From: Pseudomonas sp. ANT_H4
GTDB lineage: Bacteria; Pseudomonadota; Gammaproteobacteria; Pseudomonadales; Pseudomonadaceae
Assembly: GCF_008369295.1 (NCBI RefSeq)
Contig: NZ_VOBG01000005.1
Span: 1 to 64,000, forward strand
Direction of reading: 5' to 3'
DNA length: 64,000 bases
This document shows positions 1 through 64,000 of the stretch, one piece after another (position 1 is the first letter of the stretch; each line of letters starts with the position of its first letter). The position numbers and the translations under genes are program-made. The notes under the pieces are model-generated. The model was given only the letters and a program-made list of their open reading frames with translations. It had not been told where the DNA came from and did no database searches.

Positions 1-104
1 GTTCCCTGAAGGGCCGTCGAAGACTACGACGTTGATAGGTTGGGTGTGTAAGCGCTGTGAGGCGTTGAGCTAACCAATACTAATTGCCCGTGAGGCTTGA
101 CCAT
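1..104 (+). rRNA. 23S ribosomal RNA, 3' end (partial)
   Basis: The first ~104 bases match the conserved 3' end of bacterial 23S rRNA: the stretch with GAAGGGCCGTCGAAGAC, then GAGCTAACCAATACTAATT, and the 3' strand of the terminal helix, TGAGGCTTGACC. The gene is cut by the left edge of the window. The exact 3' end is estimated by analogy with E. coli, where the same terminal helix strand reads GAGGCTTAACC. The spacer to the 5S gene (about 105-255) has no tRNA and only processing-stem-like sequence. Confidence 0.93.
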
Positions 105-255
105 ATAACACCCAAGCAATTTGTGAATTCGAAAGAGGCCAGATTGCGGTGTGTGAAGACGCTATACGTCGAAAATTTACAAGCAACACACAAATCTATT
201 ACATACCCATTCGCTGGAGCGTGAACCGAAAGGCACACGAGCTGGCTACCGAATT

Positions 256-372
256 TCTTGACGACCATAGAGCATTGGAACCACCTGATCCCATCCCGAA
301 CTCAGTAGTGAAACGATGCATCGCCGATGGTAGTGTGGGGTTTCCCCATGTGAGAGTAGGTCATCGTCAAGA
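256..372 (+). rRNA. rrf: 5S ribosomal RNA
   Basis: A complete 5S rRNA with the conserved core CCTGATCCCATCCCGAACTC and the gammaproteobacterial GTGTGGGGTTTCCCC loop. Helix I is visible: CTTGACGA at 257-264 pairs perfectly with TCGTCAAG at 364-371, which sets the ends to within one or two bases. It lies ~150 bases after the 23S end, as usual for an rrn operon, and is followed at once by a terminator. Confidence 0.96.
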
Positions 373-382
373 TTAAATTCCG

Positions 383-413
383 AAACCCCATTTGCGAAAG
401 CAGATGGGGTTTT
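383..413 (+). terminator. Rho-independent terminator of the rRNA operon
   Basis: A 13-bp stem (AAACCCCATTTGC, 383-395; GCAGATGGGGTTT, 400-412) with a GAAA tetraloop and one G-U pair is followed by a T-rich run (TTTTGTTTT). It sits 11 bases after the 5S gene and closes the rrn operon. The next ~280 bases before the PBP2 gene hold no convincing gene. Confidence 0.93.
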
Positions 414-693
414 GTTTTGGGCGATGGAAAAGTATGAGCGAGCGCCTGCCAGTCGCCTTCAATACTAAAGTCCATCCCTCTGTCGAGTATCCACACGCCC
501 AGAACGAAGAAAAATGCATGAATAGGAACAGTAATATTGATACACAAGCACGAATCAGACTCGGAGGATTGCCGTTGGGGAAAACGATGCAAAGTGTTTC
601 GGCATTTTTGGTATGGTGCAGCAGATTTTCACAGGGACGTATTTTTCAGACGTAGGAGGCGGTGCCTATCTTATTCAACGAGATGCTGTAGAA

Positions 694-2586
694 ATGCCTG
701 AACCGATACCCATCAAAGATCACGAAAAAGAAAACCGCCTGGTCAACAAGCGGCTATTGGCCTGTGCGCTGTTCGTGGTCGGCATTACCTGCGCCCTGGT
801 AGGGCGGATGTATTTCCTGCAGGTGGTGGAGTTTGACTATCACTCCACTATTTCGGAAAACAACAGGGTCCATGTCCTACCGATTACCCCGACCCGCGGG
901 CTGATCTATGACCGCAATGGCGTAGTCCTAGCTGACAATCGACCCAGCTACAACCTGACCATCACTCGCGAGCGCGCCGCTGATCTCAAGGGCGAACTGG
1001 ACTCCATCGTCAGCCTCCTGCACCTGCCAGCCGAAGACCGCACGGTATTCGATAAGGCGCTGAAGCAGGCGCGTCACCCCTTCGTGCCCGTGACGCTCTT
1101 TTACGAGCTGACCGAAGAACAGATCGCCGTGCTCGCCGTCAACGAGTTCCGCCTTCCCGGTGTGGACGTGGAGCCGCAGTTCGTTCGTCACTATCCATTG
1201 GGGGCGCACTTTGCCCACTCCATTGGCTACGTCGGGCGCATCAACGAAAAAGAATCCAAGTCGCTGGACTCGGTTGAATACCGTGGCACGCAATCCATCG
1301 GCAAAACCGGTATTGAACGCTTCTACGAGTCGCAGTTGCACGGCCACGTCGGCTATGAAGAGGTCGAAACTAACGCTCAAGGCCGTGTCCTTCGGGTGCT
1401 CAAGCACACCGACCCCATCCCGGGGGAAAACATCGTCCTCAGCCTGGACGTCAAACTCCAGGAAGCTGCCGAAGAAGCCTTGGGCGATCGCCGAGGATCG
1501 GTGGTGGCCCTTGATCCGCAAACCGGCGAAGTCCTGGCGATGGTCAGCAAGCCGAGTTTTGACCCGAACCTGTTCGTCACCGGCATTAGCTTCAAGGAAT
1601 ACGCCGCGCTGCATGACTCCCTAGACCGGCCACTGTTCAACCGAGTGTTGCGCGGACTCTACGCGCCAGGTTCGACCATCAAGCCGGAAGTGGCCATCGC
1701 CGGTCTCGACAGCGGTGTAGTCACCGCCCAGACCCGAGTGTTCGACCCTGGCTACTACCAGCTCCCGAATTTCGACCACAAATACCGCAACTGGAACCAT
1801 AGCGGCGACGGCTGGGTGGATATGGACGCTGCAATCATGCGCTCCAACGACACTTACTTTTATGACTTGGCCCACAAGCTCGGCATTGATCGCTTGCACG
1901 ACTACATGGCCGAGTTCGGCTTGGGCCAGAAAGTTTCCCTGGACATGTTCGAAGAGTCCGCCGGTTTGATGCCTTCCCAGGCCTGGAAGCGCGCCACCCG
2001 CCGCCAGCCGTGGTTTCCGGGGGAAACAGTGATCCTTGGCATCGGCCAGGGCTATATGCAGGTCACGCCATTGCAACTGGCCCAGGCCACCGCGCTGATC
2101 GCCAACAAAGGCGTGTGGAACCGCCCGCATCTGGCCAAGACCATCAACGGGGTGCCGCCAGTAGATGAAAATCCGATGCCCAACGTTGTCCTCAGAAATC
2201 CGCGGGATTGGGAGCAGGTCAACCACGGCATGCAGTTGGTGATGCACGACCCTCGTGGTATCGCCCGGGCTTCCGCAGCCGGCGCGCAATACCGGATTGC
2301 CGGCAAAAGTGGCACCGCTCAGGTGGTGGCGATCAAGCAGGGCGAGCGCTACAACCGCTTGAAGACCCTGGAGCGCAACCGAGACAACGCCTTGTTCGTC
2401 GGTTTCGCCCCGGCGGAGCACCCGAAAATCGTGATTTCGGTGATGATCGAAAACGGTGAGGCGGGCGGTCGTGTGGCGGGTCCCGTAGTGCGGCAAATCA
2501 TGGATGCATGGCTGCTGGATCAGGACGGCCACTTGAAGCCGCAATACGCCACGCCAAGCAAGGCGCCGGGTGATCCCCACGTCTGA
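694..2586 (+). CDS. mrdA: Penicillin-binding protein 2 (MrdA type), stand-alone copy
   Basis: A 630-aa class B penicillin-binding protein: a D,D-transpeptidase that crosslinks peptidoglycan during elongation, anchored in the inner membrane with a periplasmic catalytic domain. One transmembrane helix lies at about residues 21-43 (LLACALFVVGITCALVGRMY). The dimerisation region carries the PTRGLIYDRNG motif. The transpeptidase motifs are STIK (catalytic Ser327), SND in MRSNDTYFYD and KSGT (Lys538). Length and motif order match the PBP2 family. I chose ATG 694 because MPEPIPIKDHEKE is the usual PBP2 N-terminus. The reading frame stays open to 613, and the best Shine-Dalgarno-like sequence (AGGAGG, 654-659) is too far upstream to serve this ATG. 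No rodA, rlpA or other elongasome gene flanks it, so it is probably a second PBP2 copy. Confidence 0.93.
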   Translation: MPEPIPIKDHEKENRLVNKRLLACALFVVGITCALVGRMYFLQVVEFDYHSTISENNRVHVLPITPTRGLIYDRNGVVLADNRPSYNLTITRERAADLKGELDSIVSLLHLPAEDRTVFDKALKQARHPFVPVTLFYELTEEQIAVLAVNEFRLPGVDVEPQFVRHYPLGAHFAHSIGYVGRINEKESKSLDSVEYRGTQSIGKTGIERFYESQLHGHVGYEEVETNAQGRVLRVLKHTDPIPGENIVLSLDVKLQEAAEEALGDRRGSVVALDPQTGEVLAMVSKPSFDPNLFVTGISFKEYAALHDSLDRPLFNRVLRGLYAPGSTIKPEVAIAGLDSGVVTAQTRVFDPGYYQLPNFDHKYRNWNHSGDGWVDMDAAIMRSNDTYFYDLAHKLGIDRLHDYMAEFGLGQKVSLDMFEESAGLMPSQAWKRATRRQPWFPGETVILGIGQGYMQVTPLQLAQATALIANKGVWNRPHLAKTINGVPPVDENPMPNVVLRNPRDWEQVNHGMQLVMHDPRGIARASAAGAQYRIAGKSGTAQVVAIKQGERYNRLKTLERNRDNALFVGFAPAEHPKIVISVMIENGEAGGRVAGPVVRQIMDAWLLDQDGHLKPQYATPSKAPGDPHV

Positions 2587-2614
2587 AGCCCGGCTCAGGA
2601 AGGCGTGAGGATAC

Positions 2615-3025
2615 TCATGCCCTCCATTCCTCCCACCGAGCTATCCCTTCATAGGCCAGCCACGGTACATCATGGGACGTCCAGATGTGACATTCAGGCC
2701 TGTCTCCCGGGTCATCATCCAAAGTCGCCACGCGCACAATCACATGAGGTTGATGCGCTCGTTCGGCCATCAGATGAGAGCCGCAGCGCGAGCAGAAATG
2801 CCTGAACTTTCCCGGTGAAGATTCGAACGACGATAACAGCGATTGGCCTTGAACCCAGCGAAAATGCTCACGCATGACCCCCGCAGTTGCGACGAATGCC
2901 GCCGCATGCGCCTTGCGACAGCTCTGGCAGTGACAGTGGCTGACAGGCATGTCGAGCCTGTCCAGTTGGTATTGCACGGCTTTGCACAAACAGCTGCCAT
3001 GGAGAGGTTTCAGCGGACTATTCAT
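2615..3025 (-). CDS. GFA family zinc protein (glutathione-dependent formaldehyde-activating-like)
   Basis: A 136-aa protein of the GFA/CENP-V fold. It shows the zinc-binding cysteine pattern of the family: GSCLCKAVQY near the N-terminus, then CHCQSCRK, then FCSRCGSHL. Family members include the S-hydroxymethylglutathione synthase Gfa, but most have no proven activity, so only the family is assigned here. The start ATG at 3025 (MNSPLKPLHG) puts the first cysteine motif at the usual distance from the N-terminus. The frame stays open ~110 bases upstream, but that part has no family similarity. The gene converges on the PBP2 gene with 28 bases between stops. Confidence 0.85.
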   Translation of the reverse strand: MNSPLKPLHGSCLCKAVQYQLDRLDMPVSHCHCQSCRKAHAAAFVATAGVMREHFRWVQGQSLLSSFESSPGKFRHFCSRCGSHLMAERAHQPHVIVRVATLDDDPGDRPECHIWTSHDVPWLAYEGIARWEEWRA

Positions 3026-3498
3026 AAAGTGCCGGCGTTTGGGGGGAGAGGCGATTATTCTACCTTGAGCGCGGGAAGGCACATGGGGCCGCTCCCGCTG
3101 CGAAGTCGACAAGCAATTGTAGGTAGGACTGAACACAACAACCTATTCGACCAGAAGCACTACGATGGCCTGGGCACCTTCAACTCGTGCTCCTACGGCG
3201 AGCCGCCGCGCAACCCGTAGGTTGTGCATTGGTCTATTCAGCCTTTGTGAGCTGTCGTGATCTTCAGTTGCACCTACACTTGGCGACCTTCGGCGCCTTC
3301 CAGCACCCTGCATTTTCCACCGTCTTATCGACCATGGTTCAGCCTGGGAGTAGGCCGGGCAAATCTGGTACGACACCTTGTGCGATAAACGCCTGGACAA
3401 CGATGCGGATTTCAAGGACTTCGCCACACTCACGGTCGATCATGCCCGGCAATGCTTCGGTACTACCCAGGCCCAGGCCGTGTCCTACGACGGGTGAG
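3026..3498. other. Gene-poor stretch with possible decayed coding remnants
   Basis: I see no intact gene in this 470-base interval. Two short plus-strand stretches read like protein ends without starts: one ends at 3218-3220 after YDGLGTFNSCSYGEPPRNP, and one runs 3366-3497. The minus-strand frame at 3143-3433 has an unprotein-like, Arg/Ser-rich composition and is not credible. No tRNA, repeat or clear promoter was recognised. Confidence 0.5.
3366..3497 (+). pseudogene. Possible 3' remnant of an unidentified gene
   Basis: Forty-three codons and a TGA read through as a plausible soluble C-terminus (WYDTLCDKRLDND, then FKDFATLTVDHARQ). There is no start codon, and an in-frame TAG lies about 12 bases upstream. 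I do not recognise the family. It may be the tail of a deleted gene; chance is also possible given the GC-rich composition. Confidence 0.25.
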
Positions 3499-4479
3499 CT
3501 ATTTGATCACTACCGGGTTCACCGGCGCGCCGCTGCCACCAACAATCTTCAAAGGCGCGGCGGTGTAGAGGAACTTCCACTGGCCGTCGTTGGCACAATC
3601 GGCGGCCAGATCCTCCAACAGCACGATCTCGGTAAAGGCGATCCCCAGGTTGCGCATCAACGCGCAATGCAGCGGAATCTGTACCCCGGACACCGGATCG
3701 GTGATCACCTCGTTGGCGATGGTGTCGGTCACCAGATTGGGGATTTCCATCTCGTGGAACCACTCCACCAGTTCCCGGCTGTAGGTCAGCCCCGGTTCCA
3801 TCAAATCCTTGAAGAACTCAGTCTTGCCCAGCTCATAAAACGCACCCATGGAGCCGGTGCGGATGATCAGGATGTCGCGCTTTTCGATGGTCACGCCCTG
3901 GGCCTTGGCGGCGTCGAGCAAGTCCAGGTGGTTGAAGGTTTCGCCACGGCCCAAGCACTTCTTGCCGCGATGGCGGGCCATGTCGATCAGTACCGCACGC
4001 CCGACCACGCCGCGCTCGGCGATGGCCAGCACACTGGCCTTGGCCATGCCGCCGACAGTGCTCTGGGCGTCGTAGCCGTTCCACAATTGATTGTCGTACC
4101 AGGCGTGGCCGAGGGCGTCGTACTGGGTCGAGCCTTGCAGCTGCATGAAGATCACGTCATCGGAATACGCTGCGCCGCCGGTCATGTGCGGCTGTTTTCC
4201 AAAGTGGTAATGGCTGTGATCTAGGGTGTTGAAGCGCATGGACGGATTGCGCGCTGGCCACATTGGGTCGCCGCCCGGATGGCCGATCTGCACTTGCAGG
4301 GTAAAGGTCTTGCCCTGACGCACGGCTGCAACGCCGCGCAGTACTTCGGCTTCGGTCAGGTAATTGAGGGCGCCGACTTCGTCGTCCGGCCCCCATTTAC
4401 CCCAGTTCTTTGGCAGGCCTTCCAATAATTGCTTAGTGTTCGGTTCGTTGTTATTGCTCTTGTTATGCAGGTCGCACAT
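3499..4479 (-). CDS. Cyclase family protein (kynurenine formamidase-like metal-dependent hydrolase)
   Basis: A 326-aa protein of the cyclase/kynurenine formamidase superfamily. Visible landmarks are the early GALNYLT motif, the FNTLDHSHYHFG segment, and YDALGHAWYDN, the family's HxGTHxDxxxH-like metal-binding region in the longer subfamily form. The C-terminal part (RNLGIAFTEIVLLEDL) is typical of family members that act on amide or lactone bonds. The start at 4479 (MCDLHNKSN) has a purine-rich AAGGGA a little upstream and sits 28 bases after the SDR stop. It is the last gene of a minus-strand operon with SDR, ALDH and dehydrogenase genes, suggesting a hydrolytic step in catabolism of a small carboxylic compound. 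The substrate is unknown. Confidence 0.82.
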   Translation of the reverse strand: MCDLHNKSNNNEPNTKQLLEGLPKNWGKWGPDDEVGALNYLTEAEVLRGVAAVRQGKTFTLQVQIGHPGGDPMWPARNPSMRFNTLDHSHYHFGKQPHMTGGAAYSDDVIFMQLQGSTQYDALGHAWYDNQLWNGYDAQSTVGGMAKASVLAIAERGVVGRAVLIDMARHRGKKCLGRGETFNHLDLLDAAKAQGVTIEKRDILIIRTGSMGAFYELGKTEFFKDLMEPGLTYSRELVEWFHEMEIPNLVTDTIANEVITDPVSGVQIPLHCALMRNLGIAFTEIVLLEDLAADCANDGQWKFLYTAAPLKIVGGSGAPVNPVVIK

Positions 4480-4507
4480 ATCGATTCTGATCCCTTCAGT
4501 CGTTGAG

Positions 4508-5266
4508 TTACACGCAGCGCCCACCATCGACTTCAAGGCAGGTGCCGGTGATGAACGCCGCTTCGTCCGAGGCGAGATACAAGCAGGCATTGGCCACATC
4601 CTGTGGGGTGGAAAAGCGCCCCAGCGGAATGCTCGCCATGAACCTCTGACGGTTCTCTGGAGTGTCCGGCACGCCCATGAACTCACTGAGCAGCGCCGTG
4701 GCGCCCACCACTGGATTCACGCAGTTGACGCGAATATTGTCCGGCCCCAGTTCCGCCGCCATGGTCTTGCTCATGACCACCACCGCGCCCTTGCTGCCGT
4801 TATACCAGACCAATCCCGGACGCGGACGAATCGCTGCCGTCGAGGCGATATTGACGAATACGCCGCCGCCCTGGCCGCGAAAATGCGGCACAAAATGCTT
4901 GGCGCTGAGGAAGATGCTTTTGACGTTGACCGAAAATACCCGGTCGAACTCCGCTTCATCGACTTCCAGCATCGGCCGGTTGCGGTGAGTGGTGCCGGCG
5001 TTATTGATGACGATATCCAGCCCGCCAAATTGCTCCAGGGTGTCACGGAGCAGGGCGCCCATGCTTTCATCATTGGCCACGTTGACCTCGATAAAGTGTG
5101 CATGGCCACCGTTTTCAGCGATTTCATTGACCACCCGCTGACCGCCGATGGCATTCATATCGGCGACGATAACCCGTGCACCCTGTTGGGCGAAGGTCTT
5201 GGCGATGCCTTCGCCAAAGCCGGAACCTGCCCCGGTAACGATGGCGACTTTGTTTGCTAGACGCAT
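4508..5266 (-). CDS. Short-chain dehydrogenase/reductase (SDR)
   Basis: A 252-aa classical SDR. The Rossmann cofactor motif is TGAGSGFG near residues 12-19. Asp36 after the second strand (VIVADMN) suggests NAD(H) preference. NNAG is present, the catalytic Ser lies in NIASTAA, and YNGSK supplies the Tyr/Lys pair. The C-terminus GTCLEVDGGRCV is the usual SDR end. A strong AAAGGAGAA ribosome-binding site precedes ATG 5266, 32 bases after the ALDH stop. It lies in the LysR-linked catabolic operon between the ALDH and cyclase genes and probably oxidises or reduces an intermediate of that pathway. The substrate cannot be read from the sequence. Confidence 0.9.
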   Translation of the reverse strand: MRLANKVAIVTGAGSGFGEGIAKTFAQQGARVIVADMNAIGGQRVVNEIAENGGHAHFIEVNVANDESMGALLRDTLEQFGGLDIVINNAGTTHRNRPMLEVDEAEFDRVFSVNVKSIFLSAKHFVPHFRGQGGGVFVNIASTAAIRPRPGLVWYNGSKGAVVVMSKTMAAELGPDNIRVNCVNPVVGATALLSEFMGVPDTPENRQRFMASIPLGRFSTPQDVANACLYLASDEAAFITGTCLEVDGGRCV

Positions 5267-5298
5267 GGAGTGTTCTCCTTTCTTGTTGTTGTGATGAA

Positions 5299-6747
5299 TC
5301 AGCCGTGTTTGATTGCAATGGTCTTCAAGGTGGTAAAGCCCAGCAGTGCCTCGAAGCCTTTTTCCCGGCCATAACCGCTGGCCTTGACGCCGCCGAACGG
5401 CAATTCGACGCCGCCGCCCGCACCGTAGTTATTGATAAATACCTGGCCGCAACGCAGCTTGCGGGCCAGGCGCATTTGCCGTGCGCCGTCGCGGGTCCAA
5501 ACGCCCGCCACCAGCCCGAATTCGGTGCCGTTGGCCAGGCGAATGGCCTCGGCCTCATCGTCAAAGGGCATTACCGCTAGTACTGGTCCAAAGACTTCCT
5601 GCTGCGCCAGGCGGCTGCCTTCTGGCACGTCGCGAAACAGCACTGCTTCCTGGAAATAGCCACCGCTGCCGGCTTCGGCCACCACGGTGCCGCGCGCCGC
5701 AACCGTGATCCCTGCCTGTTCGGCTTCGCGAATAAACTCACGCACCAGACGTTGCTGTTTTTGATTGATCAGCGGGCCCATATCCAGGTCCAGCGTCGAT
5801 GGACCGGCGCGTAGTTCAGAGAAGCGCTGGCTGAGTCTTGCCAACAACGCTTCATAAATACTGCGATCCACCAAAAGGCGGCTACCCGCCGAACAGGTCT
5901 GCCCGCAGTTCTGCACGATGGCATTGACCAGTACCGGCAGCGCCTCGTCCAGGTCTGCATCGGCAAAGACGATTTGCGGCGACTTGCCGCCCAGTTCCAG
6001 GGTCACTGGGCAATGGCGTTCGGCGGCAGCTTTCGACACCGCGGTGCCAGTAACGGTGGAACCGGTGAAGGAGATGTGATCGATGCCCGGATGAGCGCAC
6101 AACGCTGCGCCCGCTTCATAGCCGTAGCCGGTGACCACGTTGATCGCACCTGCCGGGAAGCCCACCTCGGCGGCAATTTGCGCCAGGCGCAGCAGCGACA
6201 GGCTGGCGTCTTCCGCCGGCTTGACCACGCAGGCATTGCCCGCCGCCAACGACGCGCCGACGCTGCGGCCAAAAATCTGCATCGGGTAATTCCACGGGAT
6301 GATGTGCCCGGTCACGCCGTGGGGTTCGCGCACCGTCAGCACCGTGTAACCAGCCTGGTAGGGCAGGGTTTCGCCGTGCAGCTTGTCGGCGGCGCCGGCG
6401 TAATACTCAAAATAACGGGCCAGGGCGGTGGCGTCGGCGCGGGCGACTTTCAGCGCCTTGCCGGTGTCCCGCGCTTCGATCTACGCCAATTCTTCGTGAT
6501 GTTCCAGTACCGCCATACCGAGCTTGGCCAGCAAGCGGCTGCGCTCTACAGCAGACAATGCCCCCCACGGGCCGTCGAAGGTTTCGCCCAGTGCCAGGCG
6601 CGCGGCGCTGATGGCCGAATCAATATCGGCAGCGCTGCCACGGGCAATACTGGAGTAGGTTTCACCGGTACTCGGATCGATCACCGCAATGTCTTCCAGC
6701 GAGGTGGAGGCCTGCCATTGATTGTCGATGTAATGTGCGTTTTTCAT
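5299..6747 (-). pseudogene. Aldehyde dehydrogenase family gene interrupted by an in-frame amber codon
   Basis: Reading from ATG 6747 (MKNAHYIDNQW) gives a normal ~482-codon NAD(P)-dependent aldehyde dehydrogenase, except for one TAG at codon 89 (6481-6483). The sequence before it (ERSRLLAKLGMAVLEHHEEL) and after it (IEARDTGKALKVARAD) stays in the same frame and matches the family without a gap. Later motifs are intact: IIPWNYP, FTGSTVTG, LELGGKSP (general base Glu), NCGQTCSAGSRL (nucleophile Cys) and EVFGPVL. A TTG-to-TAG change would explain the break, since Leu is common at this position. Translation could restart at an internal Met (6342), but that product would lack the first part of the NAD-binding domain. 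It lies 2 bases after the dehydrogenase stop with a GGAG site. A real pseudogene, suppression or a sequence error are all possible. Confidence 0.85.
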
Positions 6748-6749
6748 GC

Positions 6750-7855
6750 TCAACTCCTGTTCCCGGCGACGCATGCTGCGATGGCCCGACCTACTTCAAG
6801 GGTGTTGGCGCTGCCGCCCATTTCTCGGGTGTGAGGGCCTTCGGCGAGGACCGTTTCGATGGCGCTGACGATAGCCGCAGAGGCTTCCTGATAGCGCGGA
6901 TTGCCGTCTCCCAAGTGCTCGATCATCAGCGCCGCCGACCAGATCTGGCCGATCGGATTCGCGATGCCAAGCCCGGCAATGTCCGGCGCCGAACCATGTA
7001 CGGGCTCAAACAATGAAGGAAAGCGTCGCTCCGGGTTGAGGTTGGCCGACGGCGCAATGCCGATGGTGCCGGTACAGGCCGGGCCCAGGTCGGAAAGGAT
7101 GTCGCCAAACAGATTGGACGCCACCACCACGTCAAACCAATCAGGGTGCTGGACGAAGTGGGCGCAGAGGATATCGATGTGAAACTTGGCGGTCTTGACG
7201 TCCGGGTAGCGCTGGGCGATCAGGTTCACCCGCTCGTCCCAGAACGGCATGGTGATGGAAATGCCGTTGGACTTGGTCGCTGCCACCAGGTTTTTCTTGG
7301 TCGCTGCTGTGCCAGCTTGAAGGCGTAGTCCACCACCCGGTCTACGCCTTCGCGGGAGAATATCGACTCCTGCACGGCGATCTCCCGCGAGGTGCCTTCC
7401 CACATCCGCCCACCGACGCTGGAGTATTCGCCCTCGGTGTTTTCCCGCACCACGATAAAGTCGATATCTCCCGGCACTCGACCGGCCAGGGGGCAGGGCA
7501 CGCCAGGCATCAGGCGCACTGGGCGAATATTCACGTATTGGTCGAACTGGCGACGGATCTTCAGCAGCGATTCCCACACGGCGGTGTGGTCGGCAATGAT
7601 GTCCGGCGCGCCGACGGCGCCGAAGAAAATCGCGTCATGGCTGCCGATCTGCTCGGCCCAGTCGTCCGGCATCATGGTGCCGTGGGCCAGATAGTGCTCG
7701 CTGCACCAGGCAAAGTGATCGAAGTGAAAGCCAATGCCAAAGCGCTGGCTGACGGCTTCCAGCACCCGCAGGCCTTCGGGCACCACCTCGCGGCCGATGC
7801 CGTCGCCGGGAATCACGGCGATGCGGTGGATGGGGCTGGTCGTGGAATTGGACAC
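6750..7855 (-). pseudogene. Tartrate/isopropylmalate-type dehydrogenase with a -1 frameshift
   Basis: This is a beta-decarboxylating dehydrogenase of the tartrate dehydrogenase/isopropylmalate group, ~368 codons if intact. The N-terminal half starts at ATG 7855 (MSNSTTSPIHRIAVIPGDGIG) and reads to VDYAFKLAQQRPRK. The family sequence then continues in another frame with NLVAATKSNGIS, ITMPFWDERV, DILCAHFV, NLFGDILSDLGP and the NAD-binding FEPVHGSAPDI. The break lies at a run of five T on the plus strand (about 7291-7295; A5 on the coding strand). One more A would restore the frame exactly, giving Arg-Lys-Asn-Leu. It is the first structural gene after the LysR gene. It could be a decayed gene, a homopolymer sequencing error or, less likely, a programmed -1 shift. 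Confidence 0.85.
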
Positions 7856-7958
7856 GCCGTGTCTCCTGTTTTGTTTTTCTTATTGTTCAAAAGTAAGGGC
7901 AACTCTGGCGGGGCATTTTTGGCACAGGTGTGGCAGTTGGGGAATTGCTTATTGTGGA

Positions 7959-7987
7959 ATCGGCCTTCGCGAAATTCGAAGGCCGAT
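7959..7987 (-). terminator. Hairpin downstream of the LysR gene
   Basis: An 11-bp perfect inverted repeat (ATCGGCCTTCG, 7959-7969; CGAAGGCCGAT, 7977-7987) with a 7-base loop lies directly after the LysR stop. There is no run of T on the minus-strand side, so its strength as a Rho-independent terminator is doubtful. It may separate the regulator transcript from the operon that begins at 7855. Confidence 0.5.
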
Positions 7988-7989
7988 GG

Positions 7990-8877
7990 TTATGCGCGGT
8001 TGCAGGCGCTGAAGTAGTCGAACAACGCCAGGCTAGTCAGCGAAGGCTGTTCCTTGCGCATGCAGAGGTACATCTGTCGGTCGGCCCAGCTGTCGTCGAT
8101 TTCGATAAAGCGCAAGGCCATCTCCTTGCGGAAGATCTGCACCGCACCCTGCGGCAGCACGCCAACACCTTGGCCTGCGGCGATCAGGCGGCACACCGCT
8201 TCGAAGCTGCGCACCTGCACCCGCAACCTCAGGGGCATACCGATTGCAGCGGCAGCCTCGGTGATCAGCGGCGTGATGGCGGCGTTGTCTTCCAGGCCGA
8301 CAAAGTCATAGCCGAGCAAATCCTCAAAGCGTGCATGACGCATTTTGAGCGGGTGGTCGCTGGGCACGATCAGGCACAGGCGATCCTGGCAGTAGGGTTC
8401 AAAGCGCAACTCTTCACCGCTGGGCCGGGTGGTGACGATGCCGACATCAGCCACGCCTTCGCGCACGGCCTGGATAATCTCCCGGCTGCGCTCTTCGCGG
8501 ATATCTACGCGGATGCCGGGATGCAGCGCGTTCCAGTGGGTCAGTTGGCGCGGCAGTTCCTGACTCATCGCCGAACTGTTGGCATACAGGCAGACCCGGC
8601 CGGTGGCGCCCTTGGCGTAATCGGCGAGGTCGGCGTGCATTACATCCACCGACCGCAGGATCGACTGCGCATGCTGGGCCAACACGTCCCCGGCTGCCGT
8701 CGGCAATACACCGGTGGACGTGCGGCTCAGCAGGGCAACCTTGAAGTGCTGCTCCAGCAACGACAGGCGCCGGCTGGCGGCGGAAAGGGATATATGCGAC
8801 TGCTCGGCCGCCCGGGACAGGCTGCCCAGCTTGACCGTCTTGAGAAACAGTTCGATGGAAGTGAGGTCGGGGGCCAT
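7990..8877 (-). CDS. LysR family transcriptional regulator
   Basis: A 295-aa LysR-type regulator. The N-terminal winged helix-turn-helix spans about residues 1-60 (SIELFLKTVKLGSLSRAAEQ, then LSAASRRLSLLEQHF), followed by the linker helix and a periplasmic-binding-protein-like effector domain (VREGVADVGIV, LCLIVPSDHPL, IAAGQGVGVLPQ). Start ATG 8877 (MAPDLTSIELF) gives the canonical N-terminus. The frame stays open upstream but without LysR similarity. It lies 134 bases upstream of the dehydrogenase-ALDH-SDR-cyclase operon and on the same strand, so it probably controls that operon. The effector is unknown. Confidence 0.92.
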   Translation of the reverse strand: MAPDLTSIELFLKTVKLGSLSRAAEQSHISLSAASRRLSLLEQHFKVALLSRTSTGVLPTAAGDVLAQHAQSILRSVDVMHADLADYAKGATGRVCLYANSSAMSQELPRQLTHWNALHPGIRVDIREERSREIIQAVREGVADVGIVTTRPSGEELRFEPYCQDRLCLIVPSDHPLKMRHARFEDLLGYDFVGLEDNAAITPLITEAAAAIGMPLRLRVQVRSFEAVCRLIAAGQGVGVLPQGAVQIFRKEMALRFIEIDDSWADRQMYLCMRKEQPSLTSLALFDYFSACNRA

Positions 8878-9106
8878 GCCGGGGTCCTTGTGGGGGGGTG
8901 TTGGAAAACTACGCAGTTGGCGAGTGGCTGTCCAACCACCGGGAGGTAAAGCAGCTCCCACGCTAGTTCTACCTTGTTTGTCAGTCCACATGACTGGCAT
9001 TTGGATAAAGGTGTGCGTGCCCGTAGGTAATTTCCGTTAACGTGCCGTGTTTTGTGGGATGCCGAGTAGAATTACGTCCTGAAAGCGATTCTTGAGGTGC
9101 GGCACG

Positions 9107-11464
9107 GTGGATCTACAGCAGGGTTTTGTCCTGACCCGGCATTGGCGCGATACCCCGGCGGGCACGGAGGTCAGTTTCTGGCTGGCCACCGACCAGGGCC
9201 CCCGGCATATCCGCTTACCTGTGCAGCCTTCGGTGATGTTTATCCCGGCCGCCCATCGCAAGCCCGCCGAAATGCTGCTGCGGGGGGAGCGCAATGTCCA
9301 ATTGCGTCCCCTTGAGCTGTGCGACTTCCATCATCGCCCCGTGCTGGGCCTCTACACTCGCCAGCATCGCCAACTGATGGACCTGGAAAAGCGCCTACGC
9401 AAGGCTGGCGTCGATGTTTACGAAGGCGACGTGCGCCCACCCGAGCGCTACATGATGGAGCGCTTTATCACAGCGCCAGTGTGGTTTGGCGGTACGCCTG
9501 ACAGTAGCGGCACACTGCTGGACGCGCAGATGAAGCCCGCGCCGGACTACCGCCCGCCACTGAAGCTGGTCTCTCTGGACATCGAAACCACCGCCCAGGG
9601 CGACCTGTACTCCATCGCCCTGGAAGGCTGCGGTGAACGCCAGGTGTACATGCTCGGCCCGCCCAACAAAACCGACGCGGTGGACTTCAAACTCGACTAT
9701 TGCGACAGCCGCGCCCAGTTGCTTGAACGCCTGAACCAATGGCTGGCGCAACACGACCCCGATGCCATTATCGGCTGGAATCTGGTGCAGTTCGACCTGC
9801 GGGTCCTTCACGAACATGCCCAACGCCTGAACGTGCCGCTGTTGCTGGGCCGTGGCGGCGATGCCATGGGCTGGCGCGAACACGGCAGTCGCAATCACTA
9901 TTTCGCCGCCGCAGCCGGGCGGTTGATCATCGACGGTATCGAAGCCCTGCGCTCGGCGACCTGGAGCTTTGAATCCTTCAGCCTGGAAAACATCGCGCAG
10001 ACCTTGCTGGGCGAAGGTAAATCGATTTCCACGCCGTACCAGCGCATGGACGAAATCAACCGCATGTTCGCCGAAGACAAGCCCGCCCTGGCGCGCTACA
10101 ACCTTAAGGACTGCGAACTGGTGACGCGGATTTTTGAGAAGACCGAGTTGCTTAAATTTCTCCTGGAACGTGCCAGCGTCACCGGTCTGCCGGCTGACCG
10201 CAACGGCGGCTCGGTGGCGGCCTTTACTCACTTGTACATGCCGCTGATGCATCGCCAGGGCTTTGTCGCGCCGAACCTCGGCGACAAACCACCCCAGCCC
10301 AGCCCCGGCGGCTTTGTCATGGATTCGCGCCCCGGCCTTTACGAGTCGGTGCTGGTGCTCGATTACAAAAGCCTCTATCCGTCAATTATCCGCACCTTCC
10401 TCATCGACCCGGTGGGGCTGGTGGAAGGTCTGCGTTATCCCGAAGACAGCGAATCGGTGGAAGGCTTTCGCGGTGCGCGTTTTTCCCGTACCCGTCACTG
10501 CCTGCCAGCCATCGTCGCCCGTGTATCGGAAGGCCGCGAAGTGGCCAAGCGCGAACACAACGCGCCGCTGTCCCAGGCTCTGAAAATCATCATGAACGCC
10601 TTCTACGGCGTGCTCGGTTCCAGCGGCTGCCGGTTCTTCGACACGCGGCTGGCGTCGTCCATCACCCTGCGCGGCCACCAGATCATGCGTCAGACCCGTG
10701 AGCTGGTTGAGGCCCAGGGCTATGAAGTGATCTACGGTGACACCGACTCCACTTTTGTCTGGCTGGGTAGTGCCCACTCCCAGGAGGACGCCGCACGTAT
10801 TGGCCTGGACCTGGTGCAACGCGTCAACCAGTGGTGGCGCGAGCGCCTGCAGAGCGAGTTCGGTCTGCAAAGCGCCCTGGAGTTGCAGTACGAAACCCAC
10901 TTCAGCCGTTTCCTGATGCCGACTATTCGCGGTGCGGAGGAGGGCAGTAAGAAGCGCTACGCCGGCCTGGTGACGCGGGCCGATGGCAGCGAAGAAATGG
11001 TCTACAAAGGCCTGGAAACCGTGCGCAGCGACTGGTCGCCCCTGGCGCGGCAATTCCAGCAGGAGCTTTACCAGCGGATATTCCATCGCCAGCCCCACCA
11101 GGATTATGTGCGCGACTATGTGCGTCGCACCCTCAGTGGTGAGCTTGATGAGCTGCTGATCTACCGCAAACGCCTGCGCCGGCAGCTAGGCGACTATGAA
11201 CGCAACGTCCCGCCCCATGTGCGCGCCGCGCGCCTGGCAGACGAATACAACGACCGCCAGGGCCGTCCGCGTCAGTACCAGAATGGTGGCTGGATCAGCT
11301 ACGTGATCACCGTCAACGGCCCCGAGCCCCTGGAAATACGCCAGGCGCCAATCGACTACGACCACTATGTAACCCGGCAATTGCAGCCTGTCGCCGATGC
11401 GATTCTGCCGTTTGTGAATGATGACTTCGGCACGTTGGTCGGCGGTCAAATGGGTTTGTTCTAA
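9107..11464 (+). CDS. polB: DNA polymerase II (family B)
   Basis: A 785-aa family B DNA polymerase with 3'-5' exonuclease, used in replication restart and translesion synthesis. Exonuclease motifs are SLDIETT (Exo I), [10 protein letters not shown] (Exo II region) and YNLKDCELV (Exo III). Polymerase motif A is [13 protein letters not shown], motif B is [15 protein letters not shown], and motif C is YGDTDSTFV with both catalytic Asp. Length matches Pseudomonas Pol II. I chose GTG 9107 (protein starting [13 protein letters not shown]) because GAGG lies nine bases upstream; a TTG at 9092 is the only alternative. I saw no clear LexA box in the ~230 bases separating it from the divergent LysR gene. 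Its stop overlaps the convergent AbrB-like gene by 4 bases. Confidence 0.97.
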
Positions 11465-11691
11465 ACGGCTTGCCTGGAGGCTATGTGGGTCAGCTCTTCC
11501 ACCAACTCATCCATCCGGTCCGCGATCTTCGGCGTGGTGGACAACACAAAACCCTTTTGCGTGCCCACGTAGGTTTCGACGATATACAGCGTATCGCCCA
11601 CATCCAGCCCCAGTTCCTGCAAGGCTTCATCCGGCAGGCGAATGGCGCCGTCGCCGTCCCAGTCTTCGATAGTGACCCGTTTGCTGTGCAT
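11461..11691 (-). CDS. AbrB/SpoVT-type small DNA-binding protein (antitoxin-like)
   Basis: A 76-aa protein with a swapped-hairpin AbrB/MazE-like N-terminus: [20 protein letters not shown] then VGDTLYIVE, the usual pattern of a Gly-x-hydrophobic strand followed by LGLxxGD. The C-terminal half is helical and acidic ([15 protein letters not shown]). Such proteins are often antitoxins or transition regulators, but no toxin-like partner sits next to it. Its stop overlaps the polB stop on the other strand by 4 bases. I call it real because of the recognisable domain; a function beyond DNA binding cannot be assigned. Confidence 0.8.
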
Positions 11692-11748
11692 GATGGACTT
11701 CCGTTAAGCGATTGATACTCTAGCCTACCACCTCACGAGGCTCAGTCC

Positions 11749-12384
11749 GTGTACACACTCTACGGAACCCAAGGCACCGGCTCGTGCATCATCGAAATCG
11801 CCCTGCAGCGCTGCGGTGTGCCGTGGTGTCAGGTCGATGCCTGTTCCTGGGAAGACACACCGGGCAGCGAGGCCCTGGCGCGGGTCAACCCGCTTAAACA
11901 GATCCCCACCTTGCAACTGCCCGATGGCAGCGTATTGACGGAAAGTGCGGCGATTTTGATTCACCTGGGCCTGGTATTTCCTGCATCAAACCTGCTGCCA
12001 GGCGACCGCGCACAAGTCATTCGCGGCCTGGTGTATATCGCCGCCAACTGTTATTCGGCGATTGGCATCATCGACTATCCAGAACGCTGGTTGGCGAGCG
12101 CCGACCAAACAATGCAGGCGCAGTTGGTCGCAGGTACGCGACAGCGCCTGCATCTGGCCTGGGAAGTGTTTGCCGATCAATTTTCCGGGCAGCTGTTTGC
12201 GTCGCAATCGGTTCCGAACGCCTTGGGCGTCATGGCCGCGGTGGTGTCGCGCTGGGCGGGTGGGCGTGATGCATTGCAACAGTCACGGCCTGAGTTTGCC
12301 TGGACCTTGGCGCAGATAGATACCGAGCCGTTGGTGGCCCCGGTGTTTGCCCGGCACTGGCCTGATTGGGCGGCGCAATCATAG
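11749..12384 (+). CDS. Glutathione S-transferase family protein
   Basis: A 211-aa GST-like protein. The N-terminal thioredoxin-like domain (about 1-80) shows the glutathione-site pattern: NPLKQIPTLQLPDG with the cis-Pro, then LTESAAILIHL with the Glu-Ser pair that binds the gamma-glutamyl group. An all-alpha C-terminal domain follows. The start is GTG 11749 with ACGAGG about 8 bases upstream. It is divergent from the AbrB-like gene and followed by ~160 non-coding bases. The substrate is unknown; Pseudomonas genomes carry many such paralogues. Confidence 0.88.
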   Translation: MYTLYGTQGTGSCIIEIALQRCGVPWCQVDACSWEDTPGSEALARVNPLKQIPTLQLPDGSVLTESAAILIHLGLVFPASNLLPGDRAQVIRGLVYIAANCYSAIGIIDYPERWLASADQTMQAQLVAGTRQRLHLAWEVFADQFSGQLFASQSVPNALGVMAAVVSRWAGGRDALQQSRPEFAWTLAQIDTEPLVAPVFARHWPDWAAQS

Positions 12385-12545
12385 CTGCGTAATCAGAAGA
12401 AACAATGAGCCCTGAAGCTACGTAACCCCTTGCGTCGCGGGCGTCCTGACCTACGCTTTCTGGAAGGCTTGTAGGAATCATCCTTGAATTTGACTGTCGC
12501 AGACATGAAACTCAAGAACCTGCATGGAATTAGAAGGAGGTGCGC

Positions 12546-13106
12546 ATGCTCATCCGGTCGCTGACCCTGGCTACCTTGATGGCTTTTACGGGGCCGCTGT
12601 TGGCTGCGGATAACCGAGGTCCGCTGGAACAGGATCTAGGCAAGTTCCGCCCGCTGATCGTTATTGCGCCCAGCTCCATCGACCCGACACAGGTCAAACT
12701 CAAGAAAGACCTTGAAGATCCTGCCAACAAGCAGCTCTTCACCGAGCGCAGCATGGTGCTCTACACCGTGAACTACACCAATATTGGCACCGCTGGCCAG
12801 CGCGACGGCAAGGACTTGGGTGCCCAGGATACCAACGCGCTGATTCGTGCGCTCAAACTCGGTGCCGGCGCCGGTACTAAAGTGATCCTGGTAGGCAAGG
12901 ACGGCGAGAAGAAAGTCGAAAAGACTGTTCCACCGGATACCCTCGATCTTGCGGAATTCTTCGCTGCCGTCGACAAGATGCCCGTGGCTGAAAAAGAAGC
13001 GGCCGCGCCTGCTGAACCGCAACCCGCCGCCCCGGCCGCTGGCAAGGCTGGTGCCAAACCCGGCAAGACAACCAAACCGGCAGCCCCTAAGCCGTTGGAT
13101 GACTAA
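12546..13106 (+). CDS. Secreted DUF4174 domain protein
   Basis: A 186-aa exported protein of unknown function. A signal peptide (MLIRSLTLATLMAFTGPLLA, cleavage near residue 20-22) is followed by a compact domain, LEQDLGKFRPLIVIAPSSID to VILVGKDGEKKV and LAEFFAAVDKMP. This pattern resembles DUF4174 proteins with a thioredoxin-like layout but no CxxC. The last ~45 residues are Ala/Pro/Lys-rich low complexity and probably disordered. A strong AAGGAGG at 12534-12540 fixes the start at ATG 12546. It is monocistronic, with a hairpin just downstream. The family name is from memory of the motif pattern and should be treated as likely, not certain. Confidence 0.78.
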   Translation: MLIRSLTLATLMAFTGPLLAADNRGPLEQDLGKFRPLIVIAPSSIDPTQVKLKKDLEDPANKQLFTERSMVLYTVNYTNIGTAGQRDGKDLGAQDTNALIRALKLGAGAGTKVILVGKDGEKKVEKTVPPDTLDLAEFFAAVDKMPVAEKEAAAPAEPQPAAPAAGKAGAKPGKTTKPAAPKPLDD

Positions 13107-13118
13107 GCTGTTCGCTAT

Positions 13119-13142
13119 CCGACCAGCGTGACGCTGGATCGG
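13119..13142 (+). terminator. Terminator-like hairpin after the DUF4174 gene
   Basis: A stem of ten pairs with one bulged A (CCGACCAGCG, 13119-13128; CGCTGGATCGG, 13132-13142) and a TGA loop lies 12 bases after the stop. No T-run follows, so termination would be weak or of another type. Confidence 0.4.
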
Positions 13143-13184
13143 GTGGCGCTTTCAGGATGCCTTCTACGAGATCTCCAGAATGCC

Positions 13185-14687
13185 TCACCTGAGCAACGGC
13201 TTTTTGCTGTGGTGCCAGGGCTTCGGCTCCTTTGGCAAATCCACCGGCGCGCGACCGTAAATATCGTCGTAGCGCACGATGTCGTCTTCCCCAAGGTACT
13301 CGCCGCTCTGCACCTCGATCATCACCAGGTCGATGATGCCGGGGTTGGTCAGGCGGTGTTTGTGCCCGGCGGGGATGTAGGTGGACTCGTTCATGTTGAG
13401 GATGATTTCCCTGTCACCATTGGTGATCATCGCCGCGCCGCTGACCACTACCCAGTGCTCGCTGCGGTGATGGTGCATTTGCAGGGACAACGAAGCCTTG
13501 GGCTTGACCACGATGCGCTTGATCTTGAACCGGGTACTTTCCTCCAGCACCGTGTAGGTGCCCCACGGCCGGGTTACGGTGCGGTGCAGGCTGAACGCCG
13601 GATGGTTCCGGCGCTTGAGTTCGGCGACGATGTAGCGCACGTCCTGGCTGCGGTTGGCGTCGGCAATCAGGATCGCGTCCGGGGTGTCGACGATGATCAG
13701 GTCGCGCACGCCGACCGCGCCGAGTACACGCTTGGGCGAGTCGATGTAGCAGTTATGCACGTCGTGCAGGATCGCCTCTCCATTGATCTGGTTGCCGTTT
13801 TCATCGCTCGGTGTGAGCTGGCGCAGGGCTTCCCAGGAACCGATATCGCTCCAGCCGATGTCGCAGGGCACCACGGCAACCTGGGCGGATTTTTCCATCA
13901 GCGCCACGTCGATGGAGATGTCCGGCGCGGTGCCGAAGCCTTCCGGGCTCAATTCGCGCTGGCGGCAACTGTTGTTGCGCAGGGTCTGGCTGTGTTCCAG
14001 CGCCAACTGGGCCGCATCCAGCACCGCCGGGGCGTGGGTGGCCAGTTCTTCAAGCAGGGTGGTGGCCTTGAAGCAGAACATCCCGGCATTCCACAGGTGC
14101 TTGCCGCCGTCCAGATAACCCTGGGCAGTAGCCAGGTCAGGCTTTTCGACGAAGCGTTTGACCCGGAAACCGTCACCCAGGGCCGCGCCCTGTTCTATAT
14201 AGCCGAAGCCGGTTTCCGGGCGGTCGGGCTGGATGCCAAAGGTCACCAGATAGCCGGCCTCGGCCAGGTTGCGGGCCTGACTCACGGCCTCGGCGAAGGC
14301 ACGTTCATCAAGGATCAGATGGTCGGCAGGCATCACCAGCAACTGCGCTTCGCCACCGAAATGCTCCTGCACATGCAGGGCGGCCACGGCGATGGCGGCG
14401 GCAGTGTTGCGACCGAACGGTTCGAGCAGCAGGTCGAGGGCCAGGTGCGCCTTGTTGACGGCGCGATAGTCGTCGAGGGTGCAGAACAACAGGTCGCGGT
14501 TGGTCACCGTCAGGATGCTTTCCACGCCTGGCAGATGACTGGCCCGCAGGAAGGTCTTCTGCAACAGGCTTTGGTCGTCACGCATACGCATGAACGGCTT
14601 GGGCATGTTCTGCCGGGAAACAGGCCACAATCGCGTGCCCGAGCCGCCGGAAATGATGCACGGAATCAATCCGTTGAGGGTGTTCAT
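13185..14687 (-). CDS. Bifunctional mannose-1-phosphate guanylyltransferase / mannose-6-phosphate isomerase
   Basis: A 500-aa type II phosphomannose isomerase/GDP-mannose pyrophosphorylase (AlgA/PslB/WbpW family). It interconverts fructose-6-P and mannose-6-P and makes GDP-mannose from mannose-1-P. The N-terminal nucleotidyltransferase domain has SGGSGTRLWPVSR and MPKPFM. The C-terminal cupin isomerase domain has RPWGTYTVLEE, QMHHHRSEHWVVV and PAGHKHRLTNPG with the metal-binding His residues. Start ATG 14687 shares its A with the TGA of the upstream glycosyltransferase remnant, a translational-coupling overlap inherited from a polysaccharide operon. In Pseudomonas the pair PslA-PslB has this order, so PslB is the likely ancestry. 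No other psl or alg gene remains in this window. Confidence 0.92.
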   Translation of the reverse strand: MNTLNGLIPCIISGGSGTRLWPVSRQNMPKPFMRMRDDQSLLQKTFLRASHLPGVESILTVTNRDLLFCTLDDYRAVNKAHLALDLLLEPFGRNTAAAIAVAALHVQEHFGGEAQLLVMPADHLILDERAFAEAVSQARNLAEAGYLVTFGIQPDRPETGFGYIEQGAALGDGFRVKRFVEKPDLATAQGYLDGGKHLWNAGMFCFKATTLLEELATHAPAVLDAAQLALEHSQTLRNNSCRQRELSPEGFGTAPDISIDVALMEKSAQVAVVPCDIGWSDIGSWEALRQLTPSDENGNQINGEAILHDVHNCYIDSPKRVLGAVGVRDLIIVDTPDAILIADANRSQDVRYIVAELKRRNHPAFSLHRTVTRPWGTYTVLEESTRFKIKRIVVKPKASLSLQMHHHRSEHWVVVSGAAMITNGDREIILNMNESTYIPAGHKHRLTNPGIIDLVMIEVQSGEYLGEDDIVRYDDIYGRAPVDLPKEPKPWHHSKKPLLR

Positions 14688-14923
14688 CAATAGACTTCCT
14701 TGGTGGAAAGAACGGCCGGGATCGTCATGAAAACGATGTACAGGCCTAGCCACACTGACCACTTGGCGATGTATCCCAGGTCGTATTCAACCCGCTTCTG
14801 GATCTTGAACAGGGTGTCGGTTTCGCCATGGTAGCTGTTGATCTGCGCCCAGCCGGTAATGCCTGGCTTGACCCTGTGACGTGAGCCGACCTGGCGCAGC
14901 AGTCTTAATTGATAGTATTTCGC
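14687..14923 (-). pseudogene. C-terminal remnant of a PslA/WcaJ-type sugar-phosphate transferase
   Basis: About 78 codons encode the conserved C-terminus of the bacterial sugar transferase family (undecaprenyl-phosphate glycosyl-1-P transferase): HRVKPGITGWAQINSYHGET, then KRVEYDLGYIAKWSVWLGLY, ending STKEVY and TGA. The similarity starts abruptly near 14923, and an in-frame TAA lies two codons further upstream (near 14929). The N-terminal membrane segments and catalytic core are absent from the following sequence. The stop overlaps the start of the mannose-phosphate enzyme gene by one base. This is the scar of a deletion that removed most of a pslA-like gene. Confidence 0.85.
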
Positions 14924-15032
14924 ATTTTAGTCGCTGGCTGATGGATTGAGCAATCGTCGAGATGAGGACTGCGCGGATGTACACAAGTCGAGTGTGGGAG
15001 TTGGCAAGCCTGCACATTTTTGCCCCGTACCT

Positions 15033-15713
15033 TCAACCCAGCCGCGCCGCCGCCCGCGCCACGATCTCACCGCGAGTCTTGCGCGATTCAATCGTGCGCT
15101 TGTTGGCCTCTTCCAGCACATGCTTGGGCGCTGTGTCCGGCCGGCCCGAATTGAACGGTGGCGCAGGCGCATATTCCAACTGCAATTGCACCAACTGCGC
15201 GGCCGCCTCGCTATACAGCTCCGCCGCCAGCGTCAGCGCAAAATCAATTCCGGCCGTGATCCCACCGCCCGTGAACAGATTGCCGTCACGCACCACACGC
15301 TCTTGCACCGCAATCGCGCCCAAGGTGGTCAGCATGTCGTGGTAAGCCCAGTGCGTAGTCGCTCGCCGCCCCCGCAGCAATCCCGCCGCCCCGAGTACCA
15401 GCGACCCGGTGCAAACCGACGTCACATAGCGCGCGGTTCGCGATTGCACCTTTAGGAAGTCCAGCGTCTGCGGGTCTTCCATCAACGGTCCGACACCGGC
15501 ACCCCCCGGCACGCAAATCACATCCAGCACAGGGCATTCGTCATAGGTCATGGTCGGCGTAAATACCAGCCCGGTGCTGGAAGTGACCGGCGCCAGGTCT
15601 TTCCAGATCAGGTGCAGCTTCACATCTGGCAACGATGCCAGCACGTCATAAGGCCCGGTGAGGTCCAGTTGCTGGATGCCGGGGAACAACACAAAGCCGA
15701 TCTGCAAGGTCAT
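15033..15713 (-). CDS. inhA: Isonitrile hydratase (DJ-1/PfpI family)
   Basis: A 226-aa DJ-1/PfpI protein that closely follows the known Pseudomonas putida InhA sequence along its length. Landmarks are QIGFVLFPGIQQLDLTGPYD, DVICVPGGAGVG, TSVCTGSLVLGAAGLL with the nucleophilic-elbow Cys, THWAYHDML, GGGITAGIDFALTL and LQLEYAPAPPFNSG. InhA hydrates isonitriles to N-substituted formamides and is cytoplasmic. The start at 15713 (MTLQIGF) matches the family. It is divergent from a GlxA-type regulator with 118 bases between starts, which suggests that the regulator controls it. Confidence 0.93.
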   Translation of the reverse strand: MTLQIGFVLFPGIQQLDLTGPYDVLASLPDVKLHLIWKDLAPVTSSTGLVFTPTMTYDECPVLDVICVPGGAGVGPLMEDPQTLDFLKVQSRTARYVTSVCTGSLVLGAAGLLRGRRATTHWAYHDMLTTLGAIAVQERVVRDGNLFTGGGITAGIDFALTLAAELYSEAAAQLVQLQLEYAPAPPFNSGRPDTAPKHVLEEANKRTIESRKTRGEIVARAAARLG

Positions 15714-15831
15714 GGCGAAACTCCTGATATAGGGGAAGTGTTATAGGCGGCGTGATAAATGAATGGACGGCTTCACTCTAGTTACCTAGTCTTTGGCGCA
15801 TACGCCATTAACCCAACGAATCACGCCAATC

Positions 15832-16815
15832 ATGCCGAAAATTGTCCATGTGCTCGCGTTCCCCAATGTGCAAGTGCTCGACGTCACCGGGCCGCTGCAA
15901 GTGTTTGCCTCGGCCAACGACCTGGCCCGCCAGCAGGGTTTGCCGTTGCCTTATGCGGTGACGGTGATTGCCTCGCAGGCCGAACCGGTGATGACCTCCG
16001 CCGGCCTGGCCCTGGTAGCCGAGCCACTGCCGGCGGCCGATGCGCCGTGTGACACGCTGGTGATTGCTGGTGGCTGGGGCGTGTATGGTGCCGCCGAGGA
16101 CCCGGTGTTGGTGGACTGGGTTCGGCAAAAGGCCGGGCAATCGCGACGGATGACCTCGGTGTGCACCGGCGCTTTCCTGTTGGCCGCCAGTGGCCTGCTG
16201 GACGGCTGCCGGGTGGCGACCCACTGGACCCGCTGTGCAGAATTGGCCCTCAAGTACCCAAAACTGCAGGTCGAGGCCAACCCGATTTTTATCCAGCAAG
16301 GTTCGGTGTGGACCTCCGCGGGAGTTACCGCCGGCATCGATTTGTGCCTGGCTTTGGTGGAGGAAGACTTGGGGCGTGCCGTGGCCCTGGAAGTGGCGCG
16401 GCACCTGGTGGTGTTTCTCAAGCGCCCGGGAGGGCAATCTCAGTTCAGCGTGACACTGTCCTTACAACAAGTGTCCCTGCAAAAGGGCAGCAGCCTTTTC
16501 AGCGAGTTGCACGCCTGGATGGCCGAACACCTGAGCCTGGACTTGAGCATCCCGACCCTGGCTGCTCAGGCGGGTATGAGCGAGCGCAGTTTTGTGCGTC
16601 ATTATCGCGCCGAAACCGGCCAGACCCCGGCGCGGGCTGTGGAGTTGATGCGGGTGGAAACCGCCCGCCGGCAACTGGCCGACAGCGCCACGTCGATCAA
16701 GCGAATCGCCGTGCAATGCGGTTTTGGCAGCGAAGAAACCCTGCGTCGCAGTTTTTTGCGGGCCTTGTCGGTGACGCCCCAGGCCTATCGTGAGCGGTTT
16801 TCCGTCAGCCAGTGA
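15832..16815 (+). CDS. GlxA family AraC-type transcriptional regulator
   Basis: A 327-aa regulator with an N-terminal DJ-1/PfpI-like sensor domain (about 1-195) and a C-terminal AraC double helix-turn-helix (about 225-325). Sensor motifs are VLDVTGPLQVF, LVIAGGWG, SVCTGAFLLAASGLLDG, THWTRC and AGVTAGIDLCLAL. The DNA-binding part has LAAQAGMSERSFVRHYRAE and IAVQCGFGSEETLRRSF. Start ATG 15832 (MPKIVHVLAFPNVQ) is the family N-terminus. The domain arrangement equals GlxA and related activators. The divergent neighbour inhA shares the sensor fold, a common pairing that suggests regulation by a nitrile- or amine-like ligand. Confidence 0.92.
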   Translation: MPKIVHVLAFPNVQVLDVTGPLQVFASANDLARQQGLPLPYAVTVIASQAEPVMTSAGLALVAEPLPAADAPCDTLVIAGGWGVYGAAEDPVLVDWVRQKAGQSRRMTSVCTGAFLLAASGLLDGCRVATHWTRCAELALKYPKLQVEANPIFIQQGSVWTSAGVTAGIDLCLALVEEDLGRAVALEVARHLVVFLKRPGGQSQFSVTLSLQQVSLQKGSSLFSELHAWMAEHLSLDLSIPTLAAQAGMSERSFVRHYRAETGQTPARAVELMRVETARRQLADSATSIKRIAVQCGFGSEETLRRSFLRALSVTPQAYRERFSVSQ

Positions 16816-16825
16816 TAGCGCAGGC

Positions 16826-17740
16826 TCAGTCATTCCCCGTTCGATCAAGCAACTCAATCAGCGCCTCAAGCGTCGCCTGCGGTGCTTCCTGGGGAATATT
16901 GTGGCCCAGCCCCGGCAGCATCCTCCGTCGATAAAACCCGCTGAAACGTCCCTGGTCATCATCCAGCACAGGCGCGGGCCCCACACCGTCGTCGGCCCCG
17001 CACAATGAAATACTCGGCACCGAAATCGCCGGCGGCTGCACCAGCGCCTGTTCTATCCCTTCCAGCGTAGGGTCGCCTGGGGCATACATGAAGCGGTGGC
17101 GATAGGAGTGGATCACCACCTCGACAAAGTCCGGGTTATCAAACGACGGCGCCGTCTGGCTGTACAGGTTCGGCCCGTGCGCCCAGGACGGCGACCACAG
17201 CGACCACAGCAGTTCACACAGCTCGCGACGTTTGGCGGTCAGGCCATCGACGCCCCGTTGCGTATGGAAGTAAAACTGATACCACAGGCGATGTTCAGTG
17301 ATCGCTGAACGGGGTTTGATCGACGCCGCAATGTCCTGAATGTTGTAGCCATCGCCCGTCACCAGGCAGCGCACCCGCTTGGGCCACAGCGCCGCGACGA
17401 TGCAGGCGGCGCGCCCGCCCCAGTCATAACCCGTCAGGGCGGCTTTTTCGATGGACAGGGCATCCATGAAATCCAGCAAATCCTTGGCCAGGGCCGCCTG
17501 CTGGCCGGAGCGCATTATGTGCGCGTTGATAAACCGAGTTGGGCCATAGCCGCGCAGGTAGGGCACCAGCACCCGCAAGCCCCGTGCTGCGAGGGCCGGG
17601 GCGATCTCGTCGTAGCCGCGCGGGTCGTAGGGAAAACCGTGGAGCAGAATTGCCACTTCGCCGTCGGCCGGGCCATGGGCTTCATAGGCTATGTCGAGCA
17701 TCGGGGTGCGAACGTAATGCAGCGGTGCGATGTGGTTCAT
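16826..17740 (-). CDS. Alpha/beta hydrolase (epoxide hydrolase/haloalkane dehalogenase-like)
   Basis: A 304-aa alpha/beta-hydrolase fold enzyme. The oxyanion motif is HGFPYDPRGYD. The nucleophile elbow is GYDWGG, with Asp instead of Ser, the mark of epoxide hydrolases and haloalkane dehalogenases. The catalytic His is in GLGHNIPQEAP near the C-terminus. RGYGPTRF matches the conserved strand/loop before the cap domain. The start at 17740 (MNHIAPLHY) is the only reasonable one. It converges on the glxA-type gene with 10 bases between stops and follows the GNAT gene after 37 bases on the same strand. The substrate is unknown. Confidence 0.87.
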   Translation of the reverse strand: MNHIAPLHYVRTPMLDIAYEAHGPADGEVAILLHGFPYDPRGYDEIAPALAARGLRVLVPYLRGYGPTRFINAHIMRSGQQAALAKDLLDFMDALSIEKAALTGYDWGGRAACIVAALWPKRVRCLVTGDGYNIQDIAASIKPRSAITEHRLWYQFYFHTQRGVDGLTAKRRELCELLWSLWSPSWAHGPNLYSQTAPSFDNPDFVEVVIHSYRHRFMYAPGDPTLEGIEQALVQPPAISVPSISLCGADDGVGPAPVLDDDQGRFSGFYRRRMLPGLGHNIPQEAPQATLEALIELLDRTGND

Positions 17741-17777
17741 CGGTGCTCCGTTCGAAGGGACAGAAGACTGAGGGAAT

Positions 17778-18341
17778 TTAGCCGGAAATTACCTTGGATG
17801 CTGTCGGATAATCATGGGCCAGTAACGCCAATATGTGCAGGTCCTGACGCTGGCCGGCCCAGAACCCCGCCTCGCGCAACGTACCTTCCTTGCCGAACCC
17901 CAGACGTCCAAGCAATGCCAGCGACGCGAGGTTCTGCGGGTGCACCAGGGCTTCGACGCGATGTAATTTCATTTTGGCAAAACCCCAATCGAGCATGGCC
18001 CGCAGCGCTTCACCCATCAACCCTCGGCCCCGAGCCTTGGGTGCCAGCTCACAAGCCAGCGAACAACTGCTCCAGCCCCGATTCCACTTGAAAAAACCAC
18101 AGGTGCCCAGTAATTGGCCGTCGCATTCCAGCCCCCAGCGTGTACCAGGATTGGCCTGGGTGCGCCACTGAGCAAAGGTCTCGATCAAGGCCTGGGCCTG
18201 AAGCAGGTCCGTCATGGGATCAACGCCAAACCACTGCATGGCCTCGGCATCGCGATAAATCGAAAACAGAGCCGGGGCATCGCTGGCGACCAACTCCCTT
18301 AGCAGCAAGCGTTCGGTGTACAGGGTCGGGAAAGCACTCAT
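17778..18341 (-). CDS. GNAT N-acetyltransferase (RimJ/RimL type)
   Basis: A 187-aa GNAT protein of the RimJ/RimL-like group: TERLLLRELVASDAPALFSI at the N-terminus, GTCGFFKW, the acetyl-CoA pyrophosphate loop LAPKARGRGLMGEAL, and HRVEALVHPQNLASLALLGR followed by LGFGKEGTLRE. The start ATG 18341 overlaps the VOC gene stop by 4 bases (ATGA), so the two are co-translated. The acceptor could be an amino group on a protein N-terminus or a small amine; it cannot be told from the sequence. It is the last gene of the 19669-17778 operon. Confidence 0.9.
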   Translation of the reverse strand: MSAFPTLYTERLLLRELVASDAPALFSIYRDAEAMQWFGVDPMTDLLQAQALIETFAQWRTQANPGTRWGLECDGQLLGTCGFFKWNRGWSSCSLACELAPKARGRGLMGEALRAMLDWGFAKMKLHRVEALVHPQNLASLALLGRLGFGKEGTLREAGFWAGQRQDLHILALLAHDYPTASKVISG

Positions 18342-18697
18342 GTCGCACCTCCAGGCTGGCGCAATCCGATGCAATTGCCCCACGGATCACGCACCTGGCA
18401 TATCCAGTGCCCGTCCTCAATCGTCATCGGTCCGCGATACAGCGTGGCTCCCAGGGCAACCAGCCGCTGTACTTCCTGCTGAATATCCACCACTCGCCAG
18501 TACACCACCGACCCGGCTGCGCCGCTGGCGACCTTGTTATCGGCATTCACAATCTCGATAGCCACACCGTCCATATCCAGGTGACCGAAATCGTCCGGCT
18601 CGTGATAAACGCGCGTGGCCGCTGGAAACGCAGCGGCGTACCACTCGGTAGCGACGCGCCAGTTGGGGGTGTGGATGAGGATGGAGAGGATCGGCAT
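18338..18697 (-). CDS. VOC superfamily protein (glyoxalase/bleomycin-resistance fold)
   Basis: A 119-aa vicinal-oxygen-chelate fold protein with two beta-alpha-beta-beta-beta units: ILIHTPNWRVATEWYAAAFP, VAIEIVNAD, VYWRVVDIQQEVQRLVALGA and QVRDPWGNCIGLRQPGG. The last motif (RDPWGN) is typical. The usual metal-binding residues are only partly recognisable, so it could be an enzyme or a binding protein. The start ATG 18697 overlaps the TGA of the BRCT gene by one base, and its stop overlaps the GNAT start, so it sits inside a tightly coupled operon. Confidence 0.85.
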   Translation of the reverse strand: MPILSILIHTPNWRVATEWYAAAFPAATRVYHEPDDFGHLDMDGVAIEIVNADNKVASGAAGSVVYWRVVDIQQEVQRLVALGATLYRGPMTIEDGHWICQVRDPWGNCIGLRQPGGAT

Positions 18698-19329
18698 CAG
18701 TCGAACAACACCTTTTGCCAGTGGGTTTCGCTGATGATGGCTATAGGGGCACCGCTGTTTCTCAACTCGACGGCTTTTTTGATCTTTGTGCCATAAGAAC
18801 TGTGAAGCCATTGCTCGTTGCCGACGCTGCCAATCACCAGGAAATGGACTTTTTTGCTGACCGAGTTGCCAATCAATCCGCCTCGTTCGATGACCAGTGA
18901 TTCACATTCCTTGCGAGGCCCATAAGCCATAATGCCGGTGAATAGGAAGACCTGATCCAGCCAATTCAATGTAGGAACAGGGTCGTTCAGTGGAAGGCTT
19001 GTGGCTGAAGTTGCACGTAGGGGAACGCCTACGGTAACGCCCCCAAACTGGCGCAGCATTTCCAACAGTTCTGCGGACTCTTCCTCATCCAGAACCCCGT
19101 CGCTCAGCATGCTGGTGAGGCGCTGATAGAGAATATTGACAACAGGGTCTTCCAGGTGGATCAGGTGAGTTTCGATCCAGGTCTTGAGAAACTCGGCTTC
19201 CAGTTGATTGATTTTTCCATCGGCTGCCAATCCAGAGGTGATGCCGAGCAGCGCATCGGCAGAGCGCCGATCAATACGTGCCTTGTGGAAGAAACGGCTA
19301 TTTTCGAATTCCTGATACAGGTCGACCAT
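18697..19329 (-). CDS. TerB-like / BRCT domain fusion protein
   Basis: A 210-aa protein with two parts. Residues ~1-100 are helical and acidic with repeated TerB-like patterns (GLAADGKINQLEAEFLKTWI and LSDGVLDEEESAELLEMLRQ). Residues ~120-205 read as a BRCT domain: QVFLFTGIMAYGPRKECESL, VIERGGLIGNSVSKKVHFLV with the conserved Gly-Gly turn, then SYGTKIKKAVELRNSG and PIAIISETHW with the conserved Trp. BRCT domains bind DNA ends or phosphopeptides; in bacteria they are best known from LigA. The stop overlaps the VOC start by one base, and the start lies 13 bases after a small unknown gene. Base composition is less GC-rich than the neighbours. A role in DNA metabolism is inference. Confidence 0.75.
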   Translation of the reverse strand: MVDLYQEFENSRFFHKARIDRRSADALLGITSGLAADGKINQLEAEFLKTWIETHLIHLEDPVVNILYQRLTSMLSDGVLDEEESAELLEMLRQFGGVTVGVPLRATSATSLPLNDPVPTLNWLDQVFLFTGIMAYGPRKECESLVIERGGLIGNSVSKKVHFLVIGSVGNEQWLHSSYGTKIKKAVELRNSGAPIAIISETHWQKVLFD

Positions 19330-19342
19330 GCGTTCTTGCTCT

Positions 19343-19669
19343 CTAGTTTTCTGTTTCGGGGGACTGATTGAAATATTTAGCCTTGTCCGGCGTGAAGGTG
19401 ACGATCATCTGGGTGCGCGAACAGGTCAGCGCGGTTTCCAAGGTAGGATCGATGTCAAGGCTCTCACTGCGAAGTCCTTGCCACTGTGCTAGGTAGTTGA
19501 GGGAACCGAACTTTTCGAGTTTTTTAAGGCTACGGCTCACCCCACCTTTCCAGCCTAGCGGGGGAAGCTCACCAGCGAGGCAAGCTTGTGCAAGCTCAGG
19601 TTGTTTTGCTGCAAACTCTTGGCCGACCTCCCAGCATTTGATCAGCCCTTTGTCGCTGCCTTCCCACAT
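19343..19669 (-). CDS. Hypothetical protein, first gene of the BRCT operon
   Basis: A 108-aa soluble protein that I do not recognise. It has Trp- and Lys-rich helical segments (DKGLIKCWEVGQEFAAKQPE, WKGGVSRSLKKLEKFG) and no signal peptide or membrane segment. The start ATG 19669 has GAAGTGAG just upstream. It is followed after 13 bases by the TerB/BRCT gene on the same strand, so the two are probably co-transcribed. It is AT-richer than the flanks, like its partner. No function is proposed. Confidence 0.6.
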   Translation of the reverse strand: MWEGSDKGLIKCWEVGQEFAAKQPELAQACLAGELPPLGWKGGVSRSLKKLEKFGSLNYLAQWQGLRSESLDIDPTLETALTCSRTQMIVTFTPDKAKYFNQSPETEN

Positions 19670-19835
19670 CTCACTTCAGCTCAAGATTGGCCGTGGAGTG
19701 GCGCTTATGCTTCGTCGTATGTGCTGGGTCATATTCTTTCCTTGAATATCTGGCGGTGCAGTAAAACGGTCGCACCGATATATACATAGCTTTTGATAAT
19801 TGCAAAATAACCTGTGGCGGGTGGGCTTGTCCCCC

Positions 19836-21662
19836 TCAAGGCTGCCAGACGGTTTTCACGCCACTCAGCTTGCGATCCAGAAACGTAGCCGCGCTGATCA
19901 ACGCCAAATGGCTCAACGCTTGTGGCGTATTGCCCAGATGTCGTGCCTGGCTGTCGAACTCCTCGGCATACAAACCCAGCGGATTGGCGTAGCGCAGCAA
20001 CTGCTCAAACTCCAGGTGCGCCTTTTCCACTTGGCCTGCACGGGCCAAACATTCGACGTACCAGAATGAACAGGCGGCAAACGCGCCTTCGGTGCCTTGC
20101 AGGCCGTCGATCTGGCTATCGTCGTTGCGATAGCGGTAGACCATGCCATCGCGCACCAGGCTTTTCTGGATCGCGTCCAGGGTCGACAACCAGCGCGGAT
20201 CGGTAGCGGCAACGAAGCGCACCAGCGGCATCAGCAGCATCGAACCGTCGAGTTGGGTGCTGCCGATATGCTGCACGAAATGCCCGCGTTCTTCGTTCCA
20301 GAAATTGCTCCAGATATCTTCATGAATCGCCTGGCGGGTCTGGTCCCAAAGGGCGAACGGCGCCGGCAGCGAACGTTTGGAGGCCAGGCGAATGGCGCGG
20401 TCCAGGGCCACCCAGCACATCAGCCGCGAATGCAGAAAGTGATGCTGTTCGCCGCGCATCTCCCAGATGCCGACGTCTTTGTGGTTCCAGGTTTCACAGA
20501 CCTGACCCACCACTTCCAGGGTGTGTTTCCAGCCTTCATGGGAGATGGCTTCGCCGTATTTGTTGACCAGGTACACCGCGTCCATCAGTTCGCCGAAAAT
20601 ATCCAGCTGTACCTGGTCGTAGGCCTCATTACCGATACGTACCGGTTGCGCGCCGCCATGGCCGCGCAGGTGGCTCAGCGCGGTTTCGGGCAGTTCCTGG
20701 CGACCGTCGATGCCATACAGGATGTTGATCTTCATGGGCGCGCCGCAGCAGTCGCTGACCCGGCCCTTCAACCAGCGCATGTAGCTGTTGGCTTCCTCGA
20801 CAAAGCCCAGGCGCATAAAGGCGTAGACGGTGAACGACGCATCGCGGATCCAGGTGTAGCGGTAGTCCCAGTTGCGCTCGCCGCCGGGGGTTTCCGGCAG
20901 GCCGAAGGTGGCGGCGGCGACGATGGCGCCGTGTTTACGCGAGGTCAGAAGCTTCAAGGCCAAAGCCGAGCGGTTGACCATTTCCCGCCAGCGTCCGCGA
21001 TAGTTGGACTGGGCGATCCAGCCGCGCCAGAACTTCAAGGTGCGCTCCAGGCACAGGTCGGTGCTGGTGCTTTCAATCCTGGGATCGTCGATGCCGCCGA
21101 GGACAAATTCGGCGCCTTGTTCCTGTTCCAGGGTGAAGCTGGCGACGGCTGCGTCGCCGTCGATCTGCAGGGCGTGGCTGCTGGCCAGGCGCAGGCCGGG
21201 TTGACCAGGCGCCTCAAAGCACACGTCGTCATTGTCGGCGGTGGCGCGGGTTGGCGCACGGGCGTAGTCATGGCGTACTGCGCAGCGCAGGTGAATCGTC
21301 GCCTTGCCGCTGACCACCCGCACCCGGCGAACCAGCAATGGCAGGTCGTCGACTTCTTCGCTGATGGTCAACAGGTCGGTGATTTCCACCACCGCCTCAT
21401 CGCTGAGCCAGCGGGTTTGCAGGACGTTGGTATCCGGCAGGTAAATTTGCTCGCGGCGGGCGTCGGGCAAGTCCGGTGTCAGTTGGAAGATCCCGGCAGC
21501 GGGGGAGTCCAGCAACGAACAGAAGATCGACGGGCTGTCGAACTCCGGCCAGCAGAAAAAGTCGATGCTGCCCTTGTCGTTGACCAGGGCGGCAGTGCGC
21601 ATATCTCCGATGATGCCGTGGGCATCAATGGCGCTTTGTGCTTCGTTCTTCAGATCAACCAT
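19836..21662 (-). CDS. Glycoside hydrolase family 15 protein (glucoamylase/trehalase-like)
   Basis: A 608-aa cytoplasmic GH15 protein. The N-terminal beta-sandwich domain starts with AIDAHGIIGDMRTAALVND, then GSIDFFCWPEFDSPSIF. The (alpha/alpha)6 catalytic domain shows GGERNWDYRYTWIRDASFT, the hallmark with the catalytic acid region, SHEGWKHTLEVVGQ, GIWEMRGEQHHFLHS with a likely second catalytic Glu, and GTEGAFAACSFWYVECLARA. Length matches bacterial GH15 proteins, which act on maltose- or trehalose-type glucosides. It is distal to an SDR gene that overlaps its start by 8 bases. The substrate is unknown. Confidence 0.92.
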   Translation of the reverse strand: MVDLKNEAQSAIDAHGIIGDMRTAALVNDKGSIDFFCWPEFDSPSIFCSLLDSPAAGIFQLTPDLPDARREQIYLPDTNVLQTRWLSDEAVVEITDLLTISEEVDDLPLLVRRVRVVSGKATIHLRCAVRHDYARAPTRATADNDDVCFEAPGQPGLRLASSHALQIDGDAAVASFTLEQEQGAEFVLGGIDDPRIESTSTDLCLERTLKFWRGWIAQSNYRGRWREMVNRSALALKLLTSRKHGAIVAAATFGLPETPGGERNWDYRYTWIRDASFTVYAFMRLGFVEEANSYMRWLKGRVSDCCGAPMKINILYGIDGRQELPETALSHLRGHGGAQPVRIGNEAYDQVQLDIFGELMDAVYLVNKYGEAISHEGWKHTLEVVGQVCETWNHKDVGIWEMRGEQHHFLHSRLMCWVALDRAIRLASKRSLPAPFALWDQTRQAIHEDIWSNFWNEERGHFVQHIGSTQLDGSMLLMPLVRFVAATDPRWLSTLDAIQKSLVRDGMVYRYRNDDSQIDGLQGTEGAFAACSFWYVECLARAGQVEKAHLEFEQLLRYANPLGLYAEEFDSQARHLGNTPQALSHLALISAATFLDRKLSGVKTVWQP

Positions 21663-22455
21663 TGCCTCTGAACTCCGGATAAAGGCTCATGCCGCCATCA
21701 ATAAACAAAGTGCTGCCCACCACATAATCGGAGGCATCGCTGGCCAGCCACACCACCGCGTTGGCCACGTCTTCGACATCGCCGACCCGACCGTAAGGAA
21801 TCAACTTGAGCAGTTGTTGCTCGGCATCGCCCTCGGTGGCGGCGCGGTTGATTGCTGTGCGAATCGCCCCCGGCGCGATGCCGTTGATGCGAATGCGCTG
21901 AGGGCTGACTTCCTGGGCGAGGGTGCGCATCAGCATCTCGACACCGCCCTTGGACGCCGCGTAGTTGACGTGCCCGGCCCAGGGAATGAGTTGGTGGACC
22001 GAACTCATGTGGATGATTTTTCCGGCGGCCCGGGAGACACCTTCGCGGATGCCCTGGCGATTGAAAATACGCAAGGCTGCGCGGGCACAGAGGAACTGGC
22101 CGGTGAGGTTGACGCCGATGACGGCGTTCCAGTCGTCGAGGGTCATGTCCACGGCTGCGGCGTCTTTCTGCATACCGGAGTTGGCCACCAGAATGTCCAG
22201 GTGGCCGAAGGCGTCGAGGGTTTGCGCAAACAGTCGCTCGACATCGGCCTCTTTCGAGACATCGGCGCCGAGGGCAATCGCCCGGCCACCGCTGGCATTG
22301 ATCTGCGCCGCCAAGGCTTGGGCCGGCGCCGCCTGGGCGTTGTAGTTCAGCACCACTGCAGCACCGGCCTCGGCCAGAGCCTTGGCAGCCCCGGCACCGA
22401 TCCCGGAACTGGCGCCGGTGACCAGGGCCACTTGTTGATCCAACGAGATACGCAT
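21655..22455 (-). CDS. SDR family oxidoreductase (glucose 1-dehydrogenase-like)
   Basis: A 266-aa classical SDR: TGASSGIGAGAA cofactor motif, VLNYNAQ at strand 2 (typical of glucose 1-dehydrogenase-like NADP-users), ANSG in place of NNAG, HMSSVHQ catalytic Ser, and YAASK Tyr/Lys. The C-terminal STLFIDGGMSLYPEFRGNG ends with FRGNG, close to the YPEF/Q end of GDH-type SDRs. It is the first gene of a two-gene operon with the GH15 gene, which overlaps it by 8 bases. This suggests action on a sugar released by the hydrolase, which is inference. Confidence 0.9.
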   Translation of the reverse strand: MRISLDQQVALVTGASSGIGAGAAKALAEAGAAVVLNYNAQAAPAQALAAQINASGGRAIALGADVSKEADVERLFAQTLDAFGHLDILVANSGMQKDAAAVDMTLDDWNAVIGVNLTGQFLCARAALRIFNRQGIREGVSRAAGKIIHMSSVHQLIPWAGHVNYAASKGGVEMLMRTLAQEVSPQRIRINGIAPGAIRTAINRAATEGDAEQQLLKLIPYGRVGDVEDVANAVVWLASDASDYVVGSTLFIDGGMSLYPEFRGNG

Positions 22456-22637
22456 TCAGCACCCAACCTTTTCCAGAGCGTTCAGTTAGCTGACTGGCGG
22501 CGCCTGGCACAAGTTCACCGATTGGCTGGAATGCGACGATGGCGGTGTATCTCTATCAAACCTGGGGTTTCAAATGTATTTTGCCCCTGATAACACGCGA
22601 TGCAAATTTCAGGGCATTCAGGTAGAGGTTACGCACC

Positions 22638-23810
22638 ATGGCAAACCCTTACGCCGAGTTGTTCAAGGCGCCAGGTTCCAGGGCTTTTGTATTGGCGGGC
22701 ATGCTCGCTCGCATGCCGATTTCCATGACGGGCATCGGGCTGATCACCATGCTGTCGCAAGTTCACGGCGGTTACGGATTGGCCGGCGCGGTGGCGGCGA
22801 CCTTTGCCTTGGCCACGGCCTTTTGCGCACCCCAGGTGTCACGGCTGGTGGACCGCCATGGCCAGGGCCGGGTGTTGCCGGCGGCGGCAATCCTGGGCGG
22901 TGGCGCGCTGTTGATGGTGTTGCTGTGCACCCGCTTGCAGGCGCCGAATTGGACCTTGTTCCTGTTCGCCGCCCTGGCCGGTTGCATGCCCAGCATGTCG
23001 GCCATGGTGCGGGCGCGCTGGACCGAGTTGTATCGAGGCCAGTCAAAACTGAAAACCGCCTTTGCCCTGGAGTCGGTGCTGGACGAGGTGTGCTTCATTC
23101 TCGGCCCGCCGCTGTCGGTGGGGCTGAGCGTGGTGCTGTTTCCCGAAGCAGGGCCGTTGATGGCGTTGTTGTTGATGGCCGTTGGGGTCAGCGCCTTTGT
23201 CCTGCAACGCCAGACCGAGCCACCGGTGCATGAGCACCACGGCCATCACGGGGGTTGGTTGATTGCGTCGCCGTCGGTGCTGATCCTGATGATCCTGCTG
23301 ATGGCCATGGGCACCATTGTCGGCGTGGTGGATGTGGTCAGCGTCGCGCTCGCCCAGCATCAGGGCCAACCTGCTGCCGCGAGTATTGTGTTGTCGGTCT
23401 ACGCCATCGGCTCGTGCCTGTCGGGGCTGGCCTTTGGCACCCTGAAACTGGCAGCGCCGTTGCCAAGGCAGTTTCTGTACTGCGGCGTGGCCACGGCGCT
23501 AGCCACGCTGCCGTTGCTTCTGGTGGTGAACATTCCTGGCCTGTCGGTGGCGGTATTTTTCTCCGGGCTGTTCTTTGCCCCAACCCTGATCGTGTCCATG
23601 GCCCTGGTGGAGCAAATTGTCCCGCCCAGCCGCTTGACCGAGGGCATGACCTGGCTGATCACCGGCCTGAGCATCGGCGTGGCCATCGGTGCCGCCAGTT
23701 CCGGCTGGATGATCGACCACTTTGGCGCCCCCAGCGGGTTCTGGGTGGCGCTGGTTGCCGCAGGCGTGGTGTTGGTTTCAGCGGTGTTGGGGTATCGGCG
23801 GCTGGGATGA
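22638..23810 (+). CDS. MFS transporter
   Basis: A 390-aa major facilitator superfamily permease with about twelve hydrophobic segments, a Gly-rich first repeat (LITMLSQVHGGYGLAGAVAA) and an MFS motif A-like loop (VSRLVDRHGQGRVLP). A His-rich cytoplasmic stretch (HEHHGHHGG) sits between the two six-helix halves. It resembles the sugar/drug exporters found in many Pseudomonas. Substrate unknown. The start ATG 22638 (MANPYAELFKAPG) is preceded by AGAGG. It is transcribed alone, divergent from the SDR-GH15 operon and convergent with hicB. Confidence 0.9.
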   Translation: MANPYAELFKAPGSRAFVLAGMLARMPISMTGIGLITMLSQVHGGYGLAGAVAATFALATAFCAPQVSRLVDRHGQGRVLPAAAILGGGALLMVLLCTRLQAPNWTLFLFAALAGCMPSMSAMVRARWTELYRGQSKLKTAFALESVLDEVCFILGPPLSVGLSVVLFPEAGPLMALLLMAVGVSAFVLQRQTEPPVHEHHGHHGGWLIASPSVLILMILLMAMGTIVGVVDVVSVALAQHQGQPAAASIVLSVYAIGSCLSGLAFGTLKLAAPLPRQFLYCGVATALATLPLLLVVNIPGLSVAVFFSGLFFAPTLIVSMALVEQIVPPSRLTEGMTWLITGLSIGVAIGAASSGWMIDHFGAPSGFWVALVAAGVVLVSAVLGYRRLG

Positions 23811-23821
23811 TGGGTGATGGG

Positions 23822-24169
23822 TTACCCCATCGCATGTTGTTGCAGGAACTCGCTCAAAGCTTGTCGCGTCAGGTCGTTGAGCGTCACTTTTTGACGGGTA
23901 GCCGCCAAGGCGGCGGCTAAATGGAGGTCATGGCCGACTCGAACGTTGAACGAGCCCTTGCAGGGCTTTTCTGGTGTTTGTCCGAGCTTCTGGCAAGTGT
24001 CGAGGTAATCGTCCACAGCCTCGCAAAAGGCTGTTTCCAACTGGGCCACGGTCTGGCCCTCGTAGCTGATCAGAGCCTTGATGAACAGAAGCTTGCCGAA
24101 CAGGCAATTGTCCTCGACGCTGGCTTCGATGGAGCCAATATAGCCTTTGTGTTTCAACTGGTTGTTCAC
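23822..24169 (-). CDS. hicB: HicB-type antitoxin
   Basis: A 115-aa HicB antitoxin. The N-terminal part has the degenerate RNase H-like HicB fold (YIGSIEASVEDNCLFGKLLF, then ISYEGQTVAQLETAFCEAVD). The C-terminal ~40 residues form a ribbon-helix-helix or similar DNA-binding element (GSFNVRVGHDLHLAAALAAT, then LNDLTRQALSEFLQQH). It neutralises the HicA mRNA interferase and represses the operon. Its start overlaps the hicA stop by 4 bases. The gene order toxin then antitoxin is the usual one. Confidence 0.9.
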   Translation of the reverse strand: MNNQLKHKGYIGSIEASVEDNCLFGKLLFIKALISYEGQTVAQLETAFCEAVDDYLDTCQKLGQTPEKPCKGSFNVRVGHDLHLAAALAATRQKVTLNDLTRQALSEFLQQHAMG

Positions 24170-24417
24170 TGAATCAGGTCTCCTGATTTCAATTGTTCGA
24201 TGATCTGGCGCCGGATGTAATGTTTCAACTCGTTACCGGGGTGAGGTGTGTGCAGGGTAATCATTGCACTTGGGTCGCCCTTGTCGAACTTGACCCGGCT
24301 ACCAGCCCCTTCGATTTGTGTGTAGCCCAGTCGACGCAACAGCGTAACGAGTTCAGGCCAGGTAAACGTCATTTGCTCATTGAGCAATTTGGCGAGCAGC
24401 TTTTCATTTTTTGACAC
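24166..24417 (-). CDS. hicA: HicA-type mRNA interferase toxin
   Basis: An 83-aa HicA toxin of the small dsRBD-like fold: MTFTWPELVTLLRRLGYTQI, GAGSRVKFDKGD and TLHTPHPGNELKHYIRRQII. It carries the GSRVKF form of the family's core in place of GSHH. The active-site His is probably that of the LHTPHP segment, though this cannot be settled by eye. GTG 24417 (MSKNEKLLAKLL) is preferred, with AGGGA six bases upstream; an ATG at 24435 is the alternative. It is co-transcribed and overlapping with hicB. A palindrome overlaps its likely promoter. Confidence 0.87.
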   Translation of the reverse strand: MSKNEKLLAKLLNEQMTFTWPELVTLLRRLGYTQIEGAGSRVKFDKGDPSAMITLHTPHPGNELKHYIRRQIIEQLKSGDLIQ

Positions 24418-24430
24418 GGCGTTCCCTGCG

Positions 24431-24468
24431 TGCAACTAAATGTAGTTGCAAAGTATGAGGTCCGTCAA
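24431..24468 (-). promoter_or_regulatory. hicAB promoter with overlapping palindromic operator
   Basis: A perfect inverted repeat, TGCAACTA (24431-24438) and TAGTTGCA (24443-24450) with a 4-base spacer, lies 13 bases upstream of the hicA start. On the minus strand a TTGACG -35 (24463-24468) is followed after 18 bases by a TACATT -10 (24439-24444), so the palindrome covers the -10. This is the arrangement expected for autorepression by HicB. Confidence 0.7.
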
Positions 24469-24557
24469 TGATAGGGCGACTTCGCCAGGCTTTCCGATGT
24501 TTGATGTAACCCTTGATGACACCTCCCGCAGCCTCCCGCCTGACTAAATCCCGCCGC

Positions 24558-24580
24558 TAATTTTTCCCTCCCGGATTCGT
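24558..24580 (+). promoter_or_regulatory. Candidate PvdS-type promoter of the NRPS operon
   Basis: TAATT (24558-24562), 15 bases, then CGT (24578-24580) is a one-mismatch, one-base-short version of the PvdS/IS box (TAAAT-N16-CGT) seen in exact form before fpvA and pvdE. It lies 55 bases before the chosen NRPS start. A closer TAAAT at 24545-24549 has no CGT at the right distance. The assignment is tentative. Confidence 0.45.
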
Positions 24581-24635
24581 TTTATAGGGACGACGTGCCT
24601 TTGTGCTTCCTGCCTATTGCCCCGGATCCCAAGAA

Positions 24636-27600
24636 ATGAACGCTGAAGACTCCTTGAAACTTGCTCGCCGGTTTATCGGGTTACCCCTGGAAAAACGCCA
24701 GATGTTCCTCCAGGCGTTGCACAAGGAAGGGGTGGATTTTTCCCGGTTTCCGATTCCGGCAGGCGTGGAGGCCGAGGACCGACAGGCGCTGTCCTACGCG
24801 CAGCAGCGGATGTGGTTTCTCTGGCAATTGGATCCCGCCAGCGGTGCCTATAACCTGCCGGGGGCTGTGCGGCTCAAGGGCGCGTTGAGCCTGCCCGCCA
24901 TGGAGCAAGCGTTCGCCAGCCTGGTGGAACGTCATGAAACCTTGCGCACGGTGTTCCAGCGCCAGGCCGATGAGCGCTTGTTGCAGGTCGCAGTGCAGCC
25001 GTCGTTGGCCATCGAACAGGTGGACTTCAGCGCCCTGGCGCCCGCCGCGCGTGAACACGCGGTGACGGATGCCGCTACCCGGCAATCACTATTGCCCTTC
25101 GATTTGGCTAATGGGCCGCTGCTTCGGGTGCAATTGCTCAAGCTGGCCGAGCAGGAACACGTGCTTCTGCTGACCCTGCACCACATCGTTTCCGATGGCT
25201 GGTCGATGAATGTATTGATCGACGAGTTCATCCGCTGCTACGACGCCCATGAACGTAATGAAACGCCCCAACTGCCGGCCTTGCCGATCCAGTACAGCGA
25301 CTATGCCCTGTGGCAGCGCCGCTGGCTGGAGGCGGGCGAACAGGCTCGTCAACTAGAATACTGGCAAGCGCGTCTGGGCAATGAGCATCCGATGCTGGAA
25401 CTGCCCATCGACCATCCGCGTCCGGCCATGCCCAGCTACCGGGGCACGCGTCATGATTTTGCGATTGATCCGGCGCTGGCCGCGCAACTGCGCAGTTGCG
25501 CGCAGCAACATAACGTCACGCTGTTCATGCTGCTGCTCGGCGCCTTTAATGTGCTGCTGCATCGCTACACCGGCCAGGGCGACCTGCGTATTGGCGTGCC
25601 GATTGCCAACCGCAACCGCACTGAGGTCGAAGGGCTGATCGGCTTCTTCGTCAACACGCAGGTACTGCGCACCGAGCTGACCGGACAAACCCGCGTCGGC
25701 GAGTTGTTACAAGGTATCAAGGAGCACGCCTTGGGCGCCCAAGCCCATCAGGAGTTGCCGTTCGAGCGCCTGGTGGAAGCGTTGAAAGTCGAGCGTAGCT
25801 TGAGCCACACGCCGTTGTTCCAAGTCATGTACAACCACCAGCCAGTGGTGGCAGACATCGCTTCGGTGAGCACCGCTTCCGGGCTGGAACTGTCCCTGGT
25901 GCAATGGCAAGGCCGCACCACCCAGTTCGACCTGACCCTGGACACTTATGAAAAGTCCGGCACCCTGCACGCCGCGCTGACCTTCGCCAATGACCTGTTC
26001 GATTCCGCCTCCATCGAGCGCATGGCCCGGCACTGGATCAGTCTGTTGCAGGCCATGGCCGTCGATGGCAACCAGCGTATCGGGGAGTTGCCAATGCTGG
26101 CCGCCGATGAGCGGCTAGTGCTGGTCCATGGCTGGAACCAGACCGATGAGCAGTACCCGACCGAGCGCGGCATTCATCAGTTGATCGAAGATCAGGTGCA
26201 ACGAACCCCGCAAGCTCCGGCCCTGGTGTTCGGCGCGACGGTATTGAGCTACGCCCAACTCGACGCTCGCGCCAACCAGTTGGCCCATGCCTTGCGCCAG
26301 CAAGGGGTTGGTCCGGATGTGCTGGTGGGCATTTGTGTCGAGCGCTCCGTGGAAATGGTGGTCGGCCTGCTGGCGATCCTCAAGGCCGGCGGCGCGTACG
26401 TCCCGCTGGACCCGGAGTACCCGCTGGACCGCCTGGCCTACATGATCGAAGACAGTGGCATTGCCCTCTTGCTCAGCCAGACCAGCCTGCTGCATAGGCT
26501 GCCTGCGAACGAGGTCAAGGTCATCATGCTGGACCCGCAGCCCGACTGGTTTGAGGGTTACAGCACCGAGCCCGTCGCGATGACGGTGCATGGCTTGAAC
26601 CTGGCCTATGTGATCTATACCTCGGGCTCAACCGGCAAACCCAAGGGTGCCGGCAACAGCCATCGCGCGCTGGTCAACCGGTTGTGCTGGATGCAGGACG
26701 CCTACGGCCTGGACGGCAGCGACGCGGTGTTGCAGAAAACGCCCTTCAGTTTTGACGTGTCGGTCTGGGAGTTCTTCTGGCCGTTGATGACCGGCGCGCG
26801 CCTGGTGGTGGCCGCCCCTGGCGAACACCGCGAGCCGGCCCGCTTGATCGAAACCATTCGTGAGCAGCACATCAGCACCTTGCACTTTGTACCGTCGATG
26901 CTCCAGGCGTTTATTCACGAGCCTGGTGTCCAGGCTTGTGCAAGCCTCAAGCGCATCGTGTGCAGCGGTGAAGCTCTGGCGCTGGATGCGCAATTGCAAG
27001 TCTTCGCCAAACTGCCGAGCGCGGCGCTGTACAACCTGTATGGGCCGACGGAAGCGGCCATCGACGTCACGCACTGGACGTGCATCGACGAAGGCGCCGA
27101 CAGCGTGCCCATCGGTCGGCCCATCGCCAACCTCGGCACCTACGTGCTGGACGCGCAACTGAACCCGGTCCCGGCCGGTGTTGCGGGTGAGTTGTACCTG
27201 GGAGGCACCGGGCTGGCCCGCAGTTATCACCGCCGTCCGGGGCTGACCTCCGAGCGCTTCGTGCCGTGCCCTTTCACTGCCGGTGCGCGCCTGTATCGCA
27301 CTGGCGACCGGGTGCGTCAGCGTGCCGACGGGGTGATTGAATACCTCGGGCGCCTGGATCATCAAGTCAAGCTGCGGGGTCTGCGCATTGAGCTGGGGGA
27401 AATCGAGACCCGCCTGATGCAGCACCCTCTGGTGCGTGAAACGGTGGTGTTGGTGCAGGGCGGCAAACAGCTGGTGGCTTATCTGGTGCTGGATGCCGCC
27501 GAGCCGACCACGCCGTGGCAGCAGGAGCTCAAGGCCTGGCTGTTGGGCAGCCTGCCGGAATACATGGTGCCGACCTATCTGATGCCGCTGGCGAAACTGC

Positions 27601-30600
27601 CGGTCACCGCCAACGGCAAGCTCGACCGCAAGGCGCTACCGTTGCCGGACGCGGCGCCGCAGCAGGCTTTTGTTGCGCCCGGCAGCGATCTTGAAAAAGC
27701 CCTGGCGGCGATCTGGTGCGATGTGCTGGGCGTTGAGCAGGTCGGCCTGGAAGACAACTTCTTCGAACTGGGGGGCGACTCGATAATCTCCATCCAGATG
27801 GTCAGCCGCGCCCGCCAGGCCGGGATTCGCCTGAGCCCACGGGACCTGTTTCAGTACCAGAGCGTGCGCAGCCTGGCGCGGGTAGCGACCTTTGATCAGC
27901 ACAACGCAATCGATCAAGGCTCGGTCAGCGGCGAAGTAATCCTGACGCCCGTGCAGCAGGTTTTTTTCCAGCAGGCTATCCCGGCCCGTCATCACTGGAA
28001 CCAGTCGTTGCTGCTGACGCCTCGTGAACCGCTGGTGGTCCCGGCGCTGGAAGCGGCGTTGATCCAACTGATCAACCACCATGATGCCTTGCGCCTGCGC
28101 TTTGCCGGTGAGGCAGAGGGCTGGTGCCAAACCTACGCCACAGCGGTCAGCGAGTCCGGGCTATGGCAATGCCACGCCGACAGCGTCGATGAATTGGCCG
28201 CGCTGTGTGACGAGGCGCAACGCAGCCTCGACCTGCGACAGGGGCCGCTGTTGCGCGCCGCGCTGATTAACCTGGCCGATGGCAGCCAGCGTTTGCTGCT
28301 GGTGGTCCATCACCTGGTGGTGGACGGCGTGTCCTGGCGCATCGTATTGGAGGATTTGCAGCAGGCTTATCAGCAGCACGCAGCCGCACAGCCGTCGGTA
28401 CTGCCGGCCAAGACCAGTGCCTACCAGCACTGGGCGCAGCATCTACATGCCCACGCGCAGACCCTCAACGACCAACTGCCGTACTGGCTGGCGCAGTCCA
28501 GCGCCACCGACCTGCCTTGTGATAATCCACAGGGCGGCCTGAACAACCGCCTGGGGCAAAAGATCGAAACCCGCCTCGACGCCGAGCTGACCCGTCAACT
28601 GCTGCAAACCGCCCCGGCGGCCTATCGCACCCAGGTCAACGACTTGCTGCTGACTGCATTGGCCCGCGCCGTCTGCCGCTGGAGCGGCCAGGACGCCGCC
28701 TTGATCCAGCTTGAAGGCCATGGCCGCGAAGACCTGTTCGATAGCCTGGACCTGACCCGCACCGTCGGCTGGTTCACCAGCGTGTTCCCGGTGCGCCTGC
28801 AACCGGCGGCTGAACTGGCGACCTCGATCAAATCGATCAAGGAGCAGTTGCGCGCCGTGCCCGGCAAAGGCCTGGGCCACGGACTGTTGCGCTACCTCGG
28901 CGAACCTGCGGCCCGCGAAGCGCTTTCGGCACTGCCGGCGCCGCGTATCACCTTCAACTACCTGGGGCAGTTCGACCGACAGTTCGATGAGTCGGCACTC
29001 TTTGTTCCGGCTACCCAGGGCAGCGGTCAGGCCCAGGACCCCCAAGCGCCGCTGGCCAACTGGCTGACGGTGGAAGGCCAGGTGTATGGCGGCGAGTTGG
29101 CGTTGCAATGGGGTTTTAGCCACGAGATGTTCAGCGCCTCTACCATCCAGCAGTTGGCCGATGCCTACACTCGGGAACTCAAGGCGCTGATCGAGCACTG
29201 CTGCGCCGCGACGCCGGGCCAGGTCACGGCGTCGGATTTCCCCCTGGCGACCCTGACCCAACAACAACTGGATCGACTGCCGGTGGAAGGCCAGGCCTTC
29301 GACGATATCTACCCGTTGTCGCCGATGCAGCAGGGCATGTTGTTCCACACCTTGTATGAGCCTCAGGCGCAGGCTTACATCAATCAACTACGCCTGGATA
29401 TTCGAGGGTTAGATGTGCTGGCCTTCGGTCGCGCCTGGCAAGCGGCGATCGACCGCCATGACATCCTGCGTAGCAGCTTCCATTGGCTGGGCCTGGGCAG
29501 CGCGCATCAGGTGATCCATCGCCAGGTGGACCTGCAGTTGCAGGTGATCGACGATATCTACGCCGACCGGGATGCCCTGGCCAGCGCCGAACGCGAACTG
29601 GGCTTTGAACTGAGCAGCGCGCCGCTGTTGCGCCTGATGCTGGTGCGCGGTGGCGATGAAACCTGGCATTTGATCTACACCAGCCATCACATCCTGATGG
29701 ACGGCTGGAGCAACGCCCAACTGCTCGGTGAAGTCATCAGCCATTACGCCGGCCATCTATTGCCGGCGCCCCTTGGGCAGTTCCGCGATTACCTGAGCTG
29801 GCTGCAACAGCAAGCATCACAGGCCGGCGAGGCGTTCTGGAAAGCCACCCTGGCGCCGCTGCAAGCGCCCACCTTGCTGGCCGATGCGCTGCGGCCTCCC
29901 GTCGGCGCTACGGGCATGGCGGAGCATCAGGTGAGTGTCGACAGTGCCTTGAGCCAGGCCTTGATCGACTTCTCCCGTCAGCAAAAAATCACCCTCAACA
30001 CCCTGTTTCAAGGGGCCTGGAGCCTGTTGCTGCAACGCTATACCGGCCAGGACTGCGTGGCTTTTGGCGCTACAGTGGCCGGGCGTTCGGCACCGTTACC
30101 GGGCATCGAGCAGCAGTTGGGCTTGTTCATCAACACCTTGCCCATCATCAGCAGCCCTGGGCCGGCCGAGCGGGTCGGGCCTTGGTTGAGCGAACTGCAA
30201 GCGTTGAACCTGAGCCTGCGTGACCATGAACACGTGCCTCTGTATGACATTCAGGCCTGGGCCGGGCAGCAAGGCTCGGCCCTGTTCGACAGCCTGCTGG
30301 TGTTCGAAAACTTCCCGGTGGCCGAGGCGCTCAAGCAAGGCGCGCCCGCCGGCTTGGCCTTTGGTGAACTGCACAGTCACGAACGCACCCACTACCCGTT
30401 GACCCTGGGCATCGAGCTGGGTGCCAGCCTGCGCCTGGCGTTCAGCTACGACTCGGCGTGCTTCAGCGAGGCTGGCGTGCGTCAGTTGAGCGTCAACCTG
30501 CAACACCTGTTGGCGCAGTTGGTTGCCAATGCCCAGGCTTGCCTGGGCACCCTGGAACTGCTGGATGCGCCCGGTCGTCGTGCTGTGCTGGCGCTCAGCC

Positions 30601-33600
30601 AATCGCCAGTATCGACCCCGCTCAGTCACGCGCTGGTTCATCAGCGCATCGCTGCCCAGGCCCTGGCCACACCCGCGGCCCTGGCTGTGCAGGCAGGCGA
30701 TCAAGCCCTGAGCTATGGCCAACTCAATGAGCGGGCCAATCGCCTGGCCCATCGCCTGCTGGAGCACGGCGTCGGCCCCGGCCAGCGGGTCGGCTTGGCA
30801 TGCCGTCGTGGCCCGCACTTGATTGTCAGCTTGCTGGCCGTACTCAAGAGTGGCGCCGCCTATGTCCCGCTGGACCCGAAATACCCCACCGAGCGTCTGG
30901 CCTACATGCTCGCCGACAGCCGCCTTGACTTGCTGCTGTGTGAGACCGGCCTGCTGGAAGACCTGCCGTTACCCGAGCAACTGATGCGCCTGGATTTCAG
31001 CCCCACAGGCGACGAACTGGCGAGCTACCCCGCCAGCAATCCGTCCAATCACGCGGTCGCTGCCGACCTGGCCTACGTGATCTACACCTCCGGCTCCACC
31101 GGCCTGCCCAAGGGCGTGGCGATTGATCATGCGGCCCTCGGCCAGTTCTGCCAGAGCGCTGAGGATTACAGCGTGCTGAGCCCCGAGGACCGAGTGCTGC
31201 AGTTTGCCACGTTCAGCTTCGATGGCTTTGTCGAGCAATGCTACCCGCCGTTGTGCGCCGGCGCTGCGCTGATCATGCGCGGCGATGAGCTGCTGGACGC
31301 CGGGCAACTGGCGCGGGAAATCGTTGCCCAGGGCGTGACCCTGGCCGATTTGCCGGCCGCTTACTGGTATCTGCTGGCCAAGGAGTGCGCACTCGGCGGC
31401 GGTTCCCTGGGCAACCTGCGTCAGGTTCACGTGGGTGGCGAAGCCATGTCCGTGGAAGGCTTGCGGGTCTGGCATGAAGCCGGCCTGGGCGCGGTGCGCC
31501 TGCTCAATACCTATGGCCCGACCGAGGCCACGGTGGTGTCCAGCGTGCATCAATGCCGTCTGGACGATGCCAGCGATGCGTTTGGTATTCCCATTGGGCG
31601 GGCCATCGACGGCCGGTCGCTGTATGTCCTCGACAGTGCCGGCCAGTTGTTGCCAACCGGTGGCGTCGGCGAGCTGTTCATCGGCGCCGAGGTCGGTCTG
31701 GCCCAGTGCTATTTTGACCGTCCCGCACTGACGGCCGAGCGCTTCCTGCCGGACCCGTTCTCGCCATTGCCGGGCGCACGCCTTTACCGCAGTGGCGACC
31801 TGGCTCGCTACAACGGCGATGACGCCCTGGAATACGCCGGGCGCATCGACCATCAGGTGAAGATTCGCGGTTTGCGCATCGAGATGGGCGAAATCGAAGC
31901 CTGCCTGCAGGCCCTGGAACAAGTGCGCGAGGCCGCCGTCATTGCCCACCACAGCCCGAGTGGCGCGCAGCTGGTGGCGTATGTCGTCGCCAGCGACCCG
32001 TCAGTCGACGAGGCTTACTTTCGCCAGCAACTGATTGCCACCTTGCGCCAGTCGTTGCCTGATTACATGGTGCCGGGCCATGTGCTACTGCTCGGCGCGC
32101 TGCCCTTGAACAACAACGGCAAGCTCGACCGCCGGGCATTGCCCGCGCCTGATCTGAACCGGTCCGAGGTTGCCTACGTCGCCCCGCAAAACCCTCTTCA
32201 GGCGCAACTGGCGGCGATCTGGCAGGCGGTGTTGCAGGTCGACAGCGTCGGCCTCGACGATCACTTCTTTGAGCGCGGCGGCCACTCCCTGCTGGCCACC
32301 CAGGTGATTTCCCGGGTTCGTCATGACCTGCAACTTGAAGTGGCGCTGCGCACCCTGTTCGAACAGCCCACCTTGAAGGCATTTGCCGAGGCCTGCGAGG
32401 GCCTGCAAACCCGGGAAAGCCTGCCGATGGTGGCTCTGGAGCGCGGTCGGCTGCTGGCGTTGTCGTCGGCCCAGGAGCGCCAGTGGTTTCTCTGGCAACT
32501 GGACCCCGACAGCGCCGCTTACCACGTACCAACTGCGCTGCATTTGCGCGGCGAGCTGAATGTGCATGCATTGGAGCAAGCGTTCCAGGCCCTGGTGCAG
32601 CGACATGAATCCCTGCGCACCGTCTTCGTGGAGGAGGGCGAGCGAACCTGGCAGGTGATTCAGCCGCATCGCATGCAGGCTGTCGAGCAGCAACGCGTGG
32701 CTGCCGGGGCGATCCAACAGCGGGTGGAAGAGGAAATCCAGCGCCCATTCGACCTGTTCAACGGGCCGCTGATGCGCGTCAAGTTGCTGGAGATCCAGGC
32801 CGATCATCACGTGCTGGTGATCACCCAGCACCACATCATTTCTGATGGCTGGTCGATGCAGATCATCGTCGACGAACTGGTACAGCTTTACGCCGCTGGC
32901 TGTGAAGGTCGCGAGGCCCGGTTGAGCCCGCTGCCCCTGCAATACGCCGATTATGCGGCCTGGCAAAAGCAGCGGATGGCCGAGGGCGAACGTGACCGGC
33001 AACTGGCGTACTGGCGCGAGAAACTGGGCGGTGAGCAGCCGGTGCTGGAATTGCCGTTCGATTTTCCGCGCCCAGCCGAGCAGAGCTTTCGCGGTGCGCG
33101 CCTGGACTTCGCCTTGCCGTCGCAGCTTGCCGACGGTTTGCAGGCCCTGGCGCAACGTGAACAGGTCACGCTGTTCATGCTGTTGTTGGCGTCGTTCCAG
33201 ATGTTGTTGCACCGCTACAGCGGTCAGGCGGACATCCGTGTCGGCGTGCCGGTGGCTAACCGTAACCGCATGGAAACCGAGGGTCTGGTGGGTTTCTTCG
33301 TCAACACCCAGGTGCTGCGCGCCGAGGTCGACGGGCAGGACTCGTTTAGCGACCTGCTACGCCAGGTTCGCCAGTCGGTGCTCGACGCCCAGACCTACCA
33401 GGACCTGCCGTTCGAACAACTGGTGGATGCCCTGCAACCCCAGCGCAGCCTGAGCCACAGCCCATTGTTCCAGGTGCTATTTAACCATCAGAGTCGCGCG
33501 GCTCGCCCCGCTCAACTGGACGATTTGCATATCGAGGGGCTGGCCTGGGACAGTGGAACCGCGCAGTTCGACCTGGTCCTGGACACCACCGAAAGCGAAG

Positions 33601-35669
33601 CCGGTTTGATCGCCTCGCTGACCTATGCCAGTGACGTGTTTGAACGCAGCACCATTGAACGCCTGGCGCAGCATTGGCAGACCCTGTTGCAGGGCATCGT
33701 CGTGCAGCCTGGAACGCGCATTGCCGAGCTGCCAATGTTGACTGACGATGAGCGTCAATTGACCCTGGAGCAGTGGAATGGAGTATCGGGCCACTATCCG
33801 CAAGGCGAGTCGATCCATCGCTTGATCGAACTGCAAGCGGCCAGGGCACCTGATGCCGTGGCGCTGGTGTTGGGCGACCAGCACCTCAGTTACGGCGAAC
33901 TCAATCGCCAGGCCAACTGCCTGGCCCATGTCTTGATCGCCGAGGGCGTTGGGCCTGAAGTGCTGGTGGGCATCGCGGTGGAGCGCTCGTTCCAGATGCT
34001 CGTCGGCTTGCTGGCGATCCTCAAGGCCGGCGGCGCCTATGTGCCACTGGACCCGGCCTACCCGGATGATCGATTGCAGTACATGATCCAGGACAGTGGC
34101 CTGACCTTGTTGCTGACTCAAGGCCAACTACTTGCCAGCCTGCCGATCCCGCAAGGCGTGCGCAGCCTGTTGATCGAGGACGACCACGGAGTTTTCGACC
34201 ACAACCCGCAGGTGGTGGTCGCGCCGGATAACCTGGCCTATGTGATCTACACCTCCGGCTCCACCGGTAGGCCCAAGGGCACGTTGTTACCGCACCGAAA
34301 CGTCCTGCGGTTGTTCCAGGCTACCCAGGACTGGTTCAACTTCGGTCCCGATGACTGTTGGACGCTGTTCCACTCGTACGCATTTGACTTCTCGGTATGG
34401 GAGATCTTTGGCGCCCTGCTGTACGGTGGCCGCCTGGTGATCGTGACGCAAGAGGTCAGTCGTTCGCCGCACGCCTTCCTCGATCTGCTTTACCAGGAGC
34501 GCGTGACGGTGTTGAACCAGACACCATCGGCGTTCAAGCAACTGATGGGTGTGGCCTGCGCGCAAGAGTCTTCGCGCGATCTCTTGCTGCGCTACATCGT
34601 ATTTGGCGGCGAGCCGCTGGAAGTGAGTAGCCTGCGGCCCTGGTTCGCGCGATTCGGCGATTGCGCCCCGCAACTGATCAACATGTATGGCATCACCGAA
34701 ACCACGGTGCACGTCACTTACCGGCCGCTGTCGTTGGCGGATTTGGACAATGGTGCGTCCAGCCCGATCGGCGTGGCGATTGCGGACCTGTCCTGGTACG
34801 TGCTCGATGCGCAGCTCAACCCGGTGGCCAGGGGCTGTATCGGTGAGCTCTATGTGGGGCGGGCAGGATTGGCGCGGGGCTATTTGAACCGGGCTGATCT
34901 GACCGGCGCGCGTTTTATTCCGGACCTGTTCTCCAGCGAAGGTGGGCGCTTGTACCGCACTGGCGACCTGGCACGGTATCGCGCCGATGGGGTGGTCGAG
35001 TATGTGGGCCGGATCGACCAGCAGGTAAAGATTCGCGGTTTCCGTATCGAACTGGGAGAAATCGAAGCCTGCTTGCTGGATCAGCCATCGGTACGCGAGG
35101 CGGTAGTCCTGGCTCGGGAGGGCGTGGGCGGTACGCACTTGGTCGGCTACCTTGTGCCCTCGGTGCAAGTGGAGGATCAGGCGGTCTGGCGTGGTGAGCT
35201 GCGCAGGAGCCTCAAGGCACACCTTGCGGAGTACATGGTGCCTGCGCATTTGGTATTGCTGGAGCAGATGCCGTTGACAGGCAATGGAAAACTCGACCGC
35301 AAGGCGTTACCCGAGCCTGACGCCAGCCTGTCGCAAACGGACTATGTGGCGCCGGACAGCGAACTGGCGCAGAGCGTTGCCGGCATCTGGCAAGAGGTAC
35401 TGGAGGTCGCCCAGGTGGGCCTCAATGATAACTTCTTTGCCCTCGGCGGCCATTCGTTGCTGGCCACCCAGGTGACGATGCGCATTCGCGAGCAATTGAA
35501 CCTGGAGGTACCGCTAAAGGTGCTGTTTGCCACCGAAAACCTGCGTGACTTCTGTGATCAGTTGCAAGGCTTGCAAAGCGATTTGCAACCGTTACAGGAC
35601 GAACTGACTAAATCTCTGGAGGCCCTCAAACGTCTATCAGCCAATGATCTTGAGAAACTGATTTCTTAA
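24636..35669 (+). CDS. Pyoverdine NRPS, three modules (PvdI/PvdJ-like): D-Ser, Lys-like, Thr
   Basis: A 3,677-aa non-ribosomal peptide synthetase, C-A-T-E / C-A-T / C-A-T. The N-terminus MNAEDSLKLARRFI is shared by internal pyoverdine synthetases and starts with a condensation domain, so it must accept a chain from PvdL. Codes read by eye are DVWHVSLIDK (Ser, followed by E), DGEDHGTVVK (basic, Lys-like) and DFWNVGMVHK (Thr); the last Lys is assumed. Carrier motifs fit: GGDSI before E, GGHSL before C domains. The C-terminal ~35 residues (ELTKSLEALKRLSANDLEKL) are charged and helical, a likely docking segment for the next synthetase. I prefer ATG 24636; GTG 24603 is the only upstream option. 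The next NRPS starts 14 bases after its stop. It is cytoplasmic and presumably iron-regulated through PvdS. Confidence 0.93.
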   Translation: MNAEDSLKLARRFIGLPLEKRQMFLQALHKEGVDFSRFPIPAGVEAEDRQALSYAQQRMWFLWQLDPASGAYNLPGAVRLKGALSLPAMEQAFASLVERHETLRTVFQRQADERLLQVAVQPSLAIEQVDFSALAPAAREHAVTDAATRQSLLPFDLANGPLLRVQLLKLAEQEHVLLLTLHHIVSDGWSMNVLIDEFIRCYDAHERNETPQLPALPIQYSDYALWQRRWLEAGEQARQLEYWQARLGNEHPMLELPIDHPRPAMPSYRGTRHDFAIDPALAAQLRSCAQQHNVTLFMLLLGAFNVLLHRYTGQGDLRIGVPIANRNRTEVEGLIGFFVNTQVLRTELTGQTRVGELLQGIKEHALGAQAHQELPFERLVEALKVERSLSHTPLFQVMYNHQPVVADIASVSTASGLELSLVQWQGRTTQFDLTLDTYEKSGTLHAALTFANDLFDSASIERMARHWISLLQAMAVDGNQRIGELPMLAADERLVLVHGWNQTDEQYPTERGIHQLIEDQVQRTPQAPALVFGATVLSYAQLDARANQLAHALRQQGVGPDVLVGICVERSVEMVVGLLAILKAGGAYVPLDPEYPLDRLAYMIEDSGIALLLSQTSLLHRLPANEVKVIMLDPQPDWFEGYSTEPVAMTVHGLNLAYVIYTSGSTGKPKGAGNSHRALVNRLCWMQDAYGLDGSDAVLQKTPFSFDVSVWEFFWPLMTGARLVVAAPGEHREPARLIETIREQHISTLHFVPSMLQAFIHEPGVQACASLKRIVCSGEALALDAQLQVFAKLPSAALYNLYGPTEAAIDVTHWTCIDEGADSVPIGRPIANLGTYVLDAQLNPVPAGVAGELYLGGTGLARSYHRRPGLTSERFVPCPFTAGARLYRTGDRVRQRADGVIEYLGRLDHQVKLRGLRIELGEIETRLMQHPLVRETVVLVQGGKQLVAYLVLDAAEPTTPWQQELKAWLLGSLPEYMVPTYLMPLAKLPVTANGKLDRKALPLPDAAPQQAFVAPGSDLEKALAAIWCDVLGVEQVGLEDNFFELGGDSIISIQMVSRARQAGIRLSPRDLFQYQSVRSLARVATFDQHNAIDQGSVSGEVILTPVQQVFFQQAIPARHHWNQSLLLTPREPLVVPALEAALIQLINHHDALRLRFAGEAEGWCQTYATAVSESGLWQCHADSVDELAALCDEAQRSLDLRQGPLLRAALINLADGSQRLLLVVHHLVVDGVSWRIVLEDLQQAYQQHAAAQPSVLPAKTSAYQHWAQHLHAHAQTLNDQLPYWLAQSSATDLPCDNPQGGLNNRLGQKIETRLDAELTRQLLQTAPAAYRTQVNDLLLTALARAVCRWSGQDAALIQLEGHGREDLFDSLDLTRTVGWFTSVFPVRLQPAAELATSIKSIKEQLRAVPGKGLGHGLLRYLGEPAAREALSALPAPRITFNYLGQFDRQFDESALFVPATQGSGQAQDPQAPLANWLTVEGQVYGGELALQWGFSHEMFSASTIQQLADAYTRELKALIEHCCAATPGQVTASDFPLATLTQQQLDRLPVEGQAFDDIYPLSPMQQGMLFHTLYEPQAQAYINQLRLDIRGLDVLAFGRAWQAAIDRHDILRSSFHWLGLGSAHQVIHRQVDLQLQVIDDIYADRDALASAERELGFELSSAPLLRLMLVRGGDETWHLIYTSHHILMDGWSNAQLLGEVISHYAGHLLPAPLGQFRDYLSWLQQQASQAGEAFWKATLAPLQAPTLLADALRPPVGATGMAEHQVSVDSALSQALIDFSRQQKITLNTLFQGAWSLLLQRYTGQDCVAFGATVAGRSAPLPGIEQQLGLFINTLPIISSPGPAERVGPWLSELQALNLSLRDHEHVPLYDIQAWAGQQGSALFDSLLVFENFPVAEALKQGAPAGLAFGELHSHERTHYPLTLGIELGASLRLAFSYDSACFSEAGVRQLSVNLQHLLAQLVANAQACLGTLELLDAPGRRAVLALSQSPVSTPLSHALVHQRIAAQALATPAALAVQAGDQALSYGQLNERANRLAHRLLEHGVGPGQRVGLACRRGPHLIVSLLAVLKSGAAYVPLDPKYPTERLAYMLADSRLDLLLCETGLLEDLPLPEQLMRLDFSPTGDELASYPASNPSNHAVAADLAYVIYTSGSTGLPKGVAIDHAALGQFCQSAEDYSVLSPEDRVLQFATFSFDGFVEQCYPPLCAGAALIMRGDELLDAGQLAREIVAQGVTLADLPAAYWYLLAKECALGGGSLGNLRQVHVGGEAMSVEGLRVWHEAGLGAVRLLNTYGPTEATVVSSVHQCRLDDASDAFGIPIGRAIDGRSLYVLDSAGQLLPTGGVGELFIGAEVGLAQCYFDRPALTAERFLPDPFSPLPGARLYRSGDLARYNGDDALEYAGRIDHQVKIRGLRIEMGEIEACLQALEQVREAAVIAHHSPSGAQLVAYVVASDPSVDEAYFRQQLIATLRQSLPDYMVPGHVLLLGALPLNNNGKLDRRALPAPDLNRSEVAYVAPQNPLQAQLAAIWQAVLQVDSVGLDDHFFERGGHSLLATQVISRVRHDLQLEVALRTLFEQPTLKAFAEACEGLQTRESLPMVALERGRLLALSSAQERQWFLWQLDPDSAAYHVPTALHLRGELNVHALEQAFQALVQRHESLRTVFVEEGERTWQVIQPHRMQAVEQQRVAAGAIQQRVEEEIQRPFDLFNGPLMRVKLLEIQADHHVLVITQHHIISDGWSMQIIVDELVQLYAAGCEGREARLSPLPLQYADYAAWQKQRMAEGERDRQLAYWREKLGGEQPVLELPFDFPRPAEQSFRGARLDFALPSQLADGLQALAQREQVTLFMLLLASFQMLLHRYSGQADIRVGVPVANRNRMETEGLVGFFVNTQVLRAEVDGQDSFSDLLRQVRQSVLDAQTYQDLPFEQLVDALQPQRSLSHSPLFQVLFNHQSRAARPAQLDDLHIEGLAWDSGTAQFDLVLDTTESEAGLIASLTYASDVFERSTIERLAQHWQTLLQGIVVQPGTRIAELPMLTDDERQLTLEQWNGVSGHYPQGESIHRLIELQAARAPDAVALVLGDQHLSYGELNRQANCLAHVLIAEGVGPEVLVGIAVERSFQMLVGLLAILKAGGAYVPLDPAYPDDRLQYMIQDSGLTLLLTQGQLLASLPIPQGVRSLLIEDDHGVFDHNPQVVVAPDNLAYVIYTSGSTGRPKGTLLPHRNVLRLFQATQDWFNFGPDDCWTLFHSYAFDFSVWEIFGALLYGGRLVIVTQEVSRSPHAFLDLLYQERVTVLNQTPSAFKQLMGVACAQESSRDLLLRYIVFGGEPLEVSSLRPWFARFGDCAPQLINMYGITETTVHVTYRPLSLADLDNGASSPIGVAIADLSWYVLDAQLNPVARGCIGELYVGRAGLARGYLNRADLTGARFIPDLFSSEGGRLYRTGDLARYRADGVVEYVGRIDQQVKIRGFRIELGEIEACLLDQPSVREAVVLAREGVGGTHLVGYLVPSVQVEDQAVWRGELRRSLKAHLAEYMVPAHLVLLEQMPLTGNGKLDRKALPEPDASLSQTDYVAPDSELAQSVAGIWQEVLEVAQVGLNDNFFALGGHSLLATQVTMRIREQLNLEVPLKVLFATENLRDFCDQLQGLQSDLQPLQDELTKSLEALKRLSANDLEKLIS
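24789..29260 (+). other. NRPS 1 module 1: C(LCL)-A(Ser)-T-E
   Basis: C: SYAQQRMWFLW and HHIVSDGW (near 25180). A: YTSGSTGKPKG near 26620, pocket residues D-V-W-H-V-S-L-I-D read from FDVSVWE, STLHFVPSM, RIVCSGEA and NLYGPTEAAID, a serine code. T: GGDSI near 27780. E: HHLVVDGVSW near 28310 and FNYLGQFD. The module adds serine and epimerises it. Confidence 0.88.
29307..32390 (+). other. NRPS 1 module 2: C(DCL)-A(basic, Lys-like)-T
   Basis: C: YPLSPMQQGMLF, the form that follows E domains, with HHILMDGW near 29690. A: YTSGSTGLPKG near 31085, pocket D-G-E-D-H-G-T-V-V from FDGFVEQ, LADLPAAYW, VHVGGEA and NTYGPTEATVV. Two acidic pocket residues point to a basic side chain; lysine is the likeliest by analogy with pyoverdine synthetases, and Arg or Orn are alternatives. 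T: GGHSL near 32280. No E. Confidence 0.7.
32456..35560 (+). other. NRPS 1 module 3: C(LCL)-A(Thr)-T
   Basis: C: LSSAQERQWFLWQLD and HHIISDGW near 32830. A: YTSGSTGRPKG near 34250, pocket D-F-W-N-V-G-M-V-H from FDFSVWE, VLNQTPSAF, IVFGGEP and NMYGITETTVH, the threonine code. T: GGHSL near 35450. No E, so L-Thr is passed to NRPS 2. Confidence 0.85.
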
Positions 35670-35683
35670 TTGAGGGCTATGGC

Positions 35684-38600
35684 GTGCAAAAGTTAATCGA
35701 GTCGGTAGCAGCGCTTTCTGCGAAAGAAAGGAAGGCGCTGGCCATCCTGCTCAAGCAAAAGGGCATTAATTTGTTTGGTGTCGCGCCTATTTTCAAACGC
35801 GATGCCGACGAGCCTTTACTGCTGTCCTACGCCCAGCAGCGCCAATGGTTCCTCTGGCAATTGGACCCCGACAGTGCTGCCTACAACCTGTCCAAGGCTT
35901 TACGCCTGATCGGCGCACTGGATCTCGATGCCCTGCACAACAGCCTGGCGACGCTGGTGGCTTGCCACGAAAGCCTGCGCACGACCTTTATCCAGGACCG
36001 CGATCAAGTCCTGCAACACATCGGCGACCCGGTGGCCCGGCCACTGTTGGCTGAGGCCCATGAGGCCCAATGGCTTGCCAGCGGCGAGCCAGGCCTGCGG
36101 GCACTGGTTGAAGCGGAGACCGGGGCCTCCTTTGACCTGGCCCGCGGCCCCTTGATGCGCGCGCGCCTGTTGCGCCTGGCGCCGCACCAGCATGTGTTGG
36201 TGCTGACCCTGCATCACAGCATTTGTGATGGCGCTTCCCTGCAAGTCATGGCTGATGAACTGGTGCAGCTTTACGCTGATTTCAGCCAGGGCCGCCAAGG
36301 CAGCTTGCCGCCCTTGCCGGTGCAGTACGCCGATTACGCGTTGTGGCAGCGGCACTGGATGGAAGCGGGTGAGCGTGAGCGGCAACTTGGCTATTGGCAG
36401 ACGCAACTCGCCGGCGAGCAGCCGGTGCTGGAGTTGCCCACCGACCACGCCCGCCCGGCAGTGCAAAGCTTTGCCGGCGCCAGTGTGCGAGTCGAGCTGG
36501 GTGGTCGACGGCTGGAAGCACTCAAGCGCTTGACTCAGCAAGAGAACGTCACCGGTTTCATGGTATTGCTGGCGTCGTTCCAGCTGTTGTTGCATCGCTA
36601 CAGCGGGCAGTCCGATATTCGCGTCGGCGTGCCGATTGCCAATCGCAGTCGCAGTGAAACCGAGCGCTTGATCGGCTTTCTGGTCAATACCCAGGTGCTG
36701 CGCGCCGAAGTGGATAGCCACGCCACTGTCAGGCATTTGCTGCAACAGGTGCGCAAGAGCGCCCTGGATGCCCAGGCTCATCAGGATTTGCCCTTTGAGC
36801 AACTGGTGGACGTTCTCCAGCCGGAACGCAGCTTGAGTCGCAACCCGTTGTTCCAGGTGATGTTCAACCATAAGGCGCAGGACCCTCAGGCCGCCTCGGT
36901 GCAATTGCCAGGGTTGCGGATTGAAGGGCTGGAGTGGGAGAGCCCCACGGCGCAGTTTGACCTCTCCCTCAATACTGTCGAGCACAACGGCGCGCTGTCG
37001 GCGGCGTTTATTTATGCCACGGACTTATTTGATGCCTCCACCGTCGAGCGCATGGCCGCTCATTGGCTGGCACTGCTCGACGCCATGCTGGCCGCGCCGC
37101 AGCAGCGAGTTGATGCGCTACCGATGCTGGCGGCCAGTGAGCGCAAGGTTCTCGTGGAGGGCTGGAACACCACCGCCACCGAATACCCGTTGCAGCAAAC
37201 GGTGCAACAGCTGATCGAAACCCAGGTCGAGAAAACCCCGAATGCGCAGGCCTTGGCCTTTGGCGAAGAGCGCTTGAGCTATCGCCAGCTCAACGAGCGC
37301 GCCAACCAGCTCGCTCACTACCTGATCGAACAGGGCGTTGGCCCGGATGTGCTGGTGGGCGTGGCGGCCGAGCGCTCCACCGAAATGGTGCTGGCGCTGG
37401 TGGCGATTCTCAAGGCTGGCGGCGCTTACGTGCCGCTGGACCCGGATTACCCGCAGGATCGCCTGAGCTACATGTTTGAAGACAGCGGCGTGAACCTGCT
37501 GCTGACCCAGAGCGCGTTGCTGCAACGCCTGCCCCTGACTGACGCGATGCACACCGTGGCCCTGGACCAACCGGGTGACTGGCTGGCGGGCTACAGCACC
37601 GCCAATCCATCAGTGAGCGTGACCGGCGAAAACCTCGCCTACGTGATCTACACCTCGGGCTCCACTGGCAAACCCAAAGGTGCCGGCAACCGCCACGTCG
37701 CCCTGACCAACCGCCTGTGCTGGATGCAACAGGCCTATGGCCTGGATGCCAGCGACACCGTGGTGCAGAAAACCCCGTTCAGCTTCGACGTCTCGGTGTG
37801 GGAGCTTTTCTGGCCGCTGATGACCGGTGCTCGACTGGTGGTTGCCGCACCGGGTGATCACCGCGACCCCACCAAGCTGGTTGAGTTGATCAAGCGCGAG
37901 CAGATCAGCACCTTGCACTTTGTGCCGTCGATGTTGCAGGCGTTCTTGCAGGACGAATCCGTCCGCAGTTGCACCAGCCTCAAGCGTATCGTCTGCAGTG
38001 GTGAAGCGCTGGCGGTGGATATCCAGCAGCAAGTCTTCGCCAAGCTGCCGAATGCCGGCCTGTACAACCTGTACGGCCCGACTGAAGCGGCCATCGACGT
38101 GACCTACTGGACCTGCATCGACGAAGGCCGTGACAGCGTGCCCATCGGCCAACCCATTGCCAACCTGACCACCTACATCCTCGACAGCAGCCTTGAGCCG
38201 CTGCCAGTCGGCGTGGTGGGTGAGCTTTACCTGGGCGGCATCGGCCTGGCGCGGGGTTACCACCGTCGCCCAAGCCTGACCGCCGAACGTTTTATCGCCA
38301 GCCCGTTTGTGGCCGGCGAGCGCCTGTACCGCAGCGGCGACCTGGCCCGTTATCGCGCCGATGGCGTGATCGAATACGCCGGGCGTATCGACCATCAAGT
38401 GAAGATCCGTGGCTTGCGTATCGAGCTGGGGGAAATCGAAGCGCGGCTGCTGGAACACGAGGCCGTGCGCGAAGCCGTGGTGCTGGCCCATGACGGCAAG
38501 CGTCTGGTGGGTTATGTGGTGCCAACCCAGGCCGATCTGCTGCACGCCAGCGATGACGACCAGCAAGCGCTGCGCACCAGCCTGCAACTGCACCTGGGGC

Positions 38601-41600
38601 TGGTCATGCCCGAGTACATGGTGCCGGCGCATCTGCTGCTGCTCGAACAGATGCCCCTGAGCCCCAATGGCAAGCTCGATCGCAAGGCACTGCCTGCCCC
38701 GGACGCGAGCCTGCAACAGGCCGCCTACGTCGCACCGGGCACCGAACTGGAGCAGCGCATCGCTACGATCTGGCAGGACGTGCTCAAGCGCGAGCAGGTG
38801 GGCATTACCGACAATTTCTTTGCCCTGGGCGGCGATTCCATCGTCTCCATTCAGGTGGTCAGCCGCGCCCGCCAGGCGGGGATTATTCTGACGCCCAAGG
38901 ACCTGTTCCAGTACCAGACCGTGCAGAGCCTGGCCCGTGTCGCCCAACTGGGCAGCACCTTGCACATCAATCAGGCACCGGTCACCGGCGCCACGCCACT
39001 GTTGCCGTTCCAGCAGCAGTTCTTTGAAACCGAAATCCCCGAGCGTCAGCAGTGGAACCAGTCGCTGTTGCTCAAATCTTCCCAGGCCATCGACCCGCTG
39101 CGACTTGAACAGGCCTTGCAGGCGCTGGTGGTCCATCATGATGCCCTGCGCTTGAACTTTACCCCGGATGGCCAGGCCAGCCATGCTCGGGTCGAACAGA
39201 CCCAGCCGTTGCTGTGGCAAGCCGAAGCCGCCGATGAAGGGCAATTGCACGCCCGTTGCGACGAGGCCCAGCGTTCATTGAGCCTGCAACAGGGCCCGTT
39301 GTTGCGGGCACTGCTGGTGCAGATGGCCGATGGCAGTCAGCGTTTGCTGCTGGCTATTCACCACCTGGTGGTCGATGGCGTGTCCTGGCGGATTCTGTTG
39401 GAGGACTTGCAGAGCGCCTATCAACAGCTTGGATCGGCCAGTCGCGTCAAGCTGGCGCCCAAGAGCAGCGCCTTCAAAGCCTGGGCCGAGCGCCTGGAAC
39501 AGTACGCCGGCAGCGATGCCGTACAAGCGCAGTTGGGCTACTGGCAGCAGACCCTGGGCAACGATCTCATCGATTTGCCTTGCGACAATCCTCAGGGCGG
39601 CCTGCAAAATCGCCATGCGGCCACGGTGCAGACGCGCCTGGACCCAATCCTGACTCGGCAGTTGCTGCAGGACGCTCCCGAGGCCTATCGCACCCAGGTC
39701 AACGACTTGTTGCTGACTGCTCTGGCGCGAGTGATTTGCCGTTGGGCCGGCGGCGCCTCCAGCGTTATCCAGCTGGAAGGCCATGGCCGCGAAGACCTTT
39801 TCGAGCAAATCGACCTGAGCCGTACCGTAGGCTGGTTCACCAGCCTGTTCCCGGTGCGCCTGACGCCAGCGGCCGACCTCGAACAGTCGCTGAAAACCAT
39901 CAAGGAACAACTGCGCGGCGTACCGGAAAAAGGCCTCGGCTATGGCTTGCTGCGTTACCTGGGCGGGTCCGATGAGCGCGCCGCCGTGGCGCAGCTGCCG
40001 ATACCACGTATTACCTTCAACTACCTGGGTCAGTTCGACGGGCAGTTCGACGAAGCCTCCTTGTTTGTCCCGGCCAGCGAGTCGTCGGGCGCCGAGCAAA
40101 GTATCGATGCGCCCTTGGGCAACTGGCTGACCGTTAACGGCCAGGTCTATGGTGGCGAGCTGAGCCTGGAGTGGGTCTACAGCCGCGAGATGTTCAAGGA
40201 CGTCACGGTGCAACAGTTGGCCGACGCTTACGCACAGGAGCTGACGGCCCTGATCAGCCATTGCAGCGATCCGGCCCATCGCGGCGTGACCCCCTCGGAC
40301 TTCCCGTTGGCCGGCCTGTCCCAGGCGCAACTGGAGGTGCTGCCCTTTGCGCTGCGAGACGTCGAGGACATCTATCCGTTGTCGCCAATGCAGCAGGGCA
40401 TGTTGTTTCACAGCCTGTACGAGCAGGAAGGTGTCGACTACATCAACCAGTTGCGGGTCGATGTCGACGGGCTCGACAGCGAGCGCTTCCAGGCCGCCTG
40501 GCAGGACACACTGGCGGCCCATGAAAGCCTGCGCAGCGCCTTTCTCTGGCAGGGGGTATTTGAACAACCGGTGCAAGTGATTGCACGACAGGTCGAGCTG
40601 CCTTTTGTTGCCTTCGACTGGCGCGGTCGCGATGACCTGGCCCTGGCCCTCGACGGCGCCGCAGAAGAGCAACACAAGCGTGCGTTTGTGCTCGATCGCG
40701 CGCCGCTGCTGCGTCTGTGCCTGATCCAGACCGGCGACGCTCGCCACCACCTGATCTTTACCAACCACCACATCTTGCTGGATGGCTGGAGCAACGCGCA
40801 GCTGTTCGGCGAAGTGCTGCAACGCTATGCCGGCCAGGAAGTGGCCCAGTCGGCAGGGCGTTACCGCGACTACATTGCCTGGCTCAAGGGTCGCGACAGC
40901 GCGGCCAGCGAAAGCTTCTGGACCGAGCAACTGGCCGCCCTCGACGCACCGACTCGCCTGGCCCAGAGCCTGGCCAGTGGAGATGCCGGGGCCAAAGGGC
41001 ATGGCGAGTTGGTCCATGTGCTGGATGCAGCCGCCACCCAGCGTCTCAATACCTTTGCCCGCGAACAGAAAGTCACCCTCAACACCCTGGTGCAAAGTGC
41101 CTGGCTGCTGCTGTTGCAGCGCTACACCGGCCAGTCCACGGTGGCGTTCGGGGCGACGGTGTCCGGTCGACCTTCGGCGCTGCAAGGGATCGAGCAGCAA
41201 ATCGGCCTGTTCATCAACACCCTGCCAGTGATCGCCGGCAGCGAGGCCCAGCAGACCGTGGGCCAATGGCTGCAAGCGGTGCAGGCGCTGAACCTGAGCC
41301 TGCGTGAGCAGGAACACACGCCGTTGTTCGATATCCAGCGTTGGGCCGGGCAGGGCGGTGAAGCCCTGTTCGACAGCATCCTAGTATTTGAAAACTACCC
41401 CTTGTCGGACGCGTTGCAGCAAGCGCAAACCAGTGGCCCTCGCTTCGGTGAAGTGCTGACCCTGGAACAAACCAGCTACCCGCTGACCCTGGGTATCAAC
41501 CTCGACGAGACCCTGACCCTGCACTACGGCTACGCCCTGCAGAGCTTTTCGGCGCCAGTGATTGCGCGGATCAACGCACAACTGCTGCACCTGCTCGAAC

Positions 41601-44600
41601 AATTTCGCCAGTCAGCGCAACGGCCCACCGGGGCTCTGGATCTGCTGACGGCCAGCGAGTGGGACCACTTGCGGGCGAGCAACACGCCGCAGCCCTACAC
41701 CCTGCAACCTTTTGTGCACCAGCGCATTGCCGCGCAGGCGCCGGACAGCGTCGCGCTGATCGTCGACGGCCAAACCCTCAGCTATGGGCAATTGGATAGC
41801 CGCGCCAATCGCCTGGCCCATGCGCTGATGGCTGAAGGCGTGGGGCCGGAAGTGCGGGTGGCGGTGGCCATGCCCCGCAGCGAAAACCTGATGGTGGCGT
41901 TGCTCGCCGTGCTCAAGGCCGGCGGTGCCTATGTGCCGCTGGATGCCACTTATCCTCAGGAGCGCTTGGCGTACCTGATGCAGGATTCGGGCGTGGCGCT
42001 GCTGCTGACCGCCTCCAGCCTCATTGGCCAGTTGCCGAACGTCGCTGGCTTGCAAGCCCTGGAACTGGACCTGATGGACTTCAATCACTGGCCCGCCACG
42101 GCGCCGGTGGTAGACCTGCATCCGGACAACCTGGCCTACGTGATCTACACCTCCGGCTCCACCGGTCAGCCCAAGGGCGTCAGCGTGGCCCATGGGCCTT
42201 TGTCCATGCACTGCCAGGCCATTGGTGAACGCTATGCCATGACCCCGGCGGATTGCGAACTGCACTTCATGTCCTTTGCCTTCGATGGCGCCCATGAACG
42301 CTGGCTCACCTCGTTGACCCACGGCGGCAGCCTGCTGCTGCGTGACGACAGTCTGTGGACCCCCGAGCAGACCTACGCTGCCATGCACCAATACGGTGTC
42401 ACCGTGGCGGCGTTCCCGCCGGTGTACCTGCAACAACTGGCCGAACACGCCGAGCGCGACGGTAATCCGCCGCCGGTACGCATTTACTGCTTTGGCGGCG
42501 ATGCGGTGCCCCAGGCCAGTTTCGAGTTGGCCAAGCGCGCGCTGCGCCCACAACACATCATCAACGGCTATGGTCCGACCGAGACGGTGGTCACCCCGCT
42601 GATCTGGAAAGCCGGCCCAGAACTGCAATGCGGCGCCGCCTATGCGCCGATTGGCAGCCGCATCGGCGATCGCAGCACCTACGTGCTGGACGATCAACTC
42701 AACCCCTTGTCCCAGGGCCTTTGCGGCGAGCTGTACCTGGGCGGCGAAGGCCTGGCGCGAGGCTACCTGAACCGACCGGCGATGACCGCCGAACGCTTTG
42801 TGCCGGACCCATTTGGCGCGCCAGGCGGGCGTTTCTATCGTTCCGGCGACCTGGTGCGCCAGCGTGCAGACGGCACCACCGATTACATCGGGCGTATCGA
42901 CCATCAGGTGAAGATCCGTGGTTTTCGCGTGGAGCTCGGGGAAATCGAAGCGCGCCTGCAAGATAACCCGGCCGTGCGTGAAGCGGTGGTCGTGGCCCAG
43001 CCGGGCTTGAGCGGGCAACAGCTGGTGGCCTATGTGGTGCCGAGCGATTTGGCGCTGTTGCAAGACGATCGCCAGCCGGCCGCTATCAAGGCACAGCTTA
43101 AACGGGTGTTGCCGGGCTACATGGTGCCAGCCCATCTGTTGCTGCTGAGCGCCTTGCCATTGACACCCAATGGCAAGCTCGACCGCAAGGCCTTGCCCAA
43201 GCCCGAGGCAGGTGCCTCGCAAGTCGACTATCAGGCGCCGCAAAGCGAGCTGGAGCAACGGATCGCGGTGATCTGGCAGGAAGTCCTGCGCCTGGATCAA
43301 GTGGGCCTGAACGACAACTTTTTCGAACTGGGCGGCGACTCGATCATCTCCATCCAGGTGGTTAGCCGTGCCCGCGTGGCCGGGATTCACTTCACGCCCA
43401 AGGACCTGTTCCAACACCAAACCGTACAAAGCCTGGCGCTCGTGGCCCGTACCGACAGCCAGCGGGTGCAGATTGATCAGGGGCCAGTGAGCGGTGAAAC
43501 GCCGCTGTTGCCGGTGCAACAGGTGTTCTTCGAACTGGCGATCCCCGAGCGCTCCCACTGGAACCAATCGGTTCTGCTCAAGCCTGTCACGGCACTGGAT
43601 GCCGGACGACTGGAGCAAGCCTTGCAGGCACTGGTGTCGCACCACGACGCCCTGCGCATGGCCTTTAGCGAAGACGCGACTGCCCGTTACCTGACGCCTG
43701 CGCAACTGCACGCCACGGCGCTGCTGTGGCAGGTCCCGGTGGCTGATGCCCAGGCCCTGGAAACCCTCAGTGAACAAGCCCAGCGCTCCCTGGACCTGGC
43801 AAGCGGCGTGGTGATCCGTGCGGTGCTGGCGACCCTGGGAGACGGCTCCCAGCGCTTGTTGGTGGCGATCCATCACCTGGTGGTGGATGGCGTGTCCTGG
43901 CGCATTCTCCTGGAAGACCTGCAAAGTGCTTATCGGCAACTGGACGCTGGCCAACCCTTGCAATTGCCGGCCAAGACCAGTGCCTTCAAGACCTGGGCCG
44001 AGCGTTTGCATGACCACGCTCGCAGCCCGGCATTGCAGGACGAGTTGCGCTTCTGGCAGGCCCATCTGGCGGGCGCCGTCGCACACTTGCCGTGTGATCA
44101 CCCCAAGGGTGGGTTGCAGAGCCGCCATGTCCTGACGGTACACACCCGACTGGACAGCAACCAAACCCGGCAATTGCTACAGGTGGCCCCGGCGGCCTAT
44201 CGCACTCAGGTCAACGACCTGCTGCTGACTGCCCTGGCGCGGGTGATCTGCCGCTGGACGGGGCAGGCCTCCACGCTGATTCAGATGGAGGGCCATGGCC
44301 GCGAGGAGCTGTTCGACGAGATCGACCTGACGCGTACCGTCGGCTGGTTCACCAGCCTGTTCCCGGTCAACCTGGCGCCGGCCGCCGGCCTTGGCGACTC
44401 GGTCAAGGCGATCAAGGAACAGCTGCGCAGCATTCCGCAGAAGGGTATCGGCTTTGGTGCCCTGCGTTACCTGGGCAACGAGGATGCGCAGCAGGTATTG
44501 CGCGGCTTGCCGACCCCGCGCATCACCTTCAACTACCTGGGCCAGTTCGACGGCAGCTTCGATGAAGTGGATGGCGCATTGTTTGTGCCGTCGGCGGAAA

Positions 44601-47600
44601 ATGCCGGCGCCGAGCATAGCCTTGATGCCCCGCTGGGCAACTGGCTGACCCTCAACGGTCAGGTATATGCCGGCGAGTTGAGCCTGGATTGGCGCTTTAG
44701 CGCGCAGATGTTTGACACCGCGAGCATTCAGCGCCTGGCCGATGACTTGCAGCAGGAGCTCGCTGCGTTGATCGAGCATTGTACCCAGGCCCTGGGTGTG
44801 ACCCCATCGGACTTCCCGCTGGCGCGGTTGAGCCAGGCACAGCTGGATGCACTGCCGATGGCCGTGGCGAACATCGAAGACGTCTACCCGCTGTCGCCGA
44901 TGCAGCAAGGCATGTTGTTCCATACACTGTACGAACAGGACAGTGCCGACTACATCAACCAGATGCGTCTGGATGTCGGCGGCCTTGATCCCCAGCGCTT
45001 GCGCCAAGCCTGGCAGGCGGCGCTGGATGCCCATGACAGTCTGCGTTCAGGGTTTGTCTGGCAAGGCGAACTGGCGCAGCCGGTGCAAGTGGTGTTCAAG
45101 CACGTCGAGTTGCCCTATGCCTTGCATGACTGGCAAGACCGCAAGGACCTGCCCGCCGCCCTCGACCAATTGGCCGACCAGCAGCGTCAGCAAGGCTTTG
45201 AACTGGCCCAGGCACCGTTGCTCAACCTGCAATTGGTACGGATCGGCGACACCCGTCATCACCTGATTTTCACCAGCCATCACCTGTTGATGGACGGCTG
45301 GAGCAGCTCGCAATTGCTGGGCGAGGTCCTGCAACGTTACAGCGGCCAAGCCCCGGCAAACCAGCCTGGGCGCTATCGTGACTACATCGGTTGGTTGCAG
45401 GCCCAGGACAGTGGTGTCAGCCAGCAGTTCTGGCGCGAGCAACTGGCACCGCTCAGTGAGCCGACCCGGCTGGCCGAAGCGCTGGCCCATGACAAGCACG
45501 CCACGGTTTCGGCCAGTGGTTATGCCGATCATTTCTTGACTCTGGATCGTCAACAGACCCAGCACCTGGGCGATTTTGCCCGGGCCAATAAGGTGACCCT
45601 CAACACCTTGGTCCAGGCCGCCTGGCTGCTGCTGTTGCAGCGTCATATTGGCCAGTCGGCCGTGGCCTTCGGTGCGACAGTGTCCGGGCGCCCAGCACAG
45701 CTCAAAGGCGTGGAGCAACAGATCGGCCTGTTCATCAATACCTTGCCGGTGATCGCCAGCCCGATGCCTGAACAAAGCGTCGCCCAATGGCTGCAAGTGG
45801 TGCAGGCGCAGAACCTGGCGTTGCGCGAGCATGAACACACGCCGCTGTTCGATATCCAGCGCTGGGCCGGGCAGGGTGGTGCAGCCCTGTTCGATAACAT
45901 TCTGGTGTTTGAAAACTACCCGGTGTCCGAAGCGCTGCAACAAGGCGAGCCCGATGAACTGAACTTCGGTGCCGTTCACAGCCATGAACGCACCAACTAC
46001 CCGCTGACCTTGATGGTCAATGTGGGCGAGCAGTTGGCATTCCAGTTCAGCTATATCGAGGCGAAATTCAACGGTGCGGCCATCGTTGAGCTGGCGGCTT
46101 GCCTGGAGACGTTGCTGGCGCGCCTGGCCGAGTCCGCCGAGCGGGCGTTGGGCGAAATCGACCTGTTGCCGGTGGCCCAGCGCCAAGCTGTGGTTACGAG
46201 TTGGAACAACACCGCCACCGAATACCCGTTGCAGCAAACGGTGCAACAGCTGATCGAAACCCAGGTCGAGAAAACCCCGGATGTGCAGGCTTTGGCCTTT
46301 GGCGAAGAGTGCTTGAGCTATCGCCAGCTCAACGAGCGTGCCAACCAGTTGGCGCATTACCTGATCGAACAGGGTGTTGGCCCGGACGTGCTGGTGGGCG
46401 TGGCGGCCGAGCGCTCTACCGAAATGGTGCTGGCGCTGGTGGCAATCCTCAAGGCTGGCGGTGCCTATGTGCCGCTGGACCCGGATTACCCGCAGGATCG
46501 CCTGAGCTACATGTTTGAAGACAGCGGCGTAAACCTGCTGCTGACGCAAACCGCGTTGCTGCAACGCCTGCCCTTGACTGACGCGATGCACACCGTGGCC
46601 CTGGACCAACCGGGCGACTGGCTGGCGGGTTACAGCACCGTCAATCCGTCGGTGAGCGTGACCGGCGAAAACCTCGCCTACGTGATCTACACCTCGGGTT
46701 CCACTGGCAAACCCAAAGGTGCCGGCAACCGCCAGGTCGCCCTGACCAACCGCCTGTGCTGGATGCAACAGGCCTATGGCCTGGATGCCAGCGACAGCGT
46801 GGTGCAGAAAACCCCGTTCAGCTTCGACGTTTCGGTGTGGGAATTCTTCTGGCCGCTGATGACCGGTGCTCGACTGGTGGTTGCCGCACCGGGTGATCAC
46901 CGTGACCCCGCCAAGCTGGTGGAGTTGATCAATCGCGAGCAGATCAGCACCTTGCACTTTGTGCCGTCGATGTTGCAGGCGTTCTTGCAGGACGAATCCG
47001 TCCACAGTTGCACCAGCCTCAAACGCATCGTCTGCAGTGGTGAAGCGCTGGCGGTGGATATCCAGCAACAAGTGTTTGCCAAGCTGCCGAATGCCGGCCT
47101 GTACAACCTGTACGGCCCGACCGAAGCGGCTATCGACGTGACCTACTGGACTTGCACCGACGAAGGCCGCGATAGCGTGCCGATTGGTCAGCCGATTGCC
47201 AACCTGGCCACCTACATCCTCGACAGCAGCCTTGAACCGCTGCCAGTCGGTGTCGTGGGTGAGTTGTACCTGGGCGGCATCGGCCTGGCGCGGGGTTACC
47301 ACCGTCGCCCAAGCCTGACCGCCGAACGTTTTATCGCCAGCCCGTTTGTGGCCGGCGAGCGCCTGTACCGCACCGGCGACCTGGCCCGTTATCGCGCCGA
47401 TGGCGTGATCGAATACGGCGGGCGTATCGACCATCAAGTGAAGATCCGTGGCTTGCGTATCGAGCTGGGGGAAATCGAAGCGCGGCTGCTGGAACACGAG
47501 GCGGTGCGCGAAGCCGTGGTGCTGGCGCAGGACGGTCCTGCCGGCAAGCGTCTGGTGGGTTACGTGGTGCCTGTCGATGCTGACTTGTGCCAGACCGATT

Positions 47601-50600
47601 ACCTGGCACTGCTCAAGACCTACCTGCTGCAAGAGTTGCCGGAATACATGGTGCCGGCGTCGATCCTGTTGCTGGAGCAGATGCCCCTGAGCCCCAACGG
47701 CAAGCTGGCGCGCAATCTACTGCCGCTGCCGGAGGCTGTTCAGGCCCAGTCCTATGTGGCGCCGGTCAATGATGTCGAGGCCACACTGGTTGCCATCTGG
47801 CAAACGGTTCTGGGTCTTGCGCAGGTCGGTGTCACCGACAACTTCTTCGCCTTGGGCGGTGACTCCATTGTCTCCATCCAGGTGGTCAGCCGTGCCCGTC
47901 AGGCGGGTATCCGTTTCACGCCCAAGGACCTGTTCCAGCACCCGACCGTGCAGGGCCTGGCCACGGTGGCGAAAACCGGTGTCAGTGCGCTGGTTATCGA
48001 TCAGTCGCCGGTCACCGGTGAAACCCTGTTGCTGGCGATGCAACAGACGTTCTTCGAGCAAGCGATTCCCGAACAGCATCACTGGAACCAGTCGGTCCTG
48101 CTCACGCCGCGTCAGGCCCTTGATGGCTCGGCGCTGGAGCAGGCCTTGAACGCGGTCTGTGCCCACCATGACGCCTTGCGCCTGCGCTTTACCGAGCAGG
48201 CGTCGGGCTGGACGGCTCGCTTCGGTGAAGTGCAAGCGCAAGCGCAACGCGTGTGGCAAGTCAGCCTTGAGCATGCAGAGGACCTTGCCGTGTATGGCCT
48301 TGAAGCCCAGCGCAGCTTGAACCTGCAAGACGGCCAGTTGCTGCGCGCACTGCTGGCGACTTTGGCCGATGGCAGCCAGCGTCTACTGTTGATCATCCAC
48401 CACCTGGTGGTGGATGGCGTTTCCTGGCGCATCCTGTTGGAAGACCTGCAAGTGGCCTATCAGCAAGCGCAAACGGGCCAGCCTGTGCGCTTGCCGGCCA
48501 AGAGCAGTGCTATCAAACACTGGGCAGAGCACTTGCAGGCGTATGCCCGTAGCGAGGTGGTGCAACAAGAGTTGCCGTTCTGGCAGGCCCAGTTGCAAGC
48601 GGGCAGCGAGTTGCCTTGCGACCATAGCGACGCGAGCCTGGAAAATCGCCACGCCGTGACGATCCAGACGCAACTGGATGCCACCCTCACGCGCCAGCTG
48701 TTGCAACAGGCCCCTGCGGCCTACCGCACCCAGGTCAACGATCTGCTGTTGACCGCGCTGGCGCGGGTGATCAGCCGCTGGACCGGCCAGTCGGCCAGCA
48801 GCATTGCCCTGGAAGGTCATGGCCGTGAGGATCTGTTCGAAGACCTCGACCTGACCCGTACCGTGGGTTGGTTCACCAGCCTGTTCCCGGTGCGTTTGCA
48901 CACTCAGGATGACCTTGGCGCATCAATCAAGGCGATCAAGGAGCAACTGCGGGCAATCCCACACAAAGGTATTGGTTTTGGTGCGCTGCGTTACCTGGGG
49001 GATGAGGCGAGCAAGGCCGCCTTGAGTGCCCTGGCGATGCCACGTATTACCTTCAACTACCTGGGGCAGTTCGACAGCCAGTTTGATGACGCTGCCTTGT
49101 TCGTGCCTGCCAGTGAGTCGGCCGGCGCCGAGCAAAGCGCCGCCGCCAACCTGGCCAATTGGCTGACCCTCAACAGCCAGGTCTATGGCGGCGAATTGAG
49201 CCTGAGCTGGACCTTCAGCCAGAAGATGTTCGACAGCCAAACCATCCAGGCTCTGGCGGACGACTATGCCCAGGAACTGAGCGCACTGATCGCCCATTGC
49301 TGCGATGGCGTGCACGGTGCGGTCACGCCGTCCGACTTCCCCCTGGCTGGCTTGAGCCAGGAGCAGTTGGACAGCCTGCCGTTGCCAGCCAGCGCGGTTG
49401 CCGACATTTACCCACTGTCGCCGATGCAACACGGCATGCTGTTCCACAGCCTGTACGAGCAGGCGAGCGGCGCCTACATCAACCAGTTGCGGGTCGATGT
49501 CGACGGCTTGCAGGTTGAGACCTTCCGCGCGGCCTGGCAGGCGGCGCTGGACGAGCATGACATCCTGCGCAGCGGCTTCCTCTGGCAGGGCTCGTTCGAG
49601 CGGCCGGTGCAGGTGGTACACAAACACGTGAGCGTGCCGTTGAGCGTGCTCGACTGGCAGTCCCGTACCGATCTTGACCAGGCCCTGGATGCCCTGGCCC
49701 TGGGCGAGCGCGAACAGCCTTTCGATTTGCAGCAGCCGGGGCTGTTGCGCCTGACGCTGGTGCGCACAGGCGAAGACCGCTATCACCTGATCTACAGCAA
49801 CCATCACATCCTGCTCGACGGCTGGAGCAACGCGCAGTTGTTCGGCGAGGTGTTGCAGCGCTATACCGGAGAGGCGGTGGCGCCATTTGCCGGACGCTAC
49901 CACGACTACATCGCCTGGCTGCAACGCCAGGATCGAGCGGTGAGTGAGGCGTTCTGGAAGCAGCAATTGGCGCAACTCAATGAGCCGACGCGGCTGGCCC
50001 ACAGTGTCAGTCATGGTGTCGAAAGCCTGGGCAGTGGTCATGCCGAGCAGGTCCGTGTACTGGACCGCAGCTTTACCCAACAGCTGGGCGAGTTTGCCCG
50101 CCAGCAGAAAGTCACCCTCAACACATTGGTGCAAGGGGCCTGGCTGCTGCTGTTGCAACGCTATACCGGTCAGGACGCGGTGGCCTTTGGTGCCACGGTG
50201 TCTGGGCGTCCGGCAGAATTGCCGGGTGTCGAGCAGCAGATCGGCCTGTTTATCAACACCTTGCCTGTGGTCGCCAGCCCACGGCCCGAGCAGCGTTTGG
50301 GTGAATGGCTGGAGCAATTGCAGGCACAGAATTTCGCCCTGCGTGAGCAGGAGCACACGCCGCTGTTCGACATTCAGCGCTGGGCCGGGCAGGGCGGTGA
50401 AGCGCTGTTCGATAACATTCTGGTGTTCGAGAACTACCCGGTGTCCGAGGCTTTGGAGCAGGGCGCAACCGGTGGCCTGCGCTTTGGCACGGTGGCCAAC
50501 CATGAACAGACCAACTACCCGTTGACGGTGTTGGTGAATATGGGCGAACGCTTGTCGCTGCATTTTAGTTTTGATCTGGGCAGTTTCAGCGAAGGCGCTA

Positions 50601-53600
50601 TCGAGCAGATTGCGACGGGGATGATCCACCTGCTGGGTTGTCTGGAGGCTGATACGTTGCTGGGTGATATCGACCTGTTGCCGGTGGCTGAGCGCCAACG
50701 GTTGATCGAGGGCTGGAACACCACCACCACCACCGAATACCCGTTGCAGCAAACGGTGCAACAACTGATCGAAACCCAGGTCGAGAAAACCCCAGATGCC
50801 CCGGCGTTGGCGTTTGGTGAAGAACGCTTGAGCTATCGCCAGCTCAACGACCGCGCCAACCAGCTCGCTCACTACCTGATTGAACAGGGCGTTGGCCGGG
50901 ATGTGTTGGTGGGCGTGGCGGCCGAGCGCTCTACCGAAATGGTGCTGGCGCTGGTGGCAATCCTCAAGGCTGGCGGTGCCTATGTGCCGCTGGACCCGGA
51001 TTACCCTCAGGATCGCCTGAGCTACATGTTTGAAGACAGCGGCGTGAACCTGCTGCTGACGCAAACCGCGTTGCTGCAACGCCTGCCCTTGACTGACGCA
51101 ATGCACACCGTGGCCCTGGATCAACCGGGCGACTGGCTGGCGGGCTACAGCACCACCAACCCATCGGTGGGCGTGACCGGCGAAAACCTCGCCTATGTGA
51201 TCTACACCTCCGGTTCCACCGGTAAACCCAAAGGCGCCGGCAACCGCCACGTCGCCCTGACCAATCGTCTGTGCTGGATGCAACAGGCCTATGGCCTGGC
51301 CGCCAGCGACACCGTGGTGCAGAAAACCCCGTTCAGCTTCGACGTCTCGGTGTGGGAGTTTTTCTGGCCGCTGATGACCGGTGCTCGGCTGGTGGTTGCC
51401 GCACCGGGTGATCACCGCGACCCCGCCAAGCTGGTGGCGTTGATCAACCGCGAGCAGATCAGCACCTTGCACTTTGTACCGTCGATGTTGCAGGCGTTCT
51501 TGCAGGACGAATCCGTCCACAGTTGCACCAGCCTCAAACGCATCGTCTGCAGTGGTGAAGCGCTGGCGGTGGATATCCAGCAACAAGTGTTTGCCAAGCT
51601 GCCGAATGCCGGCCTGTACAACCTGTACGGCCCGACCGAAGCGGCTATCGACGTGACCTACTGGACTTGCACCGACGAAGGCCGCGACAGCGTGCCGATT
51701 GGTCAGCCGATTGCCAACCTGGCCACCTACATCCTCGACAGCAGCCTTGAACCGCTGCCAGTCGGCGTAGTGGGTGAGCTTTACCTGGGCGGCATCGGCC
51801 TGGCGCGGGGTTACCACCGTCGCCCAAGCCTGACCGCCGAACGTTTTATCGCCTGCCCATTCGTGGCCGGTGAACGGCTGTATCGCACCGGCGACCTGGC
51901 CCGCTACCGCGCCGATGGCGTGATCGAATACGCCGGGCGTATCGACCATCAAGTGAAGATCCGCGGCCTGCGTATCGAACTGGGTGAAATCGAAGCGCGG
52001 CTGCTGGAACACGAGGCGGTGCGCGAGGCCGTGGTGCTGGCCCGCGACGGCAAGCAACTGGTGGGTTATGTGGTACTGGAACCTTCGGTTGACGCTGATT
52101 GGCGTCACATCCTCACCGAGCATCTGCACGCCTGCCTGCCGGATTACATGGTGCCGAGCCAATGGGTAGCGCTGGAGCATCTGCCGCTGTCGGCCAATGG
52201 CAAGCTGGATCGCAAGGCCTTGCCGGCACCGGATCAGGTCCAGGAGGCCTATGTAGCACCGAGTACCGCCGCCGAGCAGGCGCTGGTGGCTATCTGGCAA
52301 GGGGTGCTGGGCCGGGAGCAGGTGGGGGTCACCGATAACTTCTTCGCACTGGGCGGTGATTCGATTGTGTCGATTCAGGTGGTCAGCCGCGCCCGGGAAG
52401 CGGGTCTGGGCTTGAGCCCGAAGGATTTGTTCCAGCACCCGAATATTCGAGCTTTGGCCCTGCGAGTGGTGAACCTGGACGGCGCCGAGCCTGAGCCCGA
52501 GCATGTAGCGGATCAGGTACTGCACAGCCTCAGCCCCGAGCAGGTGCAGGCGTTGCCGATCCCGATGGCACAGGTGCAAAGCCTTTACCCGCTGTCGCCG
52601 ATGCAGCAGGGCATGCTGTTCCTGGGCCTCAATGCTCCGGATGCCGAGCTGTACGTCAACCAACTAAGCCTGCCGGTCAAGGGCTTGCAGGTGGAGCGCT
52701 TCAAGCGGGCCTGGGAAGTGGCGTTCGCCCGCCATCCAATCCTGCGCACCGGCTTCGTCTGGCAAGACCTTGAGCAGCCGCTGCAATTTGTCATGGATCA
52801 TCTGGAGGTGCCGCTGCGCGAGCTCGACTGGCGCGACGAAGTTGAACCTGAACGACGTGTGCAGGCATTGGCGGCGAGTGAACGAGTCCAGGGTTTTGAC
52901 CTCAATCAGCCACCGCTGCAACGGATTATCCTGGTGCGCCTGGACGACCAGCGCCATCAGTTGATCTGGACCTATCATCACATCCTCATCGATGGCTGGA
53001 GCATCTCCCAGTTGATCGGTGAAGTGCTGGCCGAGTATTCCGGGCAGGCATTGGCGCCGGCATTGCCGTACGAAAACTACATCAGCTGGCTGCAACGCCA
53101 GGATGCCCAGGCGGGCGAGCAGTTCTGGCGCCAACAGTTGGCGGTGCTGGATCAGCCGACCTACCTGGCCGATACGGTTGCGGCGGTTCGTCAGGGCAAG
53201 GGCCATAAGGCGCTTTACAGCCGTTTCGACAGCGCCACCACCGAAGGCTTCAAGGGCTTTGCCCAAAGCCAGAAAGTGACGTTGAACACCCTGGTGCAGG
53301 CGGCCTGGTTGTTGCTGTTGAGCCGTTACAGTGGTCAGCGCAGCGTGGCATTCGGTGCCACGGTATCGGGACGGGCGGCCAGCCTGCCGGGTTCCGAGCG
53401 AATTTTGGGGCTGTTCATCAATACCTTGCCCGTGATCCAGGAAATCACCCCGCACCACTGCGTTGGTGATTGGCTGCGCCAGTTGCAGGCCTACAACCTG
53501 GACATGCGCGAGCGCGAATACACCCCGCTGGCCGATATCCAGCGTTGGGCCGGCAAGGCCGGGCAGGCGTTGTTCGACAGTATTATCGTCTTCGAGAACC

Positions 53601-56464
53601 AGCCGATCGACCAGGCCCTGCGCCAATGGCAGGACGACAGCCTGGCGTTCGGCGACAGCGCCAGTGCCGGGTTGACGGACTTCCCGATGGACTTGATGGT
53701 CACCCTCGAAGACGGTCTGGTGATCGAATACATGTACCTGCAGGAACACTTCAGTGATGCCGTGGTGGAAGGCATTCGCGCCAATATGGAAGGACTGATC
53801 CAGCGCCTGGCCAGCGACGCCGGGCAACGCCTGGGCGCCATCGGTCTGCCTGCCACACCGTCAGCGGTGCAGGCTGCGGCAGCGGTGCGTGAGTCGGGCT
53901 GGGTGCATGAACAGATCAGCCAGTTGGCGGCGGCCCAGGGCGATGCTCCGGCGGTGCTGTTTGCCGAGCGGCGCCTGTCATTTGCCGCGCTGCATACCCG
54001 CGCAAACCGTTTGGCCCGGGCCCTGATCGCCGAGGGCGTGGGCCCGGATGTGCGGGTCGGCGTGGCCTTGCCGCGCAGCGAAACCATGATCGTCGCGCTG
54101 TTGGCGGTGCTCAAGGCCGGTGGCGCGTATGTGCCGCTGGATGCCAGTTATCCACGCGAACGCCTGGCCTACATGATGCAGGACTCGGGTATTGCGCTGC
54201 TGTTGACCGACAGCTTGTTACGTGGGCAGTTGCCGATTCCGGCCAACGTTCATGTACTGGAACTCGACCAACTGACGCTCGATGGTTTACCGGACACTGC
54301 GCCTGCGGTGACGGTGCACGGGGAAAATCTCGCGTACGTGATCTACACCTCCGGTTCCACCGGGCAGCCCAAGGGCGTGGCGGTCAGTCACGGTCCGCTG
54401 GCCATGCACTGCCAGGCCATCGGCGAGCGCTATGAGATGAGCCCGAATGACTGTGAGTTGCACTTTATGTCGTTCGCCTTCGACGGTGCTCACGAGCGCT
54501 GGCTGACCACCTTGACCCATGGTGGCCGGCTGTTGATTCGCGATGACAGCCTGTGGACCCCGGAGCAGACCTACGCGGCCATGCATGAGCATGGCGTGAC
54601 GGTGGCGGCGTTCCCGCCGGTGTACCTGCAACAGCTGGCCGAACAGGCCGAGCGCGATGGCAACCCGCCGCCAGTGCGCATCTACTGCTTCGGTGGCGAT
54701 GCGGTGCCCCAGGCCAGTTTCGACCTGGCCCAGCGCGCCTTGCGCCCGCGGTTCATCATCAATGGCTATGGCCCGACAGAGACGGTGGTGACACCGTTGA
54801 TCTGGAAAGCCGGGCCACAGGACGTTTGCGGCGCCGCCTATGCGCCGATTGGCAGCCGTATCGGCAATCGCAGCGCCCATGTGCTGGACATGGATCTCAA
54901 CCTGTTGCCGAGCGGTCTTGCCGGTGAGTTGTATCTGGGCGGCGAGGGGCTGGCCCGAGGGTATCTGAACCGGCCGGCGATGACCGCCGAGCGCTTTGTT
55001 CCCGATCCTTACAGCCTCGACGGCGCACGCCTGTACCGTTCCGGCGACCTGGTTCGCCAGCGGGCAGACGGTACGACCGATTACCTGGGGCGTATTGACC
55101 AGCAAGTAAAGATCCGTGGTTTCCGTATCGAACTGGGCGAAGTCGAGGCATGCCTCAAAGACAGCGCCGAGGTGCGCGAAGCGGTGGTCATTGCCCGTGA
55201 TGCCGGTAGTGGCAAACAATTGCTGGGTTATGTGATTGCCGCCGACAGCGCGGTCGATCAAGGCCTCGTCCAGCGCCTGCGGGAGCAGTTGCAGCAGACG
55301 CTTCCCGACTACATGGTGCCGACCCACTTGATCCGCCTGGAGCAGTTGCCACTGACACCGAACGGCAAGCTGGATCGCAAGGCCTTGCCGGAGCCGTCCG
55401 CCAATCTCGCCACCGGCGGCTACGTCGCGCCGGTGACCGAGGTGCAAAAGGCCCTGGCGCAACTGTGGCAGACCTTGCTCAAGGTGGAGCGTGTCGGCTT
55501 GGATGACAACTTCTTCGAACTGGGCGGCGACTCGATTCTCAGCCTGCAACTGGTGGCCCGCTCCCGTGTGCTGAAAAACCAGGGGTTCAGCCTCAAGCTG
55601 CGGGACCTGATGCAGAAACCGACCATTGGCGAGTTGACCGCCGATGCTTCGGCCGCTGTGCAACGTTCACCGCTGCTGGTCCTCAGCCCTGCGGTGGCCG
55701 GGCGCTCGCCGCTGTTCTGTGTGCATGCGGGCTTTGGCACGGTGTTCGATTACGAGCCGCTGGCACGGGCACTGTCCGGCCAGCGACAGGTGATCGCCAT
55801 TCAGTCGCGGATGCTGCTTGATCCGCTCTGGCAGGACGCGTCGCTGCACAGCATGGCTCGCGACTACGTCGCTTATCTGCGTCAGCAGCAAGCCGAGGGG
55901 CCTTACCACCTGATCGGCTGGTCACTGGGCGGTACGCTGGCGTCGCTGATGAGCGCAGAGTTGCAACGCCAGGGCCAGACAGTGGAACTGCTGGGTTTGC
56001 TGGATGCGTATGTGCCTGGCGAGCCATCGGTGCCGGTGGATGACTGGCAGGCGGATCTGCGCGAGTTCATCGAAGTGACTCGCTTCGACCTTTCCCGACA
56101 CCTGAAGCTGTCTGGCGCTGAGACTGCGCAAAACCTGCGCCAGCTGTTGGCCGACGCCCTGGCGCGGGAGGGTAGCGATGCGACCCGGCCAGGCTTCGGC
56201 GCCGACGAGTTGGCCCAGGTGTTTACCGTGGCACGACACCTCAAGCAGCGCTCGCTGCAACTGGCGGCGTGCGAGCCGCTCAAGGTTCGTCCCCAGTGTT
56301 GGTGGACGGCAGGTCGCGGCGAAGAGGCGATACGCTTGGCCGGGCAGCTTGAGCAGCCCACCGCCGGTTATCTGCTCGATTGTGGTCACTTTGAAGTGCC
56401 GCGCTCCGAACAATTGTTGGCGTGGCTGGTGGACGTCCTGGCGGAACCGGTTGCGGTCCTTTGA
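35684..56464 (+). CDS. Pyoverdine NRPS, five modules plus thioesterase (PvdD-like terminal synthetase)
   Basis: A 6,926-aa synthetase with modules C-A-T-E, C-A-T-E, C-A-T-E, C-A-T and C-A-T-TE. The start is GTG 35684 with GAGGG ~8 bases upstream. The N-terminus (MQKLIESVAALSAKERKALA) resembles that of PvdD. Codes read by eye are Ser, DGEACGGVT(K), Ser, Ser, DGEACGGVT(K). The repeated second code probably selects hydroxyornithine, because two iron-binding residues are needed and none is otherwise present. The C-terminal thioesterase has GWSLGG (Ser6747), LLDAYVPGE and DCGHFEVP. Serine A domains of modules 1, 3 and 4 are near-identical repeats. Module 4 lacks the epimerase that its carrier motif (GGDSI) and the following condensation domain would lead one to expect. 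It ends 59 bases before an esterase gene and works with NRPS 1 in the cytoplasm. Confidence 0.93.
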   Translation: MQKLIESVAALSAKERKALAILLKQKGINLFGVAPIFKRDADEPLLLSYAQQRQWFLWQLDPDSAAYNLSKALRLIGALDLDALHNSLATLVACHESLRTTFIQDRDQVLQHIGDPVARPLLAEAHEAQWLASGEPGLRALVEAETGASFDLARGPLMRARLLRLAPHQHVLVLTLHHSICDGASLQVMADELVQLYADFSQGRQGSLPPLPVQYADYALWQRHWMEAGERERQLGYWQTQLAGEQPVLELPTDHARPAVQSFAGASVRVELGGRRLEALKRLTQQENVTGFMVLLASFQLLLHRYSGQSDIRVGVPIANRSRSETERLIGFLVNTQVLRAEVDSHATVRHLLQQVRKSALDAQAHQDLPFEQLVDVLQPERSLSRNPLFQVMFNHKAQDPQAASVQLPGLRIEGLEWESPTAQFDLSLNTVEHNGALSAAFIYATDLFDASTVERMAAHWLALLDAMLAAPQQRVDALPMLAASERKVLVEGWNTTATEYPLQQTVQQLIETQVEKTPNAQALAFGEERLSYRQLNERANQLAHYLIEQGVGPDVLVGVAAERSTEMVLALVAILKAGGAYVPLDPDYPQDRLSYMFEDSGVNLLLTQSALLQRLPLTDAMHTVALDQPGDWLAGYSTANPSVSVTGENLAYVIYTSGSTGKPKGAGNRHVALTNRLCWMQQAYGLDASDTVVQKTPFSFDVSVWELFWPLMTGARLVVAAPGDHRDPTKLVELIKREQISTLHFVPSMLQAFLQDESVRSCTSLKRIVCSGEALAVDIQQQVFAKLPNAGLYNLYGPTEAAIDVTYWTCIDEGRDSVPIGQPIANLTTYILDSSLEPLPVGVVGELYLGGIGLARGYHRRPSLTAERFIASPFVAGERLYRSGDLARYRADGVIEYAGRIDHQVKIRGLRIELGEIEARLLEHEAVREAVVLAHDGKRLVGYVVPTQADLLHASDDDQQALRTSLQLHLGLVMPEYMVPAHLLLLEQMPLSPNGKLDRKALPAPDASLQQAAYVAPGTELEQRIATIWQDVLKREQVGITDNFFALGGDSIVSIQVVSRARQAGIILTPKDLFQYQTVQSLARVAQLGSTLHINQAPVTGATPLLPFQQQFFETEIPERQQWNQSLLLKSSQAIDPLRLEQALQALVVHHDALRLNFTPDGQASHARVEQTQPLLWQAEAADEGQLHARCDEAQRSLSLQQGPLLRALLVQMADGSQRLLLAIHHLVVDGVSWRILLEDLQSAYQQLGSASRVKLAPKSSAFKAWAERLEQYAGSDAVQAQLGYWQQTLGNDLIDLPCDNPQGGLQNRHAATVQTRLDPILTRQLLQDAPEAYRTQVNDLLLTALARVICRWAGGASSVIQLEGHGREDLFEQIDLSRTVGWFTSLFPVRLTPAADLEQSLKTIKEQLRGVPEKGLGYGLLRYLGGSDERAAVAQLPIPRITFNYLGQFDGQFDEASLFVPASESSGAEQSIDAPLGNWLTVNGQVYGGELSLEWVYSREMFKDVTVQQLADAYAQELTALISHCSDPAHRGVTPSDFPLAGLSQAQLEVLPFALRDVEDIYPLSPMQQGMLFHSLYEQEGVDYINQLRVDVDGLDSERFQAAWQDTLAAHESLRSAFLWQGVFEQPVQVIARQVELPFVAFDWRGRDDLALALDGAAEEQHKRAFVLDRAPLLRLCLIQTGDARHHLIFTNHHILLDGWSNAQLFGEVLQRYAGQEVAQSAGRYRDYIAWLKGRDSAASESFWTEQLAALDAPTRLAQSLASGDAGAKGHGELVHVLDAAATQRLNTFAREQKVTLNTLVQSAWLLLLQRYTGQSTVAFGATVSGRPSALQGIEQQIGLFINTLPVIAGSEAQQTVGQWLQAVQALNLSLREQEHTPLFDIQRWAGQGGEALFDSILVFENYPLSDALQQAQTSGPRFGEVLTLEQTSYPLTLGINLDETLTLHYGYALQSFSAPVIARINAQLLHLLEQFRQSAQRPTGALDLLTASEWDHLRASNTPQPYTLQPFVHQRIAAQAPDSVALIVDGQTLSYGQLDSRANRLAHALMAEGVGPEVRVAVAMPRSENLMVALLAVLKAGGAYVPLDATYPQERLAYLMQDSGVALLLTASSLIGQLPNVAGLQALELDLMDFNHWPATAPVVDLHPDNLAYVIYTSGSTGQPKGVSVAHGPLSMHCQAIGERYAMTPADCELHFMSFAFDGAHERWLTSLTHGGSLLLRDDSLWTPEQTYAAMHQYGVTVAAFPPVYLQQLAEHAERDGNPPPVRIYCFGGDAVPQASFELAKRALRPQHIINGYGPTETVVTPLIWKAGPELQCGAAYAPIGSRIGDRSTYVLDDQLNPLSQGLCGELYLGGEGLARGYLNRPAMTAERFVPDPFGAPGGRFYRSGDLVRQRADGTTDYIGRIDHQVKIRGFRVELGEIEARLQDNPAVREAVVVAQPGLSGQQLVAYVVPSDLALLQDDRQPAAIKAQLKRVLPGYMVPAHLLLLSALPLTPNGKLDRKALPKPEAGASQVDYQAPQSELEQRIAVIWQEVLRLDQVGLNDNFFELGGDSIISIQVVSRARVAGIHFTPKDLFQHQTVQSLALVARTDSQRVQIDQGPVSGETPLLPVQQVFFELAIPERSHWNQSVLLKPVTALDAGRLEQALQALVSHHDALRMAFSEDATARYLTPAQLHATALLWQVPVADAQALETLSEQAQRSLDLASGVVIRAVLATLGDGSQRLLVAIHHLVVDGVSWRILLEDLQSAYRQLDAGQPLQLPAKTSAFKTWAERLHDHARSPALQDELRFWQAHLAGAVAHLPCDHPKGGLQSRHVLTVHTRLDSNQTRQLLQVAPAAYRTQVNDLLLTALARVICRWTGQASTLIQMEGHGREELFDEIDLTRTVGWFTSLFPVNLAPAAGLGDSVKAIKEQLRSIPQKGIGFGALRYLGNEDAQQVLRGLPTPRITFNYLGQFDGSFDEVDGALFVPSAENAGAEHSLDAPLGNWLTLNGQVYAGELSLDWRFSAQMFDTASIQRLADDLQQELAALIEHCTQALGVTPSDFPLARLSQAQLDALPMAVANIEDVYPLSPMQQGMLFHTLYEQDSADYINQMRLDVGGLDPQRLRQAWQAALDAHDSLRSGFVWQGELAQPVQVVFKHVELPYALHDWQDRKDLPAALDQLADQQRQQGFELAQAPLLNLQLVRIGDTRHHLIFTSHHLLMDGWSSSQLLGEVLQRYSGQAPANQPGRYRDYIGWLQAQDSGVSQQFWREQLAPLSEPTRLAEALAHDKHATVSASGYADHFLTLDRQQTQHLGDFARANKVTLNTLVQAAWLLLLQRHIGQSAVAFGATVSGRPAQLKGVEQQIGLFINTLPVIASPMPEQSVAQWLQVVQAQNLALREHEHTPLFDIQRWAGQGGAALFDNILVFENYPVSEALQQGEPDELNFGAVHSHERTNYPLTLMVNVGEQLAFQFSYIEAKFNGAAIVELAACLETLLARLAESAERALGEIDLLPVAQRQAVVTSWNNTATEYPLQQTVQQLIETQVEKTPDVQALAFGEECLSYRQLNERANQLAHYLIEQGVGPDVLVGVAAERSTEMVLALVAILKAGGAYVPLDPDYPQDRLSYMFEDSGVNLLLTQTALLQRLPLTDAMHTVALDQPGDWLAGYSTVNPSVSVTGENLAYVIYTSGSTGKPKGAGNRQVALTNRLCWMQQAYGLDASDSVVQKTPFSFDVSVWEFFWPLMTGARLVVAAPGDHRDPAKLVELINREQISTLHFVPSMLQAFLQDESVHSCTSLKRIVCSGEALAVDIQQQVFAKLPNAGLYNLYGPTEAAIDVTYWTCTDEGRDSVPIGQPIANLATYILDSSLEPLPVGVVGELYLGGIGLARGYHRRPSLTAERFIASPFVAGERLYRTGDLARYRADGVIEYGGRIDHQVKIRGLRIELGEIEARLLEHEAVREAVVLAQDGPAGKRLVGYVVPVDADLCQTDYLALLKTYLLQELPEYMVPASILLLEQMPLSPNGKLARNLLPLPEAVQAQSYVAPVNDVEATLVAIWQTVLGLAQVGVTDNFFALGGDSIVSIQVVSRARQAGIRFTPKDLFQHPTVQGLATVAKTGVSALVIDQSPVTGETLLLAMQQTFFEQAIPEQHHWNQSVLLTPRQALDGSALEQALNAVCAHHDALRLRFTEQASGWTARFGEVQAQAQRVWQVSLEHAEDLAVYGLEAQRSLNLQDGQLLRALLATLADGSQRLLLIIHHLVVDGVSWRILLEDLQVAYQQAQTGQPVRLPAKSSAIKHWAEHLQAYARSEVVQQELPFWQAQLQAGSELPCDHSDASLENRHAVTIQTQLDATLTRQLLQQAPAAYRTQVNDLLLTALARVISRWTGQSASSIALEGHGREDLFEDLDLTRTVGWFTSLFPVRLHTQDDLGASIKAIKEQLRAIPHKGIGFGALRYLGDEASKAALSALAMPRITFNYLGQFDSQFDDAALFVPASESAGAEQSAAANLANWLTLNSQVYGGELSLSWTFSQKMFDSQTIQALADDYAQELSALIAHCCDGVHGAVTPSDFPLAGLSQEQLDSLPLPASAVADIYPLSPMQHGMLFHSLYEQASGAYINQLRVDVDGLQVETFRAAWQAALDEHDILRSGFLWQGSFERPVQVVHKHVSVPLSVLDWQSRTDLDQALDALALGEREQPFDLQQPGLLRLTLVRTGEDRYHLIYSNHHILLDGWSNAQLFGEVLQRYTGEAVAPFAGRYHDYIAWLQRQDRAVSEAFWKQQLAQLNEPTRLAHSVSHGVESLGSGHAEQVRVLDRSFTQQLGEFARQQKVTLNTLVQGAWLLLLQRYTGQDAVAFGATVSGRPAELPGVEQQIGLFINTLPVVASPRPEQRLGEWLEQLQAQNFALREQEHTPLFDIQRWAGQGGEALFDNILVFENYPVSEALEQGATGGLRFGTVANHEQTNYPLTVLVNMGERLSLHFSFDLGSFSEGAIEQIATGMIHLLGCLEADTLLGDIDLLPVAERQRLIEGWNTTTTTEYPLQQTVQQLIETQVEKTPDAPALAFGEERLSYRQLNDRANQLAHYLIEQGVGRDVLVGVAAERSTEMVLALVAILKAGGAYVPLDPDYPQDRLSYMFEDSGVNLLLTQTALLQRLPLTDAMHTVALDQPGDWLAGYSTTNPSVGVTGENLAYVIYTSGSTGKPKGAGNRHVALTNRLCWMQQAYGLAASDTVVQKTPFSFDVSVWEFFWPLMTGARLVVAAPGDHRDPAKLVALINREQISTLHFVPSMLQAFLQDESVHSCTSLKRIVCSGEALAVDIQQQVFAKLPNAGLYNLYGPTEAAIDVTYWTCTDEGRDSVPIGQPIANLATYILDSSLEPLPVGVVGELYLGGIGLARGYHRRPSLTAERFIACPFVAGERLYRTGDLARYRADGVIEYAGRIDHQVKIRGLRIELGEIEARLLEHEAVREAVVLARDGKQLVGYVVLEPSVDADWRHILTEHLHACLPDYMVPSQWVALEHLPLSANGKLDRKALPAPDQVQEAYVAPSTAAEQALVAIWQGVLGREQVGVTDNFFALGGDSIVSIQVVSRAREAGLGLSPKDLFQHPNIRALALRVVNLDGAEPEPEHVADQVLHSLSPEQVQALPIPMAQVQSLYPLSPMQQGMLFLGLNAPDAELYVNQLSLPVKGLQVERFKRAWEVAFARHPILRTGFVWQDLEQPLQFVMDHLEVPLRELDWRDEVEPERRVQALAASERVQGFDLNQPPLQRIILVRLDDQRHQLIWTYHHILIDGWSISQLIGEVLAEYSGQALAPALPYENYISWLQRQDAQAGEQFWRQQLAVLDQPTYLADTVAAVRQGKGHKALYSRFDSATTEGFKGFAQSQKVTLNTLVQAAWLLLLSRYSGQRSVAFGATVSGRAASLPGSERILGLFINTLPVIQEITPHHCVGDWLRQLQAYNLDMREREYTPLADIQRWAGKAGQALFDSIIVFENQPIDQALRQWQDDSLAFGDSASAGLTDFPMDLMVTLEDGLVIEYMYLQEHFSDAVVEGIRANMEGLIQRLASDAGQRLGAIGLPATPSAVQAAAAVRESGWVHEQISQLAAAQGDAPAVLFAERRLSFAALHTRANRLARALIAEGVGPDVRVGVALPRSETMIVALLAVLKAGGAYVPLDASYPRERLAYMMQDSGIALLLTDSLLRGQLPIPANVHVLELDQLTLDGLPDTAPAVTVHGENLAYVIYTSGSTGQPKGVAVSHGPLAMHCQAIGERYEMSPNDCELHFMSFAFDGAHERWLTTLTHGGRLLIRDDSLWTPEQTYAAMHEHGVTVAAFPPVYLQQLAEQAERDGNPPPVRIYCFGGDAVPQASFDLAQRALRPRFIINGYGPTETVVTPLIWKAGPQDVCGAAYAPIGSRIGNRSAHVLDMDLNLLPSGLAGELYLGGEGLARGYLNRPAMTAERFVPDPYSLDGARLYRSGDLVRQRADGTTDYLGRIDQQVKIRGFRIELGEVEACLKDSAEVREAVVIARDAGSGKQLLGYVIAADSAVDQGLVQRLREQLQQTLPDYMVPTHLIRLEQLPLTPNGKLDRKALPEPSANLATGGYVAPVTEVQKALAQLWQTLLKVERVGLDDNFFELGGDSILSLQLVARSRVLKNQGFSLKLRDLMQKPTIGELTADASAAVQRSPLLVLSPAVAGRSPLFCVHAGFGTVFDYEPLARALSGQRQVIAIQSRMLLDPLWQDASLHSMARDYVAYLRQQQAEGPYHLIGWSLGGTLASLMSAELQRQGQTVELLGLLDAYVPGEPSVPVDDWQADLREFIEVTRFDLSRHLKLSGAETAQNLRQLLADALAREGSDATRPGFGADELAQVFTVARHLKQRSLQLAACEPLKVRPQCWWTAGRGEEAIRLAGQLEQPTAGYLLDCGHFEVPRSEQLLAWLVDVLAEPVAVL
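35821..40330 (+). other. NRPS 2 module 1: C(LCL)-A(Ser)-T-E
   Basis: C: SYAQQRQWFLWQLDP with an atypical core HHSICDGAS near 36210 (Ala-Ser instead of Trp-Ser after DG; catalytic His and Asp kept). A: YTSGSTGKPKG near 37650, serine code D-V-W-H-V-S-L-I-D. T: GGDSIVSIQ near 38830. E: HHLVVDGVSW near 39360. Adds D-Ser. Confidence 0.88.
37161..38522 (+). repeat. Serine A-domain repeat, copy 1 of 3
   Basis: About 1.36 kb of near-identical DNA shared with 46202-47572 and 50711-52075. It begins at the start of the adenylation domain (AATACCCGTTGCAGCAAACG) and ends near LVGYVV, before the A-domain tail. The flanking C and T sequences are clearly less alike, so the repeat covers just the substrate-selecting core. 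Confidence 0.9.
40370..44850 (+). other. NRPS 2 module 2: C(DCL)-A(inferred OHOrn)-T-E
   Basis: C: YPLSPMQQGMLF and HHILLDGW near 40770. A: YTSGSTGQPKG near 42150, pocket D-G-E-A-C-G-G-V-T from FDGAHER, VAAFPPVYL, YCFGGDA and NGYGPTETVVT. T: GGDSIISIQ near 43335. E: HHLVVDGVSW near 43875. The hydroxyornithine assignment rests on siderophore logic, not on certain knowledge of the code. Confidence 0.7.
41750..42990 (+). repeat. Hydroxyornithine-type A-domain repeat, copy 1 of 2
   Basis: Closely similar to 53930-55170, with long shared blocks such as HFMSFAFDGAHERWLT, VTVAAFPPVYLQQLAE and PVRIYCFGGDAVPQASF. Identity is high but lower than among the serine repeats, so the duplication or conversion is older. 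Confidence 0.8.
44880..49370 (+). other. NRPS 2 module 3: C(DCL)-A(Ser)-T-E
   Basis: C: YPLSPMQQGMLF and HHLLMDGW near 45280. A: YTSGSTGKPKG near 46690 with the serine code. T: GGDSIVSIQ near 47860. E: HHLVVDGVSW near 48400. Adds D-Ser. Confidence 0.87.
46202..47572 (+). repeat. Serine A-domain repeat, copy 2 of 3
   Basis: Near-identical to copies 1 and 3. It carries a 9-base insertion near its 3' end (encoding Gly-Pro-Ala in AQDGPAGKRLVG), absent from the other two copies. Copies 2 and 3 share some silent changes, such as GTGTTTGCCAAGCTG, so they look most recently homogenised. Confidence 0.9.
49404..52465 (+). other. NRPS 2 module 4: C(DCL)-A(Ser)-T, epimerase absent
   Basis: C: YPLSPMQHGMLF (His for Gln) and HHILLDGW near 49805. 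A: YTSGSTGKPKG near 51205 with the serine code. T: GGDSIVSIQ near 52355. Only ~230 bases separate this carrier motif from the next condensation core, against ~1,540 in modules 1-3, so no E domain fits. Confidence 0.85.
50711..52075 (+). repeat. Serine A-domain repeat, copy 3 of 3
   Basis: Near-identical to copies 1 and 2, with one extra Thr codon at its 5' end (TTTTEYPLQQ against TATEYPLQQ). It lies one module (about 4.5 kb) after copy 2. Confidence 0.9.
52582..56464 (+). other. NRPS 2 module 5: C-A(inferred OHOrn)-T-TE
   Basis: C: YPLSPMQQGMLF and HHILIDGW near 52975. A: YTSGSTGQPKG near 54340 with the same nine pocket residues as module 2. T: GGDSILSLQLV near 55530. TE: FCVHAGFGTVF, GWSLGG near 55920 and a final GHFEVP. 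A C-terminal hydroxyornithine would fit release as a cyclic hydroxamate. Confidence 0.75.
53930..55170 (+). repeat. Hydroxyornithine-type A-domain repeat, copy 2 of 2
   Basis: Partner of 41750-42990; all nine visible pocket residues are the same in the two copies. Confidence 0.8.
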
Positions 56465-56479
56465 AACCCTGAATACACA

Positions 56480-56505
56480 CCGGGCGAGACCTCAGGTCTG
56501 CCCGG
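56480..56505 (+). other. Hairpin between NRPS 2 and the esterase gene
   Basis: CCGGGC (56480-56485) pairs with GCCCGG (56500-56505), and AGACC (56487-56491) with GGTCT (56495-56499), with one bulged G and a TCA loop. No T-run follows, so it is not a normal terminator. It may stabilise the giant NRPS mRNA or reduce read-through into the esterase gene. Confidence 0.5.
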
Positions 56506-56523
56506 TACTACAGAGTGCCTTGT

Positions 56524-57489
56524 ATGTCATTGAATCCTGATATTGCTGCTTTTCTTGAACTGGTGGGCAGCGGCCGGGCCACGGGGAAAAACCTGGCCAT
56601 GCATCAACTGTCGCCGCAGCAGGCCCGCGAACAATTTGACCTGTCGTCGCAAATGATGGACGCCGGCGCCGCCGACCTGGAGCAGGTGGACAGCCTCGAT
56701 ATCCTGAGCCGCGACGGCCAGCCACTGCCGGCCCGTCTGTACAGCGCCAGCCGCCTTGATCTTGCCGCGCCGGCCCCGGCGTTGTTGTACTTGCATGGCG
56801 GCGGCTATGTGGTGGGCAGCCTCAACTCCCATGATTCGTTGTGCCGGGCCTTGGCCGAAAGTGCCGGCTGCGCGGTGTTGTCGGTGGCGTATCGACTGGC
56901 GCCGCAGTGGCGTTTTCCCACGTCGGCCGAGGACGCCGAAGATGCCTGGCACTGGCTGGTGGAAGAGGGCACCGGGCTGGGTATCGATACGCAGCGATTG
57001 GCGCTGGCTGGCGACAGCGTGGGCGGCAGTCTGGTGGCAGTGTTGGCGGCGCAACTGGCCCGTAATAGTGCGCCGGTTCAGCCGCGTTTGCAGGTGCTGA
57101 TCTATCCGGTGACGGATGCCAGCCGCAGCACTGCTTCCCTGAAGCGGTATGCCTCCGGGTATTTGCTGGAGAAGGACACGTTGGAATGGTTCTACGGGTT
57201 GTATCAGCGGGAGCTGGCTGACCGTCAGGACCCTCGTTTTTCGCCGCTGTTGGGCGCGGTGCCCGAGGGGCTGGCGCCGACCTTGATGATCCTTGGCGAA
57301 TGCGATCCCTTGCATGACGAGTGTTTGGCGTATGTGGTGCATTTGCGTGAGGCGGGGACGACGGTGAACGTAACGGTTTACCCCGGCATGACCCATGACT
57401 TTTTGCGCATGGGCGCGATTATTGATGAGGCTGAAGAAGCGCAGCAGGAGATTGGAGGTGCTTTGCGCCAGGTGTTTGGTTTGGGTTGA
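56524..57489 (+). CDS. Alpha/beta hydrolase of the hormone-sensitive lipase (HSL) family
   Basis: A 321-aa esterase/deacylase. HGGGYVVGS gives the oxyanion hole, YRLAPQWRFP is the typical HSL signature, GDSVGGSL holds the nucleophile (Ser165), ECDPLHDE the acid and GMTHDF the His. No signal peptide is seen, so it should be cytoplasmic. The start is ATG 56524 (MSLNPDIAAF) with no strong Shine-Dalgarno; GTG 56515 is the alternative. It follows the terminal NRPS after 59 bases on the same strand and is closed by a strong terminator, so it is probably part of the pyoverdine transcript. A role in trimming an acyl group or clearing mis-loaded intermediates is only inference. Confidence 0.88.
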   Translation: MSLNPDIAAFLELVGSGRATGKNLAMHQLSPQQAREQFDLSSQMMDAGAADLEQVDSLDILSRDGQPLPARLYSASRLDLAAPAPALLYLHGGGYVVGSLNSHDSLCRALAESAGCAVLSVAYRLAPQWRFPTSAEDAEDAWHWLVEEGTGLGIDTQRLALAGDSVGGSLVAVLAAQLARNSAPVQPRLQVLIYPVTDASRSTASLKRYASGYLLEKDTLEWFYGLYQRELADRQDPRFSPLLGAVPEGLAPTLMILGECDPLHDECLAYVVHLREAGTTVNVTVYPGMTHDFLRMGAIIDEAEEAQQEIGGALRQVFGLG

Positions 57490-57515
57490 TTTTTGGCGGC
57501 CGTTTAGCACAAACG

Positions 57516-57550
57516 AAAAAAGCGCATCAGCCGGGCTGATGCGCTTTTTT
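57516..57550. terminator. Bidirectional Rho-independent terminator between the esterase gene and fpvA
   Basis: A perfect 16-bp stem, AAAAAAGCGCATCAGC (57516-57531) and GCTGATGCGCTTTTTT (57535-57550), with a 3-base loop. The A-run and T-run make it work in both directions, ending the NRPS/esterase transcript and the convergent fpvA transcript. Confidence 0.95.
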
Positions 57551-57591
57551 CATGGGCGCTCGTTCCACAAGGAACGAGGCCCGAGGATGGA

Positions 57592-60018
57592 TCAGTAGGT
57601 GTACTTGAACGATGTCATGAAGTTGCGCGGAGCGCCCCACACGCCACCGGTGGTGGTAGTGGAATACTCTTGGTCGAACACGTTGTTCAGGTTTACCGAG
57701 GCCGACAGGTTTTCCGAGATGTCGTAGCGCGCCATCAGGTTGGCGACGGTGTAAGGCTTCTGCTCATTGGTTTTGAGGTCAAAGCCCGCTTTGCTCTGCC
57801 AGTTGAAACCACCACCGACTGTGACCTTGTCCAGAGGCCCTGTCAGGCGGTAGCTGGTGAATGCCTTGAGGCTGTGACGCGGGATCTGGGTGGCAATCCG
57901 CTTGTCATCCTGATCGGTGCTGACGCTATAGGTATAGCCACCCGCCGCTTGCCAACCTTGGGCGAGTTCGCCGTTGAACTCCCATTCCACGCCCTGGGAG
58001 GTCGTGCCCTTGGTGGCTTTGTAGGCTTGCGAGCTGGAAGGCGTCAAGTTGGTGCCGTCGTAGACACCCAGGTTGTCCTGCTCAACCTTGAACAAGGCGA
58101 GGCTGGTATTGAGCTTGCCGTCGTTGAGGGCCGCCTTGACCCCGGCTTCGTAGCCAGTGCCTTCTAGAGGGTCCAGGTAGGCACCGCTGACCGACTCCAG
58201 GGACTGCGGGTTGAAAATCTTGGTGTAGCTGGCATACACCGACCAGATTTCGCTCAGGTCATACACCAGGCCGGCGTAGGGAATCACGACCCCGGTTTCC
58301 GTGCGCTTGTTCTGGCTGACGTCGCCGGAGTAATAGCGGGTTTCATCGTCCTGTTTCCAGTCGATCACCCGGCCGCCGACGATCAGGGTGGTATCGTCGT
58401 TGAGGTGAAAGCGCGAGGTCATGTAGGCCGCGTACTGGTTTTCCTTGAAGTTCTGCTCGCCTTGCTTGACGAAGTCCGGCTTGGCGACGTTGCCGTTCCA
58501 GTCGTTGATCGGGCCGATGGTCCCGTTGTAGCCGGCAGAGTTGCCGGGGCGTATCCAGCCGCCGTAGTCCGGGGCATCTTCGTTACGGATCTGCGACAGG
58601 GTGACGCCAGTAATCAGCTCGTGTTCGCGACCAAACAACTGGAAAGGACCGGTGAGGTACGCGTCGACGGCGTTCTGTACAGGGTTGCCCTTGAACTTGT
58701 TCGGCATCACGTAGCCACCCAGGCCGGTGTTCTGGTCGATGCTGCCGGCGAGGAAGACGATCTCCGAGTCGTACTTGTTTTCGTTGCGGCTGTATTCGGC
58801 CTTGCCGCTCCAACCGTTATCGAACTGGTGTTCGATGGAGGTGAAGAAGGTGGTCTGTTCGTGATCGAAGTAGGACCAGTCGGCAGAGGTGTTGAAGGCG
58901 CGCTTGAGGTCGGTTTTGTTACCGTTGCTGTAGGTCAGCGGGAAGCCGCTGCGCGGAGGCTGGTTGGTGTGTACGGTCAGGTAGCTGAAGCCTGCGGTGA
59001 GCAGGGTGCTTTCGCTCAGGTCAAACTCGGTGATGCCGTAGACCAGGTTGCGGTCCTGCTTGAAACGGTCGACCCAGGCGCCCTGGGTCTTGTAGTCCAT
59101 GACCAGGCGGCCGCGGATGTTACCGGTTTCGGTCAGCGGGCCGGACACGTCGACGCTGGTGCCGTAGCGATCCCAACTGCCGGCTTCACCGCCGATGACC
59201 AGTTGCGGGGTAAAAGTGGGGCGTTTGCGGATCATGTTGATGGTCGCGGACGGATCGCCCATGCCGCTGATCAAGCCGGTAGAGCCACGGACCACTTCAA
59301 TGCGGTCATACATGGCGGTGTTCTGGGTGTAGTTGTCCAGGCGCGAGGAAGTGGGCACACCGTCGATTTCATAGTTGTTGATCTGGAAGCCACGGGAGTA
59401 GTAGGCGTCCGAGTCGGCACCCAGGCCTTCACGCACCACGGTGATGCCCGAAACGGCCTCAAGGGTGTCGGTGAGGTTGGTCAGGTGCTGATCCTGGATT
59501 CGTTGCTGGGTAATGACCGTGATCGACTGTGGCGTTTCCTTCAGGGGGATATTCAGCCGCGTCGAACTGCTGGACGAGTCCGTGGTGTAGGAACCGGTGC
59601 CTTCGGTGGTCGAACCCGGCGCCTTGCCGGAGATGCTGATGGCGTTCAGCTGCAGCGCTGCGTCGGTACTGGCTGGGGTCAGCGAAATGGTATTACCGGT
59701 CTGCGAATAGTTGATGCCGCTGCCCTGCAACAGGGTTTCCAGCGCCTGTGCTGGCTCCAGCGTGCCATTCACCGGTTTGGATTGAAGCCCGATAACCGTG
59801 TCCTGCCCGTACAGAATTTGCACGTTGGCTTGCTGACCCAGTGACTGCAAGGCGCTGGACAGCGGTTGTGCAGGGATATTCAACGGCACCGGAGCGGCCT
59901 GGGACTGGGTAGCGGCCATGGCCATGCTCAGTACGGCGCTGGACAGCAGGGTCCGCTTGAAGATCGGTCGCCGGGCTTGGGTCGCCAGGACGGGACGGCG
60001 CAGGATTGAGGTGTTCAT
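57592..60018 (-). CDS. fpvA: Ferripyoverdine TonB-dependent receptor/transducer
   Basis: An 808-aa outer-membrane receptor. A signal peptide covers residues 1-41 (ending ATQSQA, then APVPLNIPAQ). A secretin/TonB N-terminal signalling domain follows (PLSSALQSLGQQANVQILYG to GSGINYSQTGNTISL), marking it as a transducer that signals iron-siderophore binding to an anti-sigma factor. The plug starts around LKETPQSITVITQQRIQDQ and includes YYSRGFQINNYEIDG. The beta-barrel ends in FKYTY with the terminal aromatic residue. Length and layout match FpvA. The start ATG 60018 (MNTSILRRPV) begins a good signal peptide; the longer open frame upstream has none. It follows pvdE on the same strand behind a terminator, with its own PvdS-type box and a Fur-like site. 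It presumably takes up the pyoverdine made by the adjacent NRPSs. Confidence 0.94.
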   Translation of the reverse strand: MNTSILRRPVLATQARRPIFKRTLLSSAVLSMAMAATQSQAAPVPLNIPAQPLSSALQSLGQQANVQILYGQDTVIGLQSKPVNGTLEPAQALETLLQGSGINYSQTGNTISLTPASTDAALQLNAISISGKAPGSTTEGTGSYTTDSSSSSTRLNIPLKETPQSITVITQQRIQDQHLTNLTDTLEAVSGITVVREGLGADSDAYYSRGFQINNYEIDGVPTSSRLDNYTQNTAMYDRIEVVRGSTGLISGMGDPSATINMIRKRPTFTPQLVIGGEAGSWDRYGTSVDVSGPLTETGNIRGRLVMDYKTQGAWVDRFKQDRNLVYGITEFDLSESTLLTAGFSYLTVHTNQPPRSGFPLTYSNGNKTDLKRAFNTSADWSYFDHEQTTFFTSIEHQFDNGWSGKAEYSRNENKYDSEIVFLAGSIDQNTGLGGYVMPNKFKGNPVQNAVDAYLTGPFQLFGREHELITGVTLSQIRNEDAPDYGGWIRPGNSAGYNGTIGPINDWNGNVAKPDFVKQGEQNFKENQYAAYMTSRFHLNDDTTLIVGGRVIDWKQDDETRYYSGDVSQNKRTETGVVIPYAGLVYDLSEIWSVYASYTKIFNPQSLESVSGAYLDPLEGTGYEAGVKAALNDGKLNTSLALFKVEQDNLGVYDGTNLTPSSSQAYKATKGTTSQGVEWEFNGELAQGWQAAGGYTYSVSTDQDDKRIATQIPRHSLKAFTSYRLTGPLDKVTVGGGFNWQSKAGFDLKTNEQKPYTVANLMARYDISENLSASVNLNNVFDQEYSTTTTGGVWGAPRNFMTSFKYTY

Positions 60019-60057
60019 CGCGTGAAGGGGCTCCAGAGAAGTGTGGTCAGAATTTTT

Positions 60058-60076
60058 GTTAATAAGAATTATTATT
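60058..60076 (-). promoter_or_regulatory. Candidate Fur box in the fpvA leader
   Basis: On the coding strand the 19-mer AATAATAATTCTTATTAAC matches the Fur consensus (GATAATGATAATCATTATC) at about 13 of 19 positions, with the outer hexamers nearly intact. It lies 40 bases upstream of the fpvA start, downstream of the PvdS-type box. Direct Fur control of fpvA, or of an overlapping second promoter, is possible. Confidence 0.55.
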
Positions 60077-60190
60077 AGACGCATCGCGGACGAAAAACCG
60101 GATGGAAAGTTCTCCAAAAAAAACAAAGCAGGGGATAAATGTTGAAAGCCGCGGGTGAAGGCGCCGGTATGTTTCTGTGCTGCTGTAAAG

Positions 60191-60214
60191 ACGAACCGGG
60201 CCTTCAGCAATTTA
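60191..60214 (-). promoter_or_regulatory. PvdS/ECF iron-starvation promoter of fpvA
   Basis: On the coding strand TAAAT (60214-60210) is followed by exactly 16 bases and CGT (60193-60191), the iron-starvation-box consensus. It lies just after the pvdE terminator and ~170 bases upstream of the fpvA start. Confidence 0.85.
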
Positions 60215-60224
60215 GTCGGCACAT

Positions 60225-60259
60225 AAAAAAGCCCCTGGAACACTTGTTTCCAGGGGCTT
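60225..60259 (-). terminator. Rho-independent terminator of pvdE
   Basis: On the minus strand a 12-bp stem (AAGCCCCTGGAA at 60229-60240 with TTCCAGGGGCTT at 60248-60259) and 7-base loop run into six U. It lies 22 bases after the pvdE stop and just before the fpvA promoter box, so the two genes are separate transcripts. Confidence 0.92.
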
Positions 60260-60281
60260 CGGTCGATCCGCAGGGCTGGGG

Positions 60282-61931
60282 TCAGGCCACTTCTGCCTCG
60301 ACCATGACGCGCCCGGATTCCATTCTTACCAGTTGGTCCGCGACGTCGAAGTAACGGTCATCGTGGGAAATGACGATGATGGTCTTGCCCAGGCGCTTGA
60401 GGTCCGGCAACAACTCGGTATAGAAAATCCGCCGGAAGGTCGGGTCTTGGTCCGCCGCCCATTCATCGAACACCAGCACCGGGCGCTCTTCCAGCCAGGC
60501 GTTGACCAGGGCGAGGCGTTTACGCTGGCCGGTGGACAGGTCGGTGGTGGTGAAATTGCCGTCCTTGACGCTGACCTTGTGGGCGATCTCCAGGCGTTCC
60601 AGGTATTTGTTGGCGTCTTCGGGAATCTGCTGGTCACCCTGGACCACGTCATCGAACAGGTAGTAGTCGGCAAATACCGTGGTGAACAGTTGGCGGTAGT
60701 CGTCGCGGTTCGCGGCGTCGATGGCCTGGCCGTTGAGGCGGATTTCCCCCTGCTGCGGCGCATACAGCCCCAATAGCAACTTGATCAGGGTGGTTTTGCC
60801 ACAACCGTTTTCACCGACGATGAACACGATATCGCCCTGACGAATGCTCAGGTTGACCGGCCCTAGGCGGAATGGATCGCTGCCCGGTACTTCAGGGAAC
60901 GCATAACTGACGTTGTTCAGCTCCAGGCTATGCACCGGGCTGGCCTTGTCGCCCTGGTCGTTGAGCAGCAGGTGCGGCTCCGGCGAGGAAAACTGTTCTG
61001 ACAGCTCGGCGATGCGGCGAAAGGCAATCTGCGCACGACTGACAATGGGCAGGGTGCCGATCAGGTGCTCCAGGGGGCCTTTCATGTACAGCAGCACCAG
61101 CACGAAACCGCTCATCACGCTTTTATCAGCGCTGGGCCAGAGGGTTTGCAGGGCCAGGGCCAGGCCGATGACCACGAAGAACAGCATCGAGCCGAAGGTC
61201 TTGGCGATGACAAAGGTGTTGATCGAGCGCACCTGAGTCTTGCAGATGAAGTCGGCGGTGGACTGAATGCCCGAGACAAACATGCGCTGGCGACGTGGGC
61301 GGTGGATGCGCAGTTCCTTGGCGCCTTCAGCGATCGCGTTGTAGTGCTTTTGCAGATCGTCTTCGGCATCCCGCGCCGCCATGAAACCCTTGATTCCCGC
61401 GCCTTGTGCCAGGTACTGAACCACGGTGCCGATGACGATGGCCACCACCATCAGCAGGAACATTGGCCACGACAACATCGCCAGATAGCCCATGCAGCCG
61501 AGGGTGACCGTCAGGGAAATGGCCAGCGGGGCGAAGGCAAAGGCGAAGTCGCTGATGGTGTCGACGTCGTGGGTCAGCACCGGGATCAACCGGTGGCTGC
61601 GATAGCGTTCGATCTGTTCGATGGGCGCCGACAGCACTTTCTCGCCCAGCTCTTTGCGCAGCTTGGCGATGATGTGTTGGCCGACGTAGTTGGTGCCGAT
61701 GTCCGAGCAGATCGCGCTGATCAAGGCCAGTACGCACAGGCTGACAAACAGTGCCACGACCCCTTGGGTCAGGCCTGTTTGTGAGTGCAGGGCGTTGTTG
61801 ATCGTTGCCAGCAGCACCGTCACGCTCAGGCCGCCGACCATGCCCAGCGCGATGGACAGGGCAACCACCAGTCGAAAGGGTTTCAGAAGGGTGAACAATT
61901 CATGAATTGCACCGCGCTTGGGCTGGGTCAT
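60282..61931 (-). CDS. pvdE: Pyoverdine precursor exporter, ABC transporter
   Basis: A 549-aa fused membrane/ATPase ABC protein. The N-terminal ~300 residues carry six hydrophobic segments (LVVALSIALGMVGGLSVTVL, then VALFVSLCVLALISAI and others). The ATPase half has Walker A GENGCGKTT (about residues 372-380), signature LSTGQRKRLAL and Walker B VLVFDEWAADQDP. This is the cyclic-peptide/siderophore exporter type. PvdE moves the acylated pyoverdine precursor from cytoplasm to periplasm. The start ATG 61931 (MTQPKRGAIHELF) is preceded by AACTCACCTCTC without a strong Shine-Dalgarno; an exact PvdS-type box lies ~45 bases upstream. It sits between pvdO and fpvA; no pvdF is present on either side. 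Confidence 0.95.
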   Translation of the reverse strand: MTQPKRGAIHELFTLLKPFRLVVALSIALGMVGGLSVTVLLATINNALHSQTGLTQGVVALFVSLCVLALISAICSDIGTNYVGQHIIAKLRKELGEKVLSAPIEQIERYRSHRLIPVLTHDVDTISDFAFAFAPLAISLTVTLGCMGYLAMLSWPMFLLMVVAIVIGTVVQYLAQGAGIKGFMAARDAEDDLQKHYNAIAEGAKELRIHRPRRQRMFVSGIQSTADFICKTQVRSINTFVIAKTFGSMLFFVVIGLALALQTLWPSADKSVMSGFVLVLLYMKGPLEHLIGTLPIVSRAQIAFRRIAELSEQFSSPEPHLLLNDQGDKASPVHSLELNNVSYAFPEVPGSDPFRLGPVNLSIRQGDIVFIVGENGCGKTTLIKLLLGLYAPQQGEIRLNGQAIDAANRDDYRQLFTTVFADYYLFDDVVQGDQQIPEDANKYLERLEIAHKVSVKDGNFTTTDLSTGQRKRLALVNAWLEERPVLVFDEWAADQDPTFRRIFYTELLPDLKRLGKTIIVISHDDRYFDVADQLVRMESGRVMVEAEVA

Positions 61932-61973
61932 GAGAGGTGAGTTCCTTGGGGATCGAGGCAGATACCCAGTAGA

Positions 61974-61997
61974 ACGTCTGGCCAGGGATTTAATTTA
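61974..61997 (-). promoter_or_regulatory. PvdS-type promoter of pvdE
   Basis: On the coding strand TAAAT (61997-61993), 16 bases, CGT (61976-61974): an exact iron-starvation box. A second TAAAT directly downstream overlaps it but is too close to the CGT. It lies 43 bases before the pvdE start. Confidence 0.87.
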
Positions 61998-62025
61998 ACC
62001 GGCCGCCGACTGGTGGCGACCGGTT
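61997..62025 (-). terminator. Imperfect hairpin after pvdO
   Basis: AACCGG (61997-62002) pairs with CCGGTT (62020-62025), with a further CGCC/GGCG inside separated by one mismatch. On the minus strand it is followed by an AT-rich run (TTAAATTAAAT) rather than pure U, and it touches the pvdE promoter box. It may end the pvdM-pvdO transcript partly. Confidence 0.45.
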
Positions 62026-62048
62026 TTTCCAAAGCCTGCGGGGGCGTT

Positions 62049-62942
62049 TCAGAGATCGCGCACGACGCGAAAACCGATCCAGTCGCCACGGGTTTGCGGG
62101 TAGATGTTGTTGCGGTTGCCGGAGCGAGAAAAGATCGGTGCTTCGCCCCAGTCATTGCCGCGAATCTGCAGGGACTCGCAGCCCGGCTCTACCCAGGCGC
62201 TGCCGTCGGTGGGTGCGCCGATGTAGTTGGGATGTTCGCAGTCGGCTACCCACTCGTAGACGTTGCCGTGCATGTCGTACATGCCGAATGCGTTGGGCGG
62301 GTAGCTGCCCACGGGCGCGCTGTAGCTGTAGCCATCTGCCGGGCCGTAGGTGTTGGCATGTTTGGCGATGCTGTATTCCTTGCCTTCATCGAACGGGAAT
62401 GGAAACGGCCCGGTGGAGCCAGCGCGGGCGGCGTATTCGCGCCGGGCCTCGCTGACCAGGTGGTAGCGTTGCCCAGTGATTTTCGACAGCCAGGTGACGT
62501 AGCTCTTCACATCGTCAAAGTCCATGCACACCGCCGGCTGGCGCGGGCCTTGAGGGTAGCGTGGCTTGCTGGCGATGCATTCGCGGCCGGGACGCTCATC
62601 GCCATTGGCGATCTTGACCCCGGTCTGGCGCACATAACTGTCCCACTCGGCAGCGGTGATCTGGAACCGGCTCATGGCGAAGGGCTTGGCGAAGGTCACC
62701 TCGTGCATCGGTCCTTCATCGGGCTCGCGGCCGACTTCATCTTCCGGCGTGCCCATGGTGAAGGTGCCGGCCGGCAGCACGACCATTTCCGGGCAATCCT
62801 TGCAGTCCTTGAACACCTTGCCCGGTGCAGGGATGGCGGCCTGGGCGATACCGGGCAGCAGCGCGCCGCACAGCGCAGTCAGGGCCAGGGCTGCCAGTGG
62901 TTTAAGGCGTTGGCGATGGAGGCTTGGGATATCACTGTTCAT
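62049..62942 (-). CDS. pvdO: Periplasmic pyoverdine maturation protein PvdO (FGE-sulfatase fold)
   Basis: A 297-aa exported protein. The signal peptide runs to about residue 35 (LAALALTALCGALLPGIAQA). The rest has the formylglycine-generating-enzyme fold: MVVLPAGTFTMGTPEDE, GPMHEVTFAKPFAMSRFQIT, AVCMDFDDVKSYVTWL, ARREYAARAG, NAFGMYDMHGNVYEWVADC and GDWIGFRVVRDL. In Pseudomonas PvdO acts in the periplasm in the late oxidation of dihydropyoverdine to pyoverdine. The start ATG 62942 is fixed by the signal peptide. It lies 33 bases after pvdM on the same strand, with no promoter visible between, so pvdM-pvdO form one unit. Confidence 0.93.
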   Translation of the reverse strand: MNSDIPSLHRQRLKPLAALALTALCGALLPGIAQAAIPAPGKVFKDCKDCPEMVVLPAGTFTMGTPEDEVGREPDEGPMHEVTFAKPFAMSRFQITAAEWDSYVRQTGVKIANGDERPGRECIASKPRYPQGPRQPAVCMDFDDVKSYVTWLSKITGQRYHLVSEARREYAARAGSTGPFPFPFDEGKEYSIAKHANTYGPADGYSYSAPVGSYPPNAFGMYDMHGNVYEWVADCEHPNYIGAPTDGSAWVEPGCESLQIRGNDWGEAPIFSRSGNRNNIYPQTRGDWIGFRVVRDL

Positions 62943-62975
62943 GGGAGATCTCGATCAATTGAAAAAGGGCAGGCG

Positions 62976-64000
62976 TCAACGATTGGCCACTGGCTTGGCG
63001 GCTTTCTGCACCTGGTCCCAGACCCGCAGGAAGTTGGCGCCCCACAGCTTGGCGATGTCCGCTTCGGAGTAGCCGCGCTGGATCAACTCGGCGGTCACGT
63101 TGCGCACCTCGCTGACGTTTTCCCAGCCCTTGACGCCGCCGCCTTCGTTGAAGTCCGATGCGATGCCGACGTGGTCGATACCGATTTTGCCCACGGTGTA
63201 GTCGATAGCGTCGCCCAGGTCCTTGAGGGTGGCCTTGGGTTCTTCTTCGAGAATGGCGTAGAGCCCTTGGGCGTATTGGCCGAACTTCTGTTCGGGCCAG
63301 GCCGCAATGATCGGGTCGCCAGGCATCAACGCCATGGCCAGGTTGGGAAGTGGTGGCAGATCAAAGCGGGCGCGCAGGGCGTTGAGCTTGTCCTGAGTAG
63401 GCTGGCTGAGGGGCCTCAGATAGGCCGGGAAACCCACCACCTGGACCACGCCGCCACTGTTTTTGATCAGTTGCATTTCCTTGTCGCTGAGATTACGCGG
63501 GATGTCCACGGCGGCGCGCGGTGCCGAGTGGGAGGCGACCATCGGTGTGCGGCTCAGGTGTGCGACCTGTTCCAGGGCCTTGGTCGACATTTGTGAAACA
63601 TCGATAATCACCCCCAGGTCATTGAGGCGATGAACTGCCTGTTTGCCGATGTCCGAGAGCCCGTCGAGAGCGTCCGGCGAGTCATTGAAAAACGGCAGTG
63701 GGCGCGATGAGTCCGACCAGGCGTTGTTGCCGATATAGCTGAAGCCGAACATGCGCATGCCCCGCGCCGTCCACAGGTCCAGCAGGTTCAGGTCATTGCC
63801 CAGCGGGTAGGCGTTGAGCATGCTGATAAAGACCGCGAACTTGCCTTCGCCATGCAGGCGCCGAAAGTCATCCGGGGTGTAGGCAATACCGACCTGATTG
63901 GGGAAGTCGCGGACCATGCCGGAGATGATCTGGTAGCGAACCTCCTGCTGATGGCGCGCTTCTTCGACAAAGCCTTCGGTGGGTTTGTGCGGGGCGTTGG
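62976..64000 (-). CDS. pvdM: Pyoverdine-associated dipeptidase PvdM (partial, cut by window edge)
   Basis: About 341 C-terminal codons of a membrane dipeptidase (renal dipeptidase, M19) family protein; the start lies beyond 64000. Visible family motifs are FGFSYIGNNAW, LGVIIDVSQMST, MVASHSAPRAA with a metal-binding His, GGVVQVVGF, IGIDHVGIASDFNEGGG with the conserved Asp, and WGANFLRVWDQVQ near the end. An internal ATG at 63917 is not the start, because in-frame family-like sequence (KPTEGFVEEARHQQEVRYQI) continues upstream of it to the edge. PvdM is periplasmic and needed for pyoverdine maturation. It directly precedes pvdO, with no pvdN between. Confidence 0.9.
   Translation of the reverse strand, partial: NAPHKPTEGFVEEARHQQEVRYQIISGMVRDFPNQVGIAYTPDDFRRLHGEGKFAVFISMLNAYPLGNDLNLLDLWTARGMRMFGFSYIGNNAWSDSSRPLPFFNDSPDALDGLSDIGKQAVHRLNDLGVIIDVSQMSTKALEQVAHLSRTPMVASHSAPRAAVDIPRNLSDKEMQLIKNSGGVVQVVGFPAYLRPLSQPTQDKLNALRARFDLPPLPNLAMALMPGDPIIAAWPEQKFGQYAQGLYAILEEEPKATLKDLGDAIDYTVGKIGIDHVGIASDFNEGGGVKGWENVSEVRNVTAELIQRGYSEADIAKLWGANFLRVWDQVQKAAKPVANR

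Follow-up and report, generated by a model that had tools for sequence, protein, structure and literature searches.

A predicted eight-residue hydroxamate pyoverdine from Pseudomonas sp. ANT_H4 and the hydrolase gene behind its assembly line

The closest described relatives of the pyoverdine considered here end in cyclic hydroxyornithine (cOHOrn). The pyoverdine of strain S3e20 is Ser-Lys-Ala-Ser-Ser-AcOHOrn-Ser-Ser-cOHOrn, with the residue order from MS/MS, as given in the accessible text of PMC8888394 (Table 1) and PMC9925543. S3b16 and P. umsongensis have Ala-Lys-Thr-Ser-AcOHOrn-cOHOrn. P. fulva strain 16639, whose mass pattern is similar to that of P. fulva NBRC 16637, was found by MS/MS to make a pyoverdine ending in AcOHOrn-Lys-Lys-cOHOrn (PMC12195549).

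The formation of the terminal ring has been linked to acetylation. In the accessible parts of PMC6206403, PMC9569983 and PMC3596284, the hydroxyornithine acetyltransferase PvdYII of the P. aeruginosa type II pyoverdine is tied to cOHOrn formation. The first two, both reviews, describe the acetylation of hydroxyornithine as "believed or supposed" to precede cyclization and release, and those parts of the two reviews and of the third source, the UW4 genome paper, name no enzyme for the step after acetylation. Nothing on cyclic hydroxyornithine with an esterase, or on hydroxyornithine with deacetylation, was present in the literature searched. One survey predicted 151 new pyoverdine structures from genomes, and its accessible text states that no pipeline was able to separate AcOHOrn from cOHOrn (PMC11444679).

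The assembly line and its predicted product

Two co-linear NRPSs with eight adenylation (A) domains are encoded in the window, the whole stretch of 64,000 nucleotides of contig NZ_VOBG01000005.1 that was analyzed (Table 1). The preliminary description had read these domains as Ser, a basic code predicted to be Lys, then Thr, Ser, X, Ser, Ser and X, where X is the code DGEACGGVT, with epimerases (E) after positions 1, 4, 5 and 6. Motif scans, home-made HMMs and pocket codes bore this out. The module order is LCL-A1-E, DCL-A2, LCL-A3 in NRPS1 and LCL-A4-E, DCL-A5-E, DCL-A6-E, DCL-A7, DCL-A8-TE in NRPS2, and E domains occur at modules 1, 4, 5 and 6 only. The Ser domains A4, A6 and A7 are closely similar to one another. 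The line ends in a terminal thioesterase (TE), with the FpvA and then the PvdE genes beyond. This architecture is not due to chance, since the domains are full-length and motif-complete over 32 kb and other genomes show this order with little or no change.

Table 1. Positions of the pyoverdine features in the window
Feature	Position	Strand	Remark
NRPS1, 3 modules, Ser(E)-Lys-Thr	24636..35669	+	ORF 24603-35669, likely ATG 24636
A1, Ser, code DVWHVSLID	26211..27647	+	
E domain, module 1	28716..28970	+	span of GHGRE and NYLGQ motifs
A2, Lys, code DGEDHGTVV	30678..32150	+	clade shared with G164 Lys domain
A3, Thr, code DFWNVGMVH	33843..35318	+	
NRPS2, 5 modules + TE, Ser(E)-OHOrn(E)-Ser(E)-Ser-OHOrn-TE	35684..56464	+	
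A4, Ser, code DVWHVSLID	37244..38701	+	
E domain, module 4	38918..40219	+	
A5, predicted N5-acetyl-N5-hydroxyornithine, code DGEACGGVT	41744..43204	+	
E domain, module 5	43421..44737	+	
A6, Ser, code DVWHVSLID	46280..47731	+	
E domain, module 6	47945..49255	+	
A7, Ser, code DVWHVSLID	50795..52231	+	carrier T7 with E-type motif GGDS, no E after
C8, D-donor (DCL) lineage condensation domain	52535..53821	+	no epimerase upstream
A8, terminal hydroxyornithine, predicted cOHOrn in product, code DGEACGGVT	53942..55396	+	
Thioesterase domain of NRPS2	55664..56461	+	
HYD, alpha/beta-hydrolase, hormone-sensitive-lipase family (PF07859)	56515..57489	+	directly behind NRPS2
FpvA-type TonB-dependent receptor, ORF 883 aa	57592..60243	-	
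PvdE, cyclic-peptide export ABC transporter family	60282..61931	-	TIGR01194
PvdO	62049..62942	-	NF051459, above cut-off
PvdM-like M19 dipeptidase	62976..64000	-	extends to 64424 of contig

The phylogeny of the A domains supports the earlier proposal that the X codes specify hydroxyornithine. The codes were taken from motifs in what we take to be the GrsA pocket numbering; position 4 of the A2 code is D as read from the motif, where the automatic alignment gives A. The tree had 65 rows representing the A specificities found in this analysis, duplicate and short domains having been dropped from the trees. The 15 X rows form a single clade with SH-aLRT/bootstrap support of 100/94. It includes the A domain of P. 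fulva NBRC 16637, and its sister group is made up of the DGECCGGVT domains (both together 100/99). The X domains are thus placed in a hydroxyornithine clade with the P. fulva AcOHOrn domain and not with a non-hydroxamate residue, and X as some other residue was rejected on this tree. With A5 and A8 both in this clade, the peptide is predicted to carry two bidentate hydroxamate ligands. A2 shares a clade with the Lys domain of another Pseudomonas genome, G164, whose line matches S3e20.

Genes for the rest of the pathway are found in the same genome. PvdL is a 4,315-residue ORF on contig C20 that reads A[DMGGYGSLF] - A[DVWHFGRIN] - A[DAEGIGAVM]-E - DCL-A[DIWELTADD], in keeping with an acyl ligase and modules for Glu, D-Tyr and Dab. 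A gene of the Lys/Orn hydroxylase family (C5:71836-72876) is the PvdA candidate. A GNAT of 337 residues (C20:49617-50627; PF13523 at 190.7 bits), called PvdYII-type by its siderophore-type GNAT domain and its place near pvdL rather than by direct comparison with the PvdYII sequence, is encoded 1.5 kb ahead of a thioesterase gene, which in turn comes before pvdL. Among proteins of solved structure, the N5-hydroxyornithine transacylase SidF is the best relative of this GNAT, which is predicted to be the hydroxyornithine acetyltransferase. PvdP and PvdO score above the cut-offs of curated models, PvdE is assigned by its subfamily, and FpvA and PvdM are assigned at the family level only. A formyl group in place of acetyl was rejected on two grounds: the interval from pvdE to pvdO contains no PvdF, and the five formyltransferase-domain matches are accounted for. 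Curated models assign four of them to PurN, Fmt and, twice, PurU, and the fifth, a 697-residue frame, is taken as ArnA by size only.

The product is very probably a hydroxamate pyoverdine with the peptide Ser-Lys-Thr-Ser-AcOHOrn-Ser-Ser-cOHOrn, stereochemistry set aside. PvdL would make the chromophore precursor acyl-Glu-D-Tyr-Dab, to which NRPS1 and NRPS2 would add the eight residues. PvdA would hydroxylate ornithine, the PvdYII-type enzyme would then acetylate the hydroxyornithine, the internal residue would keep its acetyl group, and the finished pyoverdine would be taken up through the adjacent FpvA. The preliminary description had the internal residue acylated and the terminal one possibly cyclic; the PvdYII-type GNAT, the lack of a PvdF and the S3e20 match narrow this to a predicted acetyl group and cOHOrn. 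From the epimerase positions, the stereochemical form is predicted to be D-Ser-Lys-Thr-D-Ser-D-AcOHOrn-D-Ser-Ser-cOHOrn. The calculated [M+H]+ of the succinate form, C51H76N14O22, is 1237.533 and its [M+2H]2+ is 619.270; a linear form with an acetylated end would be heavier by 60.02 Da and a formyl form lighter by 14.02 Da. To our knowledge this pyoverdine has never been isolated. As had been suspected, no described pyoverdine has exactly this sequence in the literature searched, which did not include the supplementary list of 188 predicted pyoverdines of PMC11444679, and neither the peptide under alternative spellings nor the code DGEACGGVT had a match in the literature searched.

The junction between Ser7 and the terminal module

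It is doubtful that Ser7 is L, since the condensation (C) domain that follows it, C8, belongs to the D-donor type. The identity of C8 to the D-donor C domains of the window is 46-50%, versus 26-29% to the L-donor ones, and C8 falls with the DCL group in a C-domain tree of 59 rows (all epimerase-less C domains and a subset of the others). The E-type carrier T7 precedes it with no epimerase in between; all 187 carriers that precede an E domain have the GGDS motif of T7, and none of the 61 that precede LCL does. Such a D-donor domain without an epimerase conflicts with a simple L-Ser7.

Epimerase loss is common before terminal modules. In a census of C domains, D-donor domains without a preceding epimerase were found at 31 of 47 terminal-OHOrn junctions but at only 1 of 183 others; duplicate sequences and frame-end C domains had been dropped, and DGECCGGVT modules with an E-type domain after them were counted as terminal. 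A single loss holds for the DGEACGGVT set and is contradicted by further cases before DGECCGGVT modules. Three genomes (G097, G033 and G032) lack the epimerase there while G029, with the identical residue order, retains it, so the loss was repeated.

The frequency of this loss suggests that C8 accepts L-Ser, and it makes it rather unlikely that Ser7 is D, with C8 taking D-Ser from another epimerase or tolerating both forms. The affinity of C8 for D-donor domains and the epimerase-type motif retained by T7 are in keeping with D-Ser7, but the interval between T7 and C8 contains no epimerase. In dual C/E domains HHxxxDG is accompanied by another His motif close to the N terminus, and this was not seen when that part of C8 was read by eye. 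The accessible text of PMC9774294 does not give the chirality of cOHOrn-ended peptides. The repeated loss of the epimerase before the terminal module raises the question of which donor stereochemistry D-type condensation domains accept.

A hydrolase behind hydroxyornithine-terminated lines

HYD is an esterase-like protein of the hormone-sensitive lipase (HSL) family. It matches Abhydrolase_3 (PF07859) at 2.1e-66 and has no match to the thioesterase family PF00975. It has the HGGG oxyanion motif, the GDS(V/A)G nucleophile motif and the Asp-His pair of the HSL family, and the S168-D264-H294 triad and HGGG are unchanged across 29 aligned HYD sequences (those with stops or fewer than 285 residues were left out). 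It scores below the cut-offs of the curated LipP1 and chloramphenicol hydrolase subfamilies (274.5 bits versus 350 and 216 versus 500, respectively). Among the matches listed, the solved relatives are mostly esterases or lipases by name, and the family is broad. The HSL-family esterase EstDL136, which metabolizes chloramphenicol, cleaves an N-acyl bond; we know of no link between it and pyoverdines. It shares the HSL fold and catalytic motifs with HYD (PDB 6aae, 6iey), with 37-38% identity in the Foldseek match and a sequence match of 1.7e-57; the mean pLDDT of the HYD model is only 70.9.

The distribution of HYD follows that of terminal hydroxyornithine. All 30 OHOrn-terminated lines that were collected without reference to the gene, from 28 genomes, have it directly behind them. 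Among 50 named genomes, HYD follows an OHOrn-terminated NRPS in all 31 that carry it (one A domain was read only in part), and none of the 16 readable HYD-negative genomes has this ending. Three of the 19 HYD-negative genomes (G488, G494, G482) were dropped since the terminal A domain was unreadable, and an OHOrn-terminated line without a TE could be missed in these 19 because the search covered TE-ending NRPSs only. In HYD-negative G404, a search for hydroxyornithine domains found the internal one only. The sequence upstream of HYD was available for 21 HYD-positive genomes, and in two of them, G056 and G003, it contains no OHOrn-terminated NRPS.

PvdY is found wherever HYD is found in the genus sample: in 50 of 50 HYD-positive versus 20 of 59 other genomes, or 49 of 50 versus 14 of 59 for the close PvdY class alone. 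These tallies use a gap in the HYD E-values (2.6e-74 versus 7.5e-58), with G075, whose match is shorter and 51% identical, scored as negative; G050 has the more distant PvdY class, and the matches of G049, G022 and G026 are in frames of 210-216 residues. The presence of PvdY in 20 HYD-negative genomes means that it does not predict HYD, and the counts are not independent, since the genomes are related and some are in both samples. In G097, G033, G032 and G029 the sole OHOrn is terminal, the module order is that of a published pyoverdine without acyl-OHOrn, and PvdY is an open 340-residue frame.

This co-occurrence leads us to propose, as a claim evenly poised between right and wrong, that HYD is the finishing enzyme of OHOrn-terminated pyoverdines. 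The terminal residue would likewise be loaded as N5-acetyl-N5-hydroxyornithine, and HYD would remove the acetyl group on the carrier, in the cytoplasm. The freed N5-hydroxylamine would then attack the peptide's own C-terminal thioester, a reaction that would close the six-membered ring of cOHOrn and detach the chain. If true, the proposal would explain why cOHOrn-only strains retain PvdY and how some terminal modules can do without a thioesterase. Terminal DGECCGGVT domains may use free OHOrn, giving HYD another role there.

A possible but less probable role for HYD is that of a thioesterase acting on its own in release or proofreading, or of a trans-TE for terminal modules that lack one. All three DGECCGGVT tails tested end in a condensation-type domain without a TE, with HYD following closely, and the accessible text of PMC4219678 lists a "thioesterase gene" that could be HYD in a W15Oct28 pyoverdine cluster. 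However, HYD is no less regular in the presence of a TE (the window plus 20 other stretches that have a TE match), no HYD was found in the stretch read at 16 TE-ending lines without terminal OHOrn, and HYD tracks PvdY and belongs to Abhydrolase_3 rather than PF00975.

It is improbable that HYD is a hitchhiker, a neutral neighbor in one ancestral NRPS-receptor cassette. Whole NRPS sets are inferred in the accessible text of PMC11366639 to move between Pseudomonas groups, with receptors grouping by pyoverdine type, but HYD occurs behind terminal modules of two divergent types, with identities among the HYD proteins as low as 42-47%, retains its catalytic residues, and is missing at 14 NRPS-receptor junctions with this layout. 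Least probable of all is a terminal residue that is acylated or free, in a pyoverdine that is linear or closed in another way: the A8 code is the same as that of internal A5 and A8 lies in the X clade and not with the DGECCGGVT cOHOrn domains, but within that clade it joins the remaining TE-type terminal domains (support 92, not starred), and its placement counts for less given that the same module type occurs in lines whose module order is that of published cOHOrn-ended pyoverdines (PfAR1, P. chlororaphis EA105) and that the G164 line matches the residue order of the S3e20 pyoverdine, which ends in cOHOrn.

The presence of HYD behind all 30 OHOrn-ended lines examined and its absence from 16 other endings make the post-acetylation step directly testable, and HYD could aid genome-mining tools in separating AcOHOrn from cOHOrn.

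Comparison with described pyoverdines and related lines

FpvA has only one match at 80% among 398 genomes of the genus (G164), the second best being 71%, and its best match among 144 relatives is also 71%. No NRPS domains were found in the stretches beside the next matches (G058, G208, G301, G003), and FpvA was dropped as a tracer for further carriers of the cluster. Met at residue 76 is a likely start of FpvA, since two homologues have stops opposite residues 25-67.

The line of G164 is a link to a characterized pyoverdine. It reads Ser-Lys-Ala-Ser-Ser-OHOrn-Ser-Ser-OHOrn, matching the S3e20 MS/MS order at 9 of 9 positions as given in the accessible text of PMC8888394, and its NRPS2 is 83.4% identical to that of the window over 6,924 residues. 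The S3e20 pyoverdine shares its first two and last five residues with the predicted peptide and has Ala-Ser where the window has Thr, giving nine residues versus eight. The NRPS1 proteins differ from A3 on: C3 is 75-81% identical, while identity within A3 falls to 44%. A3 appears to have been exchanged, because its identity to the Ala domain of G164 is about 44% in two of the 150-residue segments compared.

Other described pyoverdines share parts of the predicted structure. The S3b16 and P. umsongensis peptide has the Lys-Thr-Ser-AcOHOrn core and the cOHOrn end, but it has Ala in place of Ser at position 1 and lacks the Ser-Ser before cOHOrn. Lines of this type use other A-domain codes than the window (DGECTCGIT, DGECCGGVT); matching lines are found in four genomes (G048, G005, G045, G087), all with HYD. 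The terminal module type, Ser or Ala followed by DCL, DGEACGGVT and TE, is common to the window, PfAR1 and P. chlororaphis EA105. In the last two the order of the modules is that of published peptides, Lys-AcOHOrn-Ala-Gly-aThr-Ser-cOHOrn for PfAR1 and Ser-AcOHOrn-Ala-Gly-aThr-Ala-cOHOrn for EA105.

The window line is one more combination in the large pyoverdine family, and P. fluorescens P5A has the same arrangement. The P5A pyoverdine is not described in the literature searched. Its cluster (NZ_MSDF01000058.1) is identical to the window in module order and codes, while its proteins have diverged, by about 16-20% in the NRPSs: NRPS1 is 79.7%, NRPS2 84.2%, HYD 85% and FpvA 77% identical to those of the window.

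Pyoverdine synthetases and their neighborhood

The preliminary description had read an eight-residue pyoverdine from two co-linear synthetases, NRPS1 and NRPS2, and this prediction is upheld and sharpened by module order, a tree of adenylation (A) domains, and the match of a related genome, G164, to the sequenced pyoverdine of isolate S3e20. The pocket residues are as had been given: four domains carry Ser codes, A2 has DGEDHGTVV, A3 has DFWNVGMVH, and A5 and A8 share DGEACGGVT. Stereochemistry aside, the product is very probably D-Ser-Lys-Thr-D-Ser-D-AcOHOrn-D-Ser-Ser-cOHOrn (OHOrn, hydroxyornithine). The hydrolase gene (HYD) and the repeated epimerase loss are of more interest to specialists than the peptide itself.

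Features of the pyoverdine locus (C, condensation domain; LCL and DCL, C domains for L- and D-donors; E, epimerase; T, carrier; TE, thioesterase)
Feature	Coordinates	Length	Content
NRPS1 frame	24603-35669, likely start ATG 24636	3,688 residues	LCL-A1-E, DCL-A2, LCL-A3
NRPS2 frame	35684-56464	6,926 residues	LCL-A4-E, DCL-A5-E, DCL-A6-E, DCL-A7, DCL-A8-TE
NRPS2 Ser A domains	37244-38701, 46280-47731, 50795-52231		
T7-C8 region	52231-53821		Carrier motif GGDS (epimerase-type), then D-donor-type C domain, no epimerase between
HYD	56515-57489 (+)		Alpha/beta-hydrolase, PF07859
Receptor ORF	57592-60243		FpvA-type

Downstream of the synthetases are HYD and genes for the receptor, PvdE, PvdO, and a dipeptidase resembling PvdM. 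Just beyond the window end follow genes for PvdP and a MacAB/outer-membrane exporter, and a PvdA-type hydroxylase is encoded 8 kb beyond it. A separate contig, C20, of the 6.13 Mb, 89-contig assembly carries the genes for PvdL and a PvdYII-type acetyltransferase. G164 and P. fluorescens P5A (NZ_MSDF01000058.1) have stops opposite residues 25-67 of the receptor ORF, suggesting that the gene is shorter than the ORF and likely starts at Met 76. In the window, P5A, and G164, the three NRPS2 Ser A domains group with those of their own genome, as if homogenized by gene conversion inside each genome.

Hydroxyornithine domains and the acyl group

The assignment of DGEACGGVT to hydroxyornithine withstood a tree of 65 A domains, limited to specificities found in this analysis and run as a check that could refute it. 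The 15 DGEACGGVT rows form one clade (100/94) and group with three DGECCGGVT rows in a joint clade (100/99). The former includes a domain of P. fulva NBRC 16637, whose line reads DGEACGGVT-E, Lys-E, Lys-E, DGECCGGVT-TE. PMC12195549 gives the P. fulva 16639 pyoverdine by MS/MS as Asp-Ser-Ser-AcOHOrn-Lys-Lys-cOHOrn and a similar mass pattern for 16637; set against this residue order, the module order of 16637 assigns DGEACGGVT to AcOHOrn there. At the fourth pocket position, one terminal-OHOrn lineage has Cys and most internal OHOrn domains have Ala. This residue is possibly a marker of free versus acylated substrate, a rule broken by the DGEACGGVT terminal lineage.

The internal residue, earlier described only as acylated, is now predicted to be acetylated, because a PvdYII-type GNAT protein is present and the formyltransferase-domain matches are assigned elsewhere. 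The 337-aa protein has a siderophore GNAT domain (PF13523) and, among solved structures, is closest to a hydroxyornithine transacylase; its gene lies upstream of a pvdG-like thioesterase gene and pvdL. Curated models assign four of the five formyltransferase-domain matches to PurN, Fmt, and PurU (two matches), while the fifth, a 697-residue frame, was read as ArnA from size alone.

The terminal module and the adjacent hydrolase gene

A HYD homologue lies directly behind all 30 OHOrn-terminated lines (28 genomes; 42-86% identity excluding the window's own) that had been gathered through their A domains or receptors, independently of HYD. HYD was also searched for in 50 of 61 listed named genomes. 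Close homologues were found in 31 (E 1.4e-74 or better, 44-85% identity); the other 19 have distant homologues or none (E 8.3e-51 or worse). In all 31, which partly overlap the 30-line set, the gene directly follows an NRPS ending in an OHOrn-code A domain, one of them read in part. Terminal A domains of TE-ending NRPSs were readable in 16 of the 19 HYD-negative genomes and none is OHOrn: ten are Thr and six have DAESIGTVS, DADSIGIVS, or DADSVGVVD. One HYD-negative genome, G404, was additionally scanned for OHOrn domains, and no second one was found. An FpvA-like receptor is directly downstream in 14 of 20 stretches from HYD-negative genomes (12 of the 14 with a readable ending), making these comparable cassettes without the hydrolase. 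Loci L246, L247, L250, L251, L254, and L255 are TE-ending single-module NRPSs with the codes DAESIGTVS, DADSIGIVS, or DADSVGVVD, five of them with a receptor gene downstream. A genus sample of 109 genomes, counting the window's own and overlapping in part with the named set, has HYD in 50; among these, 19 of the 21 with upstream sequence have an OHOrn-terminated NRPS directly upstream, G056 and G003 being the exceptions.

The acetyltransferase PvdY is found in 50/50 HYD-positive but 20/59 HYD-negative genus genomes, and its close class in 49/50 versus 14/59 (HYD-PvdY co-occurrence, Fisher 6e-15, descriptive only since the genomes are related). Four genomes (G097, G033, G032, and G029) have the line Lys, DLTKIGHVG, Ala, Thr-E, Ala, OHOrn, the order of the published Lys-OHAsp-Ala-aThr-Ala-cOHOrn, a peptide free of acyl-hydroxyornithine, yet their PvdY frames are open. 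In G103, G064, G015, and G051, terminal OHOrn alone is visible in the stretch examined.

The HYD catalytic triad and oxyanion motif are invariant in 29 aligned sequences. The modeled protein has a hormone-sensitive-lipase fold (mean pLDDT 70.9), and its nearest solved structures are esterases, including chloramphenicol-metabolizing EstDL136; no obvious signal peptide was seen by eye. Two reviews (PMC6206403 and PMC9569983) describe hydroxyornithine acetylation as a step believed or supposed to come before cyclization. We infer that HYD, encoded directly behind the NRPS, would supply the missing deacetylation step. The freed hydroxylamine is predicted to attack the thioester, forming a six-membered lactam, and lines without a thioesterase could release product in this way; all three tails tested lack one. 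The main rival is that HYD acts as a trans-thioesterase. A role in deacetylation of terminal OHOrn has, from sequence, about an even chance. The DGECCGGVT terminal modules of L168 (P. costantinii), L282 (G097), L292 (G029), and others have no thioesterase; their last domain is of the epimerase/condensation type and scores weakly.

Against profiles made from the window's other domains, C8 scores 530 bits as D-donor, 130 as L-donor, and 40 as epimerase, and no epimerase is upstream. The carrier motif in the first locus set is GGDS before E (187/187) and before epimerase-less DCL domains (20/20), and GGHS or GGNS before LCL (61/61). Epimerases are absent at 31 of 47 terminal-OHOrn junctions versus 1 of 183 others (distinct C domains, both sets). 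The epimerase has thus been lost repeatedly at this single junction while the D-type C domain was kept; the penultimate residue may be L or D.

Relation to known pyoverdines

Among 398 genus genomes, G164 carries the closest FpvA (80%), and its NRPS2 is 83.4% identical to the window's over 6,924 residues. Its NRPS1 order is Ser-E, Lys, Ala-E, Ser, and the whole line, Ser-Lys-Ala-Ser-Ser-OHOrn-Ser-Ser-OHOrn, coincides with the MS/MS residue order of S3e20 in Table 1 of PMC8888394. The G164 line is the basis for reading A2 as probably Lys, not Orn; PMC11444679 describes a method unable to separate the two in three cases. The window differs from G164 in NRPS1: C3 is 75-81% identical and A3 drops to 44%, the mark of an exchange between an Ala-E-C-Ser stretch and a Thr domain.

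A search for 'Ser-Lys-Thr-Ser' with pyoverdine led to another, longer peptide predicted by software, Ser-Lys-Thr-Ser-X-Orn-Thr-Thr-X (PMC5583256). No 'Lys-Thr-Ser' pyoverdine in the accessible portions of the literature searched has the window's sequence. Alternative spellings gave no literature match, the list behind PMC11444679, which reports 188 predicted pyoverdines, lying outside that search. The window's terminal module type is found in PfAR1 and P. chlororaphis EA105, in lines matching the published pyoverdines Lys-AcOHOrn-Ala-Gly-aThr-Ser-cOHOrn and Ser-AcOHOrn-Ala-Gly-aThr-Ala-cOHOrn, respectively; by module order, these strains presumably make those pyoverdines. P5A has the same module order as the window at 80-84% identity, so the arrangement is not unique. 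The window's pyoverdine is a further combination within the known hydroxamate pyoverdines.
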